Source: Dicyema japonicum
Lineage: Eukaryota > Dicyemida > Rhombozoa > Dicyemidae
Direction of reading: 5' to 3'
Assembly: GCA_011109175.1 (NCBI GenBank)
Contig: RDEW01000010.1
Coordinates: 248,001-312,000 of the forward strand
DNA: 64,000 bases
Part shown: in pieces, positions 1-64,000 of the stretch
Numbering within the stretch: the first letter of the stretch is position 1
How the letters are laid out: the number at the start of each line of letters is the position of its first letter
Notes under the pieces: model-generated
Databases searched by the model: none
The model's input: the letters and a program-made list of their open reading frames with translations, nothing else
What the model was told of the DNA's origin: nothing
Made by a program: the position numbers and the translations under genes

Positions 1-95
1 AAGAAATCAGTATACCAAGTCTTAATATAATTTGAGTAAACTAAATGTTGATGAACTAACCCAATTTATTAGTAAAATGAAATTAGTTAACATAA

Positions 96-1722
96 CTATT
101 CAGATACCTCCATGGTAGACGCTACTGTTGCAGCTATGTAAAGTTGAGATTTGTCTAAATATTAATAAAGTAGAAAACCTAGGAGATTTTTAAATTTAGG
201 ATGTTTCCCAATCACTCTGGGAAGAAAATAAGTGGGAATAGCTGTCGCAGTAATCAGAATTCCACATCCCGCTGCATATGGGGCAGCAACGACGGAAGCA
301 ATGATAAGGGACCCTACAATCAGAATAAATATAATCGCAATTGGAATGGGAGCCTATAATAAGAAGGAATCGATACCTTAATTGGTCTGTTTGTATCTGG
401 TTCTTTTTTACGAAGATACATGAGTCCAATCAGGGAAAGTATCACTGCAAGCCAATTCATAATGCTGGTGTAATTTAACAGAGCTTCAACGTCCCCGGCT
501 AGTGTGTAGAACATGGATAGTAATCCCTGTTAAATAAAAGTAATCCAACAGTAACTATCGTAGCTACCACAGGTGTATTATATTTTAAATTTATAGTGTT
601 AGTAATCTTGGGCATGTGACCATTCCGTCCAGCAACGAAAAACAGCCTACCATTTCAAACCAATGATAACCTTGATGTCGAAATGGTGATTCCATTCACA
701 GCACCAAAGGTCGAGCAGGCGACCCCAGCAGCCAAAACATAACCAAAAATGGGGTGTATTTTGTCTCCAAAAGTCTATAATGTAGGAAATATAAAACTAG
801 AGCGATTGCCTTAGAATTAATTATTTCCTCAATGCTCAAATCAGAATAATATGCTAATATTGCTAAGACATATATGACCATGATAAAAAATAATGATAAA
901 AATAGACTCAATGGTAGATCCCTGATAGTTTATTATACATCATACTTTTTTACATTTTTCATTTCTTCAGCGACAGTGTTGAGAAATTGCCTACAATATC
1001 AAAGAGTCAAACCATCCATTGTAGGAAAATAATCCTCCATAGTGAGCCAGGGCAATCAACGAAAAGTCCCTTGTTGTGCCTTCAAACCCGGTATTGAGGG
1101 TACTCAAATCACCTGAAATATCAATATTTATAACCAGTTGCTAGATTGTAGAATCCTGTGAATATGATTGAAAGCAATGCTAAAATTTTGATAATACTGA
1201 ATATATCTTGAATCATAGTTGAAGCCCTGACACTCAGACAATTTATAGTTGTCACGATCACTGGGATTACAAAAATGTATTACTTATACATAAACTTCCT
1301 AAAAGGAGGACAACTGACCTCATTGAGTCACAAGCTGGGTAAATTGGTTTCAGGAGGTATATTGCAAATGTAAGAGATACAATTGCATTTAACGAAGGCC
1401 TTATTACGATAATTTCGACCCAGATTCGAACGAAAGCAGCAAATGAACCAAATGCTCTCATAATATAAATGTAGTCTCCACCAGAACTAGGGATCATTGT
1501 CCCCAATTCTGCATAACACAATGACCCCATAAGAGATAATATTCCACAATTTATCCAAACAATAAATGACATGCCAATACTTCCAGTCTGTTTGAGCACA
1601 GTAGTAGAACTTATGAAAATTCCTGAACCAATTACAGACCCAATAATGATTGACATTGAGCTGAGCAATGATATATTTTTCCCAAGCTTATGCTCATTTT
1701 CATCTTGAGTGTCCAGGTGCAT
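96..1722 (-). CDS. SLC7-family amino-acid transporter (heteromeric transporter light chain), 10 exons
   Basis: Probable 12-TM amino-acid exchanger of the plasma membrane, resembling b(0,+)AT and y+LAT light chains. Exons (minus): 1722-1284, 1260-1135, 1112-1013, 990-946, 921-798, 774-671, 646-556, 526-377, 353-179, 154-96. They give 471 codons with no internal stop; the human relative has 487 residues. The nine GT..AG introns are 23, 22, 22, 24, 23, 24, 29, 23 and 24 nt. TM1 carries the family motif GSGIF. 'CYAELGTMIPSSGGDYIYI' follows in TM2-3, and a Cys after TM3 ('YPACDS') sits where light chains form the disulfide to the heavy chain. Later blocks 'AGRNGHMPKI' and 'RPIK' also match the family. 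The start is the first ATG before a hydrophilic N-terminus of about 20 residues. The substrate and the subfamily cannot be decided by eye. Confidence 0.93.
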
Positions 1723-2064
1723 TTGACTAATATTTTATTTTTCAATATAAATTTAATAATATTTATAATATAAAATTTAATATAAAATAATTTAATTGAA
1801 ATTATCAACATTATATTTTTTTTGTTTTTTTAAATCCCCTGACCTAAAAATTAACTTTTAACTAATTTTAAATTGTTTTTAATTAACAATTTTTTATCTT
1901 AAAAGGTTTTTTATAATTAAAATTTTCTCTATAAGTCGTTTCCTCTTAAGCAACTATGGGAGTAAACCCAATTTTCACAGTCCTTTTCCTTTTCCTCAAT
2001 ATATATTGTCATCACTTTACTCACACTCTTCTCTCGCTTCATAATCAGACCGAAAGTAAATATC
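1723..2064. other. AT-rich flank of the transporter gene
   Basis: Very AT-rich, with runs of A and T. It probably contains the promoter and 5' leader of the minus-strand transporter. I see no coding potential or recognisable repeat. Confidence 0.4.
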
Positions 2065-3300
2065 TTTTATTTATTCATTAAGTGTATCATAACGCCGCGA
2101 AAGGTTGACTTCGTTCCTATATGATATATCCAAAGTCTTCTTGATTACCAGCGATTGAACATACACATTTGTTCTTTCACTTATATTCAAAGATCTGGCA
2201 TACTTCCATGAATGTGAAGTCACTAGGCCATCCCAGGTGAGTACAATCGGAACAATCTTGACCTCTGCGTAGTGTATCATCTCCAGCTCTTTGAAAAGAA
2301 GGTCACTTCCTCAGCTTTTTGCATTCCACCTGCTGTAGATTTTGGGTAGATGTTATTAGCACTTCGACCAAGACAATTTTGTTTCTCCTTTTATCAAAAA
2401 CGGACAGGTTTGGTTTGTTATGCTCAATAATTATGTCCGTTTTGATAAAGGTGTCAAGTCGAATATCAACTGAGTCATTTATTACAGTGGATTGCACTGA
2501 ATGATTCTTCAGTTTCTTCTCATTTTTGAGACTAAACTCTCTGCAAAAGTGGAAATCTAGACACCTCACTACTTCGTTATGTCTTCTTACATAATCCCCA
2601 TGCAACATCTTCTCACACCTATGGCACAATGATCCACAGTCTTCTTCCATTTTTGCAATGGGTGCACATTACATTTTGTTCTCCAAAGAACAGATTCCTA
2701 ACTTGAATAAGGCAGAATAAGGCTTCCGACCTTTGGGAGTTATTCCCTTTTAGAAGCCAATGAGAGGAATGCTCTATATTCGCACAATCCTACAACAAAT
2801 TCTTATAAATAACGGAATGAAGACTCTTCAATCTTATTTGATTCATTAAACCTTCTTTTTGCATGTTCGATATCAATTTTATATCCAACTCAGTAGTGTC
2901 GCAGACAGAATTAATGCCAAATGTGTTTTCTCCGAAATTTCAGCTTCAAGAATTGTGACACTTCTACTGCCAACAGTACTTCTGGGTTTCAAATCATGAA
3001 AAAATCCATATAACATCTCATTTAGAAGAGAGATTGAGTGTAGCCATTTCCCAAGGAAATTCTTCGTTAAATAAAACCTCTGCTTGCATGCAGGTTTGAG
3101 ATGGACTCTATGTTTAATCATATGGTGCGGATAGCTGAGTCAATCAATTCGTATTCACAGGGTTCCACATTAATGAGTCCAATATAATTGTTATATAAAG
3201 ACAAAGCATGCTCGTTAATAGCCTTAAACATATTCACTGCATTTAGTTTGGTATTCACCAGATTCTCAATTCTCTGGTTTACTTACGAAGAAATTATTTT
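2065..3300 (-). mobile_element. Family C retroelement fragment: RT thumb plus C-terminal nuclease-like domain
   Basis: Decayed minus-strand LINE piece. In order: an RT-thumb block ('LNAVNMFKAINEHAL', then 'GLINVEPCEYE'), a Cys/His cluster ('CHRCEKMLHGDYVRRH'), a PD-(D/E)XK-like block ('NKPNLSVFDKRRNKIVLVEV') and a final 'TWDGLVTSHSWKYARSL' / 'VYVQSLVIKKTLDIS' segment. The same blocks recur at 27.3 kb, 44.6 kb and 48.9 kb. Frames are interrupted. The clade is not assigned; R2/Dong-like elements with C-terminal restriction-like endonucleases are the closest known architecture. Confidence 0.7.
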
Positions 3301-3990
3301 TAACATTTCTAGCTTTTGAATTTGTCTGGAAGGACCTTCCAATACACCGAGGTATGGAATGGTGAGCATGGAGGAAGATATAGTATCTTGAGGTTGTGGG
3401 ATTGGATTACTTCGTTGATCCATTGTAATGGTGAATCCTAGCATTGTCCATGACGAAGTAGGGATCCACAATTCATACTTCGTCTATAAAGATCATTCGG
3501 CTATCCCCAACGTAAAATCAAATTTCTTGGAAATTTGTCCCATATTCCAATCGTGTCTCAATGGTTCTTTCATAGTTTCTTCTCTAAGAAACAATGCTGA
3601 GAGTTTTCACTGAGTTGTGAAATTCATTTAAACAGCGGTTGATGGTACTTGTACTTACGGATATCTCCATCTCCCCCAACAGTTTTATTTTTCAACGCCC
3701 CCAAGGTCTTTTCTGATCAGATTGTTCTATGATCTCCGCCACGCTTACAACATTTGATCTTTCCTTCAGATATGAAGAAAGAATTGTACATGCAGTTGTA
3801 CGAGGAAGACCCATAACTCGGGAGATATCACTATTGCCAAGATTATTCTTAGTGTGGTTAATACCGAGTTCTCTGACTTTATTTGAGATTTTACGCCTTT
3901 TTAGACATTGGAAACACCTGGACATAAGAATTTTCTCCAATTATAAGGAGTCATTGATGATCTATTCAACAATCCCCCGTTCCTCCTAAT
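3301..3990 (-). mobile_element. Decayed DDE transposase of the Tc1/IS630 type
   Basis: The N-terminal part has a helix-turn-helix block ('SDISRVMGLPRTTACTIL') followed by 'RPWGR'. Further on, in another frame, are the catalytic neighbourhoods 'YFVMDNARIHHYNG' (second acidic residue) and 'LYLPPCSPFH' (before the third). Stops and frameshifts separate them, so this is a fossil. No terminal inverted repeats were found by eye. Confidence 0.6.
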
Positions 3991-4129
3991 TAGATAAATT
4001 GCTATGTCTTGACAAAACTGAGTTGTCCGCTCAACCAGGTGGTCGGATGCAGAGAATTTCCTCTTCAGAAGGTTTTACTTTATGCACGTGCTTAGCATGA
4101 ACTAAAAAATGACGCTAAATTCTTCTCAT

Positions 4130-4480
4130 AACTTAGAAAATTGTATATTTTTGAATTCTGTTCCTTTATCAGATTGTAAATATTTGCACGGATCATAATC
4201 CATCTCTTAAATTTTCGGCGACTTTGATGCCACCTTTATTTTTATGATTCCTTGTAATCGCATATTTAGAATAAACGTCAATTACTGATGACAACCAAGA
4301 AAATGATCATTCTCATTTTCAAACCTACGAAATAACATAATTTATACATTTTAGGTCAATCAGATCGATCTGAAATCTCTCATTTGGTACATCAGCAACA
4401 ATATGACTCATATCGTCATATTGTTTCAGTGGCACTGCAGACTGGCATATATCGCAGTTTCTTACCACGTGATGAATTCA
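4130..4480 (-). mobile_element. Integrase-core remnant (rve superfamily)
   Basis: Short in-frame blocks include 'CDICQSAVPLKQYDD', 'NERFQIDLIDL' and 'LQSDKGTEFKN'. These match the zinc-finger end and the catalytic-Asp regions of integrases. A longer copy at 16.3-17.2 kb shows the same blocks. No RT or LTR is visible beside it, so a Ginger-like or domesticated-integrase-like DNA element is possible. Heavily broken. Confidence 0.6.
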
Positions 4481-4539
4481 GATATATAAGATTTTAGGAT
4501 GTGTCCATCACAATTACGTCACCTGCATAAATAAGAAGA

Positions 4540-5010
4540 TTAGTATGCACATGTCATTCTCTCCCCATGTTGAAAACGTAATTTCGAAATGCGAAAAGAA
4601 AACTAATGTTCTGAAATGCCTCACAGGCTTATGGAAGATCGGAAAGCATTCTGTTTTGGGAACTGTATATAAACAATTTATTGAATTATGATATCTTATG
4701 CATGTGGTATATGGGGTCCACTCATCTCTTGGACGAATGTCTTGAAAATCGAGGCTAGTCGGAGAAGAGCCTCCAAAATCACAGAACGCTGGATTCGTGG
4801 AGAACTCCAACCACCAATGCCTCTTGAAGCCTTAATAAGAATGAACCACGGAACGCGCCGTCGTGACTGCGAAGGTCAAGTCACTCGACCGATACGTGCT
4901 TTTGTGGGGACGAGGGAGGAGCATCGGTGCAAAATGAGGTCCCTGCTCAGGAATCCTTTGCTTTTATGCCTTTCCTTGCTTTTTCAAAGCCAAGGTCACC
5001 ATCTCCATTA
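4540..5010 (+). mobile_element. LINE A 3' fragment (RT C-terminus)
   Basis: Carries the LINE A C-terminal signature 'ISYACGIWGP' and 'FVGTREEHRCKMRSLL'. The region before the first ATG continues the same protein in other frames. 5'-truncated and interrupted. Confidence 0.75.
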
Positions 5011-5162
5011 AAACAACCTGCGCAATCGAGCACAGATGTTTAGCCGTGACATAATCTCCGATAAATTGGTTGGGACTTCATTGTATTTTCAACGAATTTT
5101 AGGTGCTGTTTTTGAAGTAACTGTCTTTGCTGTCACGTTCTCCCAAAATCGCCTATTGTTGC

Positions 5163-5940
5163 CTATCCATCGTTTTTCGTTGCTCTCCTATGCTCAAACT
5201 TTTTGGTGACTGGGCGTTCACCACATCTGGCACAATGTGAGGACGAGCCACAATTTATACAATTCATTGTGTTTTCAAAAGTCTCTCCACACACAGTAAG
5301 GTCGTGTTCCCTTGCACAATGGAGACATATTACAGAAGGATATGTTTCCATAGCGTTGGCAATGAAACACCTCGGTGGGCCTATTCTGTACTATTCATAT
5401 GTGATTGGCACGTGGGAAATGCTGAAACCAAGACAAACAAGCGATGTAGCCTCCGCCCTTGATCCAACTAGAACTTTGCAAGAGGGAGTCTCTTATCTCT
5501 CTTGTAGAAACGGAATATTAGAGGGGGCGAATTCTTTGATAAATTCATGAAGGTCGTTATCATCAACCCAAAAGGGCAGGTTCTTGAATATAATTTCGGA
5601 CGGTCTCACTTGGATTTTACTGAAACAAAGGTTTCCAACGGCGAAGAAATTTGATAGTTTTGTCCACATCATAGGGAGTGAAGAAGGCAGTATATAGCGT
5701 CTGCTGTGGACCACATCGTTTGTCATGCATAGAGTGAGAGAATTTCTTGTGACTGATCATAAGATTATTTGAAAGTTTCCGTGCAGATTCCGAGGCAATA
5801 AGAGTAAAGGCTTCCACTCCGTCCCATCTTCGTTTATAAGACTGTTGATACTTGTCAGTGTCTTCCAGAATGTGCCACACGAGTTTTTTGTGTTATAGTC
5901 GACCAATAAGCAGGCCCCATTTATGCATGTGGTTAGCACG
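5163..5940 (-). mobile_element. LINE ORF1 fragment with zinc knuckles
   Basis: The C-terminus carries Cys/His knuckles ('CLHCAREHDLTVC', then 'CINCGSSSHCARC'), typical of nucleic-acid-binding ORF1 (gag-like) proteins of LINEs. Upstream frames give an RNA-binding-like stretch ('EIIFKNLPFWVDDNDLHEF'). At least two frameshifts. It is not directly joined to an RT, so the parent family is unknown. Confidence 0.6.
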
Positions 5941-5984
5941 GATTAATTGGAGGCCAAAGATCTTAGCTTTTCTTTCCTTTTTGG

Positions 5985-6140
5985 AGCGCTGAGTCCCTAG
6001 AGATAATCAAGTTCCGCAGTGATGACGGCATCACTCGTCAAACCAGGAAGCATTGTAAATGGACGGAATTTTTACCCAGAATGGGCACAATCGGGATTCG
6101 AACAAGGATGCATCTAAATTGTGTCTGAGACCTATAACAC
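5985..6140 (-). repeat. tRNA-derived SINE copy
   Basis: On the minus strand a B-box-like 'GTTCGAATCCC' is followed about 60 bp later by the SINE tail 'GACGAGTGATGCCGTCATCA' and 'CTGCGGAAC'. The same tail occurs at 28.9, 29.7 and 39.2 kb. This copy lacks part of the tail hairpin. Confidence 0.65.
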
Positions 6141-6169
6141 TGCTTTATTCCGACTTTGTTATGTTATGT

Positions 6170-6345
6170 TATCCAATTAAGTCGCGTCCGACCCTTGGAG
6201 ATCTCATGAATAAGTTTCCTCCACTCTCTCCGATCCGTTGCAATTTGGAGTAGCCTCGATATAGGCATTCCCGTGACGTCTTCCACCGTGGATAGCCACC
6301 GAGTCCTCGGTCGACCAGGTCTTCTCTTCCCAGTAATATTCCGAC
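6170..6345 (-). mobile_element. 3' end of an additional LINE RT family
   Basis: One minus frame reads 'GRPRTRWLSTVEDVTGM' then 'ATDRREWRKLIHEISKGR', the usual extreme C-terminus of several invertebrate LINE reverse transcriptases. It does not match LINE A or LINE B. Confidence 0.6.
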
Positions 6346-6742
6346 TTTAGTTAGTTTAAAGCACTTCACTTATACCATGATCATATGAATATTTAGGTTT
6401 TCACTTGCGTCGTAATCCTTACTAAGTTTTCTACTAGTTACTCCCATCCAACAGTAAAGTTGGAAGAATACAATAAAGATATATTACTCTGTGAGGAGGT
6501 ACTTGATAAAATCTGCTCAAATATATCCGGAATTATCAAAAAGGATCATGGTTTAATATAGAAGCCGTAGTTTCGAGATGTAACATCATTAATGGGATAT
6601 TACTTAACTTCGATACCTGCGGTTTTGTATTAGCATTGAATATTTAAAATTTTGACGTAACAAGCAAAAATTTAGTGATTGTTAATATTTTGTGGTTATA
6701 AATTAGTAATAGGAATTAATTTTAACAGAAATTCAAACACAA
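6346..6742. other. Intergenic; one possible small exon
   Basis: Mostly AT-rich. On the plus strand 6456-6561 reads as a charged helical stretch ('KLEEYNKDILLCEEVLDKIC...') ending in TAG, and a 29-nt GT..AG intron could lie before it. I cannot assign it, and it may be chance. Confidence 0.2.
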
Positions 6743-7109
6743 CTAACCAATAGTTAAGGTCACGCCTCCAATAGGTGCCATAAACGCCAACTTGTATATT
6801 CCTGTCAATCCATAATCATAGCAAGCACCCGAAAACATCAAAATTCCAGCTGTGAACAAATATGAGGCCTATATATAATTTAATTGACTCTCACTAATCG
6901 ACATCTGAGACATAGCGAAGCGACAACGAGGATTATACTGTGAGTCAAATGAATCGTATTTCCAGCAGAAAATGCTAACTGTCGTCATTCATCAGCATAG
7001 TTTTTTTTTTGAAAAACTATAGTTGTATATAATATTTACTATGGTGGTTATAAGCAGCCAGCATAACTGCAAAAGCTCCAAATACTGGTCCTACGCTACC
7101 CGTTGCCAT
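6743..7109 (-). CDS. TMEM256 / DUF423-like small membrane protein, with an in-frame TGA
   Basis: Small multi-pass membrane protein family, about 113 residues in human. Exons (minus): 7109-7040, 7016-6895, 6868-6743, with introns of 23 and 26 nt. The reading is 106 codons. Matches: N-terminal 'GPVFGAFAVMLAAYNHH' (family pattern LGALSGAxALGxxxYGAH), 'AGNTIHLTHSIILVVASLC', and 'AGILMFSGACYDYGLTG' followed by 'APIGGVTLTIG'. One in-frame TGA at 6985-6987 (after 'YADE') interrupts it, either a nonsense mutation or a base error. The stop is at 6743-6745, a few residues short of relatives. A LINE B fragment on the same strand abuts the ATG and is in frame with it. Function of the family is not established. 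Confidence 0.8.
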
Positions 7110-7240
7110 GTTCCGTAGAATATCTAGATCATCCCCATCTTTAAGGCACTTTCTAATCCTCCTGAGATCTTTATCTAGGATTACCGGCAATTTTGTCCTC
7201 GGTTGGACGTTGAAACGCGAAGCCTCCAAGATAAAATTCT
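7110..7240 (-). mobile_element. LINE B C-terminal piece downstream of the MULE insertion
   Basis: Minus frame 'FILEASRFNVQPRTKLP' and 'DDLDILRN' match the LINE B extreme C-terminus seen at 41.8 and 55.5 kb. It is the second half of the copy at 9502-10510, split by the transposon at 7241-9501. Its end coincides with the TMEM256 start codon. Confidence 0.8.
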
Positions 7241-7345
7241 GGAGTGCGGAAAAAAAGTCAAGTGGAAAAAAAGTCAAGCGGAAAAAAGTCAAGTCCGTAA
7301 GCGGAAAAAAGTCAAGCGGAAAAAAGTCAAGTCCGTGATTTCGTT
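7241..7345. repeat. Left MULE terminal array
   Basis: Five spaced copies of (G)CGGAAAAAA(A)GTCAAG in direct orientation. An inverted copy ('GGACTTGACTTTTATTCC') follows just after 7345, so the end can fold on itself. Confidence 0.85.
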
Positions 7346-7540
7346 AGCGGACTTGACTTTTATTCCGCTTTGGTATAATCGCTTTGACTAAATCAATTTA
7401 AGAATTTCAAGGTAATAATAAAATTGACTTAACTTTTTTCGCTTTGGTTTAATCTTTTTGACTTAATCAAAATACGGATTTTAAGATTATAATTAGGCGT
7501 ATTTTAAATATTATGCTTGCCGCAAAAAATAAGAGACAAA

Positions 7541-9006
7541 ATGGTGATAATATCAACTAACAAAGGAGTAAAGAAAATTTGTTTTAAGGGTTATTTGTAT
7601 ACAAAGCACTCGAGACAAAAAACTATATAATTTTTAAATGTGTGAAAAAATCTTCACAAGGATGCAGAGGAAGCCTAAGAACAGATCATAATTTCGAATT
7701 TCCCAAAGAAGGAATTTCTCACAATCACGAATTTGACGAAAGTCAAATAAAACTGATGAAATTGTGCAACGAAGCAAAACTTATTGCTAAAACGAGTCAA
7801 GAAAATCCCTTACAAATCTATTCAAAGGTTGTGTCTGAATGTGAAACAGCAACCAGAATTATTCTCCCTTCTGCAGATTCTTTCAAGCGAACACTTAGGA
7901 ATCAACGCTTGTCTCTACATATTCCAAAAAATATTTTCGATCTCGGAGATATTCCATCGTCTTTATCTTTAACTCTTGGTCCAGATTCAGAAAATTTTTT
8001 AATTTATGATAATCATAGAAGAACCGATAGAATATTGATATTCAGCACCAAAACTAATATAACGTTATTGGCGAATTCAAAATCATGGTATATGGATGGA
8101 AATTTCTCCATGGCACCATGTATCTTCAAGCAAATCTATTTTATCAGGATTCAGTTCAATGCCAGTGCAATTACAGTTATTTATGGAATATTACCTTCTA
8201 AATCACGAAAGATTTACGAAGAATTTTTTGAGGCTATTCAAAATGCAATTCATAATTTGAATTTGGAATTTTGTCTTGAAACTATTATGGCAGACTTTGA
8301 AGATTCGGTATTTCGAGCTGTCCTTGCAGTATTTGGGAGACGAATACATATTAGAGGATGTTATTATCATCTAAGACAGTCAACCTGGAGAAAAATTCAA
8401 GAATTGCATCTAGTAAAACAATATAAAGAAAATATTAATTTTAACATTTTTTGCGCAATGATAGACGCTCTTGCATTTTTACCCATTCAAGATATGGAAG
8501 AAGGAATAGAATTCCTAATGAATAATATGCCAGAAAATGTTCCAGATTCAAAATATATATTAGATTATTTTGATAGAACATATGTTCGCGGTTATTATCG
8601 TTGCTTAAATGATCGAGAAAATCCCTTAGCTGTTAGAATACAGCACATTGCTCCATTGTTTCCTCCAAATTTATGGAATGTGTATGAAGCTACACTCAAT
8701 AATAAACAAAGAACAAATAACTATTGTGAAGGGTGGAACAATAAATTATACAATTTGACGGGATATCGTCATCCATCGATATGGAATATTATATCGTCAT
8801 TCCAAAAAGAAGAAAAAATGACGAAAACTATTATTGACCAGGATTCCTTTGGAAAAAGAATTTCAACAAGAACAAATAAAAAAACGATTGATAGACAAAA
8901 AAGGCTTTTAAATATATGTCTGGATCGCCAGGACGGAAAAAAAACAGTAGGAGAAGCCCTAAAAGCAATTGCATGGAATATTAAATATTCTTTTGATTCA
9001 CATTAA
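7541..9006 (+). pseudogene. MULE transposase with N-terminal FLYWCH finger, one frameshift
   Basis: From ATG 7541 the frame gives 'GYLYTKHSRQK', the first half of a FLYWCH zinc finger, then hits a stop. One base missing in the six-A run at 7617-7622 would bring in the long frame, which continues the finger ('FKCVKKSSQGCRG ... HNHEF'). The main frame (7642-9006, about 454 codons) carries the MULE catalytic neighbourhoods: 'YMDGNFSMAP' (first D), 'TIMADFEDSVFRAV' with 'RGCYYHLRQS' (second D), and 'NNYCEGWNNKL' (E). Apart from the single-base deletion it is open, so the copy is young or nearly functional. The deletion could also be a sequencing error. Confidence 0.9.
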
Positions 9007-9240
9007 ATAATCCCTTGATTCTCGTTAAATAAAAATCATATGTTTATAACATTTTAAAAAATTTTAAAAGTAGAAAAAATCTGTTTTATTTTTAGAATTT
9101 ATTTCCACCACGTGTAGTTTTAGTTGTGGCGGGACATTTTAATTCATTAACATTAGCCAAAATTAACTATTTAAATAATTTGTTATTCTAAACTCGCTTA
9201 CTTTAAAATGAAACGATCATGAATAAAAATCTTAATTTAT

Positions 9241-9501
9241 AAACGGAAAAAAAGTCAAGTCCGTTAACGAAATTACGGACTTGACTTTTTTTCCGTTTTG
9301 CGCTAAATTTCGAAAATTTATAAGGGAAAAATTTTCAAAAATGGAAAAAAAGTCAAGCGGAAAAAAAGTCAAGTATTGAAAAAATTTTTAAAAATTAAAA
9401 GATGCTAGTAGTATCACAAAAATGCGATATAAACTAAAAAAAGACAACTTGACTTTTTTTCCGCTTGACTTTTTTTCCGCTTGACTTTTTTTCCTACAAC
9501 C
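9241..9501. repeat. Right MULE terminal array
   Basis: Contains an inverted pair built from CGGAAAAAAAGTCAAGTCCG around 9244-9298, two further direct copies near 9343-9374, and three copies in opposite orientation ending at 9494. It mirrors the left end with extra internal copies. Confidence 0.85.
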
Positions 9502-10510
9502 AAAATTCTCCTCCATTGCTATGTTGCAGGGGGCTTCATATCGTGGCGGAGTATGTGTCCAAACAGCCTCATCTTGACTCAGTAATATTACATGATATTG
9601 GCTCAGTTCCTGTTCTCTTGTATAAGATTTCGGACGGCATTTGAAATAGCTTCGGGAAGAAAGGAGTGCTCTGAGATGATTTCTGTGAAAAGAATTCAAC
9701 TTTTCGAGTTCCTGCCTAGTACATTCCCATGTACCGGCATTATATAATAGGATTGGCCTCACTAGGGCATTGTATAGTCTCATTCGAGTTTTAGGGTCAA
9801 GCCCTTTGTGCAGAATCCTGGTCTTTTCATTTTGCTGAAAGCGACGTTAGTCAATGCCTTCCTTCGTGTTATATTTTTGTGTCACCGAGAAGGGATCCTA
9901 GTTTTTTTACCTACGCCAGTGCTTCTCGGTTTTTTCCTCACTTTTTTTTAGCTCCGTAATTTCGGTTTTGTTTGTTTACTTTTAATGACCATTCAGCCAT
10001 TCTATCAGGAGCTTTATCCAAAAGTGCAATTAACTCTTCTTTGTTATTCAAATAAAGTCCACGTCATCCGCATATGCTATTATTCTCGTTCTTTCTCCAA
10101 TATGAGGCTTCAAGTCTCGTAGAGCTGCCTCCAGATAAATAATAAACAAAATCGGGAATAATGGATTTCTTTGAGGGGTACCAATTGTCGGTTAAAATGT
10201 CCTCGGTAAAGCTTTCCAGTCCTGTCCATAAAACTTGTGTCCGTCAGGAGTGTCCTGACCATCCTAATCGTTAAGATCCAGTATTTGCAGTAGCTTGTTC
10301 CTGTTGACGGGATCAAAGGCCTTTACATGTCAATCCTCAGAATGGTTGTCGTTATTTTAAATTTTTGAACAGTCGCACTTCTCCATTTGTGGCTCCATAT
10401 AGCATCCGACGTTGATCTCCTTTAGCAGAAGCCACTTTGATATGCCGACTGGTATGAGTCTAGGCGTCCCTCCATTATTTGAAGCGTAATATTGGCTAGT
10501 ATCTTTCGCA
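9502..10510 (-). mobile_element. LINE B RT fragment interrupted by the MULE
   Basis: Minus-strand RT pieces: 'LRKILANITLQIMEGRLDS' near 10.49 kb, then the RT thumb 'RLYNALVRPILLYNAGTWE' and 'FHRNHLRALL', then 'APCNIAMEEN', which runs into the MULE. Several stops and frameshifts. 5'-truncated against a LINE A tail. Confidence 0.8.
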
Positions 10511-10514
10511 ATGT

Positions 10515-12150
10515 GTTGGTTAAAATCACTTATTATTGAACCAGATAACCACTGTCATATCCAAAATAAACAACATTCAAGTGATCCCAGTCTCCCTCAA
10601 CAGTCTCCACATCTTTTCTCGGTGTTCCGACTGAGTTTCTGCGCATTTCCGATATGGACGGGATCCGCATACTTGAGTCCTTCGTAGGGACACTGTTCCA
10701 GTCGCCTCTATCATATTTTCAAGGTTTCTGGGCAGGATTCCCATTCAGGAATATTTCCTTAGTAGGTTTGCTGCCTTCACTTGAATGTTGCAGATCTTGT
10801 CCAAATTCGTTACAGAAAGATTAGATCCCCAGACATTACATGCGTATCCTATTGTAGACTCGATGAACTGTTTGTATATGACATCCAGTCCACTTAGATC
10901 TTTTTGTCTCTTAGGTTTCCCATTAACGCCTTTCAGGAAGTTGATTTTCTTCGTATAAGTCAATAACATATTTTCGACATGTTTTGTAAAGGTTAAGAAA
11001 GTGTCAAAAATAACTCCCAGGATTTTCTGGTATTTGTTTTGCGGGATAATTTTCCCATCCAGTGTGACGTCAATTGATATTTTCCCTAGTCTTCTGTTTG
11101 TCGTGAATAGAGTCAACACCGACTTCTCCGGGCTATCAGTCAATTGAATTTCCCAAATCCATAAACTTAATTTATTCAGATTGTCCTGCATTCTTCTCGT
11201 TGCTTCCACAATACTCATCCCTCGAAGCAATGACTATATCATCCGCATATGTTAATAATATGTCATCGTTCCCCTGTGGGAGTGGCAAGTAATTCATAAT
11301 AAGGTTAAACAAGAAGGAAGATAACGGGGAGCCCCGAGGAACGCCATTTGCAAATAGTCTCGATACGGAACATCGATTGCCATAGTGTACTCGTCCTCGT
11401 CGACCACTCAAGAAATTTCCCAACCATAATTTCAGGTTTGCGTCAATGTTCGACGAATAGATTTGTGTGTGATAATCTTCCTCGAAACCGATTCAAAAGC
11501 CTTCTGGATATCAATTGAGCATACAATCGTCTTTTTCTGTCCTGGTCTTTTGTTAAGGCCATCTGTTGTGAACTCCTTTAATGTATTTAGGTGTGTGATA
11601 GTTGATCGTCCCTACATTTGAAACCATGATGAAATCTGGCATCTGAGAGGGAATGACGTGTGAGTCTCATAATCATCCTTTCTAGGATTCTTGTCTGGAC
11701 GCACAAGAGCGACAAAGGCCTATAAGAAGCAGGGTCCTCCTTTGGTTTCCCAGGCTTCAGTATTGGATGAATATTCGAAAGTTTCCATATAGCGGGAATA
11801 CACTTAAAGTTGATTGAGTAGTTAAAGATGCATTTTAGTGGTGATATGCCCACTGTGCCCACCTTTTTCAACAGAATAACCGGATCCCGTCCGGTCCACA
11901 GGAATGTGTGTTCTTTGTTCAATAGATCTCTAAAGCGACATCTCCCGGTAGAACATACATTGTTGGATGCCTCCTTTTCGGTTTCGGTTTTGTGTGTGGA
12001 GAAATATCCATCTTTGGAATGGTTTGTGGCGTATTCTCACACTATGTTTGATAAATTTATTCAGATCCATCTCCTGTTCACGGTCTCCCTCGATATTGTT
12101 TTTAGCGTTTTTTGACATTTCGCAGCATCCTCCACATTTTTGTAAGTGAA
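10515..12150 (-). mobile_element. LINE A RT fragment
   Basis: Ordered LINE A blocks: 'DLNKFIKHSVRIRHKPFQ', 'PILKPGKPKEDPASYRPLS', 'GVPRGSPLSSFLFNL', catalytic 'YADDIVIAS', 'QKILGVIFDTFLTF', 'YKQFIESTIGYACNVWGS', and the tail 'TGGGATCACTTGAATG'. Frame changes occur between blocks. The 5' end (2A, endonuclease) is missing. Confidence 0.85.
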
Positions 12151-12189
12151 CTATTTTTTATAGCATTAGAAATTCGGCCCAGTTTGTTT

Positions 12190-12309
12190 TTGCAGTTTAT
12201 CATAACCGACATGCCACAAACCTGTAATGAAAACTGCCTAATCCTGTCCTATGCAGACGATATCATTCTTGCTTCTTCTAAGGACAGAAGCATTCAATCG
12301 CGACTGTGA
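12190..12309 (+). mobile_element. LINE A catalytic-core scrap
   Basis: Reads 'LILSYADDIILASSKDRSI', the LINE A YADD region, on the opposite strand to its neighbour. Truncated on both sides. Confidence 0.65.
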
Positions 12310-12949
12310 TACATTTAATTTATTAACTCTATTTCAGTGAATAAATTAAATTACTGACCTTATTTATGAACATGTTGGAAATGTCAGAGACTATATTGTC
12401 CTTAAACAAGTATTCATCATTTCCTTACTTGAAGCGATTGTTGACTTGGGGTTCCGATCAATAACAATTTGGGATCGTCTTCCAGCCTTTGGAACATATA
12501 AAGAAGACAAAACACAGCACGTGTTGTGGCTGTTTTCGGGCAAACTGATTAAAGATTGTAGTATCCGTATGTGGTCATATTTTTAAGGTTTTATTGCAGA
12601 TTTACCCTCTCATCTCGGTCTTGGTTTGGGGTGAAAAATAAAGAGCATCCCAAAACGAAGAATTCGGGTTCATTCCTTAACTGTGGTCAACTTAGACAAG
12701 ATGATATGTAAAGAAATTGAGATATTGTGTTTGTGAACTTTTCATACAGAAGCAGTTGGGTCAATCCAATGATTTCCGAGAACGCAGAAGGTTGCTTGAA
12801 ATTATCTTCATCGCATTCCTCAGAGAAATATCTCTGCAGTCAGGCTGATCTATATTTAATTTAATTTTTAATTTGTTTAAAAGACAATTATTTTAACAAA
12901 GAAACAAATGTTAGTTGATCGCGAACGAGTTCCCTCGAAGTATGGTCAT
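12310..12949. other. Unassigned stretch
   Basis: A plus-strand open stretch at about 12408-12577 ('EAIVDLGFRSITIWDRLPAF...') looks protein-like but matches nothing I recognise. The remainder is AT-rich with no visible feature. Confidence 0.25.
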
Positions 12950-13790
12950 TCCAATCTTTTGTTCTAACCCTAACCCTTCTCGTTATTGAAGGAATACTGC
13001 ATGATTTATCCCCCGCTTTATTCAATTTATACCTGGTCGACCTCCCGACACCGGAATCCAATAACGATGTTCTAATCTCATATGCGGACGACATTGTTTT
13101 GGCCTCGCGTGATCGGGATATCCAAAATGCTACAGAAAGATTAAAAATTAACCTGGACCGACTCAACGTCTGGGTAATGAAGAACCGACTCACGGTAAAT
13201 TCCAGAAAGTCGGTCACTTCTATGTTTACTTAGGACAAAAGAAGACTGTCACCTTAAAATTGGACAACGTTGAAATCCCCTCAGCAAATGTCAGAAGATC
13301 CTGGGCGTGACACTGGATACGCACTTATGTTTGTCACCACACGTGGCAAACATTGTTCTGAAGTGCGAGAAGAAAATCAATGTATTGAAATGTTTATTTG
13401 GAAAATGGAAGACCGTACCCACCCAGTCTTGATGAATATCTACAAACAATACATTGAACCATGCTTCTCGTACGCGTGTGCTTCGTGGGGACCTTCATTA
13501 TCACAGACGAACACTAAGAAAATCGAGGACGTTCAAAAGAAGGCTTTCAGAATGACGGTGCGGTGGTCTTGTGGGAGACACAGAACCGGACCGACTACTC
13601 TGGAGGCCCTCATAAAACTAAACTCCGGCATGCGGGAAGGTAACCCTGCAAATACAGTCAGCCGCCCAGTACGAGCTTGTGTGGGCACGAGGGAGGAGCA
13701 TCGGGAAAGGAAGAGGATTTTGGTGGAACGCATCGGGATCACTTGATAGTTAGTTTGGTTTTACCATGGTCTTGGGTATTAAATAAATAA
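12950..13790 (+). mobile_element. LINE A 3' fragment
   Basis: Blocks 'LFNLYLVDLPTPESNND', 'ISYADDIVLASRDRDIQ', 'MNIYKQYIEPCFSYACASW' and 'CVGTREEHRERKRIL', then the tail 'CGGGATCACTTGATAG' and an A-rich end. Two frameshifts. Confidence 0.85.
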
Positions 13791-13889
13791 AATAATCTTT
13801 TGTCTCAGCCAAAACCTTTTTCGTTGATCCCTTTTCTTTCTGGCAGACATTCCTCCGAGTTCGTGCAAGTTTAATTTGATTAACTTGGA

Positions 13890-14410
13890 GTCCTGGATTA
13901 ATCTTCACAACGAGGAAGATTTCTTCTCGTATATCGGGCAAGGGTCCAAATAAAGTTCGATGTCCGACCCGAGGGGATGATCAGGGAACTTTGCCATCTT
14001 GAGGAGGGACCGGTGGCGTTCCGTAAGGTATTCATGTTTAAGGGGACGTTTAGTTTTTCTTTTATCCTCGAGAATTCCAATTTTCTTTTGGATTCTCGCG
14101 ATTACCAGGTCCACTTGATGAATGAATGAAAGGAGAGGATCCACTATGACTCTAAGGATTGAAAGGGTCTTCTTAATTGGGATTGGGGAATCATACAATT
14201 TTATTTTTGGCGTTGCCCGTATTTCTTTTTATGATGAGGTAAACGTCGTTACATGTGACTTTGTTGGTGATATATTTAGATGGTTCTTTAAAAACCAACG
14301 ATCCACCAGGTTTATTATCTCTTGCATGGACCGTGTCGCCTCCTCGACTTTTCGATGTTTCACTGCAATCACGAGATCATCCGTATACAGATATAAAAGA
14401 ATTATTATAG
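13890..14410 (-). mobile_element. LINE A RT fragment
   Basis: Minus frames give 'YTDDLVIAVKHRKVEEAT' and 'FLKNHLNISPTKS', then 'LSILRVIVDPLLSFIHQVD'. This is the LINE A palm-to-thumb region. Diverged and broken. Confidence 0.7.
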
Positions 14411-14739
14411 GAAATCAAGGTTACACCGCGTATTATTAGGAATTAATATTTGGAAGTCATAAAATACATTTATTTTTAATTAATTACTGCCGAAGAGGAA
14501 TAAATATCCTTGCAAAGCCAAAAGATATTTTCGTCTACTACATCTCTGTTGAGATCTAAGTTTTAATCTTAGCGCGCTGCGGTTCATTGAGGAGGTTAGA
14601 TGTTTGGCTGGAACAAGGAAATAAAAACTGGGAATGGATAATGACTCTTCCAAATCATTAATCTTCTGGTTTGCTCCTAACTCTTAATCTATCTTGGATA
14701 TTATTATTAACCCAAAAACACAAATAGTTAATCTCTTGA
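14411..14739. other. Unassigned AT-rich gap
   Basis: No gene, RNA or repeat recognised. Confidence 0.3.
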
Positions 14740-15510
14740 AATTAATTAGGTGATCCCGACAATCCTGATGTGCTTTCTCAGATTCTCCCGATGTTTGACT
14801 TTTGACCCAACACAGTCACGGTACGGGCGGGGGACAGTGTTCGTGAGAAAACCAACTGGGGTGATGTGCTTCTGGAAACTGCTTGACACAGGATGTCGAC
14901 GACAGGTCCTGCTGGAGGGTTAAGAAACTCTTGCCGTTTTGCATGATTAGGTGGTCAAAGGGACTGGGTAGAATATTGTTCAGCTTTGCGATGTGCATTA
15001 TGGTAGTCGCAGCTCGAGATATGGTGTTATCAACTATAAAACGGTTGGTCCATGAGAGATTAATTCTCAATGCTGCACAGGCATAACTGATAGTCGGCTC
15101 GATGAATTGCTTATAGAGAATACCGAGAGCAGGGAATGGCTTTTTTATTCAAACAAATATGGTTTTGATTAAACCAATTTTCCTCTGACAAGTTCTAATG
15201 GTCTTCTCAATATGGGCAGAAAAACACATGTGGGTATCAAAAGTGACCCCCAGAATTTTAAGGTTCTTCGTAAAAAGGATTTTGTCGTTGTCCAGGAATA
15301 GATCCACAGTACATCTTCCGAGCCTTTTGTTCGAAGTAAATAGAGTGGTGGAGGATTTTCCGGGAGATATGTTCATCCGGTTTTGGTGTAACCAAGTTTG
15401 AATTTGTAACAAAAGTTCTTGTACATTTTTTGTAGCATTTGTGAGGTCTTGATCACGTGAAATAATGAGTAGGTCATCAGCATAAGCGAGAATTATCGAG
15501 TCTTCCATAA
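14740..15510 (-). mobile_element. LINE A 3' fragment
   Basis: Blocks 'LAYADDLLIISRDQDL', 'LKILGVTFDTHMCFSAH' and 'YKQFIEPTISYACAAL', ending in the 'CGGGATCACCTAATTAAT' tail at about 14.75 kb. One frame change near 15.15 kb. Confidence 0.85.
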
Positions 15511-15779
15511 CTGGGTTGGGAATGTCAGAAAGGTATAAGTTGATACCGGCATTTTATAGAATAAAATACAAAATTTGGTGGTTTAATAATATAAATAGGA
15601 ATTTGAATTATATCAGATAGCATTAATCTCGTCTTCATTTCATTAGTTGCACAATATTGGTCAGAATCAGAAAAATATTTTTATATAGAAAAATCTCTTT
15701 TTTTGATCTAAAAAATATTTTTAATAGAAACGTCCCACTCCGATTGGATGTGCTAAATAAAAGCTATTAAGATTCGAAT

Positions 15780-15960
15780 AACAATTCTGTTGATCTCCTT
15801 ATATCTTGGGAATCGCTTCTTTGACAAGAAAGGGCATGATGTCCATAACGGTCTACGAAACCACCGTACTGGTAATTCATGCAAATCTTCCAAGTCTGAT
15901 AGAGATACCTATTGTCGTCAAGATGGGTCCCGACGCTTCCGATTGGAATGGCATTATTTC
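15780..15960 (-). mobile_element. RLE-LINE fragment
   Basis: The minus frame reads 'YGGFVDRYGHHALSCQRS', matching the Cys/His part of the restriction-like endonuclease domain (compare 'CGGIVDAKGLHPLSCKRS' at 34.8 kb). Short and isolated. Confidence 0.55.
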
Positions 15961-15969
15961 AAGCGCCAC

Positions 15970-16200
15970 TCCATTCGCATCTTCCAGTGACTAGAAAGGT
16001 GTATCGGTGTTGGTTTGATTGGTTCAGAAGCCTCTCAAATAGATTTTAAGTTCAAGTATCTTACTCTTGATTCCATTTGCATTCAGTTGAACGATCCTAG
16101 CTGGTCCAGGATTTGACTCGATTCTCTACATCACCATAGATCTTGCTTGTAGATCCATCTCATTACATGGATAGGGAAAGTTTTCTTACAAATGACACCA
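15970..16200 (-). mobile_element. LINE A 5' fragment: 2A-like motif and endonuclease start
   Basis: Minus frame 'ESNPGPARIVQLNANGIKS' then 'KILELKIYL'. The NPGP core (16102-16119) followed by the endonuclease start matches the 2A-to-endonuclease junction at 31.06-31.15 kb. Immediately upstream 'GDVE' is in a shifted frame, so the motif carries a small insertion. Confidence 0.7.
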
Positions 16201-16329
16201 ATCATTATATTTTCTTATTAAATCAGATTATTCTTGAGGTTATTTATTATTATTTATTTTATGGAAGATTTAAATAATTTTTTGTCGGCATACCATACTT
16301 ACCGCAAATAAAATATGATCCACGATAGC

Positions 16330-17160
16330 AAAATTTTGTCTTTTGCTTGTTATCACATTTGTTTGTGAAAGATCAAAATGAATATAATTTGTTGAGATCT
16401 TTACTTGATAATGAAAATGTCGATCGTACCAAGTATAGGAAGTATCGACTCAAAAAGAAAGCGGAAAATTTCATAATTAATGAGGGGAAATTATATCTTA
16501 GGATGTAAACTGGCTACACAAGCTCGTAATTGTTTCAACGAATATAGAAGAAATGAAAATAATTGCTCGGGAGATTCATCTTAGTAGGAGAAGATTTTTT
16601 ATAATAAAAATATCATTCGACAAGTTGTTAGAAAATGCAATTTTTGCCAATTCTCAGTACCACTAAAACAATATAATGATTCAACTCATATTGTTGCCGA
16701 AGCACCTAATGAGAGATTTAATGTAGACCTGATTTGATCTTAAATGTCTGAAAGTTTATTTTATTATATAGATTTAAAGATCGACATAATCATTTTTCTT
16801 GGATGCTTTCAGTTGTTGATGTTTATTCCAAATATGATTTTACGAAAAATCTTATGATAAAAGTGGAAATGAAGTGCCCATAAACTAGAAGAAATTTTTA
16901 TGGAAACGGCCATGTGTATATTTACAATCGGAAAATGGTACAGAGTTCAAGAATTGTCATATGATAAAGTTATGCAAAGGATTAAATGTGACGCAAATAC
17001 GCTGAAGATTCAACAATACCCAAAGTCAAGGGATTGTGGAGAGATTTAAACAAACGATCACAAGAAGTTTATCGAAATTGATGAGTTTGGATAATAAAAA
17101 GGAGTGGGTGAGATACATTCCAAAGGGTGTTTTTTGTATTCAAATATATTTAGGATGAAT
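16330..17160 (+). mobile_element. Integrase-core element remnant
   Basis: Ordered blocks in changing frames: 'YRKYRLKKKAENFII', 'VRKCNFCQFSVPLKQYND', 'NERFNVDLI', 'SVVDVYSKYDF' (catalytic D), 'LQSENGTEFKNC' (second D region) and 'SQGIVERFKQTITRS' (catalytic E). Same family as 4.1-4.5 kb. It ends almost exactly where the left arm of the inverted duplication begins. Confidence 0.7.
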
Positions 17161-17555
17161 TTGAGTTTGAATTTTACTTTAGTTCCTTCTAATACTAGTA
17201 AACAATTAAGTTATTAACCCAAGGTTAACACTTAAGTAGGCGAATATTTGGAAACACTTTTCAAAAATCAAGTACGTATATGCTGAATCCAGGTGATCCA
17301 GAGCAAGTAAAAAAATACGAACTTATCTGTAAGATTATGATATTGTAGATTATGATATTTGCTCACTCTGGTGGTCTCTGGGATCAACTCTAATGAGTAG
17401 AGGTAGTCGATGGTTTGGTACTTTATTCTCTTCAATGCTTAGAATGGGAAGGATCAACTAAAAGTCGTGAATTCTTTTTCTCCAAGTTAAGTTTTTGTTA
17501 CGGAAAAATCAATTAAAATATTAAGATTAGTAAAATCAAGATTAGTAAAATCAGG

Positions 17556-18603
17556 TTATTGAGTGAAAAAATCTAGACCATCCTGGATTTCAGCTTTAAG
17601 GTGTGGTAAAGCTTCGTCAACCATTTTTTGTTGCTGTTGATTCAAATCTGGCAAAAACACTGAATGGATTCCTTCGGGTCCAAATTCAACAGGGGAGGCG
17701 AAATATGAACACGAAGTAACATCTGATTTCACATATGCGCATTCAATTACACCTTTCTCGCCAGAGAGTCCACGAAGGATTGCCTTGAGGGTCTTAAATG
17801 CGGCCAAAGCTGTTGAAAGAGTCGCAGATCCCTTAAAAGTTTAACAAAAGCAACAACTATCCGATTTTTGGCTTCTATAACAACCATACCAGCATCTCGG
17901 ATTTTTAAGCAGAGTTCATTGATTTCATCGGTACTCATTGACGAGTTATTGATTAAAGGTACAATGGTGTTTTCTGAATGTCCACAAATACATATCCCTT
18001 CGATGTCCTTAGGATCACATCCCTAGAGGTCTTTGTTTAATAAATACAATTTTCCAGGCCATGAAAGTAGATGCTCTGAGGACATCAAGACTAGTGATTC
18101 CAATGACCCGTTTGAAGCATCAATCCCTTTATTTGATAGCGCAGTAACCGCAAGGGTACCAATGAGTTGACCTACAATAACTACATGTTGGTACTGGATT
18201 GCTTAAAATAGCTACAATGGCCTGAGGGCAATGCTGTCCTATTTCTTCAATGAGACTTTTGATTATGCTTGAATTTTTCGATAAAAAATCTTTTCTTGAA
18301 TTAACTAAAATCAAACTAAAACACTAACTTTTACTTGACATAATTCCTGCACAGATTATAACAGCATGTACTCCTGTTAGAGCTTCTTTGAGTTTATCAG
18401 ACTTGAAGCTTTTTATCACAATTTTATTTGGAATATGGGACAAGTCCTCTTTAACTCCAATAGGATCTTTCATATCATAAAGGTTGATTTGTCCAATCAA
18501 ATCCATATGTGTTTTTAATAACAGACATAGAGGCTGACCAATTCCTCCACAAGCTCCGAGAACTGCAACAGTATAGACTTAAGTTGAATTACGCTTTACC
18601 ATT
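17556..18603 (-). pseudogene. Malate dehydrogenase, decayed duplicate
   Basis: Same exon structure and 23-26 nt introns as the intact copy at 24547-25598. Near the N-terminus (about 18575-18598) two A and one C are missing relative to that copy, bringing a stop after eight codons. One base is missing near 18110, in exon 3, which shifts the frame. The rest is highly similar ('AVLGACGGIGQPLCLLLK', 'GEKGVIECAYVKSD'). Judged non-functional unless the indels are base errors. Confidence 0.85.
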
Positions 18604-19552
18604 TAATATTTTTATGTTAATTGTATGAAAATATTCAACAGTTTACAGAATTTTATTATTTATTATGTTAGCCGATGTAAAAAATTAATTTTAATTAATT
18701 AAATAATTTTATTAAAAATATCGAAAATTGTTGTTCACATAATAGCACTATATATTATTTACTTTGTCAAGAAAAAATTGTACTAACATAATTTTAAATC
18801 CAATTTACGTCAATAAGATACTCGATAATATCTAATCTTAATTAAATTTTCAAAACATTAATTTACTTAAGTGTTTACATCAGTGATTTAGCATTCTACA
18901 TTTCATTCCAAATGACAAACTGATAATTTTTTGAGAGAAAATGATTTTTAGTTTTTAAAAAAATTACGACGTCCTATTTCCATTATCCCTTTTGCATTTT
19001 TAGGCCTCGAACGCTGAGTGAAAAAGAAAACTTTTTAAGAACTTCATCAATGAAGACCAAGAAAATTTTGAAATGGGACCTTAGTTGACATATTTTTATT
19101 GGTTCTGTTAAAGTGTTTTTTAATAGTTTCTGTAAAAGTTAAGCCTACAATTTATGATAAGAATTCAAAGTTTATTGACTTTTTACTTATAATAGTAATG
19201 CTTTTCTTTGAAATGCCTAAGCGGATTTGGAAAAAAGAATGGGGTATTTCTCTTTAAGGTGCCTTTAAAGAATTGTCCGATGTAGGAAGAGAATCAAGTA
19301 ACAGATTACGACACAGCAAATGAATTGTATTGGTAGATGCACAAAAAATTCAATTTTGCTTGTGTAACTCCAAAATGATCAGTAACTAAAAAATTAGCGT
19401 ATACAGTCAGACCCCGAATTGGGGCAGACCCCAGGGGTGGGGCAACCTCGGATTTTGGGGCATTTTTTTGGCCAACATTATGGCAGAGTAAAATGGAAAA
19501 TCGATAAAAAATTTTGAAATTTTGGGGCACTATAAAATTGTGGGGAATGAAA

Positions 19553-19795
19553 TTATAAGTAAATAAAATTATAGGTATACGACAAATATAACTGGAGATA
19601 GAGAGTCTCTTGAGGTATTTCAACTGTTGTCCTGAAATGCTTCAATGTTGTGTTCCCAACTTGTACAGTTAATTCAGTGTTAGATAATAGGAAACGGACA
19701 AGTCTTGTGTTATCCTCATCAAGGAAACTCCCAGTGACGTCCAACAATGTTTTTCTTTTGACAGTATCAAACGCACAGGACATGTAGGGACTCAT
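19553..19795 (-). mobile_element. LINE B-type RT remnant inside the left arm
   Basis: Reads 'FDTVKRKTLLDVTGSFLD' and 'VRFLLSNTELTVQVGNT', the RT segment before the PQG motif. Only the first half is shared with the right arm (23340-23432). Confidence 0.65.
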
Positions 19796-20019
19796 TTAAT
19801 CTATTAAAAATGAAAAAATCTTGTTTTGGAATGTTTATGCTTCATTGACAAATATTTCGAAAGCTTCGCAGGAGCAAAAAAGGATTTTGTCATTTTCTGA
19901 TTGCATATTACGCATTCTGCCATTTCCAATATACAGTAGAGTAAATAATTCATGGCAACCCTACGTAATATGTGATTATTATTATCTTTCTTCAAAAAGA
20001 ATCTTTCCTATTATTTTAA

Positions 20020-20165
20020 AAGTTTTTTTTATTTTTTTTTTTTATTTTTTTTTTTTTAATGAACAAAAATTTATTACAATAAAATATTATTTATTAACTA
20101 TGAGGGAGAGCGGCTGCTGACATCACGGAGTAAGCGTTTCCGCGAATAACAGCGATACCAATTCT
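20020..20165 (-). mobile_element. 5'-truncated RLE-LINE tail, left arm only
   Basis: About 125 bp nearly identical to the 3' end of the RLE-LINE at 34205-34330 ('GCGGCTGCTGACATCACGGA' on the plus strand), with its poly(A) as poly(T) at 20024-20060. In the right arm the two flanks are directly joined at a T-rich site (about 23108-23125), so this is a clean insertion. T-rich repeats on both sides look like the target duplication. Confidence 0.85.
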
Positions 20166-20799
20166 TTGCCTTTTTTTATTTAAAATAAAACGATTTATCT
20201 TAATTGAGCAAATTAGTTATGAGATTTTTTATTTTTTAATTTTTACCCATTTATAATGTTTAAGTCAAATTTATTGTTGAAAAATTCATGGCAACGTTAA
20301 GTAAAATGACACTAATATTTTGTGGCAGACACTCGTTAAGAATCACTGCTTTTAAACGATTTTTATAATTTATAATTAACTTTTATGTGTCTTTGAAGAT
20401 ATATTATACCAATCTTCTATGAAAATTGCTTGTAAATCAGAAATATTCGTATTCAAAATTAGTCTTCAATTTTTCATTTATTTTATATAGGATTGAGGTT
20501 TTGTTTTAGCATTTCCATATGAGAGATAACTTTATGATTATTTATTTATATTATAATTGTTATTTATTTAGAACACGAATAAGACAGAAAAAAACGTTAG
20601 ACATTTAGGTACTCCTAGTTCATGTAATCAAACAAGTCATCTAATGTATGTGGTCTCCCATTGTTCCCATTACCGTAAGAAAGATCCTTCTCTCATCCCT
20701 GTAGAGGAATCCAATTGGGGAGGGGAACCTAGTTAGGCGGAAACCACACTTATTATTATTAATAGCACTTTCGAAGAACAAAAAAAGTAATTTATTTAA

Positions 20800-22690
20800 T
20801 TAAGGTTCCGCTTTGCCGTATTTTTCTTCAGGTTATTCTTTCTCCCACAATTCTCTTAACTAACTTGGGTTCTGACAATACAATTGAACATATTGCCATC
20901 AAAATTAATCTATTGCCTTCTTTTTGGATTAAATTGATTACTTTATACATTCCACCAAAAAGATTCTGCCCAACATCCTATATTCCAAATTTACCCGTCT
21001 CTCAGCACTAAAGAAAGTTATAATATGCGAATACCTCAATGTCCGACATCCCGTTTGGCATGATTCACAGTTCACTGACAGCCGTTGAGTACATCGCCAA
21101 TTGTCTTATTGATTTGATTATCATGAATGACCATAACCACTTATGAAACATTAAGCTGAACACATGGATTTCAAATTAAGTGTCCATCAACCGAATAAGT
21201 AACCTTAGTAAGAACTATTCTCAGACAAGCAGGTCTCAGCAGTTATTACCGGATTAAAGAACTCACGGGCCTCCGATCCTGACAAAGAATCTTCGATTCA
21301 CCAAAAGTCACTATGCAATTGGCTGCCACACACAAATATTTAACCTTTCTATTAACTAAAATATTAATCTCAAGATTTGGAAGAACTCTGTTATCAAGCC
21401 AGTTTTGAAAACTGGAAAACTGAAGGGAGAACTTGGTTCATACAAGACGATCCCCTTAACCAGCACAATATCAAAACTTGAATAACTGGTACTATCGGCC
21501 ATTATTCCAGACCTTCGTCAAACTCCATTCCAACACGGTTTTAGTGCTGGAAATTCCATTGTCTCTTATTTAACCACACTATTCCAATACATTGTCGATG
21601 GATTTAATGCAACCCCACCACAAATGCAAACTAAAATGGTCTCCATCGACATAAAAAAAGGCTTTCGACTGATGAAGCTTCTCATTAGAAAGATTTTGAT
21701 TCAAAAGTTCGTTCAAAGCTAAAACTGTGGTTGGCTAACTTTCTCTATGGACGACGTGGAAGAGTCGTCTGCGGGCATGTAAGATCAAGATTACTACCTA
21801 ACAGAGTACCTCAATATTCTCTGCTTTCTCCTGTTGTTTCAATCTTTTCCTCAACGACCTACCAATATATGGGGGCAAAAATCTTTTGTTATTATCTTAC
21901 TCAGACGACTTAATAATTGCAACACGCAAGTTGCAACAGCTAATACCAAGGCGAGTGAACACAGTCTACGATTGGTTGACAGTCAACCAACTAACTATTT
22001 CTGCCGACAAGTCAAGATGTACGTTTTTCACCTCAGACCGTCGTTCAAAAGAAGATGCAAGAAAATTCATTGATCTTTTCCAGATACCAGTAACTATGTC
22101 TCCCTCAATTCTTAAATTATTGTTTGAGAGGCTGTTGAATTTCAACTCTTAAGCGAAGAAAGTCCTCACTAATGGCCTGTATAGAAGTTGTAAGTTGTAC
22201 GCGCAATTGTCCGGAGGATTATTTTGAATTTAGATGCGTCTGTTGCAACACTCTACGAATAACTATCGCCCTGGCAGTGAAGTATGCCTCTATTGTTTAG
22301 AGATTCCGTTATCAGAGACCACGCTGCACAAACTCAGTTCAATATACCGAAAAACTATTATATGATGGGCCCACATACTAGATCAATGGTTAATCCCTTA
22401 CTCACAGAAGCTACGACCCGTAATCGCAAATCTGGATTCCTTCGGGTCTGTAAAGAAGATGGAAATCCGATTGGCCTGTTCTTTTCCAAGGCAAAAAAAA
22501 GTAGATTGGTTAATTAATTCCCCTCCTCAATTGGATTTCTCTACAGGGATGAGAGAAGGATCTTTCTTACGGTAATGGGAACAATGAGAGACCACATACA
22601 TTAGATGGCTGGATTGATTACATGAACTTGGATTACCTAAATGTCTAACGTTTTTTTCTGTCTTTTTCGGGGTCTAAATAAATAACAAAT
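20800..22690 (+). mobile_element. LINE A fragment filling the spacer of the inverted duplication
   Basis: Blocks 'SVIKPVLKTGKLKGELGSY', 'FQHGFSAGNSIVSYLTTL', 'MVSIDIKKGF', 'LLSYSDDLIIATRKLQQ' and 'WLTVNQLTISADKSRC', then a 3' end (22284-22690) whose tail also lies, inverted, in the left arm at 20546-20745. Many frameshifts. Confidence 0.8.
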
Positions 22691-25600
22691 ATAAATAAAT
22701 TGAAAATTGTACTTATAAATAATAATCAATAGAATCGAAAAAATCATGAAAGTTATCTCTAATATGGATGTGATAGAAACAAAACCTCAATCCTATATAA
22801 AATAAATGGAAAATTTAAAGACTAATTTTGAATACGAATATTTCTGATTTACAAGCAATTTTCATAGAAGAATGGTATAATATATCTTCAAAAGACACAT
22901 AAAAGTTAATTATAAATTATAAAAATCGTTTAAAAGCAGTGATTCTTAACGAGTGTCTGCCACAAAATATTAGTGTCATTTTACTTAACGTTGCCATGAA
23001 TTTTTTAAACAATAAATTTAACTTAAACATTATAAATGGGTAAAAATTAAAAAATAAAGAATCTCATAACTAATTTGCTCAATTAAGATAAATCGTTTTA
23101 TTTTAAATAAAAAAAACTTTTAAAATAATAGGAAAGATTCTTTTTGAAGAAAGATAATAATAATCACATATTACGTAGGGTGCCATGAATTATTTACTCT
23201 ACTGTATATTGGAAATGGCAGAATGCGTAATATGCAATCAAAAAATGACAAAATCCTCTTTTGCTCCTGCGAAGCTTTCGAAATATTTGTCAATGAAGCA
23301 TAAACATTCCAAAACAAGATTTTTTCATTTTTAATAAATTAAATGAGTCCCTACATGTCCTGTGCGTTTGATACTGTCAAAAGAAAAACATTGTTGGACG
23401 TCACTGGGAGTTTCCTTGATGAGGATAACACAAGAATATGACTATACAACTCATATATAAAGCCGGTGCTTATGTGCAACTCGGGTATATGGGGGAGTCA
23501 CAGAGCTAGAGCTCAAGAAAATGGATATATTTCATCAAAAACAATTATGCAATTTAATGGGCCTGGGTTGACCCAAGAAGATTTTAAACAAGAAATTATA
23601 CTCTGTGACATAATCGAGGCCAATAAGCATCGACATTATTGAATGGTAAAACCAACAAGAGACTTGGTAAAAAAATTTTATTGAATCATATCTTCGTGAT
23701 TCTAAGAACTCATTATCGATATATACGCTAATTTTTTAGTTACTGATCATTTTGGAGTTACACAATCAAAATTGAATTTTTTGTGCATCTACCTATACAA
23801 TTCATTTCCTGTGTCGTAATCTGTTACTTGATTCTCTACCTACATCGGACAATTCTTTCAAGGCTACCTTAGGAAGAGAAATACCCTCATTCCCTTTTCC
23901 AAATCAGTTTCAGGCATTTCAAAGAAAAGCATTCCTTTTCTAAGTAAAAATTCAATGAACTTTGAATTTTTACATAATTGTAGGCTTAATTTTTACAAAA
24001 AATATTAAAAAACATTTTAACAGAACTAATGAAAGTTACGTTAACTAAGGTCCCATTTCAAAGTTTTCTTGGTATTCATTGATGACGTGGTTATTAAAAA
24101 GTATTTCTTTTTCACTCAGCGTTCGAGGTCTTAAAAATTCAAAAAGGATGATGAGGAACTAGGACGTCGTAATTTTTTTAAGAAATGAAAATCATATTTT
24201 CTCTACAAAAAAGTTATCAAGTTTGTCATTAGGAATGAAATATAGAATACAAAATCACTGATGTAAAACACTTGAGTAAATTAATGTATCTAGAAAATTT
24301 AATTAAGGATTTAGATTATTAACGAGTATCCCATTGACGTAAATTGAATTTAAAATTATGTTAGTAACAATTTTTTCTTGACTAAGTAAATAATCTATAC
24401 TACTATTATGTGAACACCAATTTTCGATATTTTTAATAAAATTATTTAATTAATTAAAATTAATTTTTTACATCGGCTAACATAATAAAGTAATAAAATT
24501 CTGTAAACTGTTGAATATTTTCATACAATTAACATAAAAATATTAAATGGTAAAAAGCGTAATTCAACTTAAGTCCTATACTGTCGCAGTTCTCGGAGCT
24601 TGTGGAGGAATTGGTCAGCCTCTATGTCTTTTATTAAAAACACATATGGATATGATTGGACAAATCAACCTATATGATATGAAAGATCCTATTGGAGTTA
24701 AAGAGGACTTGTCCCATATTCCAAATAAAATTGTGATAAAAAGCTTCAAGTCTGATAAACTCAAAGAAGCTCTAACAGGAGTACATGCTGTTATAATCTG
24801 TGCAGGAATTATGTCAAGTAAAAGTTAGTGTTTTAGTTTGATTTTAGTTGATTCTAGAAAAGATTTTTTATCGAAAAATTCAAGCATAATCAAAAGTCTC
24901 ATTGAAGAAATAGGACAGCATTGCCCTCAGGCCATTGTAGCAATTTTAAGCAATCCAGTAACAACATGTAGTTATTGTAGGTCAACTCATTGGTACCCTT
25001 AGCGGTTACTGCGCTATCAAATAAAGGAATTGATGCCTCAAAGCGGGTCGTTGGAATCACTAGTCTTGATGTCCTCAGAGCATCGACTTTCATGGCCTGG
25101 AAAATTGTATTTATTAAACAAAGACCTCTAGGGATGTGATCCTAAGGACATCGAAGGGATATGTATTTGTGGACATTCAGAAAACACCATTGTACCTTTA
25201 ATCAATAACTCGTCAATGAGTACCGATGAAATCAATGAACTCTGCTTAAAAATCCGAGATGCTGGTTCGGTTGTTATAGAAGCCAAAAATCGGATAGTTG
25301 TTGCTTTTATTAAACTTTTAAGGGATCTGCGACTCTTTCAACAGCTTTGGCCGCATTTAAGACCCTCAAGGCAATCCTTCGTGGACTCTCTGGCGAGAAA
25401 GGTGTAATTGAATGCGCATATGTGAAATCAGATGTTACTTCGTGTTCATTTTTCGCCTCCCCTGTTGAATTTGGACCCGAAGGAATCCATTCAGTGTTTT
25501 TGCCAGATTTGAATCAACAGCAACAAAAAATGGTTGACGAAGCTTTACCACACCTTAAAGCTGAAATCCAGGCTGGTCTAGATTCTTTCTCTCAATAACC

Positions 25601-26010
25601 TTGATTTTACTAATCTTCTTTTCTTACTTTTCGGTTTTTTAAATTAATCAAACATTAATATTTTAATTGATTTTTCTGTCAACAAAAACTTAACTTGGAG
25701 AAAAAAAATTCACGACTTTTAGTTGATCCTTCCCATTCTAAGCATTGAAGAGAATAAAGTACCAAACCATCGACTACCTCTACTCACTAGAGTTGATCCC
25801 ATAGACCATCAGAGTGAGCTACAAATATCATAATCTTACAGCTGAAGATAAGTTCGTAATTTTTTACTTGCTCTGGATACCAAGATTCAGCATATACGTA
25901 CTTGATTTTTGAAACGTGTTTCCTAATATTCGCCTACTTAAGTGTTAATTTTTTCGTTAATAACTTAATAGTTTAACTAGTATTAGAGGGAACTAAAGGT
26001 AAATTCGAGG
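22500..26010. repeat. Right arm of the 3.5-kb inverted duplication
   Basis: Inverted copy of 17165-20745. Carries the intact MDH gene. It lacks the RLE-LINE tail found in the left arm and has its own unmatched block at about 23432-23720. Confidence 0.92.
24547..25598 (+). CDS. Malate dehydrogenase, mitochondrial-type, 5 exons
   Basis: NAD-dependent malate/oxaloacetate interconversion. Exons 24547-24823, 24848-24957, 24981-25106, 25132-25296, 25323-25598; introns 24, 23, 25 and 26 nt; 318 codons without internal stop. Matches to the MDH2 type: NAD-binding 'VAVLGACGGIGQP', 'QHCPQAIVAILSNPVNS', 'GITSLDVLRAS' (catalytic Asp and binding Arg), 'CGHSENTIVPLIN' (catalytic His), 'GSATLS'. The mobile active-site loop is unusual: the first Arg of RxPGxxR is replaced (local reading 'GIMSSKIDSRKDF'). 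The N-terminus has only about ten residues before the Rossmann fold, too short for a usual mitochondrial presequence, so the location is unclear. Confidence 0.93.
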
Positions 26011-26214
26011 ATATTATTCTGTTCATATATACGTGGACCAAAAATGTACCTTCACTTAAAACGCCATTATAGTAAAATAATAAAATACTATGTGAGTAAA
26101 ACTTCAAATGGTCCTTCAATACTTTATTTGATTGGTCAGTGTATATGCGTAATATTATGTCGCGATCCCACTGCGAGCCATAGCGCTACGCACGACCAGT
26201 CAATTTATTTATTA

Positions 26215-27016
26215 TTATTTATTAAAACCAAAAATCACCCACAAATTTAATAACTAAGAGCCGTCAAGTGACTCGAATAGCCATCTCATTTTTGCTCGGT
26301 GTTCCTCCCGGTTTCCAACGCATTCCTGATTGAGCGTGGGTTTCTTACTTTTTAGGGTGGTAGTAAGGCTCCGGTTTTCCTCACTAATTCCTCAAATTTT
26401 ATATAGGATTGAGGTTTTGTTTTTAGTATATCCATATTAGAGATAACTATCATGATTTTTTCTCTTCTATTAACTTATTATTTATAAGTACAATTTTCAA
26501 TTTATTTATATTTATTATTTATTTAGAACCCTGGGATCACCGAAAAAGTCAGAAAAAAACGTTAGACATTTAGGTAATCCTAGTTCATGCAATCAATCCA
26601 GCCATCCAATGTATGTGGTCTCTCATTGTTCCCATTTCCGTAAGAAAGAGCCTTCTCTCATCCCTGTAGAGGAATCCAATTGAGAAGGGTAATATTGTTA
26701 TGCTAATTGAATTTTATTTATCTATTTATTTTAATAACCCCGAGAACACCGAGAAAGAAAGACAAAAGAGTCAAACAGTTAGGTGATCCCAGTCCTCGCA
26801 ATCAATTGTGCCATTCGATGTCTGTGATCTTCCATCGTCCCACTACTTTTCGGAAGAGCTTTCTCTCGGTCTTGCAGAGGAATCCGATCGGGGAGGGGAA
26901 TTTCTTATCCAATCGGTTTTCTTGCCATGGGAAGGATCAGACAAGCGGATTTCCATCTTCCTCACAGACGCGAAGAAATCCGGAGCCACGACTACGGATC
27001 TTAGCTTCCATGAGTA
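26215..27016 (-). mobile_element. Three LINE A 3' ends in series
   Basis: Minus-strand C-termini follow one another: 'NREEHRAKMRWLF' near 26.3 kb, a tail repeating the 20.5-20.7 and 22.5-22.7 kb tails at 26520-26700, and a third at 26707-27016 ending in 'GGGATCACCTAACTG'. They suggest repeated insertion into, or next to, older tails. Confidence 0.7.
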
Positions 27017-27029
27017 GTGGGTCGACCAT

Positions 27030-27330
27030 TTAACAGAATTTTATTACTTTATTATGTTAGTTGATGTAAAAAATAATTGTAAATACTTGAATAATTTTAT
27101 TCAAAATATCGAAAATTATTGTTCACATAATATTACTATGGATTATTTTCTAGAAAAAATTGTTAATAACCAAATTTTATGCCCAATTTGCGTCAATGAG
27201 ATACTCTTCCGTTTCTAATTTGAATAATTCAAAACTTAATGAATTTTCAAAAAGTACATCGATTCTACTAAAACGAAAGTACAGTTCAACAAACAAAATA
27301 TTTTTGTATTTAACATATCAAGAATGAGAT
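27030..27330. repeat. Third, partial copy of the MDH 5' flank
   Basis: About 230-300 bp resemble 18645-18900 of the left arm in the same orientation (shared 'AATATCGAAAAT', 'GTTCACATAATA', 'GCGTCAATGAGATACTC' versus 'ACGTCAATAAGATACTC'). No MDH coding sequence accompanies it. Confidence 0.7.
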
Positions 27331-27334
27331 AATT

Positions 27335-27630
27335 CTAATCAAAGTTGGAATATATCTCAAGATCGCCTAAAACAGGTGGAAGTAGAAAATTGTCACAAGT
27401 ATGACCTCCTCTCCAGTGAGCTTTTGATTCTCTATGATTGTCAAGTAAAGATTATCCAACTGGTTGGTTGAGTTGTCTCGAAATACTTCAAAAACTATAT
27501 GGATAAGCTATCTGTTGAAGGAGCAACGAAAACTTACATCCAGAGGGTTGTGTTGAAAAGGACTCTCGAATGCATGCTAATCGAACACAAACACGTGATG
27601 AAGGTTTCTGATGAAGAGTAAACCTCTATA
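27335..27630 (+). mobile_element. Family C 3' fragment
   Basis: Reads 'RLKQVEVENCHKYDLLSS' and 'TKTYIQRVVLKRTLECML', aligning with 'LQQVECKKLRK' and 'NVYVQSLVIKKTLDIS' of the copy at 2-3.3 kb. One frameshift. Confidence 0.6.
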
Positions 27631-27869
27631 CCTCACAACTTGAACTGACATGACATTTTCCGTAAGGAATCCAATTGGACTCTAATAGAGATATTTCGAT
27701 TGACTCTGATGTCGAAATGGGGAATAAGAGAGAGTTCGTGGCACACAATTCTTTTAGAGAAGGTGAGGGCTTACCATCGATCTGGATTAAAATCAGCTTA
27801 ATTAGATCATTTACTCGTTTTACTTTTTTAAGCATAAAATTTCCTCTTATGTTGTTTGTCGAATAAAAG

Positions 27870-28260
27870 AAAAATCTCTCCTACGTGGCTCGAGGTCTTA
27901 TAGAGAACTCTGTGCAGTGACCACAGAATTGTGTCTGCAAAATTCTACATAAAAGCTGGTCTAACAGCGGAGATGTCGCGGCTGACAAACACCTTTGGAA
28001 ACTTAAACGGCACAGCAACCAGCGTGACCCAGATGTACCAGCCTTATTGAACTTGCAGAAGGATTTAAGGATCAGATTTGAAAATACTATGGATCCACAA
28101 ACTGTTTCCAAACTGAAACAAGAACGAAGGAAAATCGAGAGAAAAATCAAACTCTTAAACAAGCAACATCACACCAACCAGTTGGAAAACAAGATTAAAG
28201 AGGTCGAACACTTTAAAAACAACACTGCAATTGAGACTAATGCAGAGAAGAACCAGTAAA
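27870..28260 (+). mobile_element. LINE B endonuclease-RT linker fragment
   Basis: Begins 'SYVARGL', as the copy at 39.33 kb does ('SYVTRGL'). It continues as a lysine/arginine-rich coiled stretch ('LKQERRKIERKIKLLNK') like that at 57.1-57.3 kb, between endonuclease and RT. Confidence 0.6.
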
Positions 28261-28639
28261 AGAAGCTTCTATGGTCATCGAACAGGAAAGGATTGGAGAG
28301 ATTAGTATCGAGGATCATGCAGATGCAGCACGAAAATAATTATAGTCTTATGATTCTATGTTGTTGATCATAGTAGTACTATAAAACCATATGGTGACCA
28401 TATCGGAGGCGCACACAACTTCCAGAGGTAGAGAAACTCCGCTTTCATCAATGTTCATTGGCAAACATCCAGAAACTAGTTGATATTTAGTTTTTTAATG
28501 AAATCAATAGAAACGAAGTCATGTGTCATTTTGAAGCACAAACGAGTGGCTTAAATTTTCGAAATGGTTATAAAATGTAATTTCCACAATTGTTTGTTCC
28601 CGTTGGTAGGTGTGATCCTCTTTTTATTGTTGAAAGCTA
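28261..28639. other. Unassigned
   Basis: No gene or known repeat seen. The 5' part of the following SINE-associated repeat may begin near 28560. Confidence 0.3.
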
Positions 28640-28925
28640 AAAGTCGAGGTTCGGGTGGTCCGGTGTTTTACATCATTTTTTGTACAAAAATCTGTTTGTA
28701 CGGACTATCAAAGATAGAACATTTTATCAAAACGGTTTTATTTTATTAAGAATTTTGAGTTAGCATTCTGGCGATGTGTCGCAGTGGCCTAATGGTCCCT
28801 AGTTCGAATCCCCAACTGTACCTTTTTGGTTTAAGGCTCCATAGATGTATGATGAATTGGCTTGATGAGTGACGCCGTAATCAGTGAAAATCTCACTGCG
28901 GAACGGAATTTTCTATAAAAGACAT
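28640..28925 (+). repeat. tRNA-derived SINE, copy 1
   Basis: A-box-like 'TGTCGCAGTGGCCTAATGG', B-box 'AGTTCGAATCCCC', then a tail with the perfect hairpin CAGTGA/TCACTG and 'GCGGAACGGAATTTTCTATA'. About 100 bp upstream of the A-box is also shared with copy 2. Confidence 0.8.
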
Positions 28926-29429
28926 AATAATCTTGTATTTCTTCCAAGTTTATTAAACAGGAACATCAGACAGAAACAGTATAGTTCGTCGTTGTTCTGA
29001 TAAAATATTAAGCTCGCCTTGTTCTGGCGATATTACAAACCCGCCACGGCATAAGATTTGATGCAACATTTTTTGCGAAGGGATCCAGTGAGATGAGAAA
29101 ATATACCTATATTTTTAAATTTTTATCATTAAAATATTAACAATAAAAGATAAATCAACGAGCTTGTATGACCAGACTATTTCCTATGACAATAGATATC
29201 GAGATACGATCTCGAAACCATCCAGTCTCACGTAGATTCTCAGTGACCCGAATTCGAAAAAGTGACTAAATTAAAAAATTATTATTGGTAGAATTTTCAT
29301 ATTAGTATCTTATGCACTAATGATTTTATCTTCATATAAAAATTCGTTTTGCTGTTCTATTTTAGGCATTTCCGCTTTATGGATTTTGCTGTTACATGTT
29401 ATTTCCCATTAAACTTTCATTTCAAAACA
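28926..29429. other. Unassigned spacer between SINE copies
   Basis: No gene or repeat recognised. AT-rich. Confidence 0.3.
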
Positions 29430-29795
29430 TTATATTTGCGGGGTTTTTACATCATTTGTAGTTATTTTGTGAAGTATCACTTCATAGATTTTCACCTCTT
29501 CGGACTTGGTCACCTTTTAGCGACTTGGATCGTGTTTAGTAAATCATTTTTTGTACAAAAATCTGTCTGTACGGACTATCAAGATAGAACATTTTTATCA
29601 AACGGTTTTATTTATTAAGAATTTTGAGCCAGTATTCTGGCCATGTGTCGCAGTGGCCTCAAGGTCCCTGGTTCGAATCCCCAACTGTACCTTTTCGGTT
29701 TAAGGCTCCATACATGTAAGATAAATTGGCTTGATGAGTGACGCCGTAATCAGTGAAAATCTCACTGCGGAACGGAATTTTCTATAAAGGAATAA
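29430..29795 (+). repeat. tRNA-derived SINE, copy 2
   Basis: Same layout as copy 1 with a better B-box ('GGTTCGAATCCCC') and the identical hairpin tail. An extra ~90 bp lies in its 5' flank compared with copy 1. Confidence 0.8.
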
Positions 29796-29989
29796 ACACA
29801 ACAAGAAAAAAGAAATCAGAATTATTCCTTCTCCCACTACGATTCTATACTTAAATAAAGTGTGTGTTATGCCTGGAATGAGTAAAAAGCTAATATGCTC
29901 TGTAAAAGTGCAATTTTTTATTATAGTCTAATACTTAAAAGAAGAGAAGTTATCATTAGGGCAACCCAAATGCTATAAATTTCTATTTA

Positions 29990-30440
29990 ATAAAAATATA
30001 CAAAAAAATTGTATTTGTTAAAATTATTATTATTATTAACCAAAGAACGTCTACGTCACTTTTTACCTCTGACAAAAGATTGGGAAGGAAGACAGTCACC
30101 TTGAAGTTAAACAAGGTAACACTTCCATGATACTACATAATGGGACCGTCCATATCTTTCATAAATAAGAGGAAAATTGAGGAAAATGCAAAAGAGGGTT
30201 TACAGAGTAACGGAGCGTTGGATTTGTGAAGATCATCGAACCGGACCTACGCCTCTGGAGGGCCTTATGACATTAGACTCCAGATCACGGGAAGGTGGCT
30301 TTGAAAATTCAGGTAGCTTCATTGTACATTCATGCGCGGGCACGAAGGATGAATACCTAGCAAAGATGAGGTCGCTGTTAGAATGCATCGGGATTACGTG
30401 ATAATTAGTTTGGTTTTACCGTTGTTGGTTAAATAAATTA
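29990..30440 (+). mobile_element. LINE A C-terminal fragment
   Basis: Ends 'CAGTKDEYLAKMRSLLECIG' followed by the tail 'CGGGATTACGTGATAATTAG' and an A/T-rich end. Internal deletion compared with the full element. Confidence 0.75.
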
Positions 30441-30456
30441 AAAATTACTAAATTAA

Positions 30457-30845
30457 TTAAATGATCTCGAAGGCCACAATCAAATTCTTCATCCTCTCCT
30501 TGTGCGCCTTCTGGGATCCAACACAACTTCTCTGTGGGCGAGATGAGAATAAAAATTGAGAAGGGTGATGTATACCCTTCTCATAAGACAGGTCCTGGTT
30601 GTGTACTGTTGGGAGCTGCACTGCCTCCACGGGGAAGTAAATCCCTTTCCATTTTGTCGAATAAGGTCTCCAAGATGAGGAGATTAATATTTCTAGTTCC
30701 CCGAGATTACTAATAGTAGTGGATGTCAAGGACTGAATGTTGCTGATTTTTTCCAGGACTGATTGATTTCCCATAACGCACAGGTAGCTGACATATGGCT
30801 CAATGAATTGTTTGTACAAAAATTTCAATGCTGGAAAAAGGGTAT
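30457..30845 (-). mobile_element. LINE A C-terminal fragment
   Basis: Minus frame 'LYKQFIEPYVSYLCVMG' through 'SCVGSQKAHKERMKNL'. Tail to tail with the plus-strand fragment at 29990-30440. Confidence 0.8.
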
Positions 30846-30914
30846 TAATGCCACCAAAAATAGATTTAATATTTTCTTAGAATTTATTTGTTAAATTGTT
30901 CGATTATGCTATAG

Positions 30915-30990
30915 TAGCGTGCGTCATGTGGTTCACCGTTTCTGGTGGCGTCGGATATAGTCCTAAACTATATCTAAAAAGAACCATTTG
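30915..30990 (+). promoter_or_regulatory. Conserved structured 5' leader of LINE A
   Basis: Shares 'GCGTCATGTGG' and 'CATTTGCTC' with the starts of the short elements at 46.05 and 57.55 kb. An outer stem TGGTTC/GAACCA (30929-30934 with 30981-30986) encloses two hairpins: CACC/GGTG, and GATATAG/CTATATC (30954-30960 with 30968-30974). Stem sequences change between copies while pairing is kept. It may be an internal promoter or a self-cleaving leader as in other non-LTR elements; that role is inference. Confidence 0.6.
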
Positions 30991-33790
30991 CTCTCTACCA
31001 ACCAGAGGACTTCCCATTGGACGGCATTCTCTCACTGTTGGAACATTCTATCGATGAGACTGTTGACCTCAGGAGACGTGGAACAAAACCCAGGCCCAAA
31101 GAAGTTAACAATCCAAAGCTTAAACATAAACGGGATCAGAGGAGAAATTGCCGAACTTTCCTTATTCTTGGAGAGGAACAGAGTGGACATCTGCCTTCTC
31201 CTGGAAACGAAACTTTCAAATAACATTCCTACTCCTCTCTTTAACGGATACAACACAGTAAGATCCGACCGCCCATCTGGCCAAGGAGGGGGTCTACTGA
31301 CTCTTGTGAGAAAAGGAATAAAATACCTCGAGAACCCTTCTCTTTACAAGAGCTTAATGGAAGACTCGAACACGGAGATAATTGGAATCTCTGTTATAAC
31401 TTCCATTGGAAAAATTGAAATTGCGAATGTTTATGTTCCTCCTCCTGGCTCCTGCAAGAAAAATTTCTCCTTTGACCTATCTACCTTGGACAAACTGGAG
31501 AACTTGCTTTTATGTGGAGACCTTAATGCGAAGCACCCTTCTTGGTTCCGCTACCAATCCGCTGATAACAGAGGAAACCTGCTATTATCCCAAATGCAAA
31601 ACTTAATAATCATCAACAACCCGAAAAGAACACTAGGACACCATACAACACGAAGGACATGGTGACATCTCCGGACTTATCCGTCTGCTCACCTCGTCTT
31701 TCCACGATCATTAATTGGACGGTCCGTTATGACCTCCGGAGCGACCACCATTCAATGTTAATGAAGCTGAACTGCGAGCCACGCTTTGTACCGAAGCCTA
31801 TTCATTTCTATGATTACAAAAATGCAAATTGGACTGGCTTTACAAATTTCGTTGATTCAAAACTGCAACATTTCCAATCTGAAAATTTCTCCTCCATAGA
31901 CAAAGCTATACTATTTCAACAAACAATCATTGACGGAAGAAATATTTTTATCAGAAAAGCATATATAAAAAACGAAAAATTGAAATACGACTCAAAAACA
32001 AGGAAAATAATTATGGAAAGAAACAACCTTAAGAAAATGATACATCGTTCACGAGAGGTTATTAATCGAATCAGGTCACTAAACATTCTTATCACGAAAA
32101 GCACAAACAACACCCAAAGGAAGAAACTCATGCGAATCTCTGCTGCCATGAATAACCAGACCTCAATTTCCAACATGTGGAAGATGTTGAGGCGTCTGAA
32201 GAACCCAGAATACGAAGATAACAAAGAACAATGCCAGCTCAATCTGAATAAATATATGAAACATTGTATTCGAATCAGTCACATTCCTTATAAAAAGATT
32301 AACACACAAACGAAAATAAAGAGAAAGCCATCCAAATTTGCCCCGCTGATTTATTTTCTCCCTAAAGATGTATCCAAAGCAATATCAAATCAGAAAAAAA
32401 CAAACTCATGTGGCCCAGACGGAATTCCTCTTATTCTGCTGAAACACTTGGGCCCAGCATCAATAAATGCATTAACAACATCTACAACACATCGCTGAAC
32501 AAATACCATACCGACTTTATGGAAACTATCAAAAATTCGACCAATATTGAAGCCGGGAAGACCGAAGAACGATCCCGGCTCTTACAGACCAGTTTCCCTT
32601 ATATGTGTTTTGTCGAGGATCCTGGAGAAACTGGTCCTAAAAGTTATTCGCCCTTTTCTCCCACAACCTACATTCCAACATGGCTTCAAGGAAGGATTAT
32701 CAACAACCTCCTTCCTAACAACATTAATGAAGTTCATAACTGAAGGACACAAGAACAAGCCAAAACAGGAAAAATCGGTCATATGTACGATCGATATTCA
32801 AAAAGCTTTCGACTCTGTCCCAAGGAAGATCCTCATACGAAAAATATTTTTGACAAAAATTGATGCACCATTAAAGTTATGGTTAGCAAATTTCGTAAGT
32901 GGACGCCGAGGGAAAGTATCCGTCGGAAACAAGAGTTCCAGATCGGGATTATTACCCAATGGTGTACCCCAAGGATCTCCTCTGTCACCAATCCTTTTTA
33001 ATTTGTTTTTGAGTGATCTCCCCGTACCTATGAATAATAATGACATGCTACTTTCCTATGCCGATGACATAGTTGTCGCATCTAGAGACGTAAACGTCGA
33101 ACATGCTAAGAAAGACTACAAGGAATACTAAATAACATATTTGGATGGTTGTGCGAGAATCGATTAAATGCATGTTCCGAAAAGTCAGCAGTCACTCTAT
33201 TTACTAAGAATAGAAAGATGGGAACGCAAACAATTGATGTCATGTTAAATGGAGTACCTATACCACAAAAGAAATCGCAGAAGATACTGGGAGTAACTTT
33301 TGATACTTTCCTCTGCTTCTCAGCCCATGTGGAATCTATCATATCAACCTGTGCAAAGAAAATAAATTTTTAAAGGCCTTCTTTTGGAACTGTGGAGGAA
33401 TTTATCTGCCAGGTATCGGGACCCTCTACAAGCAGTATGTCGAGCCAACAATAGGCTGTGCATGTGCCGCATGGGGATCTAACCTGTCCGCAACGAACCT
33501 AACAAAAATTCAAGATATCCAGTCAAGAGCAAAAAATTACTAGAAAAATATACAGATAAAGAAATTGCCCCCAGAGCACTCGAGTCTATCATAGAGGCAA
33601 CTGGAGGCAATTTCAGAAGAGGAAAGGAAAAAGACCCCCGTCCGTATAGAAAATGCGTGGGATCACAGTCGGAGCATCGAGAAAAGATGGCCCGATTATT
33701 GAGAGATGCCGGGATCACCTGAATATTAGTTATTGGTTAAGACGGTGTTTCTTTGGCTTAAATAATAATAATTGTAATTAACTTTGGAAA
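30915..33790 (+). mobile_element. LINE A, nearly full length (2A - endonuclease - RT)
   Basis: Best LINE A copy. Starts with a structured 5' leader (30915-30990). ORF from 30988: 2A-like 'LLTSGDVEQNPGP' at 31060-31098, then an AP-endonuclease-type domain ('SLNINGIRGEIAELS', 'LLLETKL', 'LLCGDLNAKHPSW', 'LRSDHHS'), a basic linker, and an RT ('MKPGRPKNDPGSYRPVSL', 'IDIQKAFDSVPRK', 'GVPQGSPLSPILFNLF', 'SYADDIVVASRD', 'KILGVTFDTFLCFSAH'), ending 'GGGATCACCTGAATATTAG' and an A/T tail. Frameshifts at about 31.66, 32.45, 33.13 and 33.38 kb inactivate it. Architecture fits the I/Jockey superfamily broadly; the clade needs a tree. Confidence 0.88.
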
Positions 33791-34059
33791 AAATTGCTTA
33801 TAAAAATTTGACATGAGGTAGGTTAAAAGTGTTCAAACCTTGTCTGAAACTTACAGTGATAGTTGGCCAAGTTATAATTGAAGAGGAATTTTACAGAAAA
33901 CCAGCTGAAACATCAGAACTTGTGTAAAACAGATTTCTGCAGAAAAAAATGTTGATGGTTACTTGAAGTTTCCTATTAAAATAATTGTAACAGTGGAGAA
34001 TATAGGATCTATAAAATGTGTCGAAATAGAATTTGTGTAGCAAACAACTGAGCTAAAGC
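33791..34059. other. AT-rich gap
   Basis: Nothing recognised. Confidence 0.3.
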
Positions 34060-34165
34060 TAAAAAAATTTATTTATTAATTTATTTTATTAACCCCGAAA
34101 TCACGAAAAAGAGGATAAAAGTCATCCTATAATTAAGTGATCTCGGTGTCCATACCAGTCCTTTT
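34060..34165 (-). mobile_element. LINE A-like tail
   Basis: Minus 'GATCACTTAATTATAGG' followed by an A/T-rich terminus, with no coding part. Confidence 0.5.
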
Positions 34166-34204
34166 CATGCGCTGAAATAAATCACAGTAATGTTGAGTTA
34201 TTAA

Positions 34205-35539
34205 TTTTTTTTTTTTTAAATCAAAAATTTATTAACAATAAAATATTATTTATTAACTATGGGTGAGAGCGGCTGCTGACATCACGGAGTAATCGTTTCC
34301 GCGAATAACTGCGATACCAATTCTTTGCCTCAGCCAGCTTCCCGCACGTCTTTCTTGCGGTGGGCCAATTTTCCCCCGATTTCCTTTAGGAAAGAGGCTG
34401 TAATACTTCCAGCCGCACCAGACGTCTCGATTGCTACCGATACAAAACGGTAGCGGTCTCCAATTTCGCCATATTTTTTAATCTTGATTTTTTCGGCCAG
34501 ATCGGCTGCCAATCCAGCAGACTGAGAAAGAGTTCGAGAAAGAATCCACAACAGTGCAGTCCCATACGAGCGATTTTCCCGCAGTGAACGGAAAGATAGT
34601 TAACCCATCCGGTCTTTTCCCATCTCCGCGGTCCAATCCCACAGGTTCCAGTACTGCCGGGAAGCCTGCCGCTTCAAGAGCTCGCAAGACAATGTTGTTC
34701 ATAGCAGCATGACGGGGTGCTCTGCCCGCACTCCTTTTGCACGAGAGCGGGTGCAGCCCTTTGGCATCGACGATCCCTCCACAGCGACATTGGTGTTCGA
34801 CGCAAACATCAGCTCCCAAGCGTTGTGCGATTCCAATCCGAATACAGTCATCGTCCAATAGGGTGCCCAGGGAGGAAGACGGGAGTGCATCCAGCCACGC
34901 TCCGCTTCCATGGTTGGCGGCAGACACGAGGCATGCAAGACGATGCTGGTTGGCCTCAGATTTTAGCACGTCGAAGATATTCTTGGAGTAAATATCATCC
35001 CAGTCACGTTGCTTCGAAGGATCGTTCGGCATATCCAAACCAGTTTCACACCATTTGCAACGAGCTTCGTCGAAGACTTTTTCCCAAGAGAGTTTGGTTG
35101 TAATACGTAGGATTTCTTGGACCAAAAGGCTTCCACTTAAGAGCGATGACACATATGCTGGATAGGCGATCTCCAGCGCCGACCTGAGACTCGTTCCTCC
35201 GAGGCGTGTAGGAAGCTTTCATTGGTTCCAACTCGGCGCATCAAAGTGGATGTTTAGAAGTAATTCAGCTGATTTTCTCAATGTCCTATCCAGTGACAGG
35301 AGGATGTCACAATGTTTGAAGCAGGGAGAACATCGGAGAGCATATAGGAGTTTGGGCAAGCCGATGCTATTTTTCAAAAGGAAGAACGCTGTATGACCAT
35401 CGAGTAAGGAGAGTTTCTCCGTGACTCTGGAGAGTTCATTCTCTTTTGTTTGTAGATGGCTCCGCAGTTCCTTTTCGTCAAGTGGGCACCCAAGAAAGTA
35501 TGTCCGCTCCCTGGGTACGACAGTTATTAATTCATTCAA
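34205..35539 (-). mobile_element. RLE-LINE 3' half: RT C-terminus, zinc knuckle and restriction-like endonuclease
   Basis: Minus-strand protein: 'GCPLDEKELRSHL', 'HTAFFLLKNSIGLPKLLYAL', 'RLGGTSLRSALEIAYPAY', 'GAWLDALPSSSLGT', the Cys/His cluster 'CRCGGIVDAKGLHPLSC' with 'APRHAAMNN', and the nuclease motif 'DGKRPDGLT' followed by 'WDCTVVDS'. It ends 'KKYGEIGDRYRFVSVAIET'. One in-frame stop (near 35217), one frameshift (near 34540), then a 3' UTR and poly(A) at 34205. R2/NeSL-like elements carry RLEs of this kind and often insert site-specifically; no target repeat is seen here. Two other copies and one solo tail lie in the window. Confidence 0.85.
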
Positions 35540-35646
35540 AAAATAAAAAAAGAATTAACAAAAAATAATAAATTTAATAATGTAAATTTAATTACTAATT
35601 TAAATTTAAAAATAAATTTACAACACGTTTCATTGCTTCTCTATGT

Positions 35647-36094
35647 ATGCAAGATTATTACAAGGTTATTGGGTGTAATCACAAAGCCTCAGTTTCTGAA
35701 TTAAAAAAACGCCATTAAAGTTAAAGTAATAAAAATAATTCATTTAGTTGAAATTATTGTCATTTCATCCCGATCATATAGGAAATAACAGCAAAATAAA
35801 GGAATGCCAGGAAATTCTTCTTATCAAAGAAGTCATTCTTGACGAATGTAAACGGAGAGAGTACGACGAAAAGTTGAAGATGTTCAGAATATCGCAACAG
35901 CCTTTTATTTTCGAGTCCGTGACTATGAAGGTCTGACCAATTTGGAGAATGATTTTACGTATTTATGCAGATGTGGGGAGTACTATCTCATTGATAAAGA
36001 AGATATTGAAAATCAAGTCGAGCTAATTCCATGCAGTGGATGTTCTTATTTTTATTTGTTGACTATTTTTAAATATTTTTATTCACTTGTTTGA
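35647..36094 (+). CDS. DPH4-like (DNAJC24) J-domain protein with CSL zinc finger; one frame problem
   Basis: DPH4 supplies electrons or iron to the diphthamide-forming DPH1/2 complex that modifies EF2. Start 'MQDYYKVIGCNHKASVSEL', then the J-domain HPD in 'LLSFHPDH' and 'KRREYD', and the CSL finger 'LCRCGEYYLIDKED...CSGCSYFY' (paired CxC / CxxC). A 29-nt intron at 35919-35947 joins 'FES' to 'NDFTY' in frame. Between 'KKRH' and 'LKLLSF' a 22- or 28-nt intron ends at 35747, but the frame is off by one base near 35717, so there is a base error, an unusual splice, or early decay. Length about 130 residues against 149 in human. Confidence 0.78.
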
Positions 36095-36609
36095 TAACGT
36101 GTGAACTAATATTTTTAGTTAACCTGAGACACGTGGACTAATATTTGGTTTGTATAGTAGACACGTAATATATATTTGTATAGTAGCATGTGGAATAATA
36201 ATTATGCCGTTTTGATAGCCAATCGCATGTAGACTAGTCGTTTACCCTGCTTTATTATTTCCCATAAAATTCTGATTTTTAATAAATAATTCTACTAAGA
36301 TAAATGTTCGATATTTTTAGATATGTTTTGTTTACGAAATGAGACTCGATGGATGAAGAATCTTCATATTTATCAGGTTTCGTATTGTGGCATCACATGA
36401 TAGACCATGAACCATGTCAGATGCAAGGAACTTTCAGTGGGAATGGACATGAAGATTCGAACCACGAAACATTTCTTTTGATACAATTGCTGGATCCAAT
36501 GCAACTATCGCTTCGCTACGGAAGAATCGGAATACGCTCATCACTAGAACTCGCTCTTCTGGCCTTTCTATCTTCGAAATATGCTTCTAGCTGTCGCACA
36601 CGACAGCTC
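36095..36609. other. Intergenic, possible old SINE on minus strand
   Basis: A B-box-like 'GTGGTTCGAATCTTC' on the minus strand near 36460 is preceded by 'TAGTTGCATTGG', which could be an A-box. No tail homology to the other SINEs, so weak. Confidence 0.25.
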
Positions 36610-36800
36610 CTACGCTAGATTAACGAAGTTAGATTATAGTCTTTTTGGAAGTATCAATAAGACTCTGAGGCATCGGTTCTGTATCACCTCCAATTTCCTC
36701 AGAACTAATATGGAGAGCGGGGCGATCCATGCCACATCAGCGTATTGAAAACTCGGTGAAATAGAATGTTCGTATAGCAACTCCAACGAAGGTATGAAAA
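36610..36800 (-). mobile_element. Jockey-type RT C-terminal scrap
   Basis: Minus 'LYEHSISPSFQYADVAW' then 'VLRKLEVIQNRCLRVLL', the typical RT-thumb end of Jockey-like LINEs; distinct from LINE A and B. Confidence 0.6.
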
Positions 36801-36917
36801 ATACCAAAGAATACGAAAAACCCTTAAGAATTCACATTTTTTGGACCATAAATGAAATTTTTTTGACCATGGAAACTAATATATATTAGAAATATAAATA
36901 AAATATTTATTAGTCAA

Positions 36918-38196
36918 CTATTCGATAGCTGTAAAAACAGTTTTTGATGACATAAATGAATCACTGTTATCAAATAGTAGACAATCTCGGATATAAAAAA
37001 ATAGTCTACATTCCTCTGAGAAATTCAGAGTAACTGACAAGAATTGGGGAACATTATAGAATTGGTATTTATATGGGGGTAGAACCTCATATCCAGTCTC
37101 ATTTACGAGAGAAAAGATAATAGTACTGTTTTCCACCAAAAAACAAATTCCGAGAATTAAGAAAGACAAAACCTTGTTTTAGAAATTCCATGATTTTCAT
37201 GTTTTAATGGAATTTTTAAAATCGATTTGGGGAGATCCTTAGTTTAATCATATCAGAAGGAGGATACACATACATGGACATGGGGACTGTGATCCCCAAT
37301 CAGACTGAAATGAGTATATAGGAAACACAAGAGAAGGAATGCAGACAGTTTTCCTCAGAAATTTTTAACTTACCACCAAATTTGTCGAGCAATTGATCTT
37401 CCTCAATACATTCAAGGAGCATTAATACCTGATCCTACGATTCATCAGAAAGTGACCTTTAAGGATACTGACCTTAGCAGCAGTCCTAGAATCTACTATT
37501 TTAGTCAACAGTGAGTATATGACTGAGAAGATACTGGGAACTACAAAGTCATAAAAGGATCCACCGTTTATCAAAAATGATTTATACAAAGTCTCTGGGT
37601 ACAGATTTGAGAATATTGATTGAAGAACGATGAGGATTGTTATGGCAGGTCCCTTTATGACATCGAGACTCAATCCTTGAAGGTCAGAGATAACAATAAT
37701 CTGCCTTATGTCTACCATTCTGTTTGTTAGTACAAATGTACTTTAATAGAATCGGATTTCATTTTTTTAAATATCCCGTCGAGCATTTTAATCTTACATT
37801 TGATAATATCAGCGATTGTTATCGATTTGGAGATCCCTAGAGAGAAATCATACCCAAAACCCCTCCAATCACTTCTAAAAAATCTGATCGTACCATACTG
37901 GACGTGTTCTTTGTCATGACCACAAAATATGCCTCCAACGTGCTTCAAGTATACTTCTGGGCAAACAAAGTCGGAGATCCTCATATTGCAGAGATTTCAT
38001 CGTCTTCTTTGCCTAAAATTAAGCAGTTCCCAAACGTTTCTAAGCATCTTTTCCGCTTCATCTAAGTCCATGTTTCTTGCTTTAAATTATTGCAGAGAAA
38101 ACCTGAGAGGAATCTATTAATGTAATCATCGTCATCTTCCTGAGAGAGCAGGCCATCCAGTCGAACCCTTAGTTGCTTAATATTGTCAGAATTCAT
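36918..38196 (-). CDS. SEC14-like CRAL-TRIO + GOLD protein, probably decaying
   Basis: Lipid-binding/transfer protein of the SEC14L type. N-terminus from ATG 38196: 'DDDDYINRFLS' then, across a 23-nt intron, 'ARNMDLDEAEKMLRN' (CRAL-TRIO N). Then 'CPEVYLKHVGGIFCGHD', 'VISDLQGLSLDVIKGPA', 'NLYPETLYKSFLIN', 'ECIEEDQLLDKFGG', and a GOLD end 'LLFDNSDSFMSSKTVF'. Order and spacing match SEC14L proteins. However, the frame slips by one base near 37978, near 37718 and near 37420, and I could not repair these with 20-30 nt introns. Either it is a recent pseudogene or the sequence has errors. Exon limits are therefore only partly defined. Confidence 0.75.
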
Positions 38197-38749
38197 CAGG
38201 TAATTAAAATCGGAGCGTCATTTTTGTATTTGAATTAAATATTTTTTGTAATTTTTAAAAATTACTTTTTATTAATTAAAAAAATTCCTTGCCCATCAGA
38301 CACCCGTCTTCCATAGACTTACCGTTTAGAGACAAGAGCAGAAGTTTCTTGGAAGAGGTGCTGTCTCTCGATGAACACAGGACAAAAATAACAAGGTGAT
38401 CGGAGAAACCTGGATCACCTAACTAGTTCGGTTACTATCACATTCTTCATGGAATTTTTCTCAGGATGATGTAAAATAAAAAATTAAAAAAATGGTCTTT
38501 TATGTCTACTTGTTCAATCTGTAAACTTGGAATGGCAAGATTGTAGACTATCATTAAAAACTCATGTTTGTAATCCATTTATCTGATATGGACAAATGTG
38601 GACATTATCCTTCTCCTTAGTAACTTAGGTTCATACTAAATGTCCTGGATCTATTTTTTGAAGAGCTCTTATGAAAAAGGCGTAAATGAGAACGAAACGG
38701 ATAATAAACTTCACTGAAAAATTTAATTTTTTTAACTTAATTATTACGG
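38197..38749. other. AT-rich stretch with a LINE A tail
   Basis: At about 38340-38445 a plus-strand LINE A 3' end is visible ('CTGGATCACCTAACTAGTT'). The rest is unassigned. Confidence 0.5.
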
Positions 38750-39095
38750 ATTGTCGAAATTCGATGTATAGTGGAATATCAATAGTATTGAGATCTCATT
38801 GATTGTTTTTCCGGCAGTACCGGGGTTCTGTATGCTGCATGCAGGAGACTAAAATAAAAAATAGATCGATGAAACATATGCAAATTACAGGTTAATATTG
38901 CTTCCCTCGGAATCGAGGCATTATGGACAAGGCTTTGCCATACACAAGGACTATATTCCCAGAGTATATCGTTATTGTAAAGTCAATGACAGAATCAGTG
39001 TCTTACTACTACGTGCAAATAATAATAATAATAACAGCATTTTTCACGGAGCCGTGGTATTAGCTCCGCATAGGCAGGACACACACTTTATTTAA
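38750..39095 (+). mobile_element. LINE B endonuclease N-terminal fragment
   Basis: Frames read 'SVCCMQETKI' and 'SRHYGQGFAIHKDYIPRV' with 'VNDRISVLLL', the start of an AP-endonuclease domain. Compare 'ISVCCLQETNT' at 42.5 kb. Confidence 0.65.
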
Positions 39096-39174
39096 GTAAA
39101 GAACAGTTAATTTTAACTAATCGTAGATCCAAGGAATGATCTTCACTGTTATTTTCTTTTTCCTGTGTGTGGGT

Positions 39175-39300
39175 CCTTTATAGACAATCCAGTTCCGCAG
39201 TGAGAGTCCACTGATGACGGCGTCACTCGTCAAGCCATAAAATGACATGGACTGTGCAACGATTCTTACCTACCGAAGGCTCTATTAACATTTTCAACAA
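39175..39300 (-). repeat. SINE tail, 5'-truncated
   Basis: The minus strand carries 'GACGAGTGACGCCGTCATCA' and 'CTCTCACTGCGGAAC', the tail of the SINE at 28.9 and 29.7 kb. No B-box precedes it. Confidence 0.7.
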
Positions 39301-39329
39301 ATTGACTACATCATCTACCGAGTCGAAGA

Positions 39330-41905
39330 AAAATCACTCCTACGTGACTCGAGGTCTTACGGAGGTGCAGCTATCGACAGTGATCACAAGATAGTCTCTG
39401 CCAAGTTCACAACGAGGACTTTGACTGACCTAATAAGAAGAGAGCCAAACGTAGATGTAAGAAGAAGTTATAAAATGGAACAAATATGTTACTCTACATC
39501 GATCAGAGACAACTACCAAATATCAATTACAAAATTCCTCCGAAACCTGGATCCCGGACTTCCTCCAAGAGGCACCTGAGCGGAGACAATGAAAGGGATC
39601 CTTTCGGCAGCAAATGGAGTATCAGAATCTGGTCCCCAGCACTGTTTAAAAAATATACATCCAGTGTCCCCGCCCTCATTAAAGAACAAAGGGAACTAAG
39701 ATAACAACCTGAAAATACGTCTGATCCGGACAGGAAACAAATCTTGAAGTCTAGAAGAAGATCCACCCAGAAAACCATAAAGATTTTGAATAAGAAGCAC
39801 TCCACTAACCTACTTGATCTAAGAGCTGCAGAAGTTGAACAGTTCAAAGACTCATCAAAAATGTTCACTGCAATCCGTCTGCTCAACATAAGAAAACAAA
39901 CTCAAACTCCATGATGGGAACTCAAACTCCTAAAAATTAGGCTGAATATATTGCGTCGTATTTCGAGGATACATTAACTGTCCGGAGAAATATTGATCAT
40001 ACTTGTGGATACGCCACCCAACTCGATAAAGCTATCACACCTGCGAAATCTCAAATGCAATGGTCAAACTTAAGAAATGGCCGTTCCCCTGGACCGGATG
40101 GAATCAATTCAGAACTTTTCAAATACGCCTGCACTAACAGACAGACTGGCAGAACTACTCAACTCTATGTTTATAAAAAAGAATACCCCGCTCTTGGATC
40201 CGAACTACTAATACCAATGCAAAAACCTAACATGCATACTGGGCCTGTTGAAAACCTACGTCAATAATCCTGCTCAACCTTACGGAAAAGTTTCAAGACG
40301 AAGATCCACATTACAAGGGCCATATTACAAGACGAAGGAACCTATTGCACTGCAAGGGAATCTCTTCAAGGTGAAGAAACGTATTACAATTCGATTGAAC
40401 TTATTCTACAAAACGAAGAAACCTTTTGAGGGACGCAGTAGCCAAAGGGTCAAAATCTCCGGATATTTTCCAAGTTGGACTTTGTACCCACACCAATTTA
40501 TTCCTACATTCGTACCCGGGTCTACACGGGACTTTGTTACCCAGACCATTGATCCCTACAGGACCTGGGACTACTGTGGAAGTACATACAGGAGTTGGGA
40601 CTTACAGGGGGTACTCACACCAATAGTTCTTTACATTTGAATTGGGATCTACACGGAACTTTGTTAACCACATCATCGGTCCCTACAGGACGGCTTGGAC
40701 CACTGTGGAAGAACATACTGGGGAAAGGACCTACAAAGGGAGAACTAACTAGAGATGGGCGTACTGGCTTTGTACCTACAACGTTCTGGAGATGAAATTA
40801 GGATGTGTAACTGACTAGACCAGCAAATGGATGGTTAGCAAGGAAAAGGGTACCTGGATGAACAGTTTAGGCCAACAGGCGGACTGATAGATACCTATTC
40901 CACAACTCGTTGTTTAGCTCATTTTCAATTCTTGGACCCTGATTCTGTCAGTATGATCAGAGTGTTGCTATCTAACACGAAGCTCAGAGTGTGGGTCGGT
41001 GAGACGTTTTCCCGTGAATTTACGTGCAATGTTGGTACTCTCCAGGGAGATTCCCCTTCGCCCCTACTATTTGTCATATATCTGAAGGCGGCATTACGAG
41101 ATCTTCGGAAGTTCTATGATGGCAACATCGTCGAAATTGCCTATGCGGACGACTTTGACCTTATGTCAGGAGACAAATCGGCCCTACTTCGACTTCTTGA
41201 GGTGGCGCCTGCTGAGCTGTACCGATGGTTCCTTGGAATGAACACCGTAAAAACTGACATTGTGGAAATCAGGAGAATGGAAAGCAGATCAAGTGAAACA
41301 TGGCGAAATAACAAACAAACTTGGCTCTTTACTTGGAGACAGTCAAGATATTGCCCGAAGGAAGGCTCTCGCTTTGGCAACAATGAACAAGTTGAAGAAA
41401 AAGTGGATTGGCAAACAACGATGCACACATCACTTCGATAGAGACTGTATGAAGCCTTTGTCAAGCCGATCCTAATGTACAATTCATCGACCTGGGGAAC
41501 TTCAAAACTGAAAAACTTGACTAAACTCTTTCCATTGAAAACAACTTAGAGTTCTACTAAACTGAACTGACTAGCAAGAATAACCAAGGAATCGCTGTAC
41601 AAGAGATGTTGCACGGGTCCACTGAGTTTTGAAATTGCTGATATGCGCTGAATGCTATTTGGACATATCTTGCGTATGGACTTGGGCGCTCCAGCAAACA
41701 TAGCAATGGAGGAATACTTGCATGAGACAGGGACCGTGTTTCGTGGACGCCGGCGTATTACACTACCTGAAACACTTGACGGAGATCTAAAGCTCGTGAA
41801 CAAACGTCTAAGAAGTGAGGACGACCTGGACGAGTTGAGGAAACTCCCTTAGGATCGAGGAGGTTGGAAGAAGTTGGTTCGGAGGATTGTTTTGAATTCT
41901 GCACG
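39330..41905 (+). mobile_element. LINE B linker + RT copy
   Basis: Blocks 'SYVTRGL', 'RNGRSPGPDGINSELF', 'IRVLLSNTKLRVWVGETF', 'LFVIYLKAALRDLRK' with catalytic 'YADD' near 41.14 kb, 'NKLGSLLGDSQDIARRKAL', 'APANIAMEEYLHETG' and 'DDLDELRKL', ending at about 41.9 kb. A 520-bp repeat-rich block (40280-40800) replaces the RT fingers region. Confidence 0.8.
40280..40800. repeat. Degenerate minisatellite-like block within LINE B
   Basis: The first half repeats a ~35-40 bp unit around 'ACAAGACGAAGnAaCCTATT'. The second half holds two ~120-bp copies (from about 40510 and 40640) sharing 'TCTACACGG', 'ACTTTGTTA', 'CCCTACAGGAC' and 'CACTGTGGAAG'. Not found elsewhere in the window. Confidence 0.6.
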
Positions 41906-41959
41906 AGTGAAATTATAACTATTATGATTTTACGAATTTTGCTTGATTAGTTGGTTAAT

Positions 41960-42115
41960 AGCAATCGCGTTGCTATAAGCACGTAAATTGCCTAGGGTTT
42001 CGCTCGTGCCGTGCAGTCGACTATCTTCTTAGTCAGCCCTCTCCATCTAGCTCTGTTCCTCGCGCGTTTACGAATATCCTCAAGATCGTCTCCAGTTTTG
42101 AGTTGGCCGCAATTC
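41960..42115 (-). mobile_element. LINE B 3' end
   Basis: Minus 'GDDLEDIRKRARNRARWRGL' followed by the LINE B tail ('GTGCTTATAGCAAC'). Inverted against the plus-strand copy ending at 41.9 kb. Confidence 0.65.
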
Positions 42116-42237
42116 ATGCTTAATCGTTATTCAAGCAGAGGGGAATTGTACATTTTGGCCGACCCCGAAATCCAATTCCGTGATTTGAATAGTATTAATT
42201 AAAAAATTATTAAAAAGCACTCCCGAGAAAACATAAA

Positions 42238-43440
42238 TTAGTTAAGTTTCCCTTGTGCCGTGTTCCTAATCATCCTCTCCGTCAGCCTCGACCATGATCC
42301 TCTGTTGCACGATAGTTCTCTTAGGTCGTCCGCTATTTCCATTATAATATTAGATGCTTCCCACACTCTTGTAACACAGTGAATCAGGTCCTGATGGACT
42401 GCAAATCGGAGAACATAATGTTTGCAGGCCGATGAGAAAGTAAAAAGGTGGAATTTGCCACACAGTTCTGTACATTGTGCGGTCGTATTTGTCTCTTGTA
42501 GACAGCAGACAGAAATGTTGTATTTTGTTAGATCGCATGCCAGTTGGTGTTTCTTGTAAGGTTGTTTAAGTCCTCTGCAATTAAAACTTCCCAAAGTATA
42601 CGGAGAAGTCAGTAAGGAATACGATTTGAATAGTAATCTTCCATAATCACTTCGTCCATTCTCAGAACATGTCCGAAAAGTCGCCAGCGTGAGGTAATTA
42701 CTTCTCTGCTTATCGGTTTGTATTTACATAATTTGTAGAAAGTGTCGTTTTTGATAATCTGTGGCCACTTGATTCCCACAATTTTTCTCAATTGATTTCT
42801 ATGAAATGTGTCTAGTCTGTCAAGGTTTTTGATGTTCCCCATGTTCCCGAGTTATATAATAGGATTGGTTATATGAACGCGTTATATAAGCGTATCCTAA
42901 GATTTAAGGAGATAAGTTTTCTGCGAGTCCAAATACTCCACATTCTTTTCAGTACACACGATGCCAACATTTTTCTGCAAGCAATGTCTTCAGCATCACC
43001 CAAAAACGAGCCGAGCCTTTTAGTAAACTTCCATTTCTCATCAATCCGTGTCGGTAACCGCTGAATCAAAGTTAACTCCGTTTTTTCTGAATTGATCTTC
43101 AAAGACCACCTATCCAGAACTGTTGTGGCCTTATCTACTACAGTTCTTAGTACCTCCACATTCTCAGACACAAAATTGATGTCATCAGCATATATTAATT
43201 CCACAAAATGATTATTCAAGTGACCCAATTCTTTTCTAACGTTCCTCAACGCAGCTTCCAAATAGATTGCAAAGAGAACTGCCAAAAGCGAGTCCTCTTG
43301 CGGAATACCAATCCCGGTCGTGAATTTTTCCAAATAGCCCTTCCCCACTTTCACTATGAGGCTCGTGTCAGCCAGCAAAAAATCGCACAATCCTCGAACA
43401 GTCCTCATCAATTATGTTAATGAGAACTTGCAATAGTTTA
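42238..43440 (-). mobile_element. LINE B RT with an endonuclease-start segment embedded near its 3' end
   Basis: From 43411: 'RTVRGLCDFLLADTSLIVKV', 'FAIYLEAALRNVRKELG', 'IYADDINFVSENVE', 'FLGDAEDIACRKML', 'DRLDTFHRNQLRKIVG', 'ITSRWRLFGHVLRMD'. Where the C-terminal 'GRPR' block should follow, 42594-42340 instead encodes the endonuclease start ('GSFNCRGLKQPYKKHQ', 'SVCCLQET'). The frame then returns to the extreme C-terminus ('DDLRELSCNRGSWSRL'). Confidence 0.75.
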
Positions 43441-43556
43441 TCTCGGCAGACAGTCAAATGCTTTCGATAAGTCGACTTATCGAATGTTGCTTGTAATAAT
43501 ATCAGTTGATTTGTCGTATAGTCTGACACGAAGTTTCAGTGATACATTCCTCTTTC

Positions 43557-43826
43557 TTATCCAGATGTTGTACATTTATTGAAGTATATGGTGGCCAGCA
43601 TTTGTTTTCGACAAAAATCCTCGGCGTCACCTAGTAGTGAGCCGAGTTTTTTATGTCTGAGTTCGTCATTTCTTGATTTGGCTCGCTCGATTCTAGTGTA
43701 GTCCGTTTTTGTAATATTTATGCGCAGATCCCATTTATTTACAATAGTTTTGGCTTGGACTAAAATTTGGTAAAGTAGGCTTTTCTGGTGAGTACATACA
43801 AAGTCTACATTATCCGCGTATAACAA
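43557..43826 (-). mobile_element. Second LINE B RT fragment
   Basis: Own 'LYADNVDFVCTHQKSL' and 'KKLGSLLGDAEDFCRKQ', so it is a separate insertion from 42238-43440. Confidence 0.7.
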
Positions 43827-43853
43827 TTTAATTATATGATATACAATTCCTGA

Positions 43854-44049
43854 ACACGGGGAACCTCAAAAAACGATTTAGAGAGGCTAGATACTTTCCA
43901 CAGAAACCAACTGCGCATACTGACTGGAATCTTCTGGCTGAGAAAATTCCTAATGTTTACAGGAGACATCGAACAGAACCCCGGGCCCCACAAGAACGTG
44001 AAATTCCTCAATGTCATAAATTTTAAAATAAACAGCCTTGCACACATAT
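43854..44049 (+). mobile_element. LINE B RT thumb fused in frame to a LINE A 2A/endonuclease start
   Basis: One uninterrupted frame reads 'LERLDTFHRNQLRILTG' (LINE B), then 'LMFTGDIEQNPGP' (2A-like, 43950-43988) and 'NVKFLNVINFK' (LINE A endonuclease start), ending at TAA. Both parts are truncated. Confidence 0.75.
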
Positions 44050-44559
44050 CAATCTAACTTTTTGCATTTCTACAAATGATATTGCCAAATGTGGTCTCCT
44101 CTTCAAATTTATTGACAGTAGTAGCTTTTGTAGATCGTTCAGAACTGCTAACTTTTAATGTCGCACTTTTCGATCTTTTTGAATTAACTTTTTAAACCAT
44201 TTTTTCTAGCCATCGTTAATCATGGATCCTTTAAGCAAAATTTTAAATAATAAATTTCCAAAACTGTCTATATCCCAAAAATAATTCATCATTGCTGACG
44301 TATTCAACCAATCACTTACTTTTTATTGATGCTCTAAAAATATTTACTGAGAAGGAAGATACAATGGTGAGCATGATGAATGAGATTGATGATTATTTCA
44401 GTGTGGTTAGCTCAAGAGGAGTTTTGAGATGTCTGCCACTAATTTGAGATGTATCTAAGATGTGAAATCTCTGGATGGGTATGAAGGTTAGAAGACTATT
44501 TCCTAGTGTTAGAAGACAAAGAAAGTAATGTCGTGAAATATGAAGCTTTGAATATTATT
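44050..44559. other. Unassigned
   Basis: A minus-strand open stretch near 44070-44200 ('SATLKVSSSERSTKATTVNK') is low-complexity and unassigned. Nothing else seen. Confidence 0.25.
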
Positions 44560-44700
44560 GCTGAAACTTGAAAGGGAGATAATAAACTCTGCACATACTA
44601 AGCTCAATGGTGTAAATATGTTTAAAGCGATTAACGAGCATTCCTTGTTCCTTTATAATTTCTACCTTGGCGTATGAATTTGATCAAATCAAAATTAAGG
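44560..44700 (+). mobile_element. Family C scrap
   Basis: Reads 'HTKLNGVNMFKAINEHSLF', nearly the same as 'TKLNAVNMFKAINEHAL' at 3.2 kb. Confidence 0.6.
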
Positions 44701-44814
44701 TGAAAATTACTGATGCAAATTTGGAATCTTGTGATAAAAATGACATGACACTATTGTCGAAGGAAATGCAGGGTCAATTATTAAAATAATAACAAAATCA
44801 TAAAAATATTAAAT

Positions 44815-45843
44815 TTATAGTATTTTAAAGCAGACTAAAATTAATAAGTGGCCAACCTGAGCAATCATCAGTTCTATAAGGAAAAGATAGAGTCAAGTTC
44901 TTACATCGGTAACACATTATACGGACAGACGAACAGTGCTAATAAATAAAGACACAACTACCAGACAATTCTTAATATGACTACAACACTTTACAAATAT
45001 ATTATTATATATGTTTAAGAGCTTCTCCTGATGAATTTGTCTAAGGTAGTCCACAGAAAAACGTGCAGAGAACTCACGTAGAAAGAGAGACTCGTGGATT
45101 ATATTCTCTAAAGGACTACCAAATTAACTCAAATGAAACAATTCACACCCTTTCACAATATCAATGATTATGCACAATCGGTCTCGCAGATATTCCACGT
45201 GATCCAACTTTAGGACTCGAACCGTGGGTTCTGGAATCATTTCCAAACCAATCAATGGAGAATACAAAGCCCAGGACAAATATTGATAAGCCACTACGCA
45301 AACAGGGTACTTTTTAAATTCACATCTTTCGACGACGTAGGCAGGGATAATAATCTCAAAGTTCTGGTGGCACATTGAACAGAAATACTGTTTCGTGTAG
45401 TGGCAGAATATCATAAGGTTATCAAATATTTAATAAGAGTTACTGTTGAATGCAGGGGTATTACAACCAAAACAGTTCATTTCCATGTTGATTCGGACAT
45501 CGGGGGGAGAATGGAGAATCAAAAGGCGGTTGAGTCGACCCATGTTGTCATTTTTGGACGCATTTTCTGACTTGATTAAGGATTTTTTGTTCTAGGGTAT
45601 TTATCAAAAATTAACTGATAAATCAGGAGCCTCAATGACTTCATCAATGTTGATTGAAAAATATTTGAGTGACATCTTTTTAAAATTCTGGACTTGATTT
45701 CTCTTCAACTCATTCGCAGCTAATTTGAATGGAGCATTTTCCTACTTTAATGAATATATTACAATTTCTAGCTTCCCCTCAGTCTCCTCTTTGACGTAAA
45801 GTAAAAAATTTTCATGTTGAACGTTTCTATCGTATTTAATCAT
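44815..45843 (-). CDS. Rubicon-homology (DUF4206) zinc-finger protein, DEF8/PLEKHM-like, with an in-frame TAA
   Basis: RH domains bind Rab7 and act in late endosome/lysosome trafficking. Exons (minus): 45843-45763, 45741-45616, 45591-45129, 45107-44962, 44938-44857, 44834-44815; introns 21, 24, 21, 23 and 22 nt. Zinc ligands in order: 'NCFGCN', 'CHYTKQYFCSMCHQN', 'IPAYVV...FKKYPV', 'NCLHCS', 'CYRCKN', 'DDCSVCF'. The arrangement matches DEF8/PLEKHM RH domains but stops before the last His/Cys cluster. Within exon 3 a TAA at 45430-45432 lies between the first CxxC and 'CHYT', with no GT..AG intron to remove it. The N-terminal ~70 residues are unlike known members. Possibly a pseudogene. Confidence 0.8.
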
Positions 45844-45944
45844 TTTATTAAATTGCAAAACAACTAACGTTATTGAATTTATTTAAATATAAATTAAATT
45901 TCAACAATTTAATTTATAGAATCATATAGATTAAAAAAATTCAT

Positions 45945-46028
45945 AACTATTGACATACAGAAGGCTGTGACTCGATACCGAGGAAACTGCTCACTAGGAA
46001 GATTTATGGCTCTAACATTCAAACAACC
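45945..46028. repeat. Left copy of an ~84-bp direct repeat
   Basis: Matches 46479-46561 with about three substitutions and one gap ('CAGAAGGCTGTGACTCGATA' in both). The sequence is LINE A RT ('IDIQKA...'). Confidence 0.85.
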
Positions 46029-46478
46029 TTAAAAGATTAATTATTAAACGTGGCGTCATGTAGTCTACCAGTCATAACGTTTCTGGAAGCGCTCAGGGTG
46101 CACCTAATGCACCTAGGAAAAAAACCATTTGCTCACCCTTATCCAAAGTTGGTTCCTTCGGACGGCTTCCTTCAACTCTTCTCCCATCAACTCTCACCAC
46201 CTCTCTGGAAGACCTTATCGGACAAAATGGGAAGCGATTCGCCGCTCTGTGCCGAAAATCCAATTCCTACAATGCTCTAATGGATTGGGTCTTATTAGAA
46301 GACTTTACATCACCCCTCTTGTATTCCTTTCAAAACCCTCCCGTCTTCAGAGAAGCTGTGTTGGATCTCGGAAGGTCCACCGGAAAAAGATGAGAGACCT
46401 AATGGAGGCGGCCGGGATCACCTAATTAGTTTAATACAATTAAATTAACTATTGGTGTTCTTGGGTTAAATAAAAAAA
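46029..46478 (+). mobile_element. Internally deleted LINE A derivative (~450 bp)
   Basis: Starts with the LINE A leader ('TGGCGTCATGTAG', P4-like hairpin GGTGCA/TGCACC at 46097-46113, 'CCATTTGCTC') and jumps to the LINE A C-terminus ('SCVGSRKVHRKKMRDLMEA') and tail 'CGGGATCACCTAATTAG' with an A-run. Endonuclease and RT are absent. It has the layout of a non-autonomous LINE-derived element. Confidence 0.75.
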
Positions 46479-46808
46479 AACTATTGACTACAGAAGGCTG
46501 TGACTCGATACCGAGGAAACTGCTCACTAGGATGATTTATGGCTCCAACATTCAAACAACCAGAAAATTTGGCTCGCTAACTTCCTCAACGGACAAAGAG
46601 GAAGAATAATTTTTCATTCCACATCTTCAGTCACTAAATTTTTACCGAATGGGATCCCGAAAAAATCCCCCTATCTCCCATTCTATTCAACCTATTCATA
46701 AGCGACATGCCTTCCTACAGCTGCAACGATACCCTATTCCTTGCCTACGCCAACGACTTAATCCTGGGAATAAGAGACCATGCAATAACAGAGCAAGTAC
46801 CCGCTTAC
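46479..46808 (+). mobile_element. LINE A RT fragment, with right copy of the 84-bp repeat
   Basis: After the repeated segment it continues 'RKFGSLTSS' and 'FLAYANDLILGIRDHAI' (YADD to YAND). It ends where the second inverted duplication begins. Confidence 0.7.
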
Positions 46809-47410
46809 AAAATGATCAGGAGAAAAATTTTAAAGAAAGAAAATTATATGGTCATGAGAGCAGTAAAATCTCACTCTCTTTGTAAGCAAGTATTTGCTCA
46901 TACTTGGCCACCATATCATCAAAGTCAGCAAGTAGGATCTAAATCATAACCAGAACTACAGTGAAGGATATCTTCCAATTCTTCGAAGTACTGAAAGTAG
47001 TAGAAAATGAATTTTTAATGGAATACAGCTCTCCTTAAGATTCTACTATAATCACACATGAACAACGGAGTGAAGACTTTTCAAATGTAATAAGGTTGAA
47101 AGGAGAGATTGTAGATCCTCTAATTTCTTCTTAAGCACAACAAGATCACGTGGGTTGTAATTTCCAAAATTAAGTTAGGTTCAAAGTAGTTAAATTCCCA
47201 CCTTCAAACCCCGTGAAAATCATTTTTCCCCTGAAATAAGGTTTAATGATACAAAGAATCGTCATATCCAATGCAGTTTTGCATATTTACTTCGTTAATT
47301 GAGCCTTCGTCCATACACAAGAATAAACAATGCCCGCTGAATTATCTAAAGTTATTCAAATGTAATTAATAATTATTTTTTATTATTATATGTTTATTTG
47401 TTCTTTCTTT
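46808..47410. repeat. Left arm of the second inverted duplication; carries a broken copy of the orphan gene
   Basis: Reverse complement of 52430-53033, very high identity. The minus-strand copy of the orphan gene has +1 base near 47172 and -1 base near 47035 compared with the right arm, so its frame is broken. Confidence 0.9.
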
Positions 47411-47429
47411 GTTTTTAAAACATGCAACG

Positions 47430-49410
47430 TGCTTTCGATTCGGTGGCGTTAAAACTCTCTCGAGTTGGCAAAAATGTTGAAAGGAAAAAGGAGAAGGGTC
47501 ACTTGCGTTACCTGATGGTATGAATGTAATTCTTGCCATATCCGAGAGCGTTGTGGCAGATGACCCAAAAGAATGGGCGAGGCAGGTAGTCTTGCAGGTA
47601 CGTAGCAGGCTATCTCGAATTCCCTGGAATGGTTGGCCATACTTGGCGGAGCTCTGCAGTGGCAGATTCAGTACTGCTATATCTGTGAGTGAACTCAATA
47701 ATTGGTTGTAGGCAAAGAGGGTACTGATCTAAAGGGGCGGGGACCAGGTGACCACAACTATCAAAAAAAGAGGCACGAACACCCCAGAGCTGTGATACGT
47801 TGCAGCTCAAGCATGTTTATGAGGTCTTAGCGCGGAATCTCGCTGCAGCGGCAGATGTCCCACTTAAGGACCGTAGATTTACCTTAAGATCCTTCATAGC
47901 ATGGTTAACGGAGTAGTATTAACCTGTATCAATAAGGCTGTGGCTTATGCGGTGGAGACTATGCCATCTCCCTTAGTGCTTTATGTAGCACATATCACCT
48001 ATCAGCAGTTGACGTACAAGCCCAGACATTCAGTAAATGGAGGAAGCAGATCTGTGACAAGATTCCTTGGCGACAGACAGAGCTGGAAGCACTGGATGAG
48101 CACATAAGTAAAGTGGCGAGAAGGGTTGAAGGAAAAGCACCGTCTATACTAAAAGGGTTACTTAGTAAACTCCGTTTTCCCAAATGGGACTTCAAATGGA
48201 GGGCAATAATGGTGTATAAGAGGAAATTCTATAACATGAATGTCGAGGTAAGAGAAAGAGAGAAAATAATCTGTTTGAATTTAATCGAAGATTGTTTTAC
48301 CGTTGCCTACACGAAAATGGCAATAGTGCATGTTCCCAGGAAAGAAGCAAATGGAATTCTCTCGAGAATAAGTTGTGTACTGTGCATAATTGTCAGGGAG
48401 CAAAAGAGGAGTCTTTTATCAACAAGTGCCTTTCTGTGTCTCACGGAAACTCACCTGGAGTATTCATCTGAACTATAATAGGCACCGGGTAGGCGAGGTA
48501 AAACTCCTTCAGGAGGATTGCAAGTCTCCGCTACTCTTTGTTCTCTGTTTGGAGCCATTGAGTCGCCTCCTCAATGACCGGTTTGAGCAAATAAGTTAAT
48601 TGTGAAGGATTTGTTTCAGTGCAAATTACCTTCTTTTTATCTATGACTGAAGATGTATGCTCGAACAGCCGAGGAGCTCTACTTCATGGGGGTCTGTGCC
48701 AGGGAATTCTTTGAGAGTATAGGACTAGATTTGAATTATTCAAAGTCTGCGACTAACACGCAAGTATGTAGCGAGTTAGTAAAGTCCTAGAGGAACACGA
48801 AGGATATAAGTATCTGGGTGTTACCGAAACTCCAAAGTCTTTTATAATGCCTGAGACAAAGCGACAAATTACTGAAGGCATTCGTAAAAGAGCAGCGTTA
48901 TTATGTAATTATCTAAATGAAAGGAATTTGAAAGGAATTTGTTCCTTGCATTAAATGAGTATACTGTCTCGTTGCTAAACTACTACATAGGTGTTGTGGA
49001 GTTTGAGCCCAAAGAGTATGATGAGAATGATGTTATGATCCGTAGAGTACTTCAAGAAAACCATGTCCATGTGCTGGCAGTTAATAAGAAGAGACTATAT
49101 TTACCCCGTGATAAATTCGGCCCTGGACTGTGTGGAGTAGTCCAACTAAGTGAGCGTATCCGTATGTGTATGTACGACACCCTGATAGCCGGGTCAATTG
49201 TATCTGCTAGGAAGCACGCCATAATAACGACCGAGAAAACACGGGCAACCCACCTAGGCACTATCAGACCTTTTTTGTCTGCTAAGTATGGTGTTGATGA
49301 TGGTGGGCTAGTAAATGTGAAGGCGTTGATCGAATTACATTATAATAATTCAATGAAAAAAATCAACTTAAAAGCCTTCATAGGATCGATCTTTGAGTAT
49401 AGCTATTGAT
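47430..49410 (+). mobile_element. Family C copy, RT through C-terminal part
   Basis: Ordered blocks in changing frames: 'SRIPWNGWPYLAEL', 'KLRFPKWDFKWRAIM', 'SPLLFVLCLEPLSRLLN' (RT palm), 'YKYLGVTET', 'LLNYYIGVVEFEPKEYDEND', 'KRLYLPRDKFGPGLCGV'. The last open frame (48939-49409) is the longest intact piece. Confidence 0.7.
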
Positions 49411-49599
49411 CTTGTTTCTAAGATTATGTGGTGGAGTGTGAAAGTGCTTTTTAATAATAATTAACTCTTCTCTCTTTACGTTCCATCCTATTAGTCTTGT
49501 ATCCTGAGAATTTATGGGTAGGGTCATTTAAAGTTAGTTTGGTCTCTTGGATCATAGCACGTTAATTTTCTAACTTGGCACTAGTGACCGAAGTTCCCT

Positions 49600-49815
49600 G
49601 TTCTTCTTAATCCCAAAAGAGAAGAAATACGAAGCGCTACGCGACCGATTCGCGTTCTATCCCATTGTGGTCGAGACAACTGGAGGAATAAGTGGAAAAT
49701 CGCTTCGCTTCCTAAAGAAACTTGGACTCCTAGCTACATTAAAAAGCCACGACGCACGTGAGACCCGGTGGCTTCTCCGGTTGACTTCTGTTGCAATCGT
49801 GAAAGAGAACGCACG
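49600..49815 (+). mobile_element. RLE-LINE C-terminal scrap
   Basis: Reads 'KKYEALRDRFAFYPIVVET' and 'FLKKLGLLATLKSH', equivalent to 'KKYGEIGDRYRFVSVAIET' of the 34-kb element but from a different subfamily. Confidence 0.65.
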
Positions 49816-49833
49816 TCGATAATGTAAATATAG

Positions 49834-50345
49834 AGAAAAGTTTCCGGACTCAATTGAAAACGTAGAAGCGATTTCAACATCGATGTAGCTTTTTCCTTGT
49901 ATTCTTGGTATAATTTATAAGGGAACCCTTCGAGTTCACACAAACACCAAGATATTGTATCTGTTCCATGCATGTGATTGTTCCAGTATTAATACAAAAT
50001 TTTGACTTATTTTAGATATTCACAATCCATGAAGCAGTACACTTTTCAAGAGATAGGGATAAACTTTTATCTCGGCACCAACATCAAATTTTTTCGATTT
50101 GGGCTGAAACACGTTTCCAGGAAATCGATTTATTAATACTAAAATCAAGTATATCTTTTTCATAAATTAGCATTTTTTAATTTAAGTGTTCAACCTTCGG
50201 AATTTCATATATAACACAGTTAAATAACAGGGGAATTAAGACACACGAGTGCCTTACTTCCAACATTTAAATTTGATAGAGTCTTCAACAGCCCATAATG
50301 CCAAACGCTATTAAAAGCCTTTGATGTCTAGACATACGTCCGTAA
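49834..50345 (-). mobile_element. Jockey-type RT fragment
   Basis: Minus frames: 'VCLDIK'/'KAFNSVWHYGLLKTLSNL', 'LIPLLFNCVIYEIPK', 'WCRDKSLSLSLEKC', 'MEQIQYLGVCVNSKGSL'. These are ordered RT blocks 3 to 7, badly broken. A different family from LINE A/B/C. Confidence 0.65.
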
Positions 50346-50483
50346 GAATTAAAATGAGCCTAATCAATTCTGTTAAAATCAAAAAAATTTAAATTTTATT
50401 TAAAAAATTATTAAATCATATATAACATTTTGTACAAGTTTAAATAAAATTACAAAAATTTTAAGTAGAGCCCACAAGCGCTC

Positions 50484-51151
50484 TTAATGGAATCTACAAA
50501 ATGCCTTGAAACTAAACTTTTTTGAAGTATTCCTAGGCCATTCACTCTCAGAATAATTCTTGGTCAGATTCTTCAAGGAGAACTCGGTAGAGTCATCGCA
50601 TTGGTAGATCTAAGTTAAGTACTAACAATACTGGCTTGTCCCGTAGGTAGATGCATTTTCTATAAATGCAGGATTGCTTCAAGATTTTGCGATTTAGGCA
50701 GTTTTTGCAGGAATTACAGTTCTCTCGGACATTACAAGGCCCACAGAAGCCGCATCTACGCCTTCGCTGACTCCGCCCTTTCGTAACTGGCTGAAAGTCA
50801 TGGTCGATTCTCTTTAGTGCCCGACTAGATCCGTAGTCAATCCTTCTTTTCCGGGAGACGGGTTGTAGATTAGTCGACCTGGCTTTAATCTCGGCTTCTC
50901 GTAGTTTTACTGGCTCAAACGGTCCACAAATCTCGATGGCCTGCCGAGTCCATGAAAATTGCCACAGGTGGCAAGAGATCGTACAAGTTGAGCGTCCTGT
51001 AAGTCATCTTCAAACGTGGTTCTTCGATTTTGGTCCTTTGGAGTACCAACTGTTCAGGAGGATGCGGTTCCTTGGATACAGAATAGAAATTCTTAAGCAG
51101 TTCAAGATAGGGGATCCGAACGCTGAGTGAGCAATCGGGAAGGAAGTTCAT
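50484..51151 (-). CDS. Small CXXC zinc-finger protein, 3 exons
   Basis: Unmethylated-CpG-binding CXXC finger of the TET/CXXC4/CXXC5 subtype, by spacing. Exons (minus): 51151-50966, 50940-50632, 50609-50484; introns 25 and 22 nt; 207 codons, no internal stop. The finger reads 'RCGFCGPCNVRENC', 'NSCKNCLNRK', 'SCIYRKC', giving C-x2-C-x2-C-x5-C-x2-C-x2-C-x9-C-x4-C with the short linker lacking the KFGG motif. It is preceded by a basic nuclear-localisation-like stretch ('SRKRRID', 'KGRSQRRRR'). No catalytic domain follows. The N-terminal 60 residues are unrecognised. Nuclear function is inferred. It lies between the arms of the second inverted duplication. Confidence 0.87.
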
Positions 51152-51599
51152 TTTTCATTAATCTTTAATAAATTATCGTTTGGCGTTTAACAATTACGCT
51201 GCGTAGCATTTGCGCTGATACAGTCGATATATGGCGGTGATAATTGTGCTAATATATATAAAGGCAATATGCTGATTTTTATCCCAGAGTAGTTAAAAGT
51301 GTCAAATTATTGCATTTTTATGAAAATATTCTAATTATGACATGGACTAAGCGCACCACAGAAACCTTTTATATTATTGTCTATTTTAACGATATTAATT
51401 AATATTATTTAATTAATAAATGAATTATTTTAGATTTAGATTAATTTATGAGATTATGCATTATTATTCAATATTGTATCAAAAAAACTTAATCTTGTCC
51501 ATTCTCATCAATATAGTCAAGGGTAGATTATTAATGGATATTATTCAAGTACTGAACCTACATTTCTCTGCTTTTCTGCGGTAAACAGGCATTGAATAA
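51152..51599. other. AT-rich 5' flank of the CXXC gene
   Basis: Nothing recognised. Confidence 0.3.
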
Positions 51600-52140
51600 T
51601 CGCGTTCACATTAGATTGCGGTAATAATCTGTTTTCTATGTATTATTAGAATATTTAATCGCATTTATTTTTCGGTTGATATAATTCATTATATTTTTGA
51701 AATTCAATTCCGACCAGGAGGAACAAAAATGAGTGAACTCAGAATGGTGCAATAACTCTTTCAAAACATTGGCCTTAGATATTGATGGGGACTCTCAATC
51801 AGCTCTTTGTGTCTGAAATCTCCCACTGTTAAATAATTTAATTTCACTTCATTTGGTGGAGGTTACAAAATACATTTTATGTCTTAAATGACGACTAGGT
51901 CGCAATTTCCCAACCATAGAATCCCATTGACATTCTGAAGATTCTGATTCAAAGTTAGGTAAGACAAAAATCATTAAATTTGCTAAAATCGATGAGTATT
52001 GATAATTTCTCGGCATGTGATACGTAATTGATTGCAGCTAGATTATGAGGCAATTTACCTGACTCGTCGTTTAGAAGAAAAAATCGATCAGTGTCCTTAG
52101 TATCAAGAATTGGTCTATATATTGACTAAAAAAAAGAACA
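51600..52140 (-). other. Candidate unidentified gene, minus strand
   Basis: Two protein-like open stretches on the minus strand: near 52133-51963 ('SIYRPILDTKDTDRFFLL', 'GKLPHNLAAINYVSHAEKL') and near 51800-51640 ('ISKANVLKELLHHSEFTHF'). Potential GT..AG introns of 22-28 nt flank them, but I could not build one consistent reading. Not recognised. Confidence 0.35.
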
Positions 52141-52429
52141 TTAAATTATCAACCTCTCAGCAGTCTTATCATCTTCGTTCTGATTGACCTATACAGACCA
52201 TTTTTTTCCTCGTTCCACTAGAGTGGCGTCATCCCATAACTACAAGGACGGGACATTTTTTCTTTTTCCGTTAGTCCTGGGGATACTTTTGCGTGATATT
52301 GGGAAATAAGTCCGCTTCTGAACCACTCGAATTCGGTGGATGCATTAACTAACTGTTAACTTCTTTCTCACCTTTGAAGTCCACGAGATTTACTTATCTC
52401 ATGGTGTATCGAGAATTATTAAATTAATA

Positions 52430-53033
52430 AAAGAAAGAACAAATAAACATATAATAATAATAAAATAATTATTAATTACATTTGAATAACTTTAAATAAT
52501 AATTCAGCGGGCATTGTTTATTCTTGTGTATGGACGAAGGCTCAATTAACAAAGTAAATATGCAAAACTCCATTGGATATGACGATTCTTTGTATCATTA
52601 AACCTTATTTCAGGGGAAAAATTATTTTCACGGGGTTTGAAGGTGGGAATTTGACTACTTTGAACCTACTTAATTTTGGAAATTACAACCCACGTGATCT
52701 TGTTGTGCTTAAGAAGAAATTAGAGGATCTACAATCTCTCCTTTCAACCTTATTACATTTGAAAAGTCTTCACTCCGTTGTTCATGTGTGATTATAGTAG
52801 AATCTTAAGGGAGAGCTGTATTCCATTAAAAATTCATTTTCTACTACTTTCAGTACTTCGAAGAATTGGAAGATATCCTTCACTGTAGTTCTGGTTATGA
52901 TTTAGATCCTACTTGCTGACTTTGATGATATGGTGGCCAAGTATGAGCAAATACTTGCTTACAAAGAGAGTGAGATTTTACTGCTCTCATGACCATATAA
53001 TTTTCTTTAAAATTTTTCTCCTGATCATTTTAT
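52430..53033. repeat. Right arm of the second inverted duplication
   Basis: Inverted copy of 46808-47410; the homology ends just after the orphan gene's stop on one side and about 100 bp before its ATG on the other. The ~5-kb spacer holds a family C element, RLE and Jockey scraps, and the CXXC gene. Confidence 0.9.
52530..52992 (+). CDS. Orphan small gene with three 21-24 nt introns
   Basis: Exons 52530-52591, 52614-52776, 52801-52884, 52906-52992; introns 22, 24 (or 21) and 21 nt; about 131 residues without internal stop. The protein starts 'MDEGSINKVNMQNSIGYDDS', has a heptad-like 'LKKKLEDLQSLLSTLLHLK' and ends 'MVAKYEQILAYKESEILLL'. The C-terminus stops near the edge of the duplicated segment, so it may be truncated. 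I do not recognise the family; a coiled-coil adaptor is possible. The duplicate at 46.8-47.4 kb is frame-broken, while this copy is open, which supports its being real. Confidence 0.65.
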
Positions 53034-53740
53034 TGAATTACACGAGAAGGACTGGTCTTATTTCTAGCGTGCATTGCGTATGGAGATGTTGGGAGCTCAA
53101 GATTTTAAATAAAATAAGTTTCATATGCAAAATATTTTCGTTCCAATTTCGTCCCCATAAACGTTTAAAAATATGGGACCCGATACATTCGCTAAGAGAC
53201 CATAGCCATCCTAAATTCTTATCTGTAATTCCGATTAATCCACACAGTATTTAAAACTAAGAATATGAATAATTTCGTGACCTTTAACACTCAAAATACA
53301 ATAAACATTCCTCGTGTTTTTTATCCTACTATGCGATTTTGCTAATGAAGTTGGAGTGATTCCATACAATGTGTACAAGGCCTGCTGGATAGCTCCTCAC
53401 GTTGCTTGCATGAACAGGTGAGATGGGAAAGGTTTGACTACAATCTTTACGTTTGAGAGGTACAAGGAATCTGCATCGACTTCCAATCTCATACCAACAT
53501 CTCAAGATCGCGGTGAAAGCATTGTAACTCGTGGAGAAGGTTAAAGGTAAATATAATGGATCCCTGAACGGTTCATTTCCTGATGCAATCACTGCCGACA
53601 CAACTTGAGTTATAAGTAAGAAGTGTGTTTATCCACAAGAAACTGGGACGTTTGTCCACTCTCATAATAATTACTACGAATGGATGCAATAATGCCTGCC
53701 AGTTAAGAACAGGGTTATTGGTGTATCAAATGCGGAGAAG
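53034..53740. other. Unassigned, one open frame
   Basis: A minus-strand open frame (53601-53329, 90 codons; 'DPLYLPLTFSTSYNAFTAIL') is not recognised. No other signal. Confidence 0.25.
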
Positions 53741-53865
53741 TACAGTAAAACCTCTCGAATCCGTCAGAAAAAATTATTTGTTAAAAATGCGGCGGATTCG
53801 AGAAATTCTCATAGGAAATTTTGTATTTTTGAAAAAATGCGGCGGATTCGAGAGGTTTTACTGTA
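53741..53865. repeat. Pogo/mariner-like MITE, 125 bp
   Basis: Nearly perfect terminal inverted repeats TACAGTAAAACCTCTCGAAT / ATTCGAGAGGTTTTACTGTA, with TA at both ends. An internal 'ATGCGGCGGATTCGAGA' is repeated. No coding capacity. Confidence 0.85.
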
Positions 53866-54479
53866 CATAAGGAAAGCTATGTGAATTACGCAGTACTACA
53901 AGGGATACGGTGATCGCTCTCCTTAGGTGGTGGCGATGTAAACATAATTCATTTTTTATTAAGCTACAGTGTACTAAACTACTGTGAGTAGTGATAAACT
54001 TTCTTCAACTAATTGCTAAGGCGGAATAAACATCTTTCTGGAAGAGATGCTTGGATCTCATGAGATGGACTCCTTGAAATTAAATTTATTGAATTAGAAA
54101 ACCACCTGAAAAAATTCACGTGATTTCGGCCTTCCATCAGTCTTCGCATGCTCGAACTTCCATATAGGACCGAAAACTACTCTACTATAGTTCTGAATAA
54201 GACCTGTCGGAGGAGGATTATTGATAATCGTTAAGTATGCCCTTACATTCAAGGATGTCACCTTAAATGTAAGAATGTCAAGAATTTCATATCGCTGCGA
54301 AGAGGATTTTATTCTAGAACAGGTTTTTTTTCTTGAGCAAATTGTCTTGGACCGGATCTCCCCATATTTACCTAAAGAATCCTTATAACACGGATTTAAG
54401 AAAGACATATCTACAAGTACGCACCTGAAGACCATCATAATATTGCTGAACACAAATTCAATGTCGACGGAAAAGTCCC
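53866..54479. other. Unassigned
   Basis: A 119-codon minus open frame (54453-54094) is not recognised; nothing else seen. Confidence 0.25.
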
Positions 54480-54860
54480 CAACTTCTATAAGCTTAACTT
54501 CGTGAAGGTGCTCGTCTCAAAATTTTAAGGATCCCTAAACCGGTAACTATCCACGTTGTACATTCAATTCATCGAGCCATCTATAAGTTATAGATGTGCA
54601 GCTTGGGTAACAAAACTTGCCAAAACAACATGGAAAAGATCAACTCTAGGCAGACATGGTATGACTAAAGCAATTTTTCAAATCACAAGACTACCGATGA
54701 GGGCAACCCATTTGAAATCCTTGTAAGGAGGTCGGGCAGCATATTTACCCAAAATGGTAAACCGCCAGAAGAAACGGTGTTATCGAAAATGTGTCCAGAG
54801 AGCAACACCAGGAAAGATGAAATGTTACTTAGAGAATTTTATGGCTTTTTCCTATTAATT
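54480..54860 (+). mobile_element. LINE A C-terminal fragment
   Basis: Reads 'LYIQFIEPSISYRCAAWV' and later a degenerate C-terminus. Tail absent. Confidence 0.65.
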
Positions 54861-54879
54861 AGTGATTTTGACTTATAAT

Positions 54880-55330
54880 AATTTGGTAGCCCAAGGAGAT
54901 TCTTTATCTCCAATTTATTTGTGGTTTACCTTGAAGCTGCACTGAGAGAATTCAGATTTACAGTCAAAGATAATTACTACAGGATAATTTACGCCGATGA
55001 TTTAGATTTTGTAACTGACGATGTCGATGTATTGAACCACATTCCACAGTGTGCTTCCAAAAGTATTCCGAAAATGGTTCTCACTATCAACACAGAAAAA
55101 AACTTTTTTCTTTGCTGAGAAATACTCTGACGAATTATGGAGAAGACAAAAAAACGTCGGGTCGCTCCTGAGACCATCTATTTTGAATCAGGAACTGAAA
55201 CAAACATCGGAAAGTAACTTGTGAACGCAGAAGACCTTGACTACTTAGAGAAAAAAGCAAGAAACAAGGCTACTTGTAAGAAGATATTAACGAAATCGTT
55301 ATGAACTTAATTAACTTTAACTTCTCATGA
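54880..55330 (+). mobile_element. LINE B RT scrap with tail
   Basis: Reads 'AQGDSLSPIY', 'YLEAALREFRFTVKD', 'IIYADDLDFVTDDVD'. Ends with the LINE B tail 'GAGTGCTTATAATAAATG'. Internal deletion after the YADD block. Confidence 0.7.
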
Positions 55331-55429
55331 GTGCTTATAATAAATGTCACGTTCTAATAGAGGTTAGGTTGAGAATGAGAAAAATTAATAATTTCTTATT
55401 TTCATAGGATGTAAACATTATTATTATAA

Positions 55430-57300
55430 GCACTTATCGCTATGTCATAGACTTGACAAAGCATGTGCAACACGAGTTAGCAAATCACTGGTTAGTTTCA
55501 TCCACTTCCTCCTATTCAAAGCCGCAGTGCGCAACCAATCAAGATCCTCTCCACTTCCAAGATGTCGTCCCATTTCTTTGAGGTCCTCGTCGAGAACGAC
55601 TGCCAGTGTCGTCCTTGGGCGACCACGGAAACGAGGGCTTCCAAAATGAAATAATCCTCCATGGCTATGTTCGCGGGGGCATCTAGGTCCAGTCGCAGAA
55701 TATAGCCGAAAATCCTCCATTGTGTATCCAAAATCTCATTAGAAATTTCTGAGGTCTTTGTTCTCTTATAAAGAAGATCGGATGACATTCTCGTATAACT
55801 TTTTTTGAACATCATATGCTGCAGTTGGTTTCTATGAAACCCATTAAGCCTCTTCAGTTCATTTTTTAAGCAGGCCTAGGTACCAGCGTTATACAGTAGT
55901 ATGAGTTTCACTAGCGAGTTGCATAATCGAGCTTTTGTTATAATGTCAAGGCTTTTTGTGGAACAAATTTTCTTCAGTTTGGAGAAGGCAGTTTGTGCTG
56001 AAGTTTTCCTTCTTGTAATGTCTTTATGGTCTACAAGGAGGGATCTAAGCTTTTTGCACTTGCACCAGTGCTCCTCCGTCCTTGTCTCTTCCTTCTTGAT
56101 TTCAGTTATCTCAGTCTTGTGCGGATTTACTGTTAGGAACCAATCAACTAATCTTCTATGCACTTTTTTCAACAAGCGGGTGAACGATATTTTGTTATAT
56201 GAAATAAAATCAACGTCGTCAGCATACGCAATAATGTTTGTCTTTTCAACCAGTTTCGGTTTCGAATCTCGTAGAGCAACTTCAAGGTATATGACAAAAA
56301 ATATAGGTGATAATGGGTCTCTTTGTGGAGAGCCAACAGTCGTCTCAAAACGGCGAGACAAGGCTCTCCCGACTCTTACAGTGAGCCAAGTATCAGCTAG
56401 GAGGGTGGTGGCCATTCTGACAGTGGAGCGTCTAGGAAACTCCCCAGAACCAGAATTAGCCTCCGTCTGTCGACAGAGTCGAAGGCCCTCGAAATGTCGA
56501 TTCCGAGGATGGTTGTAGACATTTTGAACTTTTGAACGGCCGCAGATCTCCACTTGTGGGACCACAAAACATCGGAAGTAGATCTTCCTTTTCGGAATCC
56601 GCTGTGGTATAGCGACAGAAAAGTATCTAGGCGTCCTTCCATCCTTTGTAATGTTATGTTCGCCAGAATTTTCCGAAGTGAATTCATTAATATGACCGGA
56701 CGGAGGTTCTCCACCTTAGATCTTGGTTTATTCGCCTTCTGTACAGGTATCAAGATACCCTCTCCCAGGGTCAGCGTGTGACCATAATAGTACATTTCAT
56801 TCAGGATCCTAGCGATGCATTCATACAGCTTTTGGGTTCCATATTTGAAGAATTCACCACGAGTCCGTCGGGGCCAGGAGTCCTGTTGTTTTTCAACTTG
56901 GAACTCGCAAGTTCAACTTCATATGGTGTGATTTCCTCGTCCAATTTTCCTCGTTCTAGGTGATAGTGTCGTTCCTTGGATTGAAAAAGTTTTCCAAAGT
57001 GGGCAGCGATAATTTCCGCCACTTCCCTTTGGTCCACAATTGCGTTCCTTTGGCATCTCTTATCATTATCGGTTGATGGGTCTTTTTCCTATCATCTGTT
57101 TTACAGCCTCGTAAATCTAGCGTTGTCCTTGAGAGATTTTATCTTTTTAATCTGGTCCAGTGCTCCATTTCTGTTATCCTGGCGTATAGTTTTTCTTATT
57201 TTTGCTTTGATAGTTTTTCTTTCTAGCCGCAATTTTGATTTTACGTTCGAATCGTCAGTATTTTGATATAGCATCCATGGTCTTCTGTTTATTGGCAAGG
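55430..57300 (-). mobile_element. LINE B, longest RT copy
   Basis: From 57300 down: basic linker ('LRLERKTIKAKIRKTIRQD'), 'SKLKNNRTPGPDGLVVNS', 'LIPVQKANKPRSKVENLRPV', 'GIDISRAFDSVDRRRLI', 'DPLSPIFFVIYLEVALRD', 'IAYADDVDFISYNK', 'RLVDWFLTVNPHKTE', 'ANIAMEDYFILEA', 'GRPRTTLAVVLDEDLKE'. Several frameshifts; the endonuclease is absent. The tail near 55430 contains 'AGTGCTTATAATAATAATG'. Confidence 0.85.
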
Positions 57301-57544
57301 TCCTTCACCGTGTAAATGTCATTGTGCGATGGGATTTTCTCATTTTCTTTCAATAGATGCAGATTGGCTCCTTTATGTGCTTAAAATCCCAGGATATTCC
57401 GGGAAATTTTCTTATAATAAAAGTAAATTTTCTTTATAATTTAAATTTATATATAAAAATCTAAAATCTAAATTAATGAATGGTAGATTATTTAAAAAAT
57501 TGAAAAATTTTATTAAGTTTTATATTTGTTTATCTCTTTCTCTT

Positions 57545-57790
57545 CCTATTAGTGTGGTGTCATGTGATCCACCTGTCCAGGTGGCGCTCAGTGCCTGGTC
57601 AGCACGAAAAATGATCATTTGCTCTCCCCCACTCCACTGGAGGTTTTTCCACAACTGCAAGTATGGACGTCTTGTACTTTTTATGTTGATTCCGGATGGA
57701 CTCTGTTTCTGTCAAGTGGAAACTGGATACACTTAATTAGTTGTTTACTTTAACTTCTTTCTCGGTTAACAAACAAATAATAAATAAATT
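57545..57790 (+). mobile_element. Short LINE A derivative (~245 bp)
   Basis: LINE A leader ('GTGGTGTCATGTGATCCACC', 'ATCATTTGCTC') joined, with almost nothing between, to a LINE A tail ('CACTTAATTAGTTG', A/T-rich end). Leader stems TGATC/GATCA, CCACC/GGTGG and GTGC/GCAC are all intact. SINE-sized, no coding. Confidence 0.7.
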
Positions 57791-57839
57791 TCTTACTTAG
57801 CTAATTAATATTTATTTATCAAAAACACAAAAATCAATC

Positions 57840-58480
57840 AAAAATGATCTCCGTCGACATAATCGATCTTCGTACTCTATCACGATTGTAACAGAGTGCT
57901 AAAGTCTGTGGCCAACCAGCATCGTCTTGCATGCTCGTGTCCGCCGCCAACCATGGGAGCGGAGCGTGGCTGGATGCACTCCCGTGTTCCTCCTTGGGGA
58001 CCTTTTTGGACGATGACTGTATTCGGATTGGGATCGCACAACGCCTGGGAGTTAATGTTTGCGTCGAACCAATGTCATTGTAGAGGGATCGTCGATGCCA
58101 AAGGGCTGCATCCGTTTTGTGCAAAAGGAGTGCGGGCAGAGCACTGCTATGAACAACATTGTCATGCGAGCTCTTGAAGCGGCAGGCTTCCCGGCAGTAC
58201 TGGAGCCTGTGGGATTGGACCGCGGAGATGAGAAAAGACCGGGTGGGTTAACTATCTTTCCGTTCACCGAGGAAAAATCGTTCCTATGGGACTGCACTGT
58301 TGTGGATTCTTTCTCGAACTCAATGACTCAGTTCGGCTCAGTCTGCTGAATCGGCAGCCGATCTGCCGAGTAAATCAAGATTAAAAAATATGGCGAAATT
58401 GGAGACCGCTACCGTTTTGTACCGGTAGCAATCGAGACGTCTGGTGCGGCCGGAAGTATTACAGCCTCTTTCTTAAAGGA
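57840..58480 (+). mobile_element. RLE-LINE fragment
   Basis: Second copy of the 34-kb domain: 'SVANQHRLACS', 'WLDALP'-like, zinc knuckle, 'KRPGGLTIFPFTEEKS' (the D of RPD is replaced by G here) and 'WDCTVVDSFSNS', then 'KKYGEIGDRYRFV'. Frameshifts. Just beyond it (58501-58543) a short 'CCCACTTTCATAT' motif occurs twice. Confidence 0.8.
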
Positions 58481-58574
58481 AATCGGGGGAAAATTGTACC
58501 CACTTTCATATAAAGAGGTACATCCGGACCCACTTTCATATTCTCTTGAGGAGGCTCGAATAGTCTTCCAAACT

Positions 58575-59610
58575 TTTACAATGGATCTATTTTTGTCAAA
58601 AGATAAGAGAACGTGCTTCCATCTAGATATCTGTGCCTTGAGCTCCCTTTTTTTATTTCATTAATCAAAGACCTCAGCCTGAGCTTGTCCTCAGTAGTTA
58701 ATCGGTCAGACTTTTTTAATTGGTTTCTTTCCTTGATTAATGCAGATCTGCCATATCCTCTAGCGTAGTTAAGGTGGTATTTAGGCACAGATAGTGCCGT
58801 TTACATAAGCTACTGCATCCAGATACTGCAGTGAGCTCTCAATAGGTATAGGAAAAGTTTACAGTCTGCACGTTTGTGGTTGAATTGCTCTGGAAATTTT
58901 TTCCCAGTTTAATTTTCTCTATTGATCTTCAGAAGAATAGCTTTTTAGACACTTATTGAGTTGTAAGTGACTGACCATGCCGATATTGCAGCCAAGTCGG
59001 GAGAACAAAGCGTGATGCTTGGAGAAGTTAGTTGGTCTGACTCCCTGAAGGGGGTTCTCGTATCTTTTGACGAGTAATTCATGACCGTGAAAAGATCTGT
59101 CTGCCGTTCAAGGAAGCCAAAGTGGATAATTTTGGTATAGCGTAGTGCTTCGGGCAAAAACCAGATGGAGGCATGTAGATGTTCCCAAAGGTAATTTTCC
59201 ATTTGTTATAAGTGAAATTGAGTTGATTTCAGTAACATTGTCGTCTTCCAAGATATTCTTCACCACTGAAAGATTTCCATACATTAAAGATCTTTCCGAT
59301 ATAAAATGAGTCTTCTTACGGTTAGTCCTTATTGACTTGTATCAAGTAAACAGCGGGGTAAGACTATTTAATGGGAGTTTCGTCTTTTCTATAAAAGCCA
59401 CATTGATCTTCAGCTCGGCCAAGAGAGAACGGAGTCACAATACTTTGCCGCTTATTCCATTGACGTTTAGCTGTAGAATTGTGGTCTATCTCTTGGGATG
59501 GGCTAAGGGTTCATTGCGGGTAGTCGAAGCTGAAAGTGCGTGCCACCAGGGAAAAAGTATCCTCGAGGTATGTGTTAATGGTTCAATTCGGAGTATCCGT
59601 TACCAATACT
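58575..59610 (-). mobile_element. LINE A-like endonuclease-domain fragment
   Basis: From 59.6 kb down: 'LNVNGISGKVLDLRSLLAEL' (endonuclease start), 'ENYLWEHLHASIWFLPEA', 'PSITLCSPDLAAISAWSV', then the basic linker 'LIKERNQLKKSDRLTTE'. A decayed 'NP(stop)P' precedes the start where the 2A motif should be. No RT follows. Confidence 0.65.
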
Positions 59611-59791
59611 TAAAGAATTGGTGAACCAGATAACGCCACGCCAAAAATTAAAATTGTTCTGATAGTTTTGATTGTTGCATTTAAATAATAGAAATTAAAA
59701 CTAATAAATTTTAAAATTAAAAGATTGAGTATTTATTTTAATTTTAATTTGATCCTCGTTTTATTCTGATAGCCTATTTGGATAATTTTGA

Positions 59792-60360
59792 ATGTCGGCG
59801 ATATTAAGAAGAATTATGAATCCAACTTATTTTGCTGGGCTCTGCCGAGTTAATTGTTCCAGGCTGACCTATTCACGGTCGTTGTATTCCCATTCTCAGT
59901 CGCTTGTCTATCGAACTGGATTTATAACTATGAGAAGAAACTTTTCTAGTCAAAACAACAGCAATACACTCATACAGCGATTCAAATCTCTTTTTAAACG
60001 ATATGGCAAAATTGTGGGTGGTTCACTTCTCCCTTAGTATTTTCTGGGCCTTTTTTGCCTACCTAATTTATACCAGGTTTTTCGTGAAATTGATTTTAGT
60101 GGATTTGATGTTTTCTCCTTCATTTCAAAGCTGAATCCCCTTCATACATTGAAGAACTAATAAACAAGCCTGGGGTTGGAGTTGGGGCCAATACCTATCT
60201 TATTTACAAGTTGCTCACACCTCTGAGATATTTGGCCACCATTGGGATTACTCGTTCTGTTGTTAAGATCTCCATTAAGGGGAATTATGAAGCCCATTCC
60301 AAAGGAAGAAAGAATAACCAATTTATTAAGGAAAAGGCAAAAAGTAAACTTAAAAGTTAA
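59792..60360 (+). CDS. FAM210-like (DUF1279) mitochondrial membrane protein
   Basis: FAM210 proteins are mitochondrial inner-membrane proteins. The N-terminus is Arg/Ser-rich ('RNFSSQNN'), like a presequence. 'FKSLFKRYGKI' begins DUF1279; a TM segment ('FWAFFAYLIYT' in one frame, then 'SGFDVFSF' across a 23-nt intron at about 60079-60101) follows, and the C-terminal exon reads 'GANTYLIYKLLTPLRYLATI'. Exon 1 (59792-60013) and the last segment (about 60130-60360) are certain. The middle needs either a 24-nt intron at 60014-60037 or two one-base corrections (near 60036 and 60130) to match the family best. It lies only 80 bp upstream of PRPF18 on the same strand. Confidence 0.8.
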
Positions 60361-60440
60361 TTTTTGTTTTTAATCATTTTAATAAATTTTGAATTAAAAT
60401 ATTTAATTAAGTTAAGTTTCAGTTATCTCTTGTGTTCTCA

Positions 60441-61580
60441 ATGACTGATGATCTACGAAAGCTTTTGGCCGAAAAGAGACAGCATTATGACTCCCTTTGC
60501 CAAGTAGTCACATGTTAATCATTTTAAGGGAACCAAAAAACGTTTCATGAAAAGATCTGAATTAATTACCATGAAAGTTTTGAACCTGAGAAATCCGAGA
60601 TCTTAATCAAGCCACAAGATGTGATTCTTGAAGCAGAAGTGAAGATCATCCCAAAAAACGAAGATGAAAGTCATCCCAAACCCTCAATGCCCCGTAAAGA
60701 TGTTATACGACTCCGCGAATTGAATGCCCCAATTTTGCTGTTTGGTGAGTGTGAATACGATGCCTTTTCTCGTTTGAGGAAACTGGAGATTGCTGAGCCC
60801 GATTTTAACGAAGTAGCCCTTTTCATTACCACAGAGCTACCAAAACGACTTCCGAGAGGCCATGGCGAGGGTTGACGAGGAATATCTCACGGAAAAGATA
60901 GGAACCGACGGAAAGGCCAGCGGACGAGGGAAGCCATCCCAGTCAGGGACCACACATAACATTGACTACTTTTTGGTAATATAAGTAGTATTAATTTGTA
61001 GCGGATGAAGGAATCCTTACCCACGAGAAGGGGAGAACCTTTAGACATAAACCAGTCAAAACTGGTGGCGGATTATTTGCAGGTAGGACTCTGCCATTAC
61101 TACAGTTCATTTTGAGGGGATGGACGGACCAACTCAACCGTCGTTCTGACTTGGAAAAGACGAGCACTGAAGGGAAGAAATTGAGGGCCATTCACAGACA
61201 GACTATTGAGTACCTCAGACCACTGTTCAAGATGTTGACGAACGAGACGCTGAATAAGGACATTTTGGACGGATTAGTGAGTGTGGTGAGGTTCTTGATT
61301 GAGCGGAACTATATAAAGGTTTGCTTAGTGCTTACCGCAGGCAAATGATGTTTACTTGGAGATTGCTATTGGAAACGCTCCATGGCCAATTGGAGTGACC
61401 ATGGTGGGGATTCACGCACGTCCTGGGAGAGAAAAAGTGTCTTCTAAGTATGTTGCCCACGTGCTCAATGATGAGACTCAAAGGAAGTTTCTACAGGCTG
61501 TTAAAAGACTGATTACTCAAAATCAGGAGTTGTTTCCCACTTTTCCTCACCGTAGTGTTAATTATATTAAGAAAACTTGA
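60441..61580 (+). CDS. PRPF18: Pre-mRNA-splicing factor 18 (PRPF18/Prp18), 7 exons
   Basis: Second-step splicing factor that stabilises exon alignment in the spliceosome. Exons 60441-60503, 60529-60576, 60600-60812, 60835-60975, 61002-61082, 61106-61318, 61341-61580; introns 25, 23, 22, 26, 23 and 22 nt, all in phase 0; 333 codons (human protein 342 residues). Matches: '[10 protein letters not shown]', the splicing-factor motif '[13 protein letters not shown]' with '[12 protein letters not shown]', '[15 protein letters not shown]', and the Prp18 domain ('[15 protein letters not shown]', '[11 protein letters not shown]', '[18 protein letters not shown]', '[16 protein letters not shown]'). The intron at 60577-60599 is the least certain. 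The perfect frame over seven exons is the strongest single proof of 22-26 nt introns here. Confidence 0.96.
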
Positions 61581-62723
61581 ATTGTTACTTTAAATCTTTT
61601 ATTTTTTGTGTTTTTGCTTATTTTGTCTAACAAAACCGTTGTCGCTCGCTTCATATTTAGTTGTCAGTAGATTCCTACGCAGTTACCTAGTTGGCCAAAT
61701 GATTTCTCTTCTTCTGGATGCTTCATTCACCTAACTTAGAAGACACTCATGTCTGGTTGGCACCTTCTTTTTATCTACTCCAGTGGATGGGTTCAGATAC
61801 CTGAAAAGGATATGATGCTGGGACTTATTACTCCGACCTGGGAAACTGGATAAAACTTATTTTGGGTATATTCAGGTTATTAAAAAACAGAACGATTTTT
61901 AGATGCTTAATAAATATTACGTGAAAAGCAAGCATATAGAAGAGCTTGGAGAGATTTCTTTTTTATTCGCAGTGTCTCTAATTTGTGATTTCCCATGCAA
62001 AAAAACAGTTATATCCATATCATGACAGAACTTTTCTTATTTTCTTGCTTAAGAATTTAAGACGAGATGTCAGGGTTCATGCAAGAGATATGTCATGCAC
62101 CAAGCCAAGTCCAATTGATAATAATGCGTTAATATTCTTTTGTGTTCATAATAATTATGACAGCTAAATTGATGTTAGTGATCATGTCAACATCGATATA
62201 AAGGAAAAAGTTTGAATCTCTTAAGTTAGAGTTGGTATTGTCTTTTTATCGACTTTTTCGTGGCGGGATTGATGAATTACGTCTTGGGCATGAAAAATAT
62301 CATCTCTGGAAACACTACCGAAGCGGGACGAAACCGAAGAGTTCGCTCGCTTTTGAGGTCACATTATTGATTCTTCTACTGGGTAGATGAGTTCGCTCGC
62401 CTCTAAAGATAACAATATTGATTTTTCCACTGGTGGAAGCAAGGTGATCCTCTTGGACCTCTTTTACTATTGACCACGTTATTCGGAAGATCTCGGCCAA
62501 CTAAATATATTGCACCTAGATGATGGAACGATTGAAGAAGACGTCTCGATATTTGACGATTCGAAATGGTTATTCCCGTTTTTGACATACTCGATGCAAT
62601 TAAAAATACTGAAAACAAATTATAAATGTTAGCTTTTCGCCGGACTAGTTCTCAATTGTTCGAAATCGCCTTGAATTCTTGTTTCCTTGTGCGAGGATAG
62701 TCGAAACGTTTGATACAGCTTAT
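61581..62723. other. Unassigned
   Basis: A plus open frame (61985-62167, 'NLRRDVRVHARDMSCTKPSP') and a repeated 'GAGTTCGCTCGC' (near 62338 and 62389) are present; neither is recognised. No conserved gene or RNA seen. Confidence 0.25.
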
Positions 62724-62773
62724 TACAGTGAAACTTCTCGATTAAAACAAGCGATTCGAGAGGTTTTACTGTA
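62724..62773. repeat. Minimal pogo-like MITE, 50 bp
   Basis: TACAGTGAAACTTCTCGATT...GATTCGAGAGGTTTTACTGTA: same terminal repeats as the 125-bp element at 53741, with almost no interior and TA on both sides. Confidence 0.75.
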
Positions 62774-62889
62774 TTCTGCAACTAAAATGCCATGAAAATT
62801 ATTTATGACGGTGGTCTATTACTATCTAGAATATTTATTGTTGGTCATACATTACCATGGATTGGATTTTTTTATTATCAATCGCATTT

Positions 62890-63070
62890 AAAATTAATGA
62901 AATCTTGGAAATTAAGTGTCTGTCCAACATTATTTAGTTGTGCAGCTTGATTTCACACAGTTGCGTATGGGGCAGAAGTCATGACATTTGTAACATTGGA
63001 TCTCGGTCTTCCTATACTACTCGGCATTGACTTTTGTAAAGCCAATTTTTAGCCCTAACGACTTTTTTAT
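62890..63070 (+). other. Possible retroelement protease-like remnant
   Basis: One frame reads 'YGAEVMTFVTLDLGLPILL' and 'GIDFCKANF', reminiscent of the C-terminal part of gypsy-type aspartic proteases. The catalytic Asp region is not visible, so weak. Confidence 0.3.
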
Positions 63071-63244
63071 GTCTTCAAAACGTCGAGAGTTTTAATTTTC
63101 CAGAAAATTTTCCATTAAGGTAATTTTTTAAGTTCTCATATTTCAACCCAAATGGGGACGTTCACTAAAGCAATCGACGTAGAGGGAAATTTGAATAGAA
63201 GATCCATTAACTTCACTTAATTGAGGCAGACTACCCACTCACTT

Positions 63245-63345
63245 ATTATTATTACCCCCAGGATCACTGGGTCAAAGAGAAAGAAATAAAAGTTCCCATC
63301 TAACTAAGTGATCCCAGACCGACAAAGGAGAGACGAGTCCGGCGG
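63245..63345 (-). mobile_element. LINE A tail
   Basis: Minus 'TGGGATCACTTAGTTAG' then 'TGATCCTGGGGGTAATAAT': tail only. Confidence 0.55.
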
Positions 63346-64000
63346 GTCGAGAATCCTGAACAGCTCTTCTCATTGAAACATGGTATCGGCTCAAAATTTC
63401 TGTATAATTGTAGAAATTTCGATAGTGTATGGAATAGAGGGCAGCTCGGTAAACTAGCCTCCTTTAAAATTTTCTGTTTTTATTCGATTAAAAAAGTTTT
63501 AATGGGCTGGATTTTGTGTTCTGGTCCAATTATCCTTATTGCAGTCTTCTCGATTGCGGATAGTTTCAATGAGGAGGATCGGATAGTTTCAACCCACTCT
63601 TAATTTTTTAATAGAAAATAACTAAATCAATTCATTTTAGTTAATTGACTATTACCATTTTTTTTACTTTTAATTTAAAAAACGAACTTTAATCATTTTA
63701 GTAATGTCTTTAGCACAATTAACCACATTATAAAATGCACTGAACAGACTAATAGCTTTAATCGCCAAAATAAATTCAGTAGACATATTGGTTTCTAAAA
63801 ACATGGTTATTGTGTAAAATAACTCATGTTATTATGTAAACTATGCTTAACGACAGTGAAGTGCTCGAAAAAGCACTTTGTAAACCTTCACATGTTGTTA
63901 AAGAAACATAAAATTTCCAATGGTAAGGATTTGTGATATGACATAGATCTTTCGACAACATTTAAATGAATCTGAAAATTAAATGAATCTGAAATTGGAA
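63346..64000. other. Unassigned window end
   Basis: A 76-codon plus open frame (63373-63603) with a hydrophobic stretch ('MGWILCSGPIILIAVFSIA') is not recognised. Near 63843 an ATG opens 'MLNDSEVLEKALCKPSHVV', and a possible 24-nt GT..AG intron lies at about 63923-63946, so a gene could start here and leave the window. Confidence 0.25.

Follow-up and report, generated by a model that had tools for sequence, protein, structure and literature searches.

Dicyemids are tiny parasites of cephalopods in which very short introns are already known. Published descriptions of ultra-short introns in these animals go back to 2007 (PMC2222250), and the core finding described here therefore adds to a known phenomenon. 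As far as their available text goes, the published accounts (PMC2222250, PMC6543705, PMC6736024; Ogino 2010 as cited there) describe introns that are, like those considered below, tiny, near-uniform in length and several to a gene, in genomes of similar size. Introns of 18-35 nt with weak signals have also been described in the intron-rich genomes of Paramecium and the Bigelowiella nucleomorph (PMC2222250, PMC2483917), although these are not animals and, in the portions of those papers available, their introns are described without a branch-point signature. Of interest in such introns are the smallest size that a spliceosome can handle and the manner in which it finds the branch point.

Source genome and short introns of the window

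The window is the whole stretch of DNA that was analysed, 64,000 nt in length. Its GC content is 36.9% and the genome from which it comes measures 64.7 Mb, both close to the values published for the Dicyema japonicum assembly (67.5 Mb and 36.7% GC in the available text of PMC6736024). The aldolase of this genome finds its closest match in Dicyema acuticephalum, with 77% identity over 99% of the query, the other matches listed for this one gene reaching at most 64%. One genomic copy (L092), with introns of 23, 27, 23, 23 and 23 nt, gives an ungapped alignment to all 361 residues of the D. acuticephalum protein. A second, paralogous copy (L093) covers all 361 residues with introns of 25, 26, 23, 23 and 23 nt and one frameshift, and the positions of the five introns are identical in the two copies. 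The D. acuticephalum protein record has no residues corresponding to the predicted intron segments. The introns of about 23 nt in the window genes are accordingly attributed to the origin of the DNA in a dicyemid.

An initial annotation of the window had claimed GT..AG introns of 21-29 nt in nearly every cellular gene. Twenty such introns, of 22-26 nt, have homology support in four gene models (the transporter, PRPF18 and two malate dehydrogenase copies). The transporter was identified by its best PDB match (E 1.3e-100) and by Pfam PF13520 (150 bits); once eight of its introns (22-24 nt) are removed, 438 residues align without gaps to a single PDB chain used as template, and the last of the nine that had been claimed is called by the trained gene model alone.

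96..1722, minus strand: amino acid transporter of SLC7 type (LAT/xCT-like), 9 introns, each 22-24 nt (PDB search, Pfam, alignment, gene model)
1261..1283, minus strand: SLC7 intron 1, 23 nt (alignment)
1113..1134, minus strand: SLC7 intron 2, 22 nt (alignment)
991..1012, minus strand: SLC7 intron 3, 22 nt (alignment)
922..945, minus strand: SLC7 intron 4, 24 nt (alignment)
775..797, minus strand: SLC7 intron 5, 23 nt (alignment)
647..670, minus strand: SLC7 intron 6, 24 nt (alignment)
527..549, minus strand: SLC7 intron 7, 23 nt (alignment)
354..376, minus strand: SLC7 intron 8, 23 nt (alignment)
155..178, minus strand: SLC7 intron 9, 24 nt (gene model only)

Malate dehydrogenase (MDH) is present on both arms of a palindrome, and the four introns claimed for it were each recovered with six of six homologues.

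24547..25598, plus strand: mitochondrial-type MDH, intact copy (homology)
24550..24573, plus strand: putative intron after the start codon (ATG), 24 nt (inferred, without homology support)
24824..24847, plus strand: intron, 24 nt (6/6 homologues; could also be read as 30 nt, starting at 24818)
24958..24980, plus strand: intron, 23 nt (6/6 homologues)
25107..25131, plus strand: intron, 25 nt (6/6 homologues)
25297..25322, plus strand: intron, 26 nt (6/6 homologues)
17556..18602, minus strand: second MDH copy, on the other palindrome arm, its frame broken by small indels (homology)
18305-18328, 18172-18194, 18023-18047 and 17832-17857, minus strand: the same four introns in the second copy (6/6 homologues)

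For PRPF18, where six introns had been proposed, four are well supported and a fifth is weak. Near 60569-60599 no intron is agreed upon: three of six homologue alignments place a one-base frameshift there and three a 14-nt GT..AG segment, while gene models propose an intron of 35 or 23 nt.

60441..61580, plus strand: PRPF18 (Prp18) gene (Pfam PF02840, 187.9 bits; identity up to 53% among the homologues listed)
60504..60528, plus strand: weak candidate intron, 25 nt (1/10 homologues)
60813..60834, plus strand: intron, 22 nt (10/10 homologues)
60976..61001, plus strand: intron, 26 nt (7/10 homologues; 3/10 favour 35 nt)
61083..61105, plus strand: intron, 23 nt (7/10 homologues; 3/10 favour another)
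61319..61340, plus strand: intron, 22 nt (10/10 homologues)

Taking the transporter, MDH and PRPF18 together, 16 of the 19 introns claimed have homology support, provided that they are the same ones, as the claim gave no coordinates for single introns. The other genes that had been named, those for the RH-domain, CXXC and TMEM256 proteins, to which nine putative introns had been ascribed, proved to be real by their Pfam matches. The statement that nearly every cellular gene carries such introns fits the genes examined, but had overlooked one of them, a CRAL-TRIO gene. A FAM210-like gene is perhaps what the initial annotation had called an orphan with three putative introns.

44815..45414, minus strand: stretch of a gene coding for a Rubicon-homology (RH) domain, modelled introns of 24, 23 and 22 nt (PF13901, 100.5 bits; introns from gene model only)
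50484..51151, minus strand: CXXC zinc-finger gene, modelled introns of 25, 22 and 24 nt (PF02008, 26.4 bits, just below the cut-off of 26.5; introns from gene model only)
37253..38196, minus strand: CRAL-TRIO (Sec14-like) gene, 12 modelled introns of 22-29 nt (PF00650, 38.7 bits; introns from gene model only)
6740..7120, minus strand: TMEM256/DUF423-like gene, extent approximate, by eye (PF04241, 32 bits, one exon)
59800..60361, plus strand: FAM210-like gene, extent approximate, by eye (PF06916, 17.7 bits, below the cut-off of 26)

Lengths and ends of the introns across the genome

Genes like those in the window will be missed or broken by gene finders that apply the usual minimum intron size. 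Few introns (none, then 15) were called by a weakly trained gene finder that used codons only. When all intron lengths of 14-120 nt were given equal prior weight, the predicted introns had a mode of 22-24 nt, both in the untrained round (46 of 194 introns) and in the last (67 of 256), but genes were over-extended and many spurious long introns stood beside this peak; splice-aware alignment of proteins to the genome was therefore adopted, with a single flat cost for any GT..AG segment of 14-150 nt. Short introns are called by the trained gene model within retroelement-like stretches as well, so that introns with no other basis are weak.

By alignment, 107 of 112 supported introns in six gene families of the genome are 21-29 nt long, the set also including entries of 17, 20, 42, 75 and 139 nt. 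For 82 of the 112, from the kinase and Ras families, the templates came from the genome's own gene models; these were kept when at least two templates agreed (56 distinct introns from 178 kinase candidates and 26 from 49 Ras candidates). Where a kinase candidate had a single template (121 cases), its length exceeded 40 nt in 68 and was 20-30 nt in 36. The 108 supported introns of 20-30 nt have a mean of 23.56 nt (SD 1.69) and the mean is likewise 23.6 nt for the 26 introns whose templates are proteins from outside this genome, the second MDH copy being excluded. Lengths divisible by three are not avoided among the 108, the three length classes holding 35, 28 and 45. The 5' signal is weak, consisting of GT followed by A or T. 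The observation of introns of 21-29 nt is thus confirmed at the level of sequence comparison. The further claim that these are spliceosomal introns near the lower size limit, matched among animals only by those of dicyemids, is supported by the affinity of the aldolase, by the genome size and GC content, by the U1, U2 and U6 genes described below and by the published dicyemid introns.

It could be argued that the short segments are frameshifts, arising from gene decay or from errors in the assembly, and that a permissive model has made them into false GT..AG introns. Single-base indels do occur, in the assembly or in old duplicates (the MDH minus copy, L093 and PRPF18 near 60569), so that a small number of modelled introns may do no more than repair the frame, and when introns are disallowed the four test genes (three from the window and aldolase, with one template per gene) require 10, 3, 5 and 4 frameshifts. 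In all four, however, GT..AG gives the best alignment among all 256 dinucleotide pairs, the cluster at 22-24 nt arises without a length prior, the aldolase paralogues share five intron positions, and indel errors would leave no adenine 7 or 8 nt from the 3' end. We therefore consider such an origin highly improbable. It is equally hard to credit that the DNA derives from some other animal with short introns, for instance an orthonectid. Orthonectid introns are short too, but their median is given as 57 bp (in the available text of PMC6543705) against a mean of 23.6 nt here, and the aldolase is closer to Dicyema by 13 identity points than to the next matches listed.

A positional adenine and major and minor snRNA genes

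Of 104 introns, 85 carry an adenine at -7 or -8 counted from the 3' end, compared with a mean of 48 and a maximum of 64 in 2000 shuffles. The control pair -11/-12 has an adenine in 50 of the 104 (Fisher p 5e-7 against -7/-8). This set was selected on GT and AG only and replaces an earlier count of adenine at -7, rejected because the model behind it had been trained on this very position. In 63 introns the adenine forms T-N-A, with T two bases upstream (shuffles: mean 23.3, maximum 40), and a T-rich stretch follows it at -6 to -3. Adenine at -7/-8 is found in 67 of 72 introns of 22-24 nt and in 10 of 20 introns of 21, 26 or 27 nt; by source, the figures are 23 of 26 for outside templates and 62 of 78 for the genome's own. 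Genes for the U1, U2 and U6 snRNAs were found, the best copy of each being aligned: U1 has an intact 5' end (scoring 69 against an Rfam cut-off of 69.5), U2 an intact branch-binding stretch, and U6 is canonical. It is likely that the adenine at -7/-8 is a branch point fixed by position.

AT-AC introns with U12-type signals were found in three conserved genes, each with an A at -8. That of a phospholipase C gene (PLC, L073) is 50 nt long, splicing giving a PF00387 match of 88.6 bits with small alignment gaps at the junction; that of a SMAP-type ArfGAP (L075) is 48 nt and its junction is gap-free against SMAP1; that of a GGPP synthase (L094) is 52 nt and gives a gap-free alignment (E 7e-4), this piece of the gene having no Pfam match. 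A U12 snRNA gene (L033, 85.4 bits) and a U6atac snRNA gene (L064, 37 bits, with AAAGGAGAG) are also present. The U12 gene retains what we take to be the 5' stretch, the Sm-like site and the 3' loop. The pattern sought was an RTATCCTT 5' site, a TTCCTTRAC branch site and an AC or AG end in coding context; among 20 distinct matches 16 loci were examined, 15 of them by codon use, six of these also by translation, and L094 by translation, and three of the 16 showed U12-type signals in coding context. At a Ras locus (L087) the reading frame does not join. In two genome-wide searches, strict U12 patterns were no more frequent than in the reversed control (15 against 27; 7 against 9), and U4atac had no match in a search that also missed its controls.

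These last results, together with the missing Pfam match of the GGPP synthase piece, would be expected if the three AT-AC introns were chance matches or major-spliceosome substrates and the minor snRNA genes relics. All three lie in conserved genes whose reading frame they restore when removed, however, the spacing from branch site to AC is constant, and the elements that we take to be retained in U12 argue against a relic; on this evidence the alternative appears quite improbable. The same introns bear on the adenine of the major introns, which may instead belong to an extended 3' splice-site signal with the branch point elsewhere. Such a signal would account for the T-rich stretch that follows the adenine, and complementarity to the branch-binding stretch of U2 is no higher at the -7/-8 adenines (means of 2.67 and 2.73) than at other adenines (2.06 to 2.8). 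Against this, the U12-type introns place the adenine of their CCTTAAC motif at the same -8, and in the 15-nt introns of Stentor the branch adenine is nt 10, or -6 (available text of PMC9505925). We regard the extended signal as somewhat unlikely.

A possible shared geometry and comparison with known systems

We are confident that these are ordinary U2-type spliceosomal introns cut to a near-uniform 22-24 nt in a dicyemid genome. The branch is probably positional, and AT-AC introns are retained in a few conserved genes. The branch adenine at -7/-8 would be picked by its distance from the 3' end and not by a strong motif, and the intron may be recognised as a single unit (intron definition), with some 16 nt to the branch and then 6-7 nt to the exon. 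The AT-AC introns of 48-52 nt are probably removed by a minor spliceosome that has been retained and that keeps the same distance from branch to exon. The evidence tilts slightly towards a single geometry common to both spliceosomes, in which the branch adenine is recognised, with little help from sequence motif, by its location 7-8 nt before the 3' end, the major introns, at 22-24 nt, being shorter than other dicyemid values found and the minor AT-AC introns held at about 50 nt. If this is correct, dicyemids constitute a natural minimal-intron system with a dual splicing apparatus, and the statement that dicyemid introns have no branch-point signature is overturned. Position-based branch choice, and also the lower size limits of both spliceosomes, could be tested directly in an animal that combines introns of about 23 nt, a fixed -7/-8 adenine, conserved recognition sequences in its snRNAs and surviving U12-type introns about 50 nt long.

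The -7/-8 adenine, the mean of 23.6 nt, and U12 and U6atac with AT-AC introns were not found for dicyemids in the available portions of PMC6543705, PMC6736024, PMC2222250, PMC2483917, PMC10639083, PMC12316389, PMC12249979, PMC7367187 and PMC9505925. Minor introns of dicyemids are not reported in the open-licence literature as found (PMC2483917, in the text available), nor is a positional branch point in that text or among the matches listed in a literature search. As far as we have found, the adenine, the lower mean length and the minor-intron components are thus new clues to intron removal.

Compared with dicyemids as published, the mean of 23.6 nt is 2.6 nt below that of D. acuticephalum (26.2 nt), a comparison between 16 published introns and the 20-30 nt subset here, and is also below a published median of 27. 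A positional adenine is seen here, and the published accounts mention no minor introns in their available text (PMC2222250, PMC6543705, PMC6736024). The AT-AC introns resemble U12-type introns in their ATATCCTT 5' site, TTCCTTAAC branch site, AC end and accompanying U12 and U6atac genes. They measure 48-52 nt; among published accounts of U12-type introns (PMC10639083, PMC7367187), the survey in PMC10639083, as available, excluded introns below 30 nt and found those of Blastocystis to be the shortest on average (median 39 bp). Stentor coeruleus differs in being a ciliate with introns of 15-16 nt and in that minor-spliceosome snRNA was not found there, according to the available text of PMC9505925, but the same text places the branch adenine at a fixed position (nt 10 of 15) without a strong branch consensus, as is likely here, and describes conserved U1 and U2 recognition sequences, as are seen here.

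Tiny introns in the genes of the window

The window (G000:C2:248001-312000; GC content 36.9%) belongs to an assembly of 64.7 Mb in 191 contigs. A scan of the window with ARAGORN gave no tRNA, and with cmscan none of the Rfam families reached its gathering score. Introns were predicted with a custom splice-aware aligner in which every GT..AG of 14-150 nt costs the same flat amount and other splice information is unused. When all 256 pairs of end dinucleotides were compared, GT..AG gave the top alignment in four of four genes (one template each), scoring 918, 572, 689 and 1358 against 832, 554, 667 and 1303 for the respective runner-up pairs. After removal of eight introns, 438 residues of the SLC7 amino acid transporter could be aligned gap-free to one PDB chain, and four introns were supported in PRPF18.

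SLC7 transporter, 96-1722 (-): 23, 22, 22, 24, 23, 24, 23 and 23 nt, in order; splice-aware alignment to one PDB chain
PRPF18: 22, 26, 23 and 22 nt; 10/10, 7/10, 7/10 and 10/10 homologues

A fifth PRPF18 intron is weak (1/10 homologues). Methods disagree over a frame break near 60569-60599: three of six homologues align with a one-base frameshift, the remaining three with a GT..AG of 14 nt, and gene models place an intron of 35 or 23 nt. A partial PRPF18 copy (L002; G000:C110:529752-530089) shows 86% identity over 341 nt of the query. The two copies of the malate dehydrogenase (MDH) gene lie in the arms of a palindrome at 17225-25948, the longer arms of which are 98% complementary. In the plus-strand copy, which is intact, all six homologues gave introns of 24, 23, 25 and 26 nt; the minus-strand copy has the same four introns in a broken frame. 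Single-base breaks in otherwise conserved genes were seen near 60569, in the minus-strand MDH copy and in L093, an aldolase copy of the same genome; these are assembly errors or decay, and can mimic introns.

The RH-domain, CXXC and TMEM256 (DUF423) genes named in the initial annotation are indeed present, with introns that are predicted, where modelled, by the gene model alone; a FAM210-like gene gave a sub-threshold match. Because the same model also puts short introns into retroelement-like stretches, introns for which it is the sole source are weak. A large share of the window resembles decayed retroelements. Further features are as follows.

37253-38196 (-): CRAL-TRIO domain gene with 12 tiny introns in the gene model, absent from the initial annotation
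47422-49409 (+): reading frame strung together by the gene model, with 14 short modelled introns
31054-33720 (+): LINE-like element, endonuclease domain PF03372 at 43.9 bits
7591-9003 (+): MULE transposase-like open frame of 471 aa, weak match of 25.9 bits (cut-off 27.6), aaaaagtcaag repeats on its flanks
53742-53863 and 62720-62775 (approximate): two short elements resembling small DNA-transposon derivatives, bounded by cagtaaaacctctcgaatccg and its complement as inverted ends, which are imperfect in the second element

Intron lengths across the genome

The wider sample drew on the window genes, two aldolases, 29 of 30 kinase loci and a selection of 12 Ras-family loci from among the matches. 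Kinase and Ras introns were kept when at least two templates agreed, leaving 56 distinct introns from 178 kinase candidates and 26 from 49 Ras candidates; with those of aldolase (10/10), MDH (8/8), PRPF18 (4/10) and SLC7 (8/8) this gave 112 supported introns. It had been proposed from the sequence that nearly every cellular gene carries GT..AG introns of 21-29 nt, and the core finding of such introns holds; 107 of the 112, predicted from protein-to-genome alignment, fall in that range (outliers 17, 20, 42, 75 and 139 nt). Introns of 20-30 nt (n=108) have a mean of 23.56 nt, SD 1.69 and median 23. A weakness of the sample is that kinase and Ras loci were aligned to templates taken from gene models of the same genome; mean length was 23.6 nt with outside proteins (n=26, second MDH copy left out) and 23.5 nt with own templates (n=78). 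At one Ras-family locus (L087) no GT..AG intron joined the frame lying upstream of its LWDTAGQ motif, and alignments at this point use a frameshift.

Tiny dicyemid introns have been in print since 2007. The available portions of the papers give 26.2 +/- 1.9 nt (n=16) for Dicyema genes (PMC2222250); in Dicyema sp. the median is 27 (PMC6543705), and introns of D. japonicum average 38.2 (PMC6736024). A Welch test of the 20-30 nt subset against the first of these values, as there reported, gave p 5e-5, and introns of the species or strain studied here are somewhat shorter than these dicyemid values.

The best match of the genome's class I aldolase among 120 listed (7999 proteins scored) came from Dicyema acuticephalum and was 77% identical; the remaining matches among the 120 had at most 64%. 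One genome copy (L092) aligned gap-free to this protein across all 361 residues with five introns, and in its paralogue L093 five introns sit at identical positions, along with one frameshift. For MDH the closest homologue among matches listed was only 45% identical, and no dicyemid was named among the best 120 of 1512 matches. Assignment of the genome to a dicyemid is thus based on the aldolase gene together with GC content, intron length and genome size.

Minor spliceosome components and candidate introns

Canonical best copies were found for U6 (9 of 10 matches exceeding the cut-off) and U2 (22 of 25). None of 11 U1 matches was above the cut-off (top 69 versus 69.5), the 5' end ACUUACCUG being intact and the body diverged. 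In the single U12 gene (L033, 85.4 bits) the 5' stretch, the Sm-like site and the 3' loop are all intact. A single U6atac gene (L064; 37 bits, cut-off 33) carries AAAGGAGAG. U12 and U6atac gave one match each, in contrast to 22 above cut-off for U2. U4atac gave no match in a search that missed its controls too.

Two strict U12 intron patterns gave 15 and 7 matches (2 common) versus 27 and 9 in reversed controls, and hence no excess. Sixteen of the 20 distinct matches were examined, nine by codon scores of the flanks only. Three fall in conserved genes with the reading frame restored.

Phospholipase C gamma-like (L073): 50 nt AT-AC; Y domain scoring 88.6 bits once spliced, its alignment showing small gaps at the splice junction
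SMAP-type ArfGAP (L075): 48 nt AT-AC; aligned gap-free to SMAP1
GGPP synthase (L094): 52 nt AT-AC; gap-free, E 7e-4, intron end picked to fit the frame; no Pfam match for this piece

The other 13 were unconvincing on codon scores or translation.

Splice signals and a putative branch adenine

Beyond GT the 5' site is weak, with A or T at +3 and 0.92 bits across +3 to +6, and the 3' end is T-rich and terminates mostly in T/C-AG. An adenine occupies -7 or -8 from the 3' end in 85 of 104 distinct introns versus 50 at -11/-12; in 2000 shuffles of the introns the mean at -7/-8 was 48 and the maximum 64. The adenine lies in a T-N-A context in 63 introns versus 23.3 in shuffles. It was present in 67 of 72 introns of 22-24 nt and in only 10 of 20 of those of 21, 26 or 27 nt, and was seen with both outside (23/26) and own (62/78) templates. 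This adenine is taken to be the putative branch point. All three AT-AC candidates carry CCTTAAC followed by 6 nt, and their branch-site adenine would therefore lie at -8, matching the major introns.

Two points worth following up are the fixed adenine and the probable retention of a minor spliceosome; neither was found in the literature searched, mostly among best matches only. Dicyemid introns are described as lacking a branch-point signature in the available part of PMC2483917, which tabulates 41 introns. Counted from the 5' end, the -7/-8 adenine has a mean position of nt 16.7, and the Stentor branch adenine, according to the portion of PMC9505925 available, lies at nt 10 of 15-nt introns.
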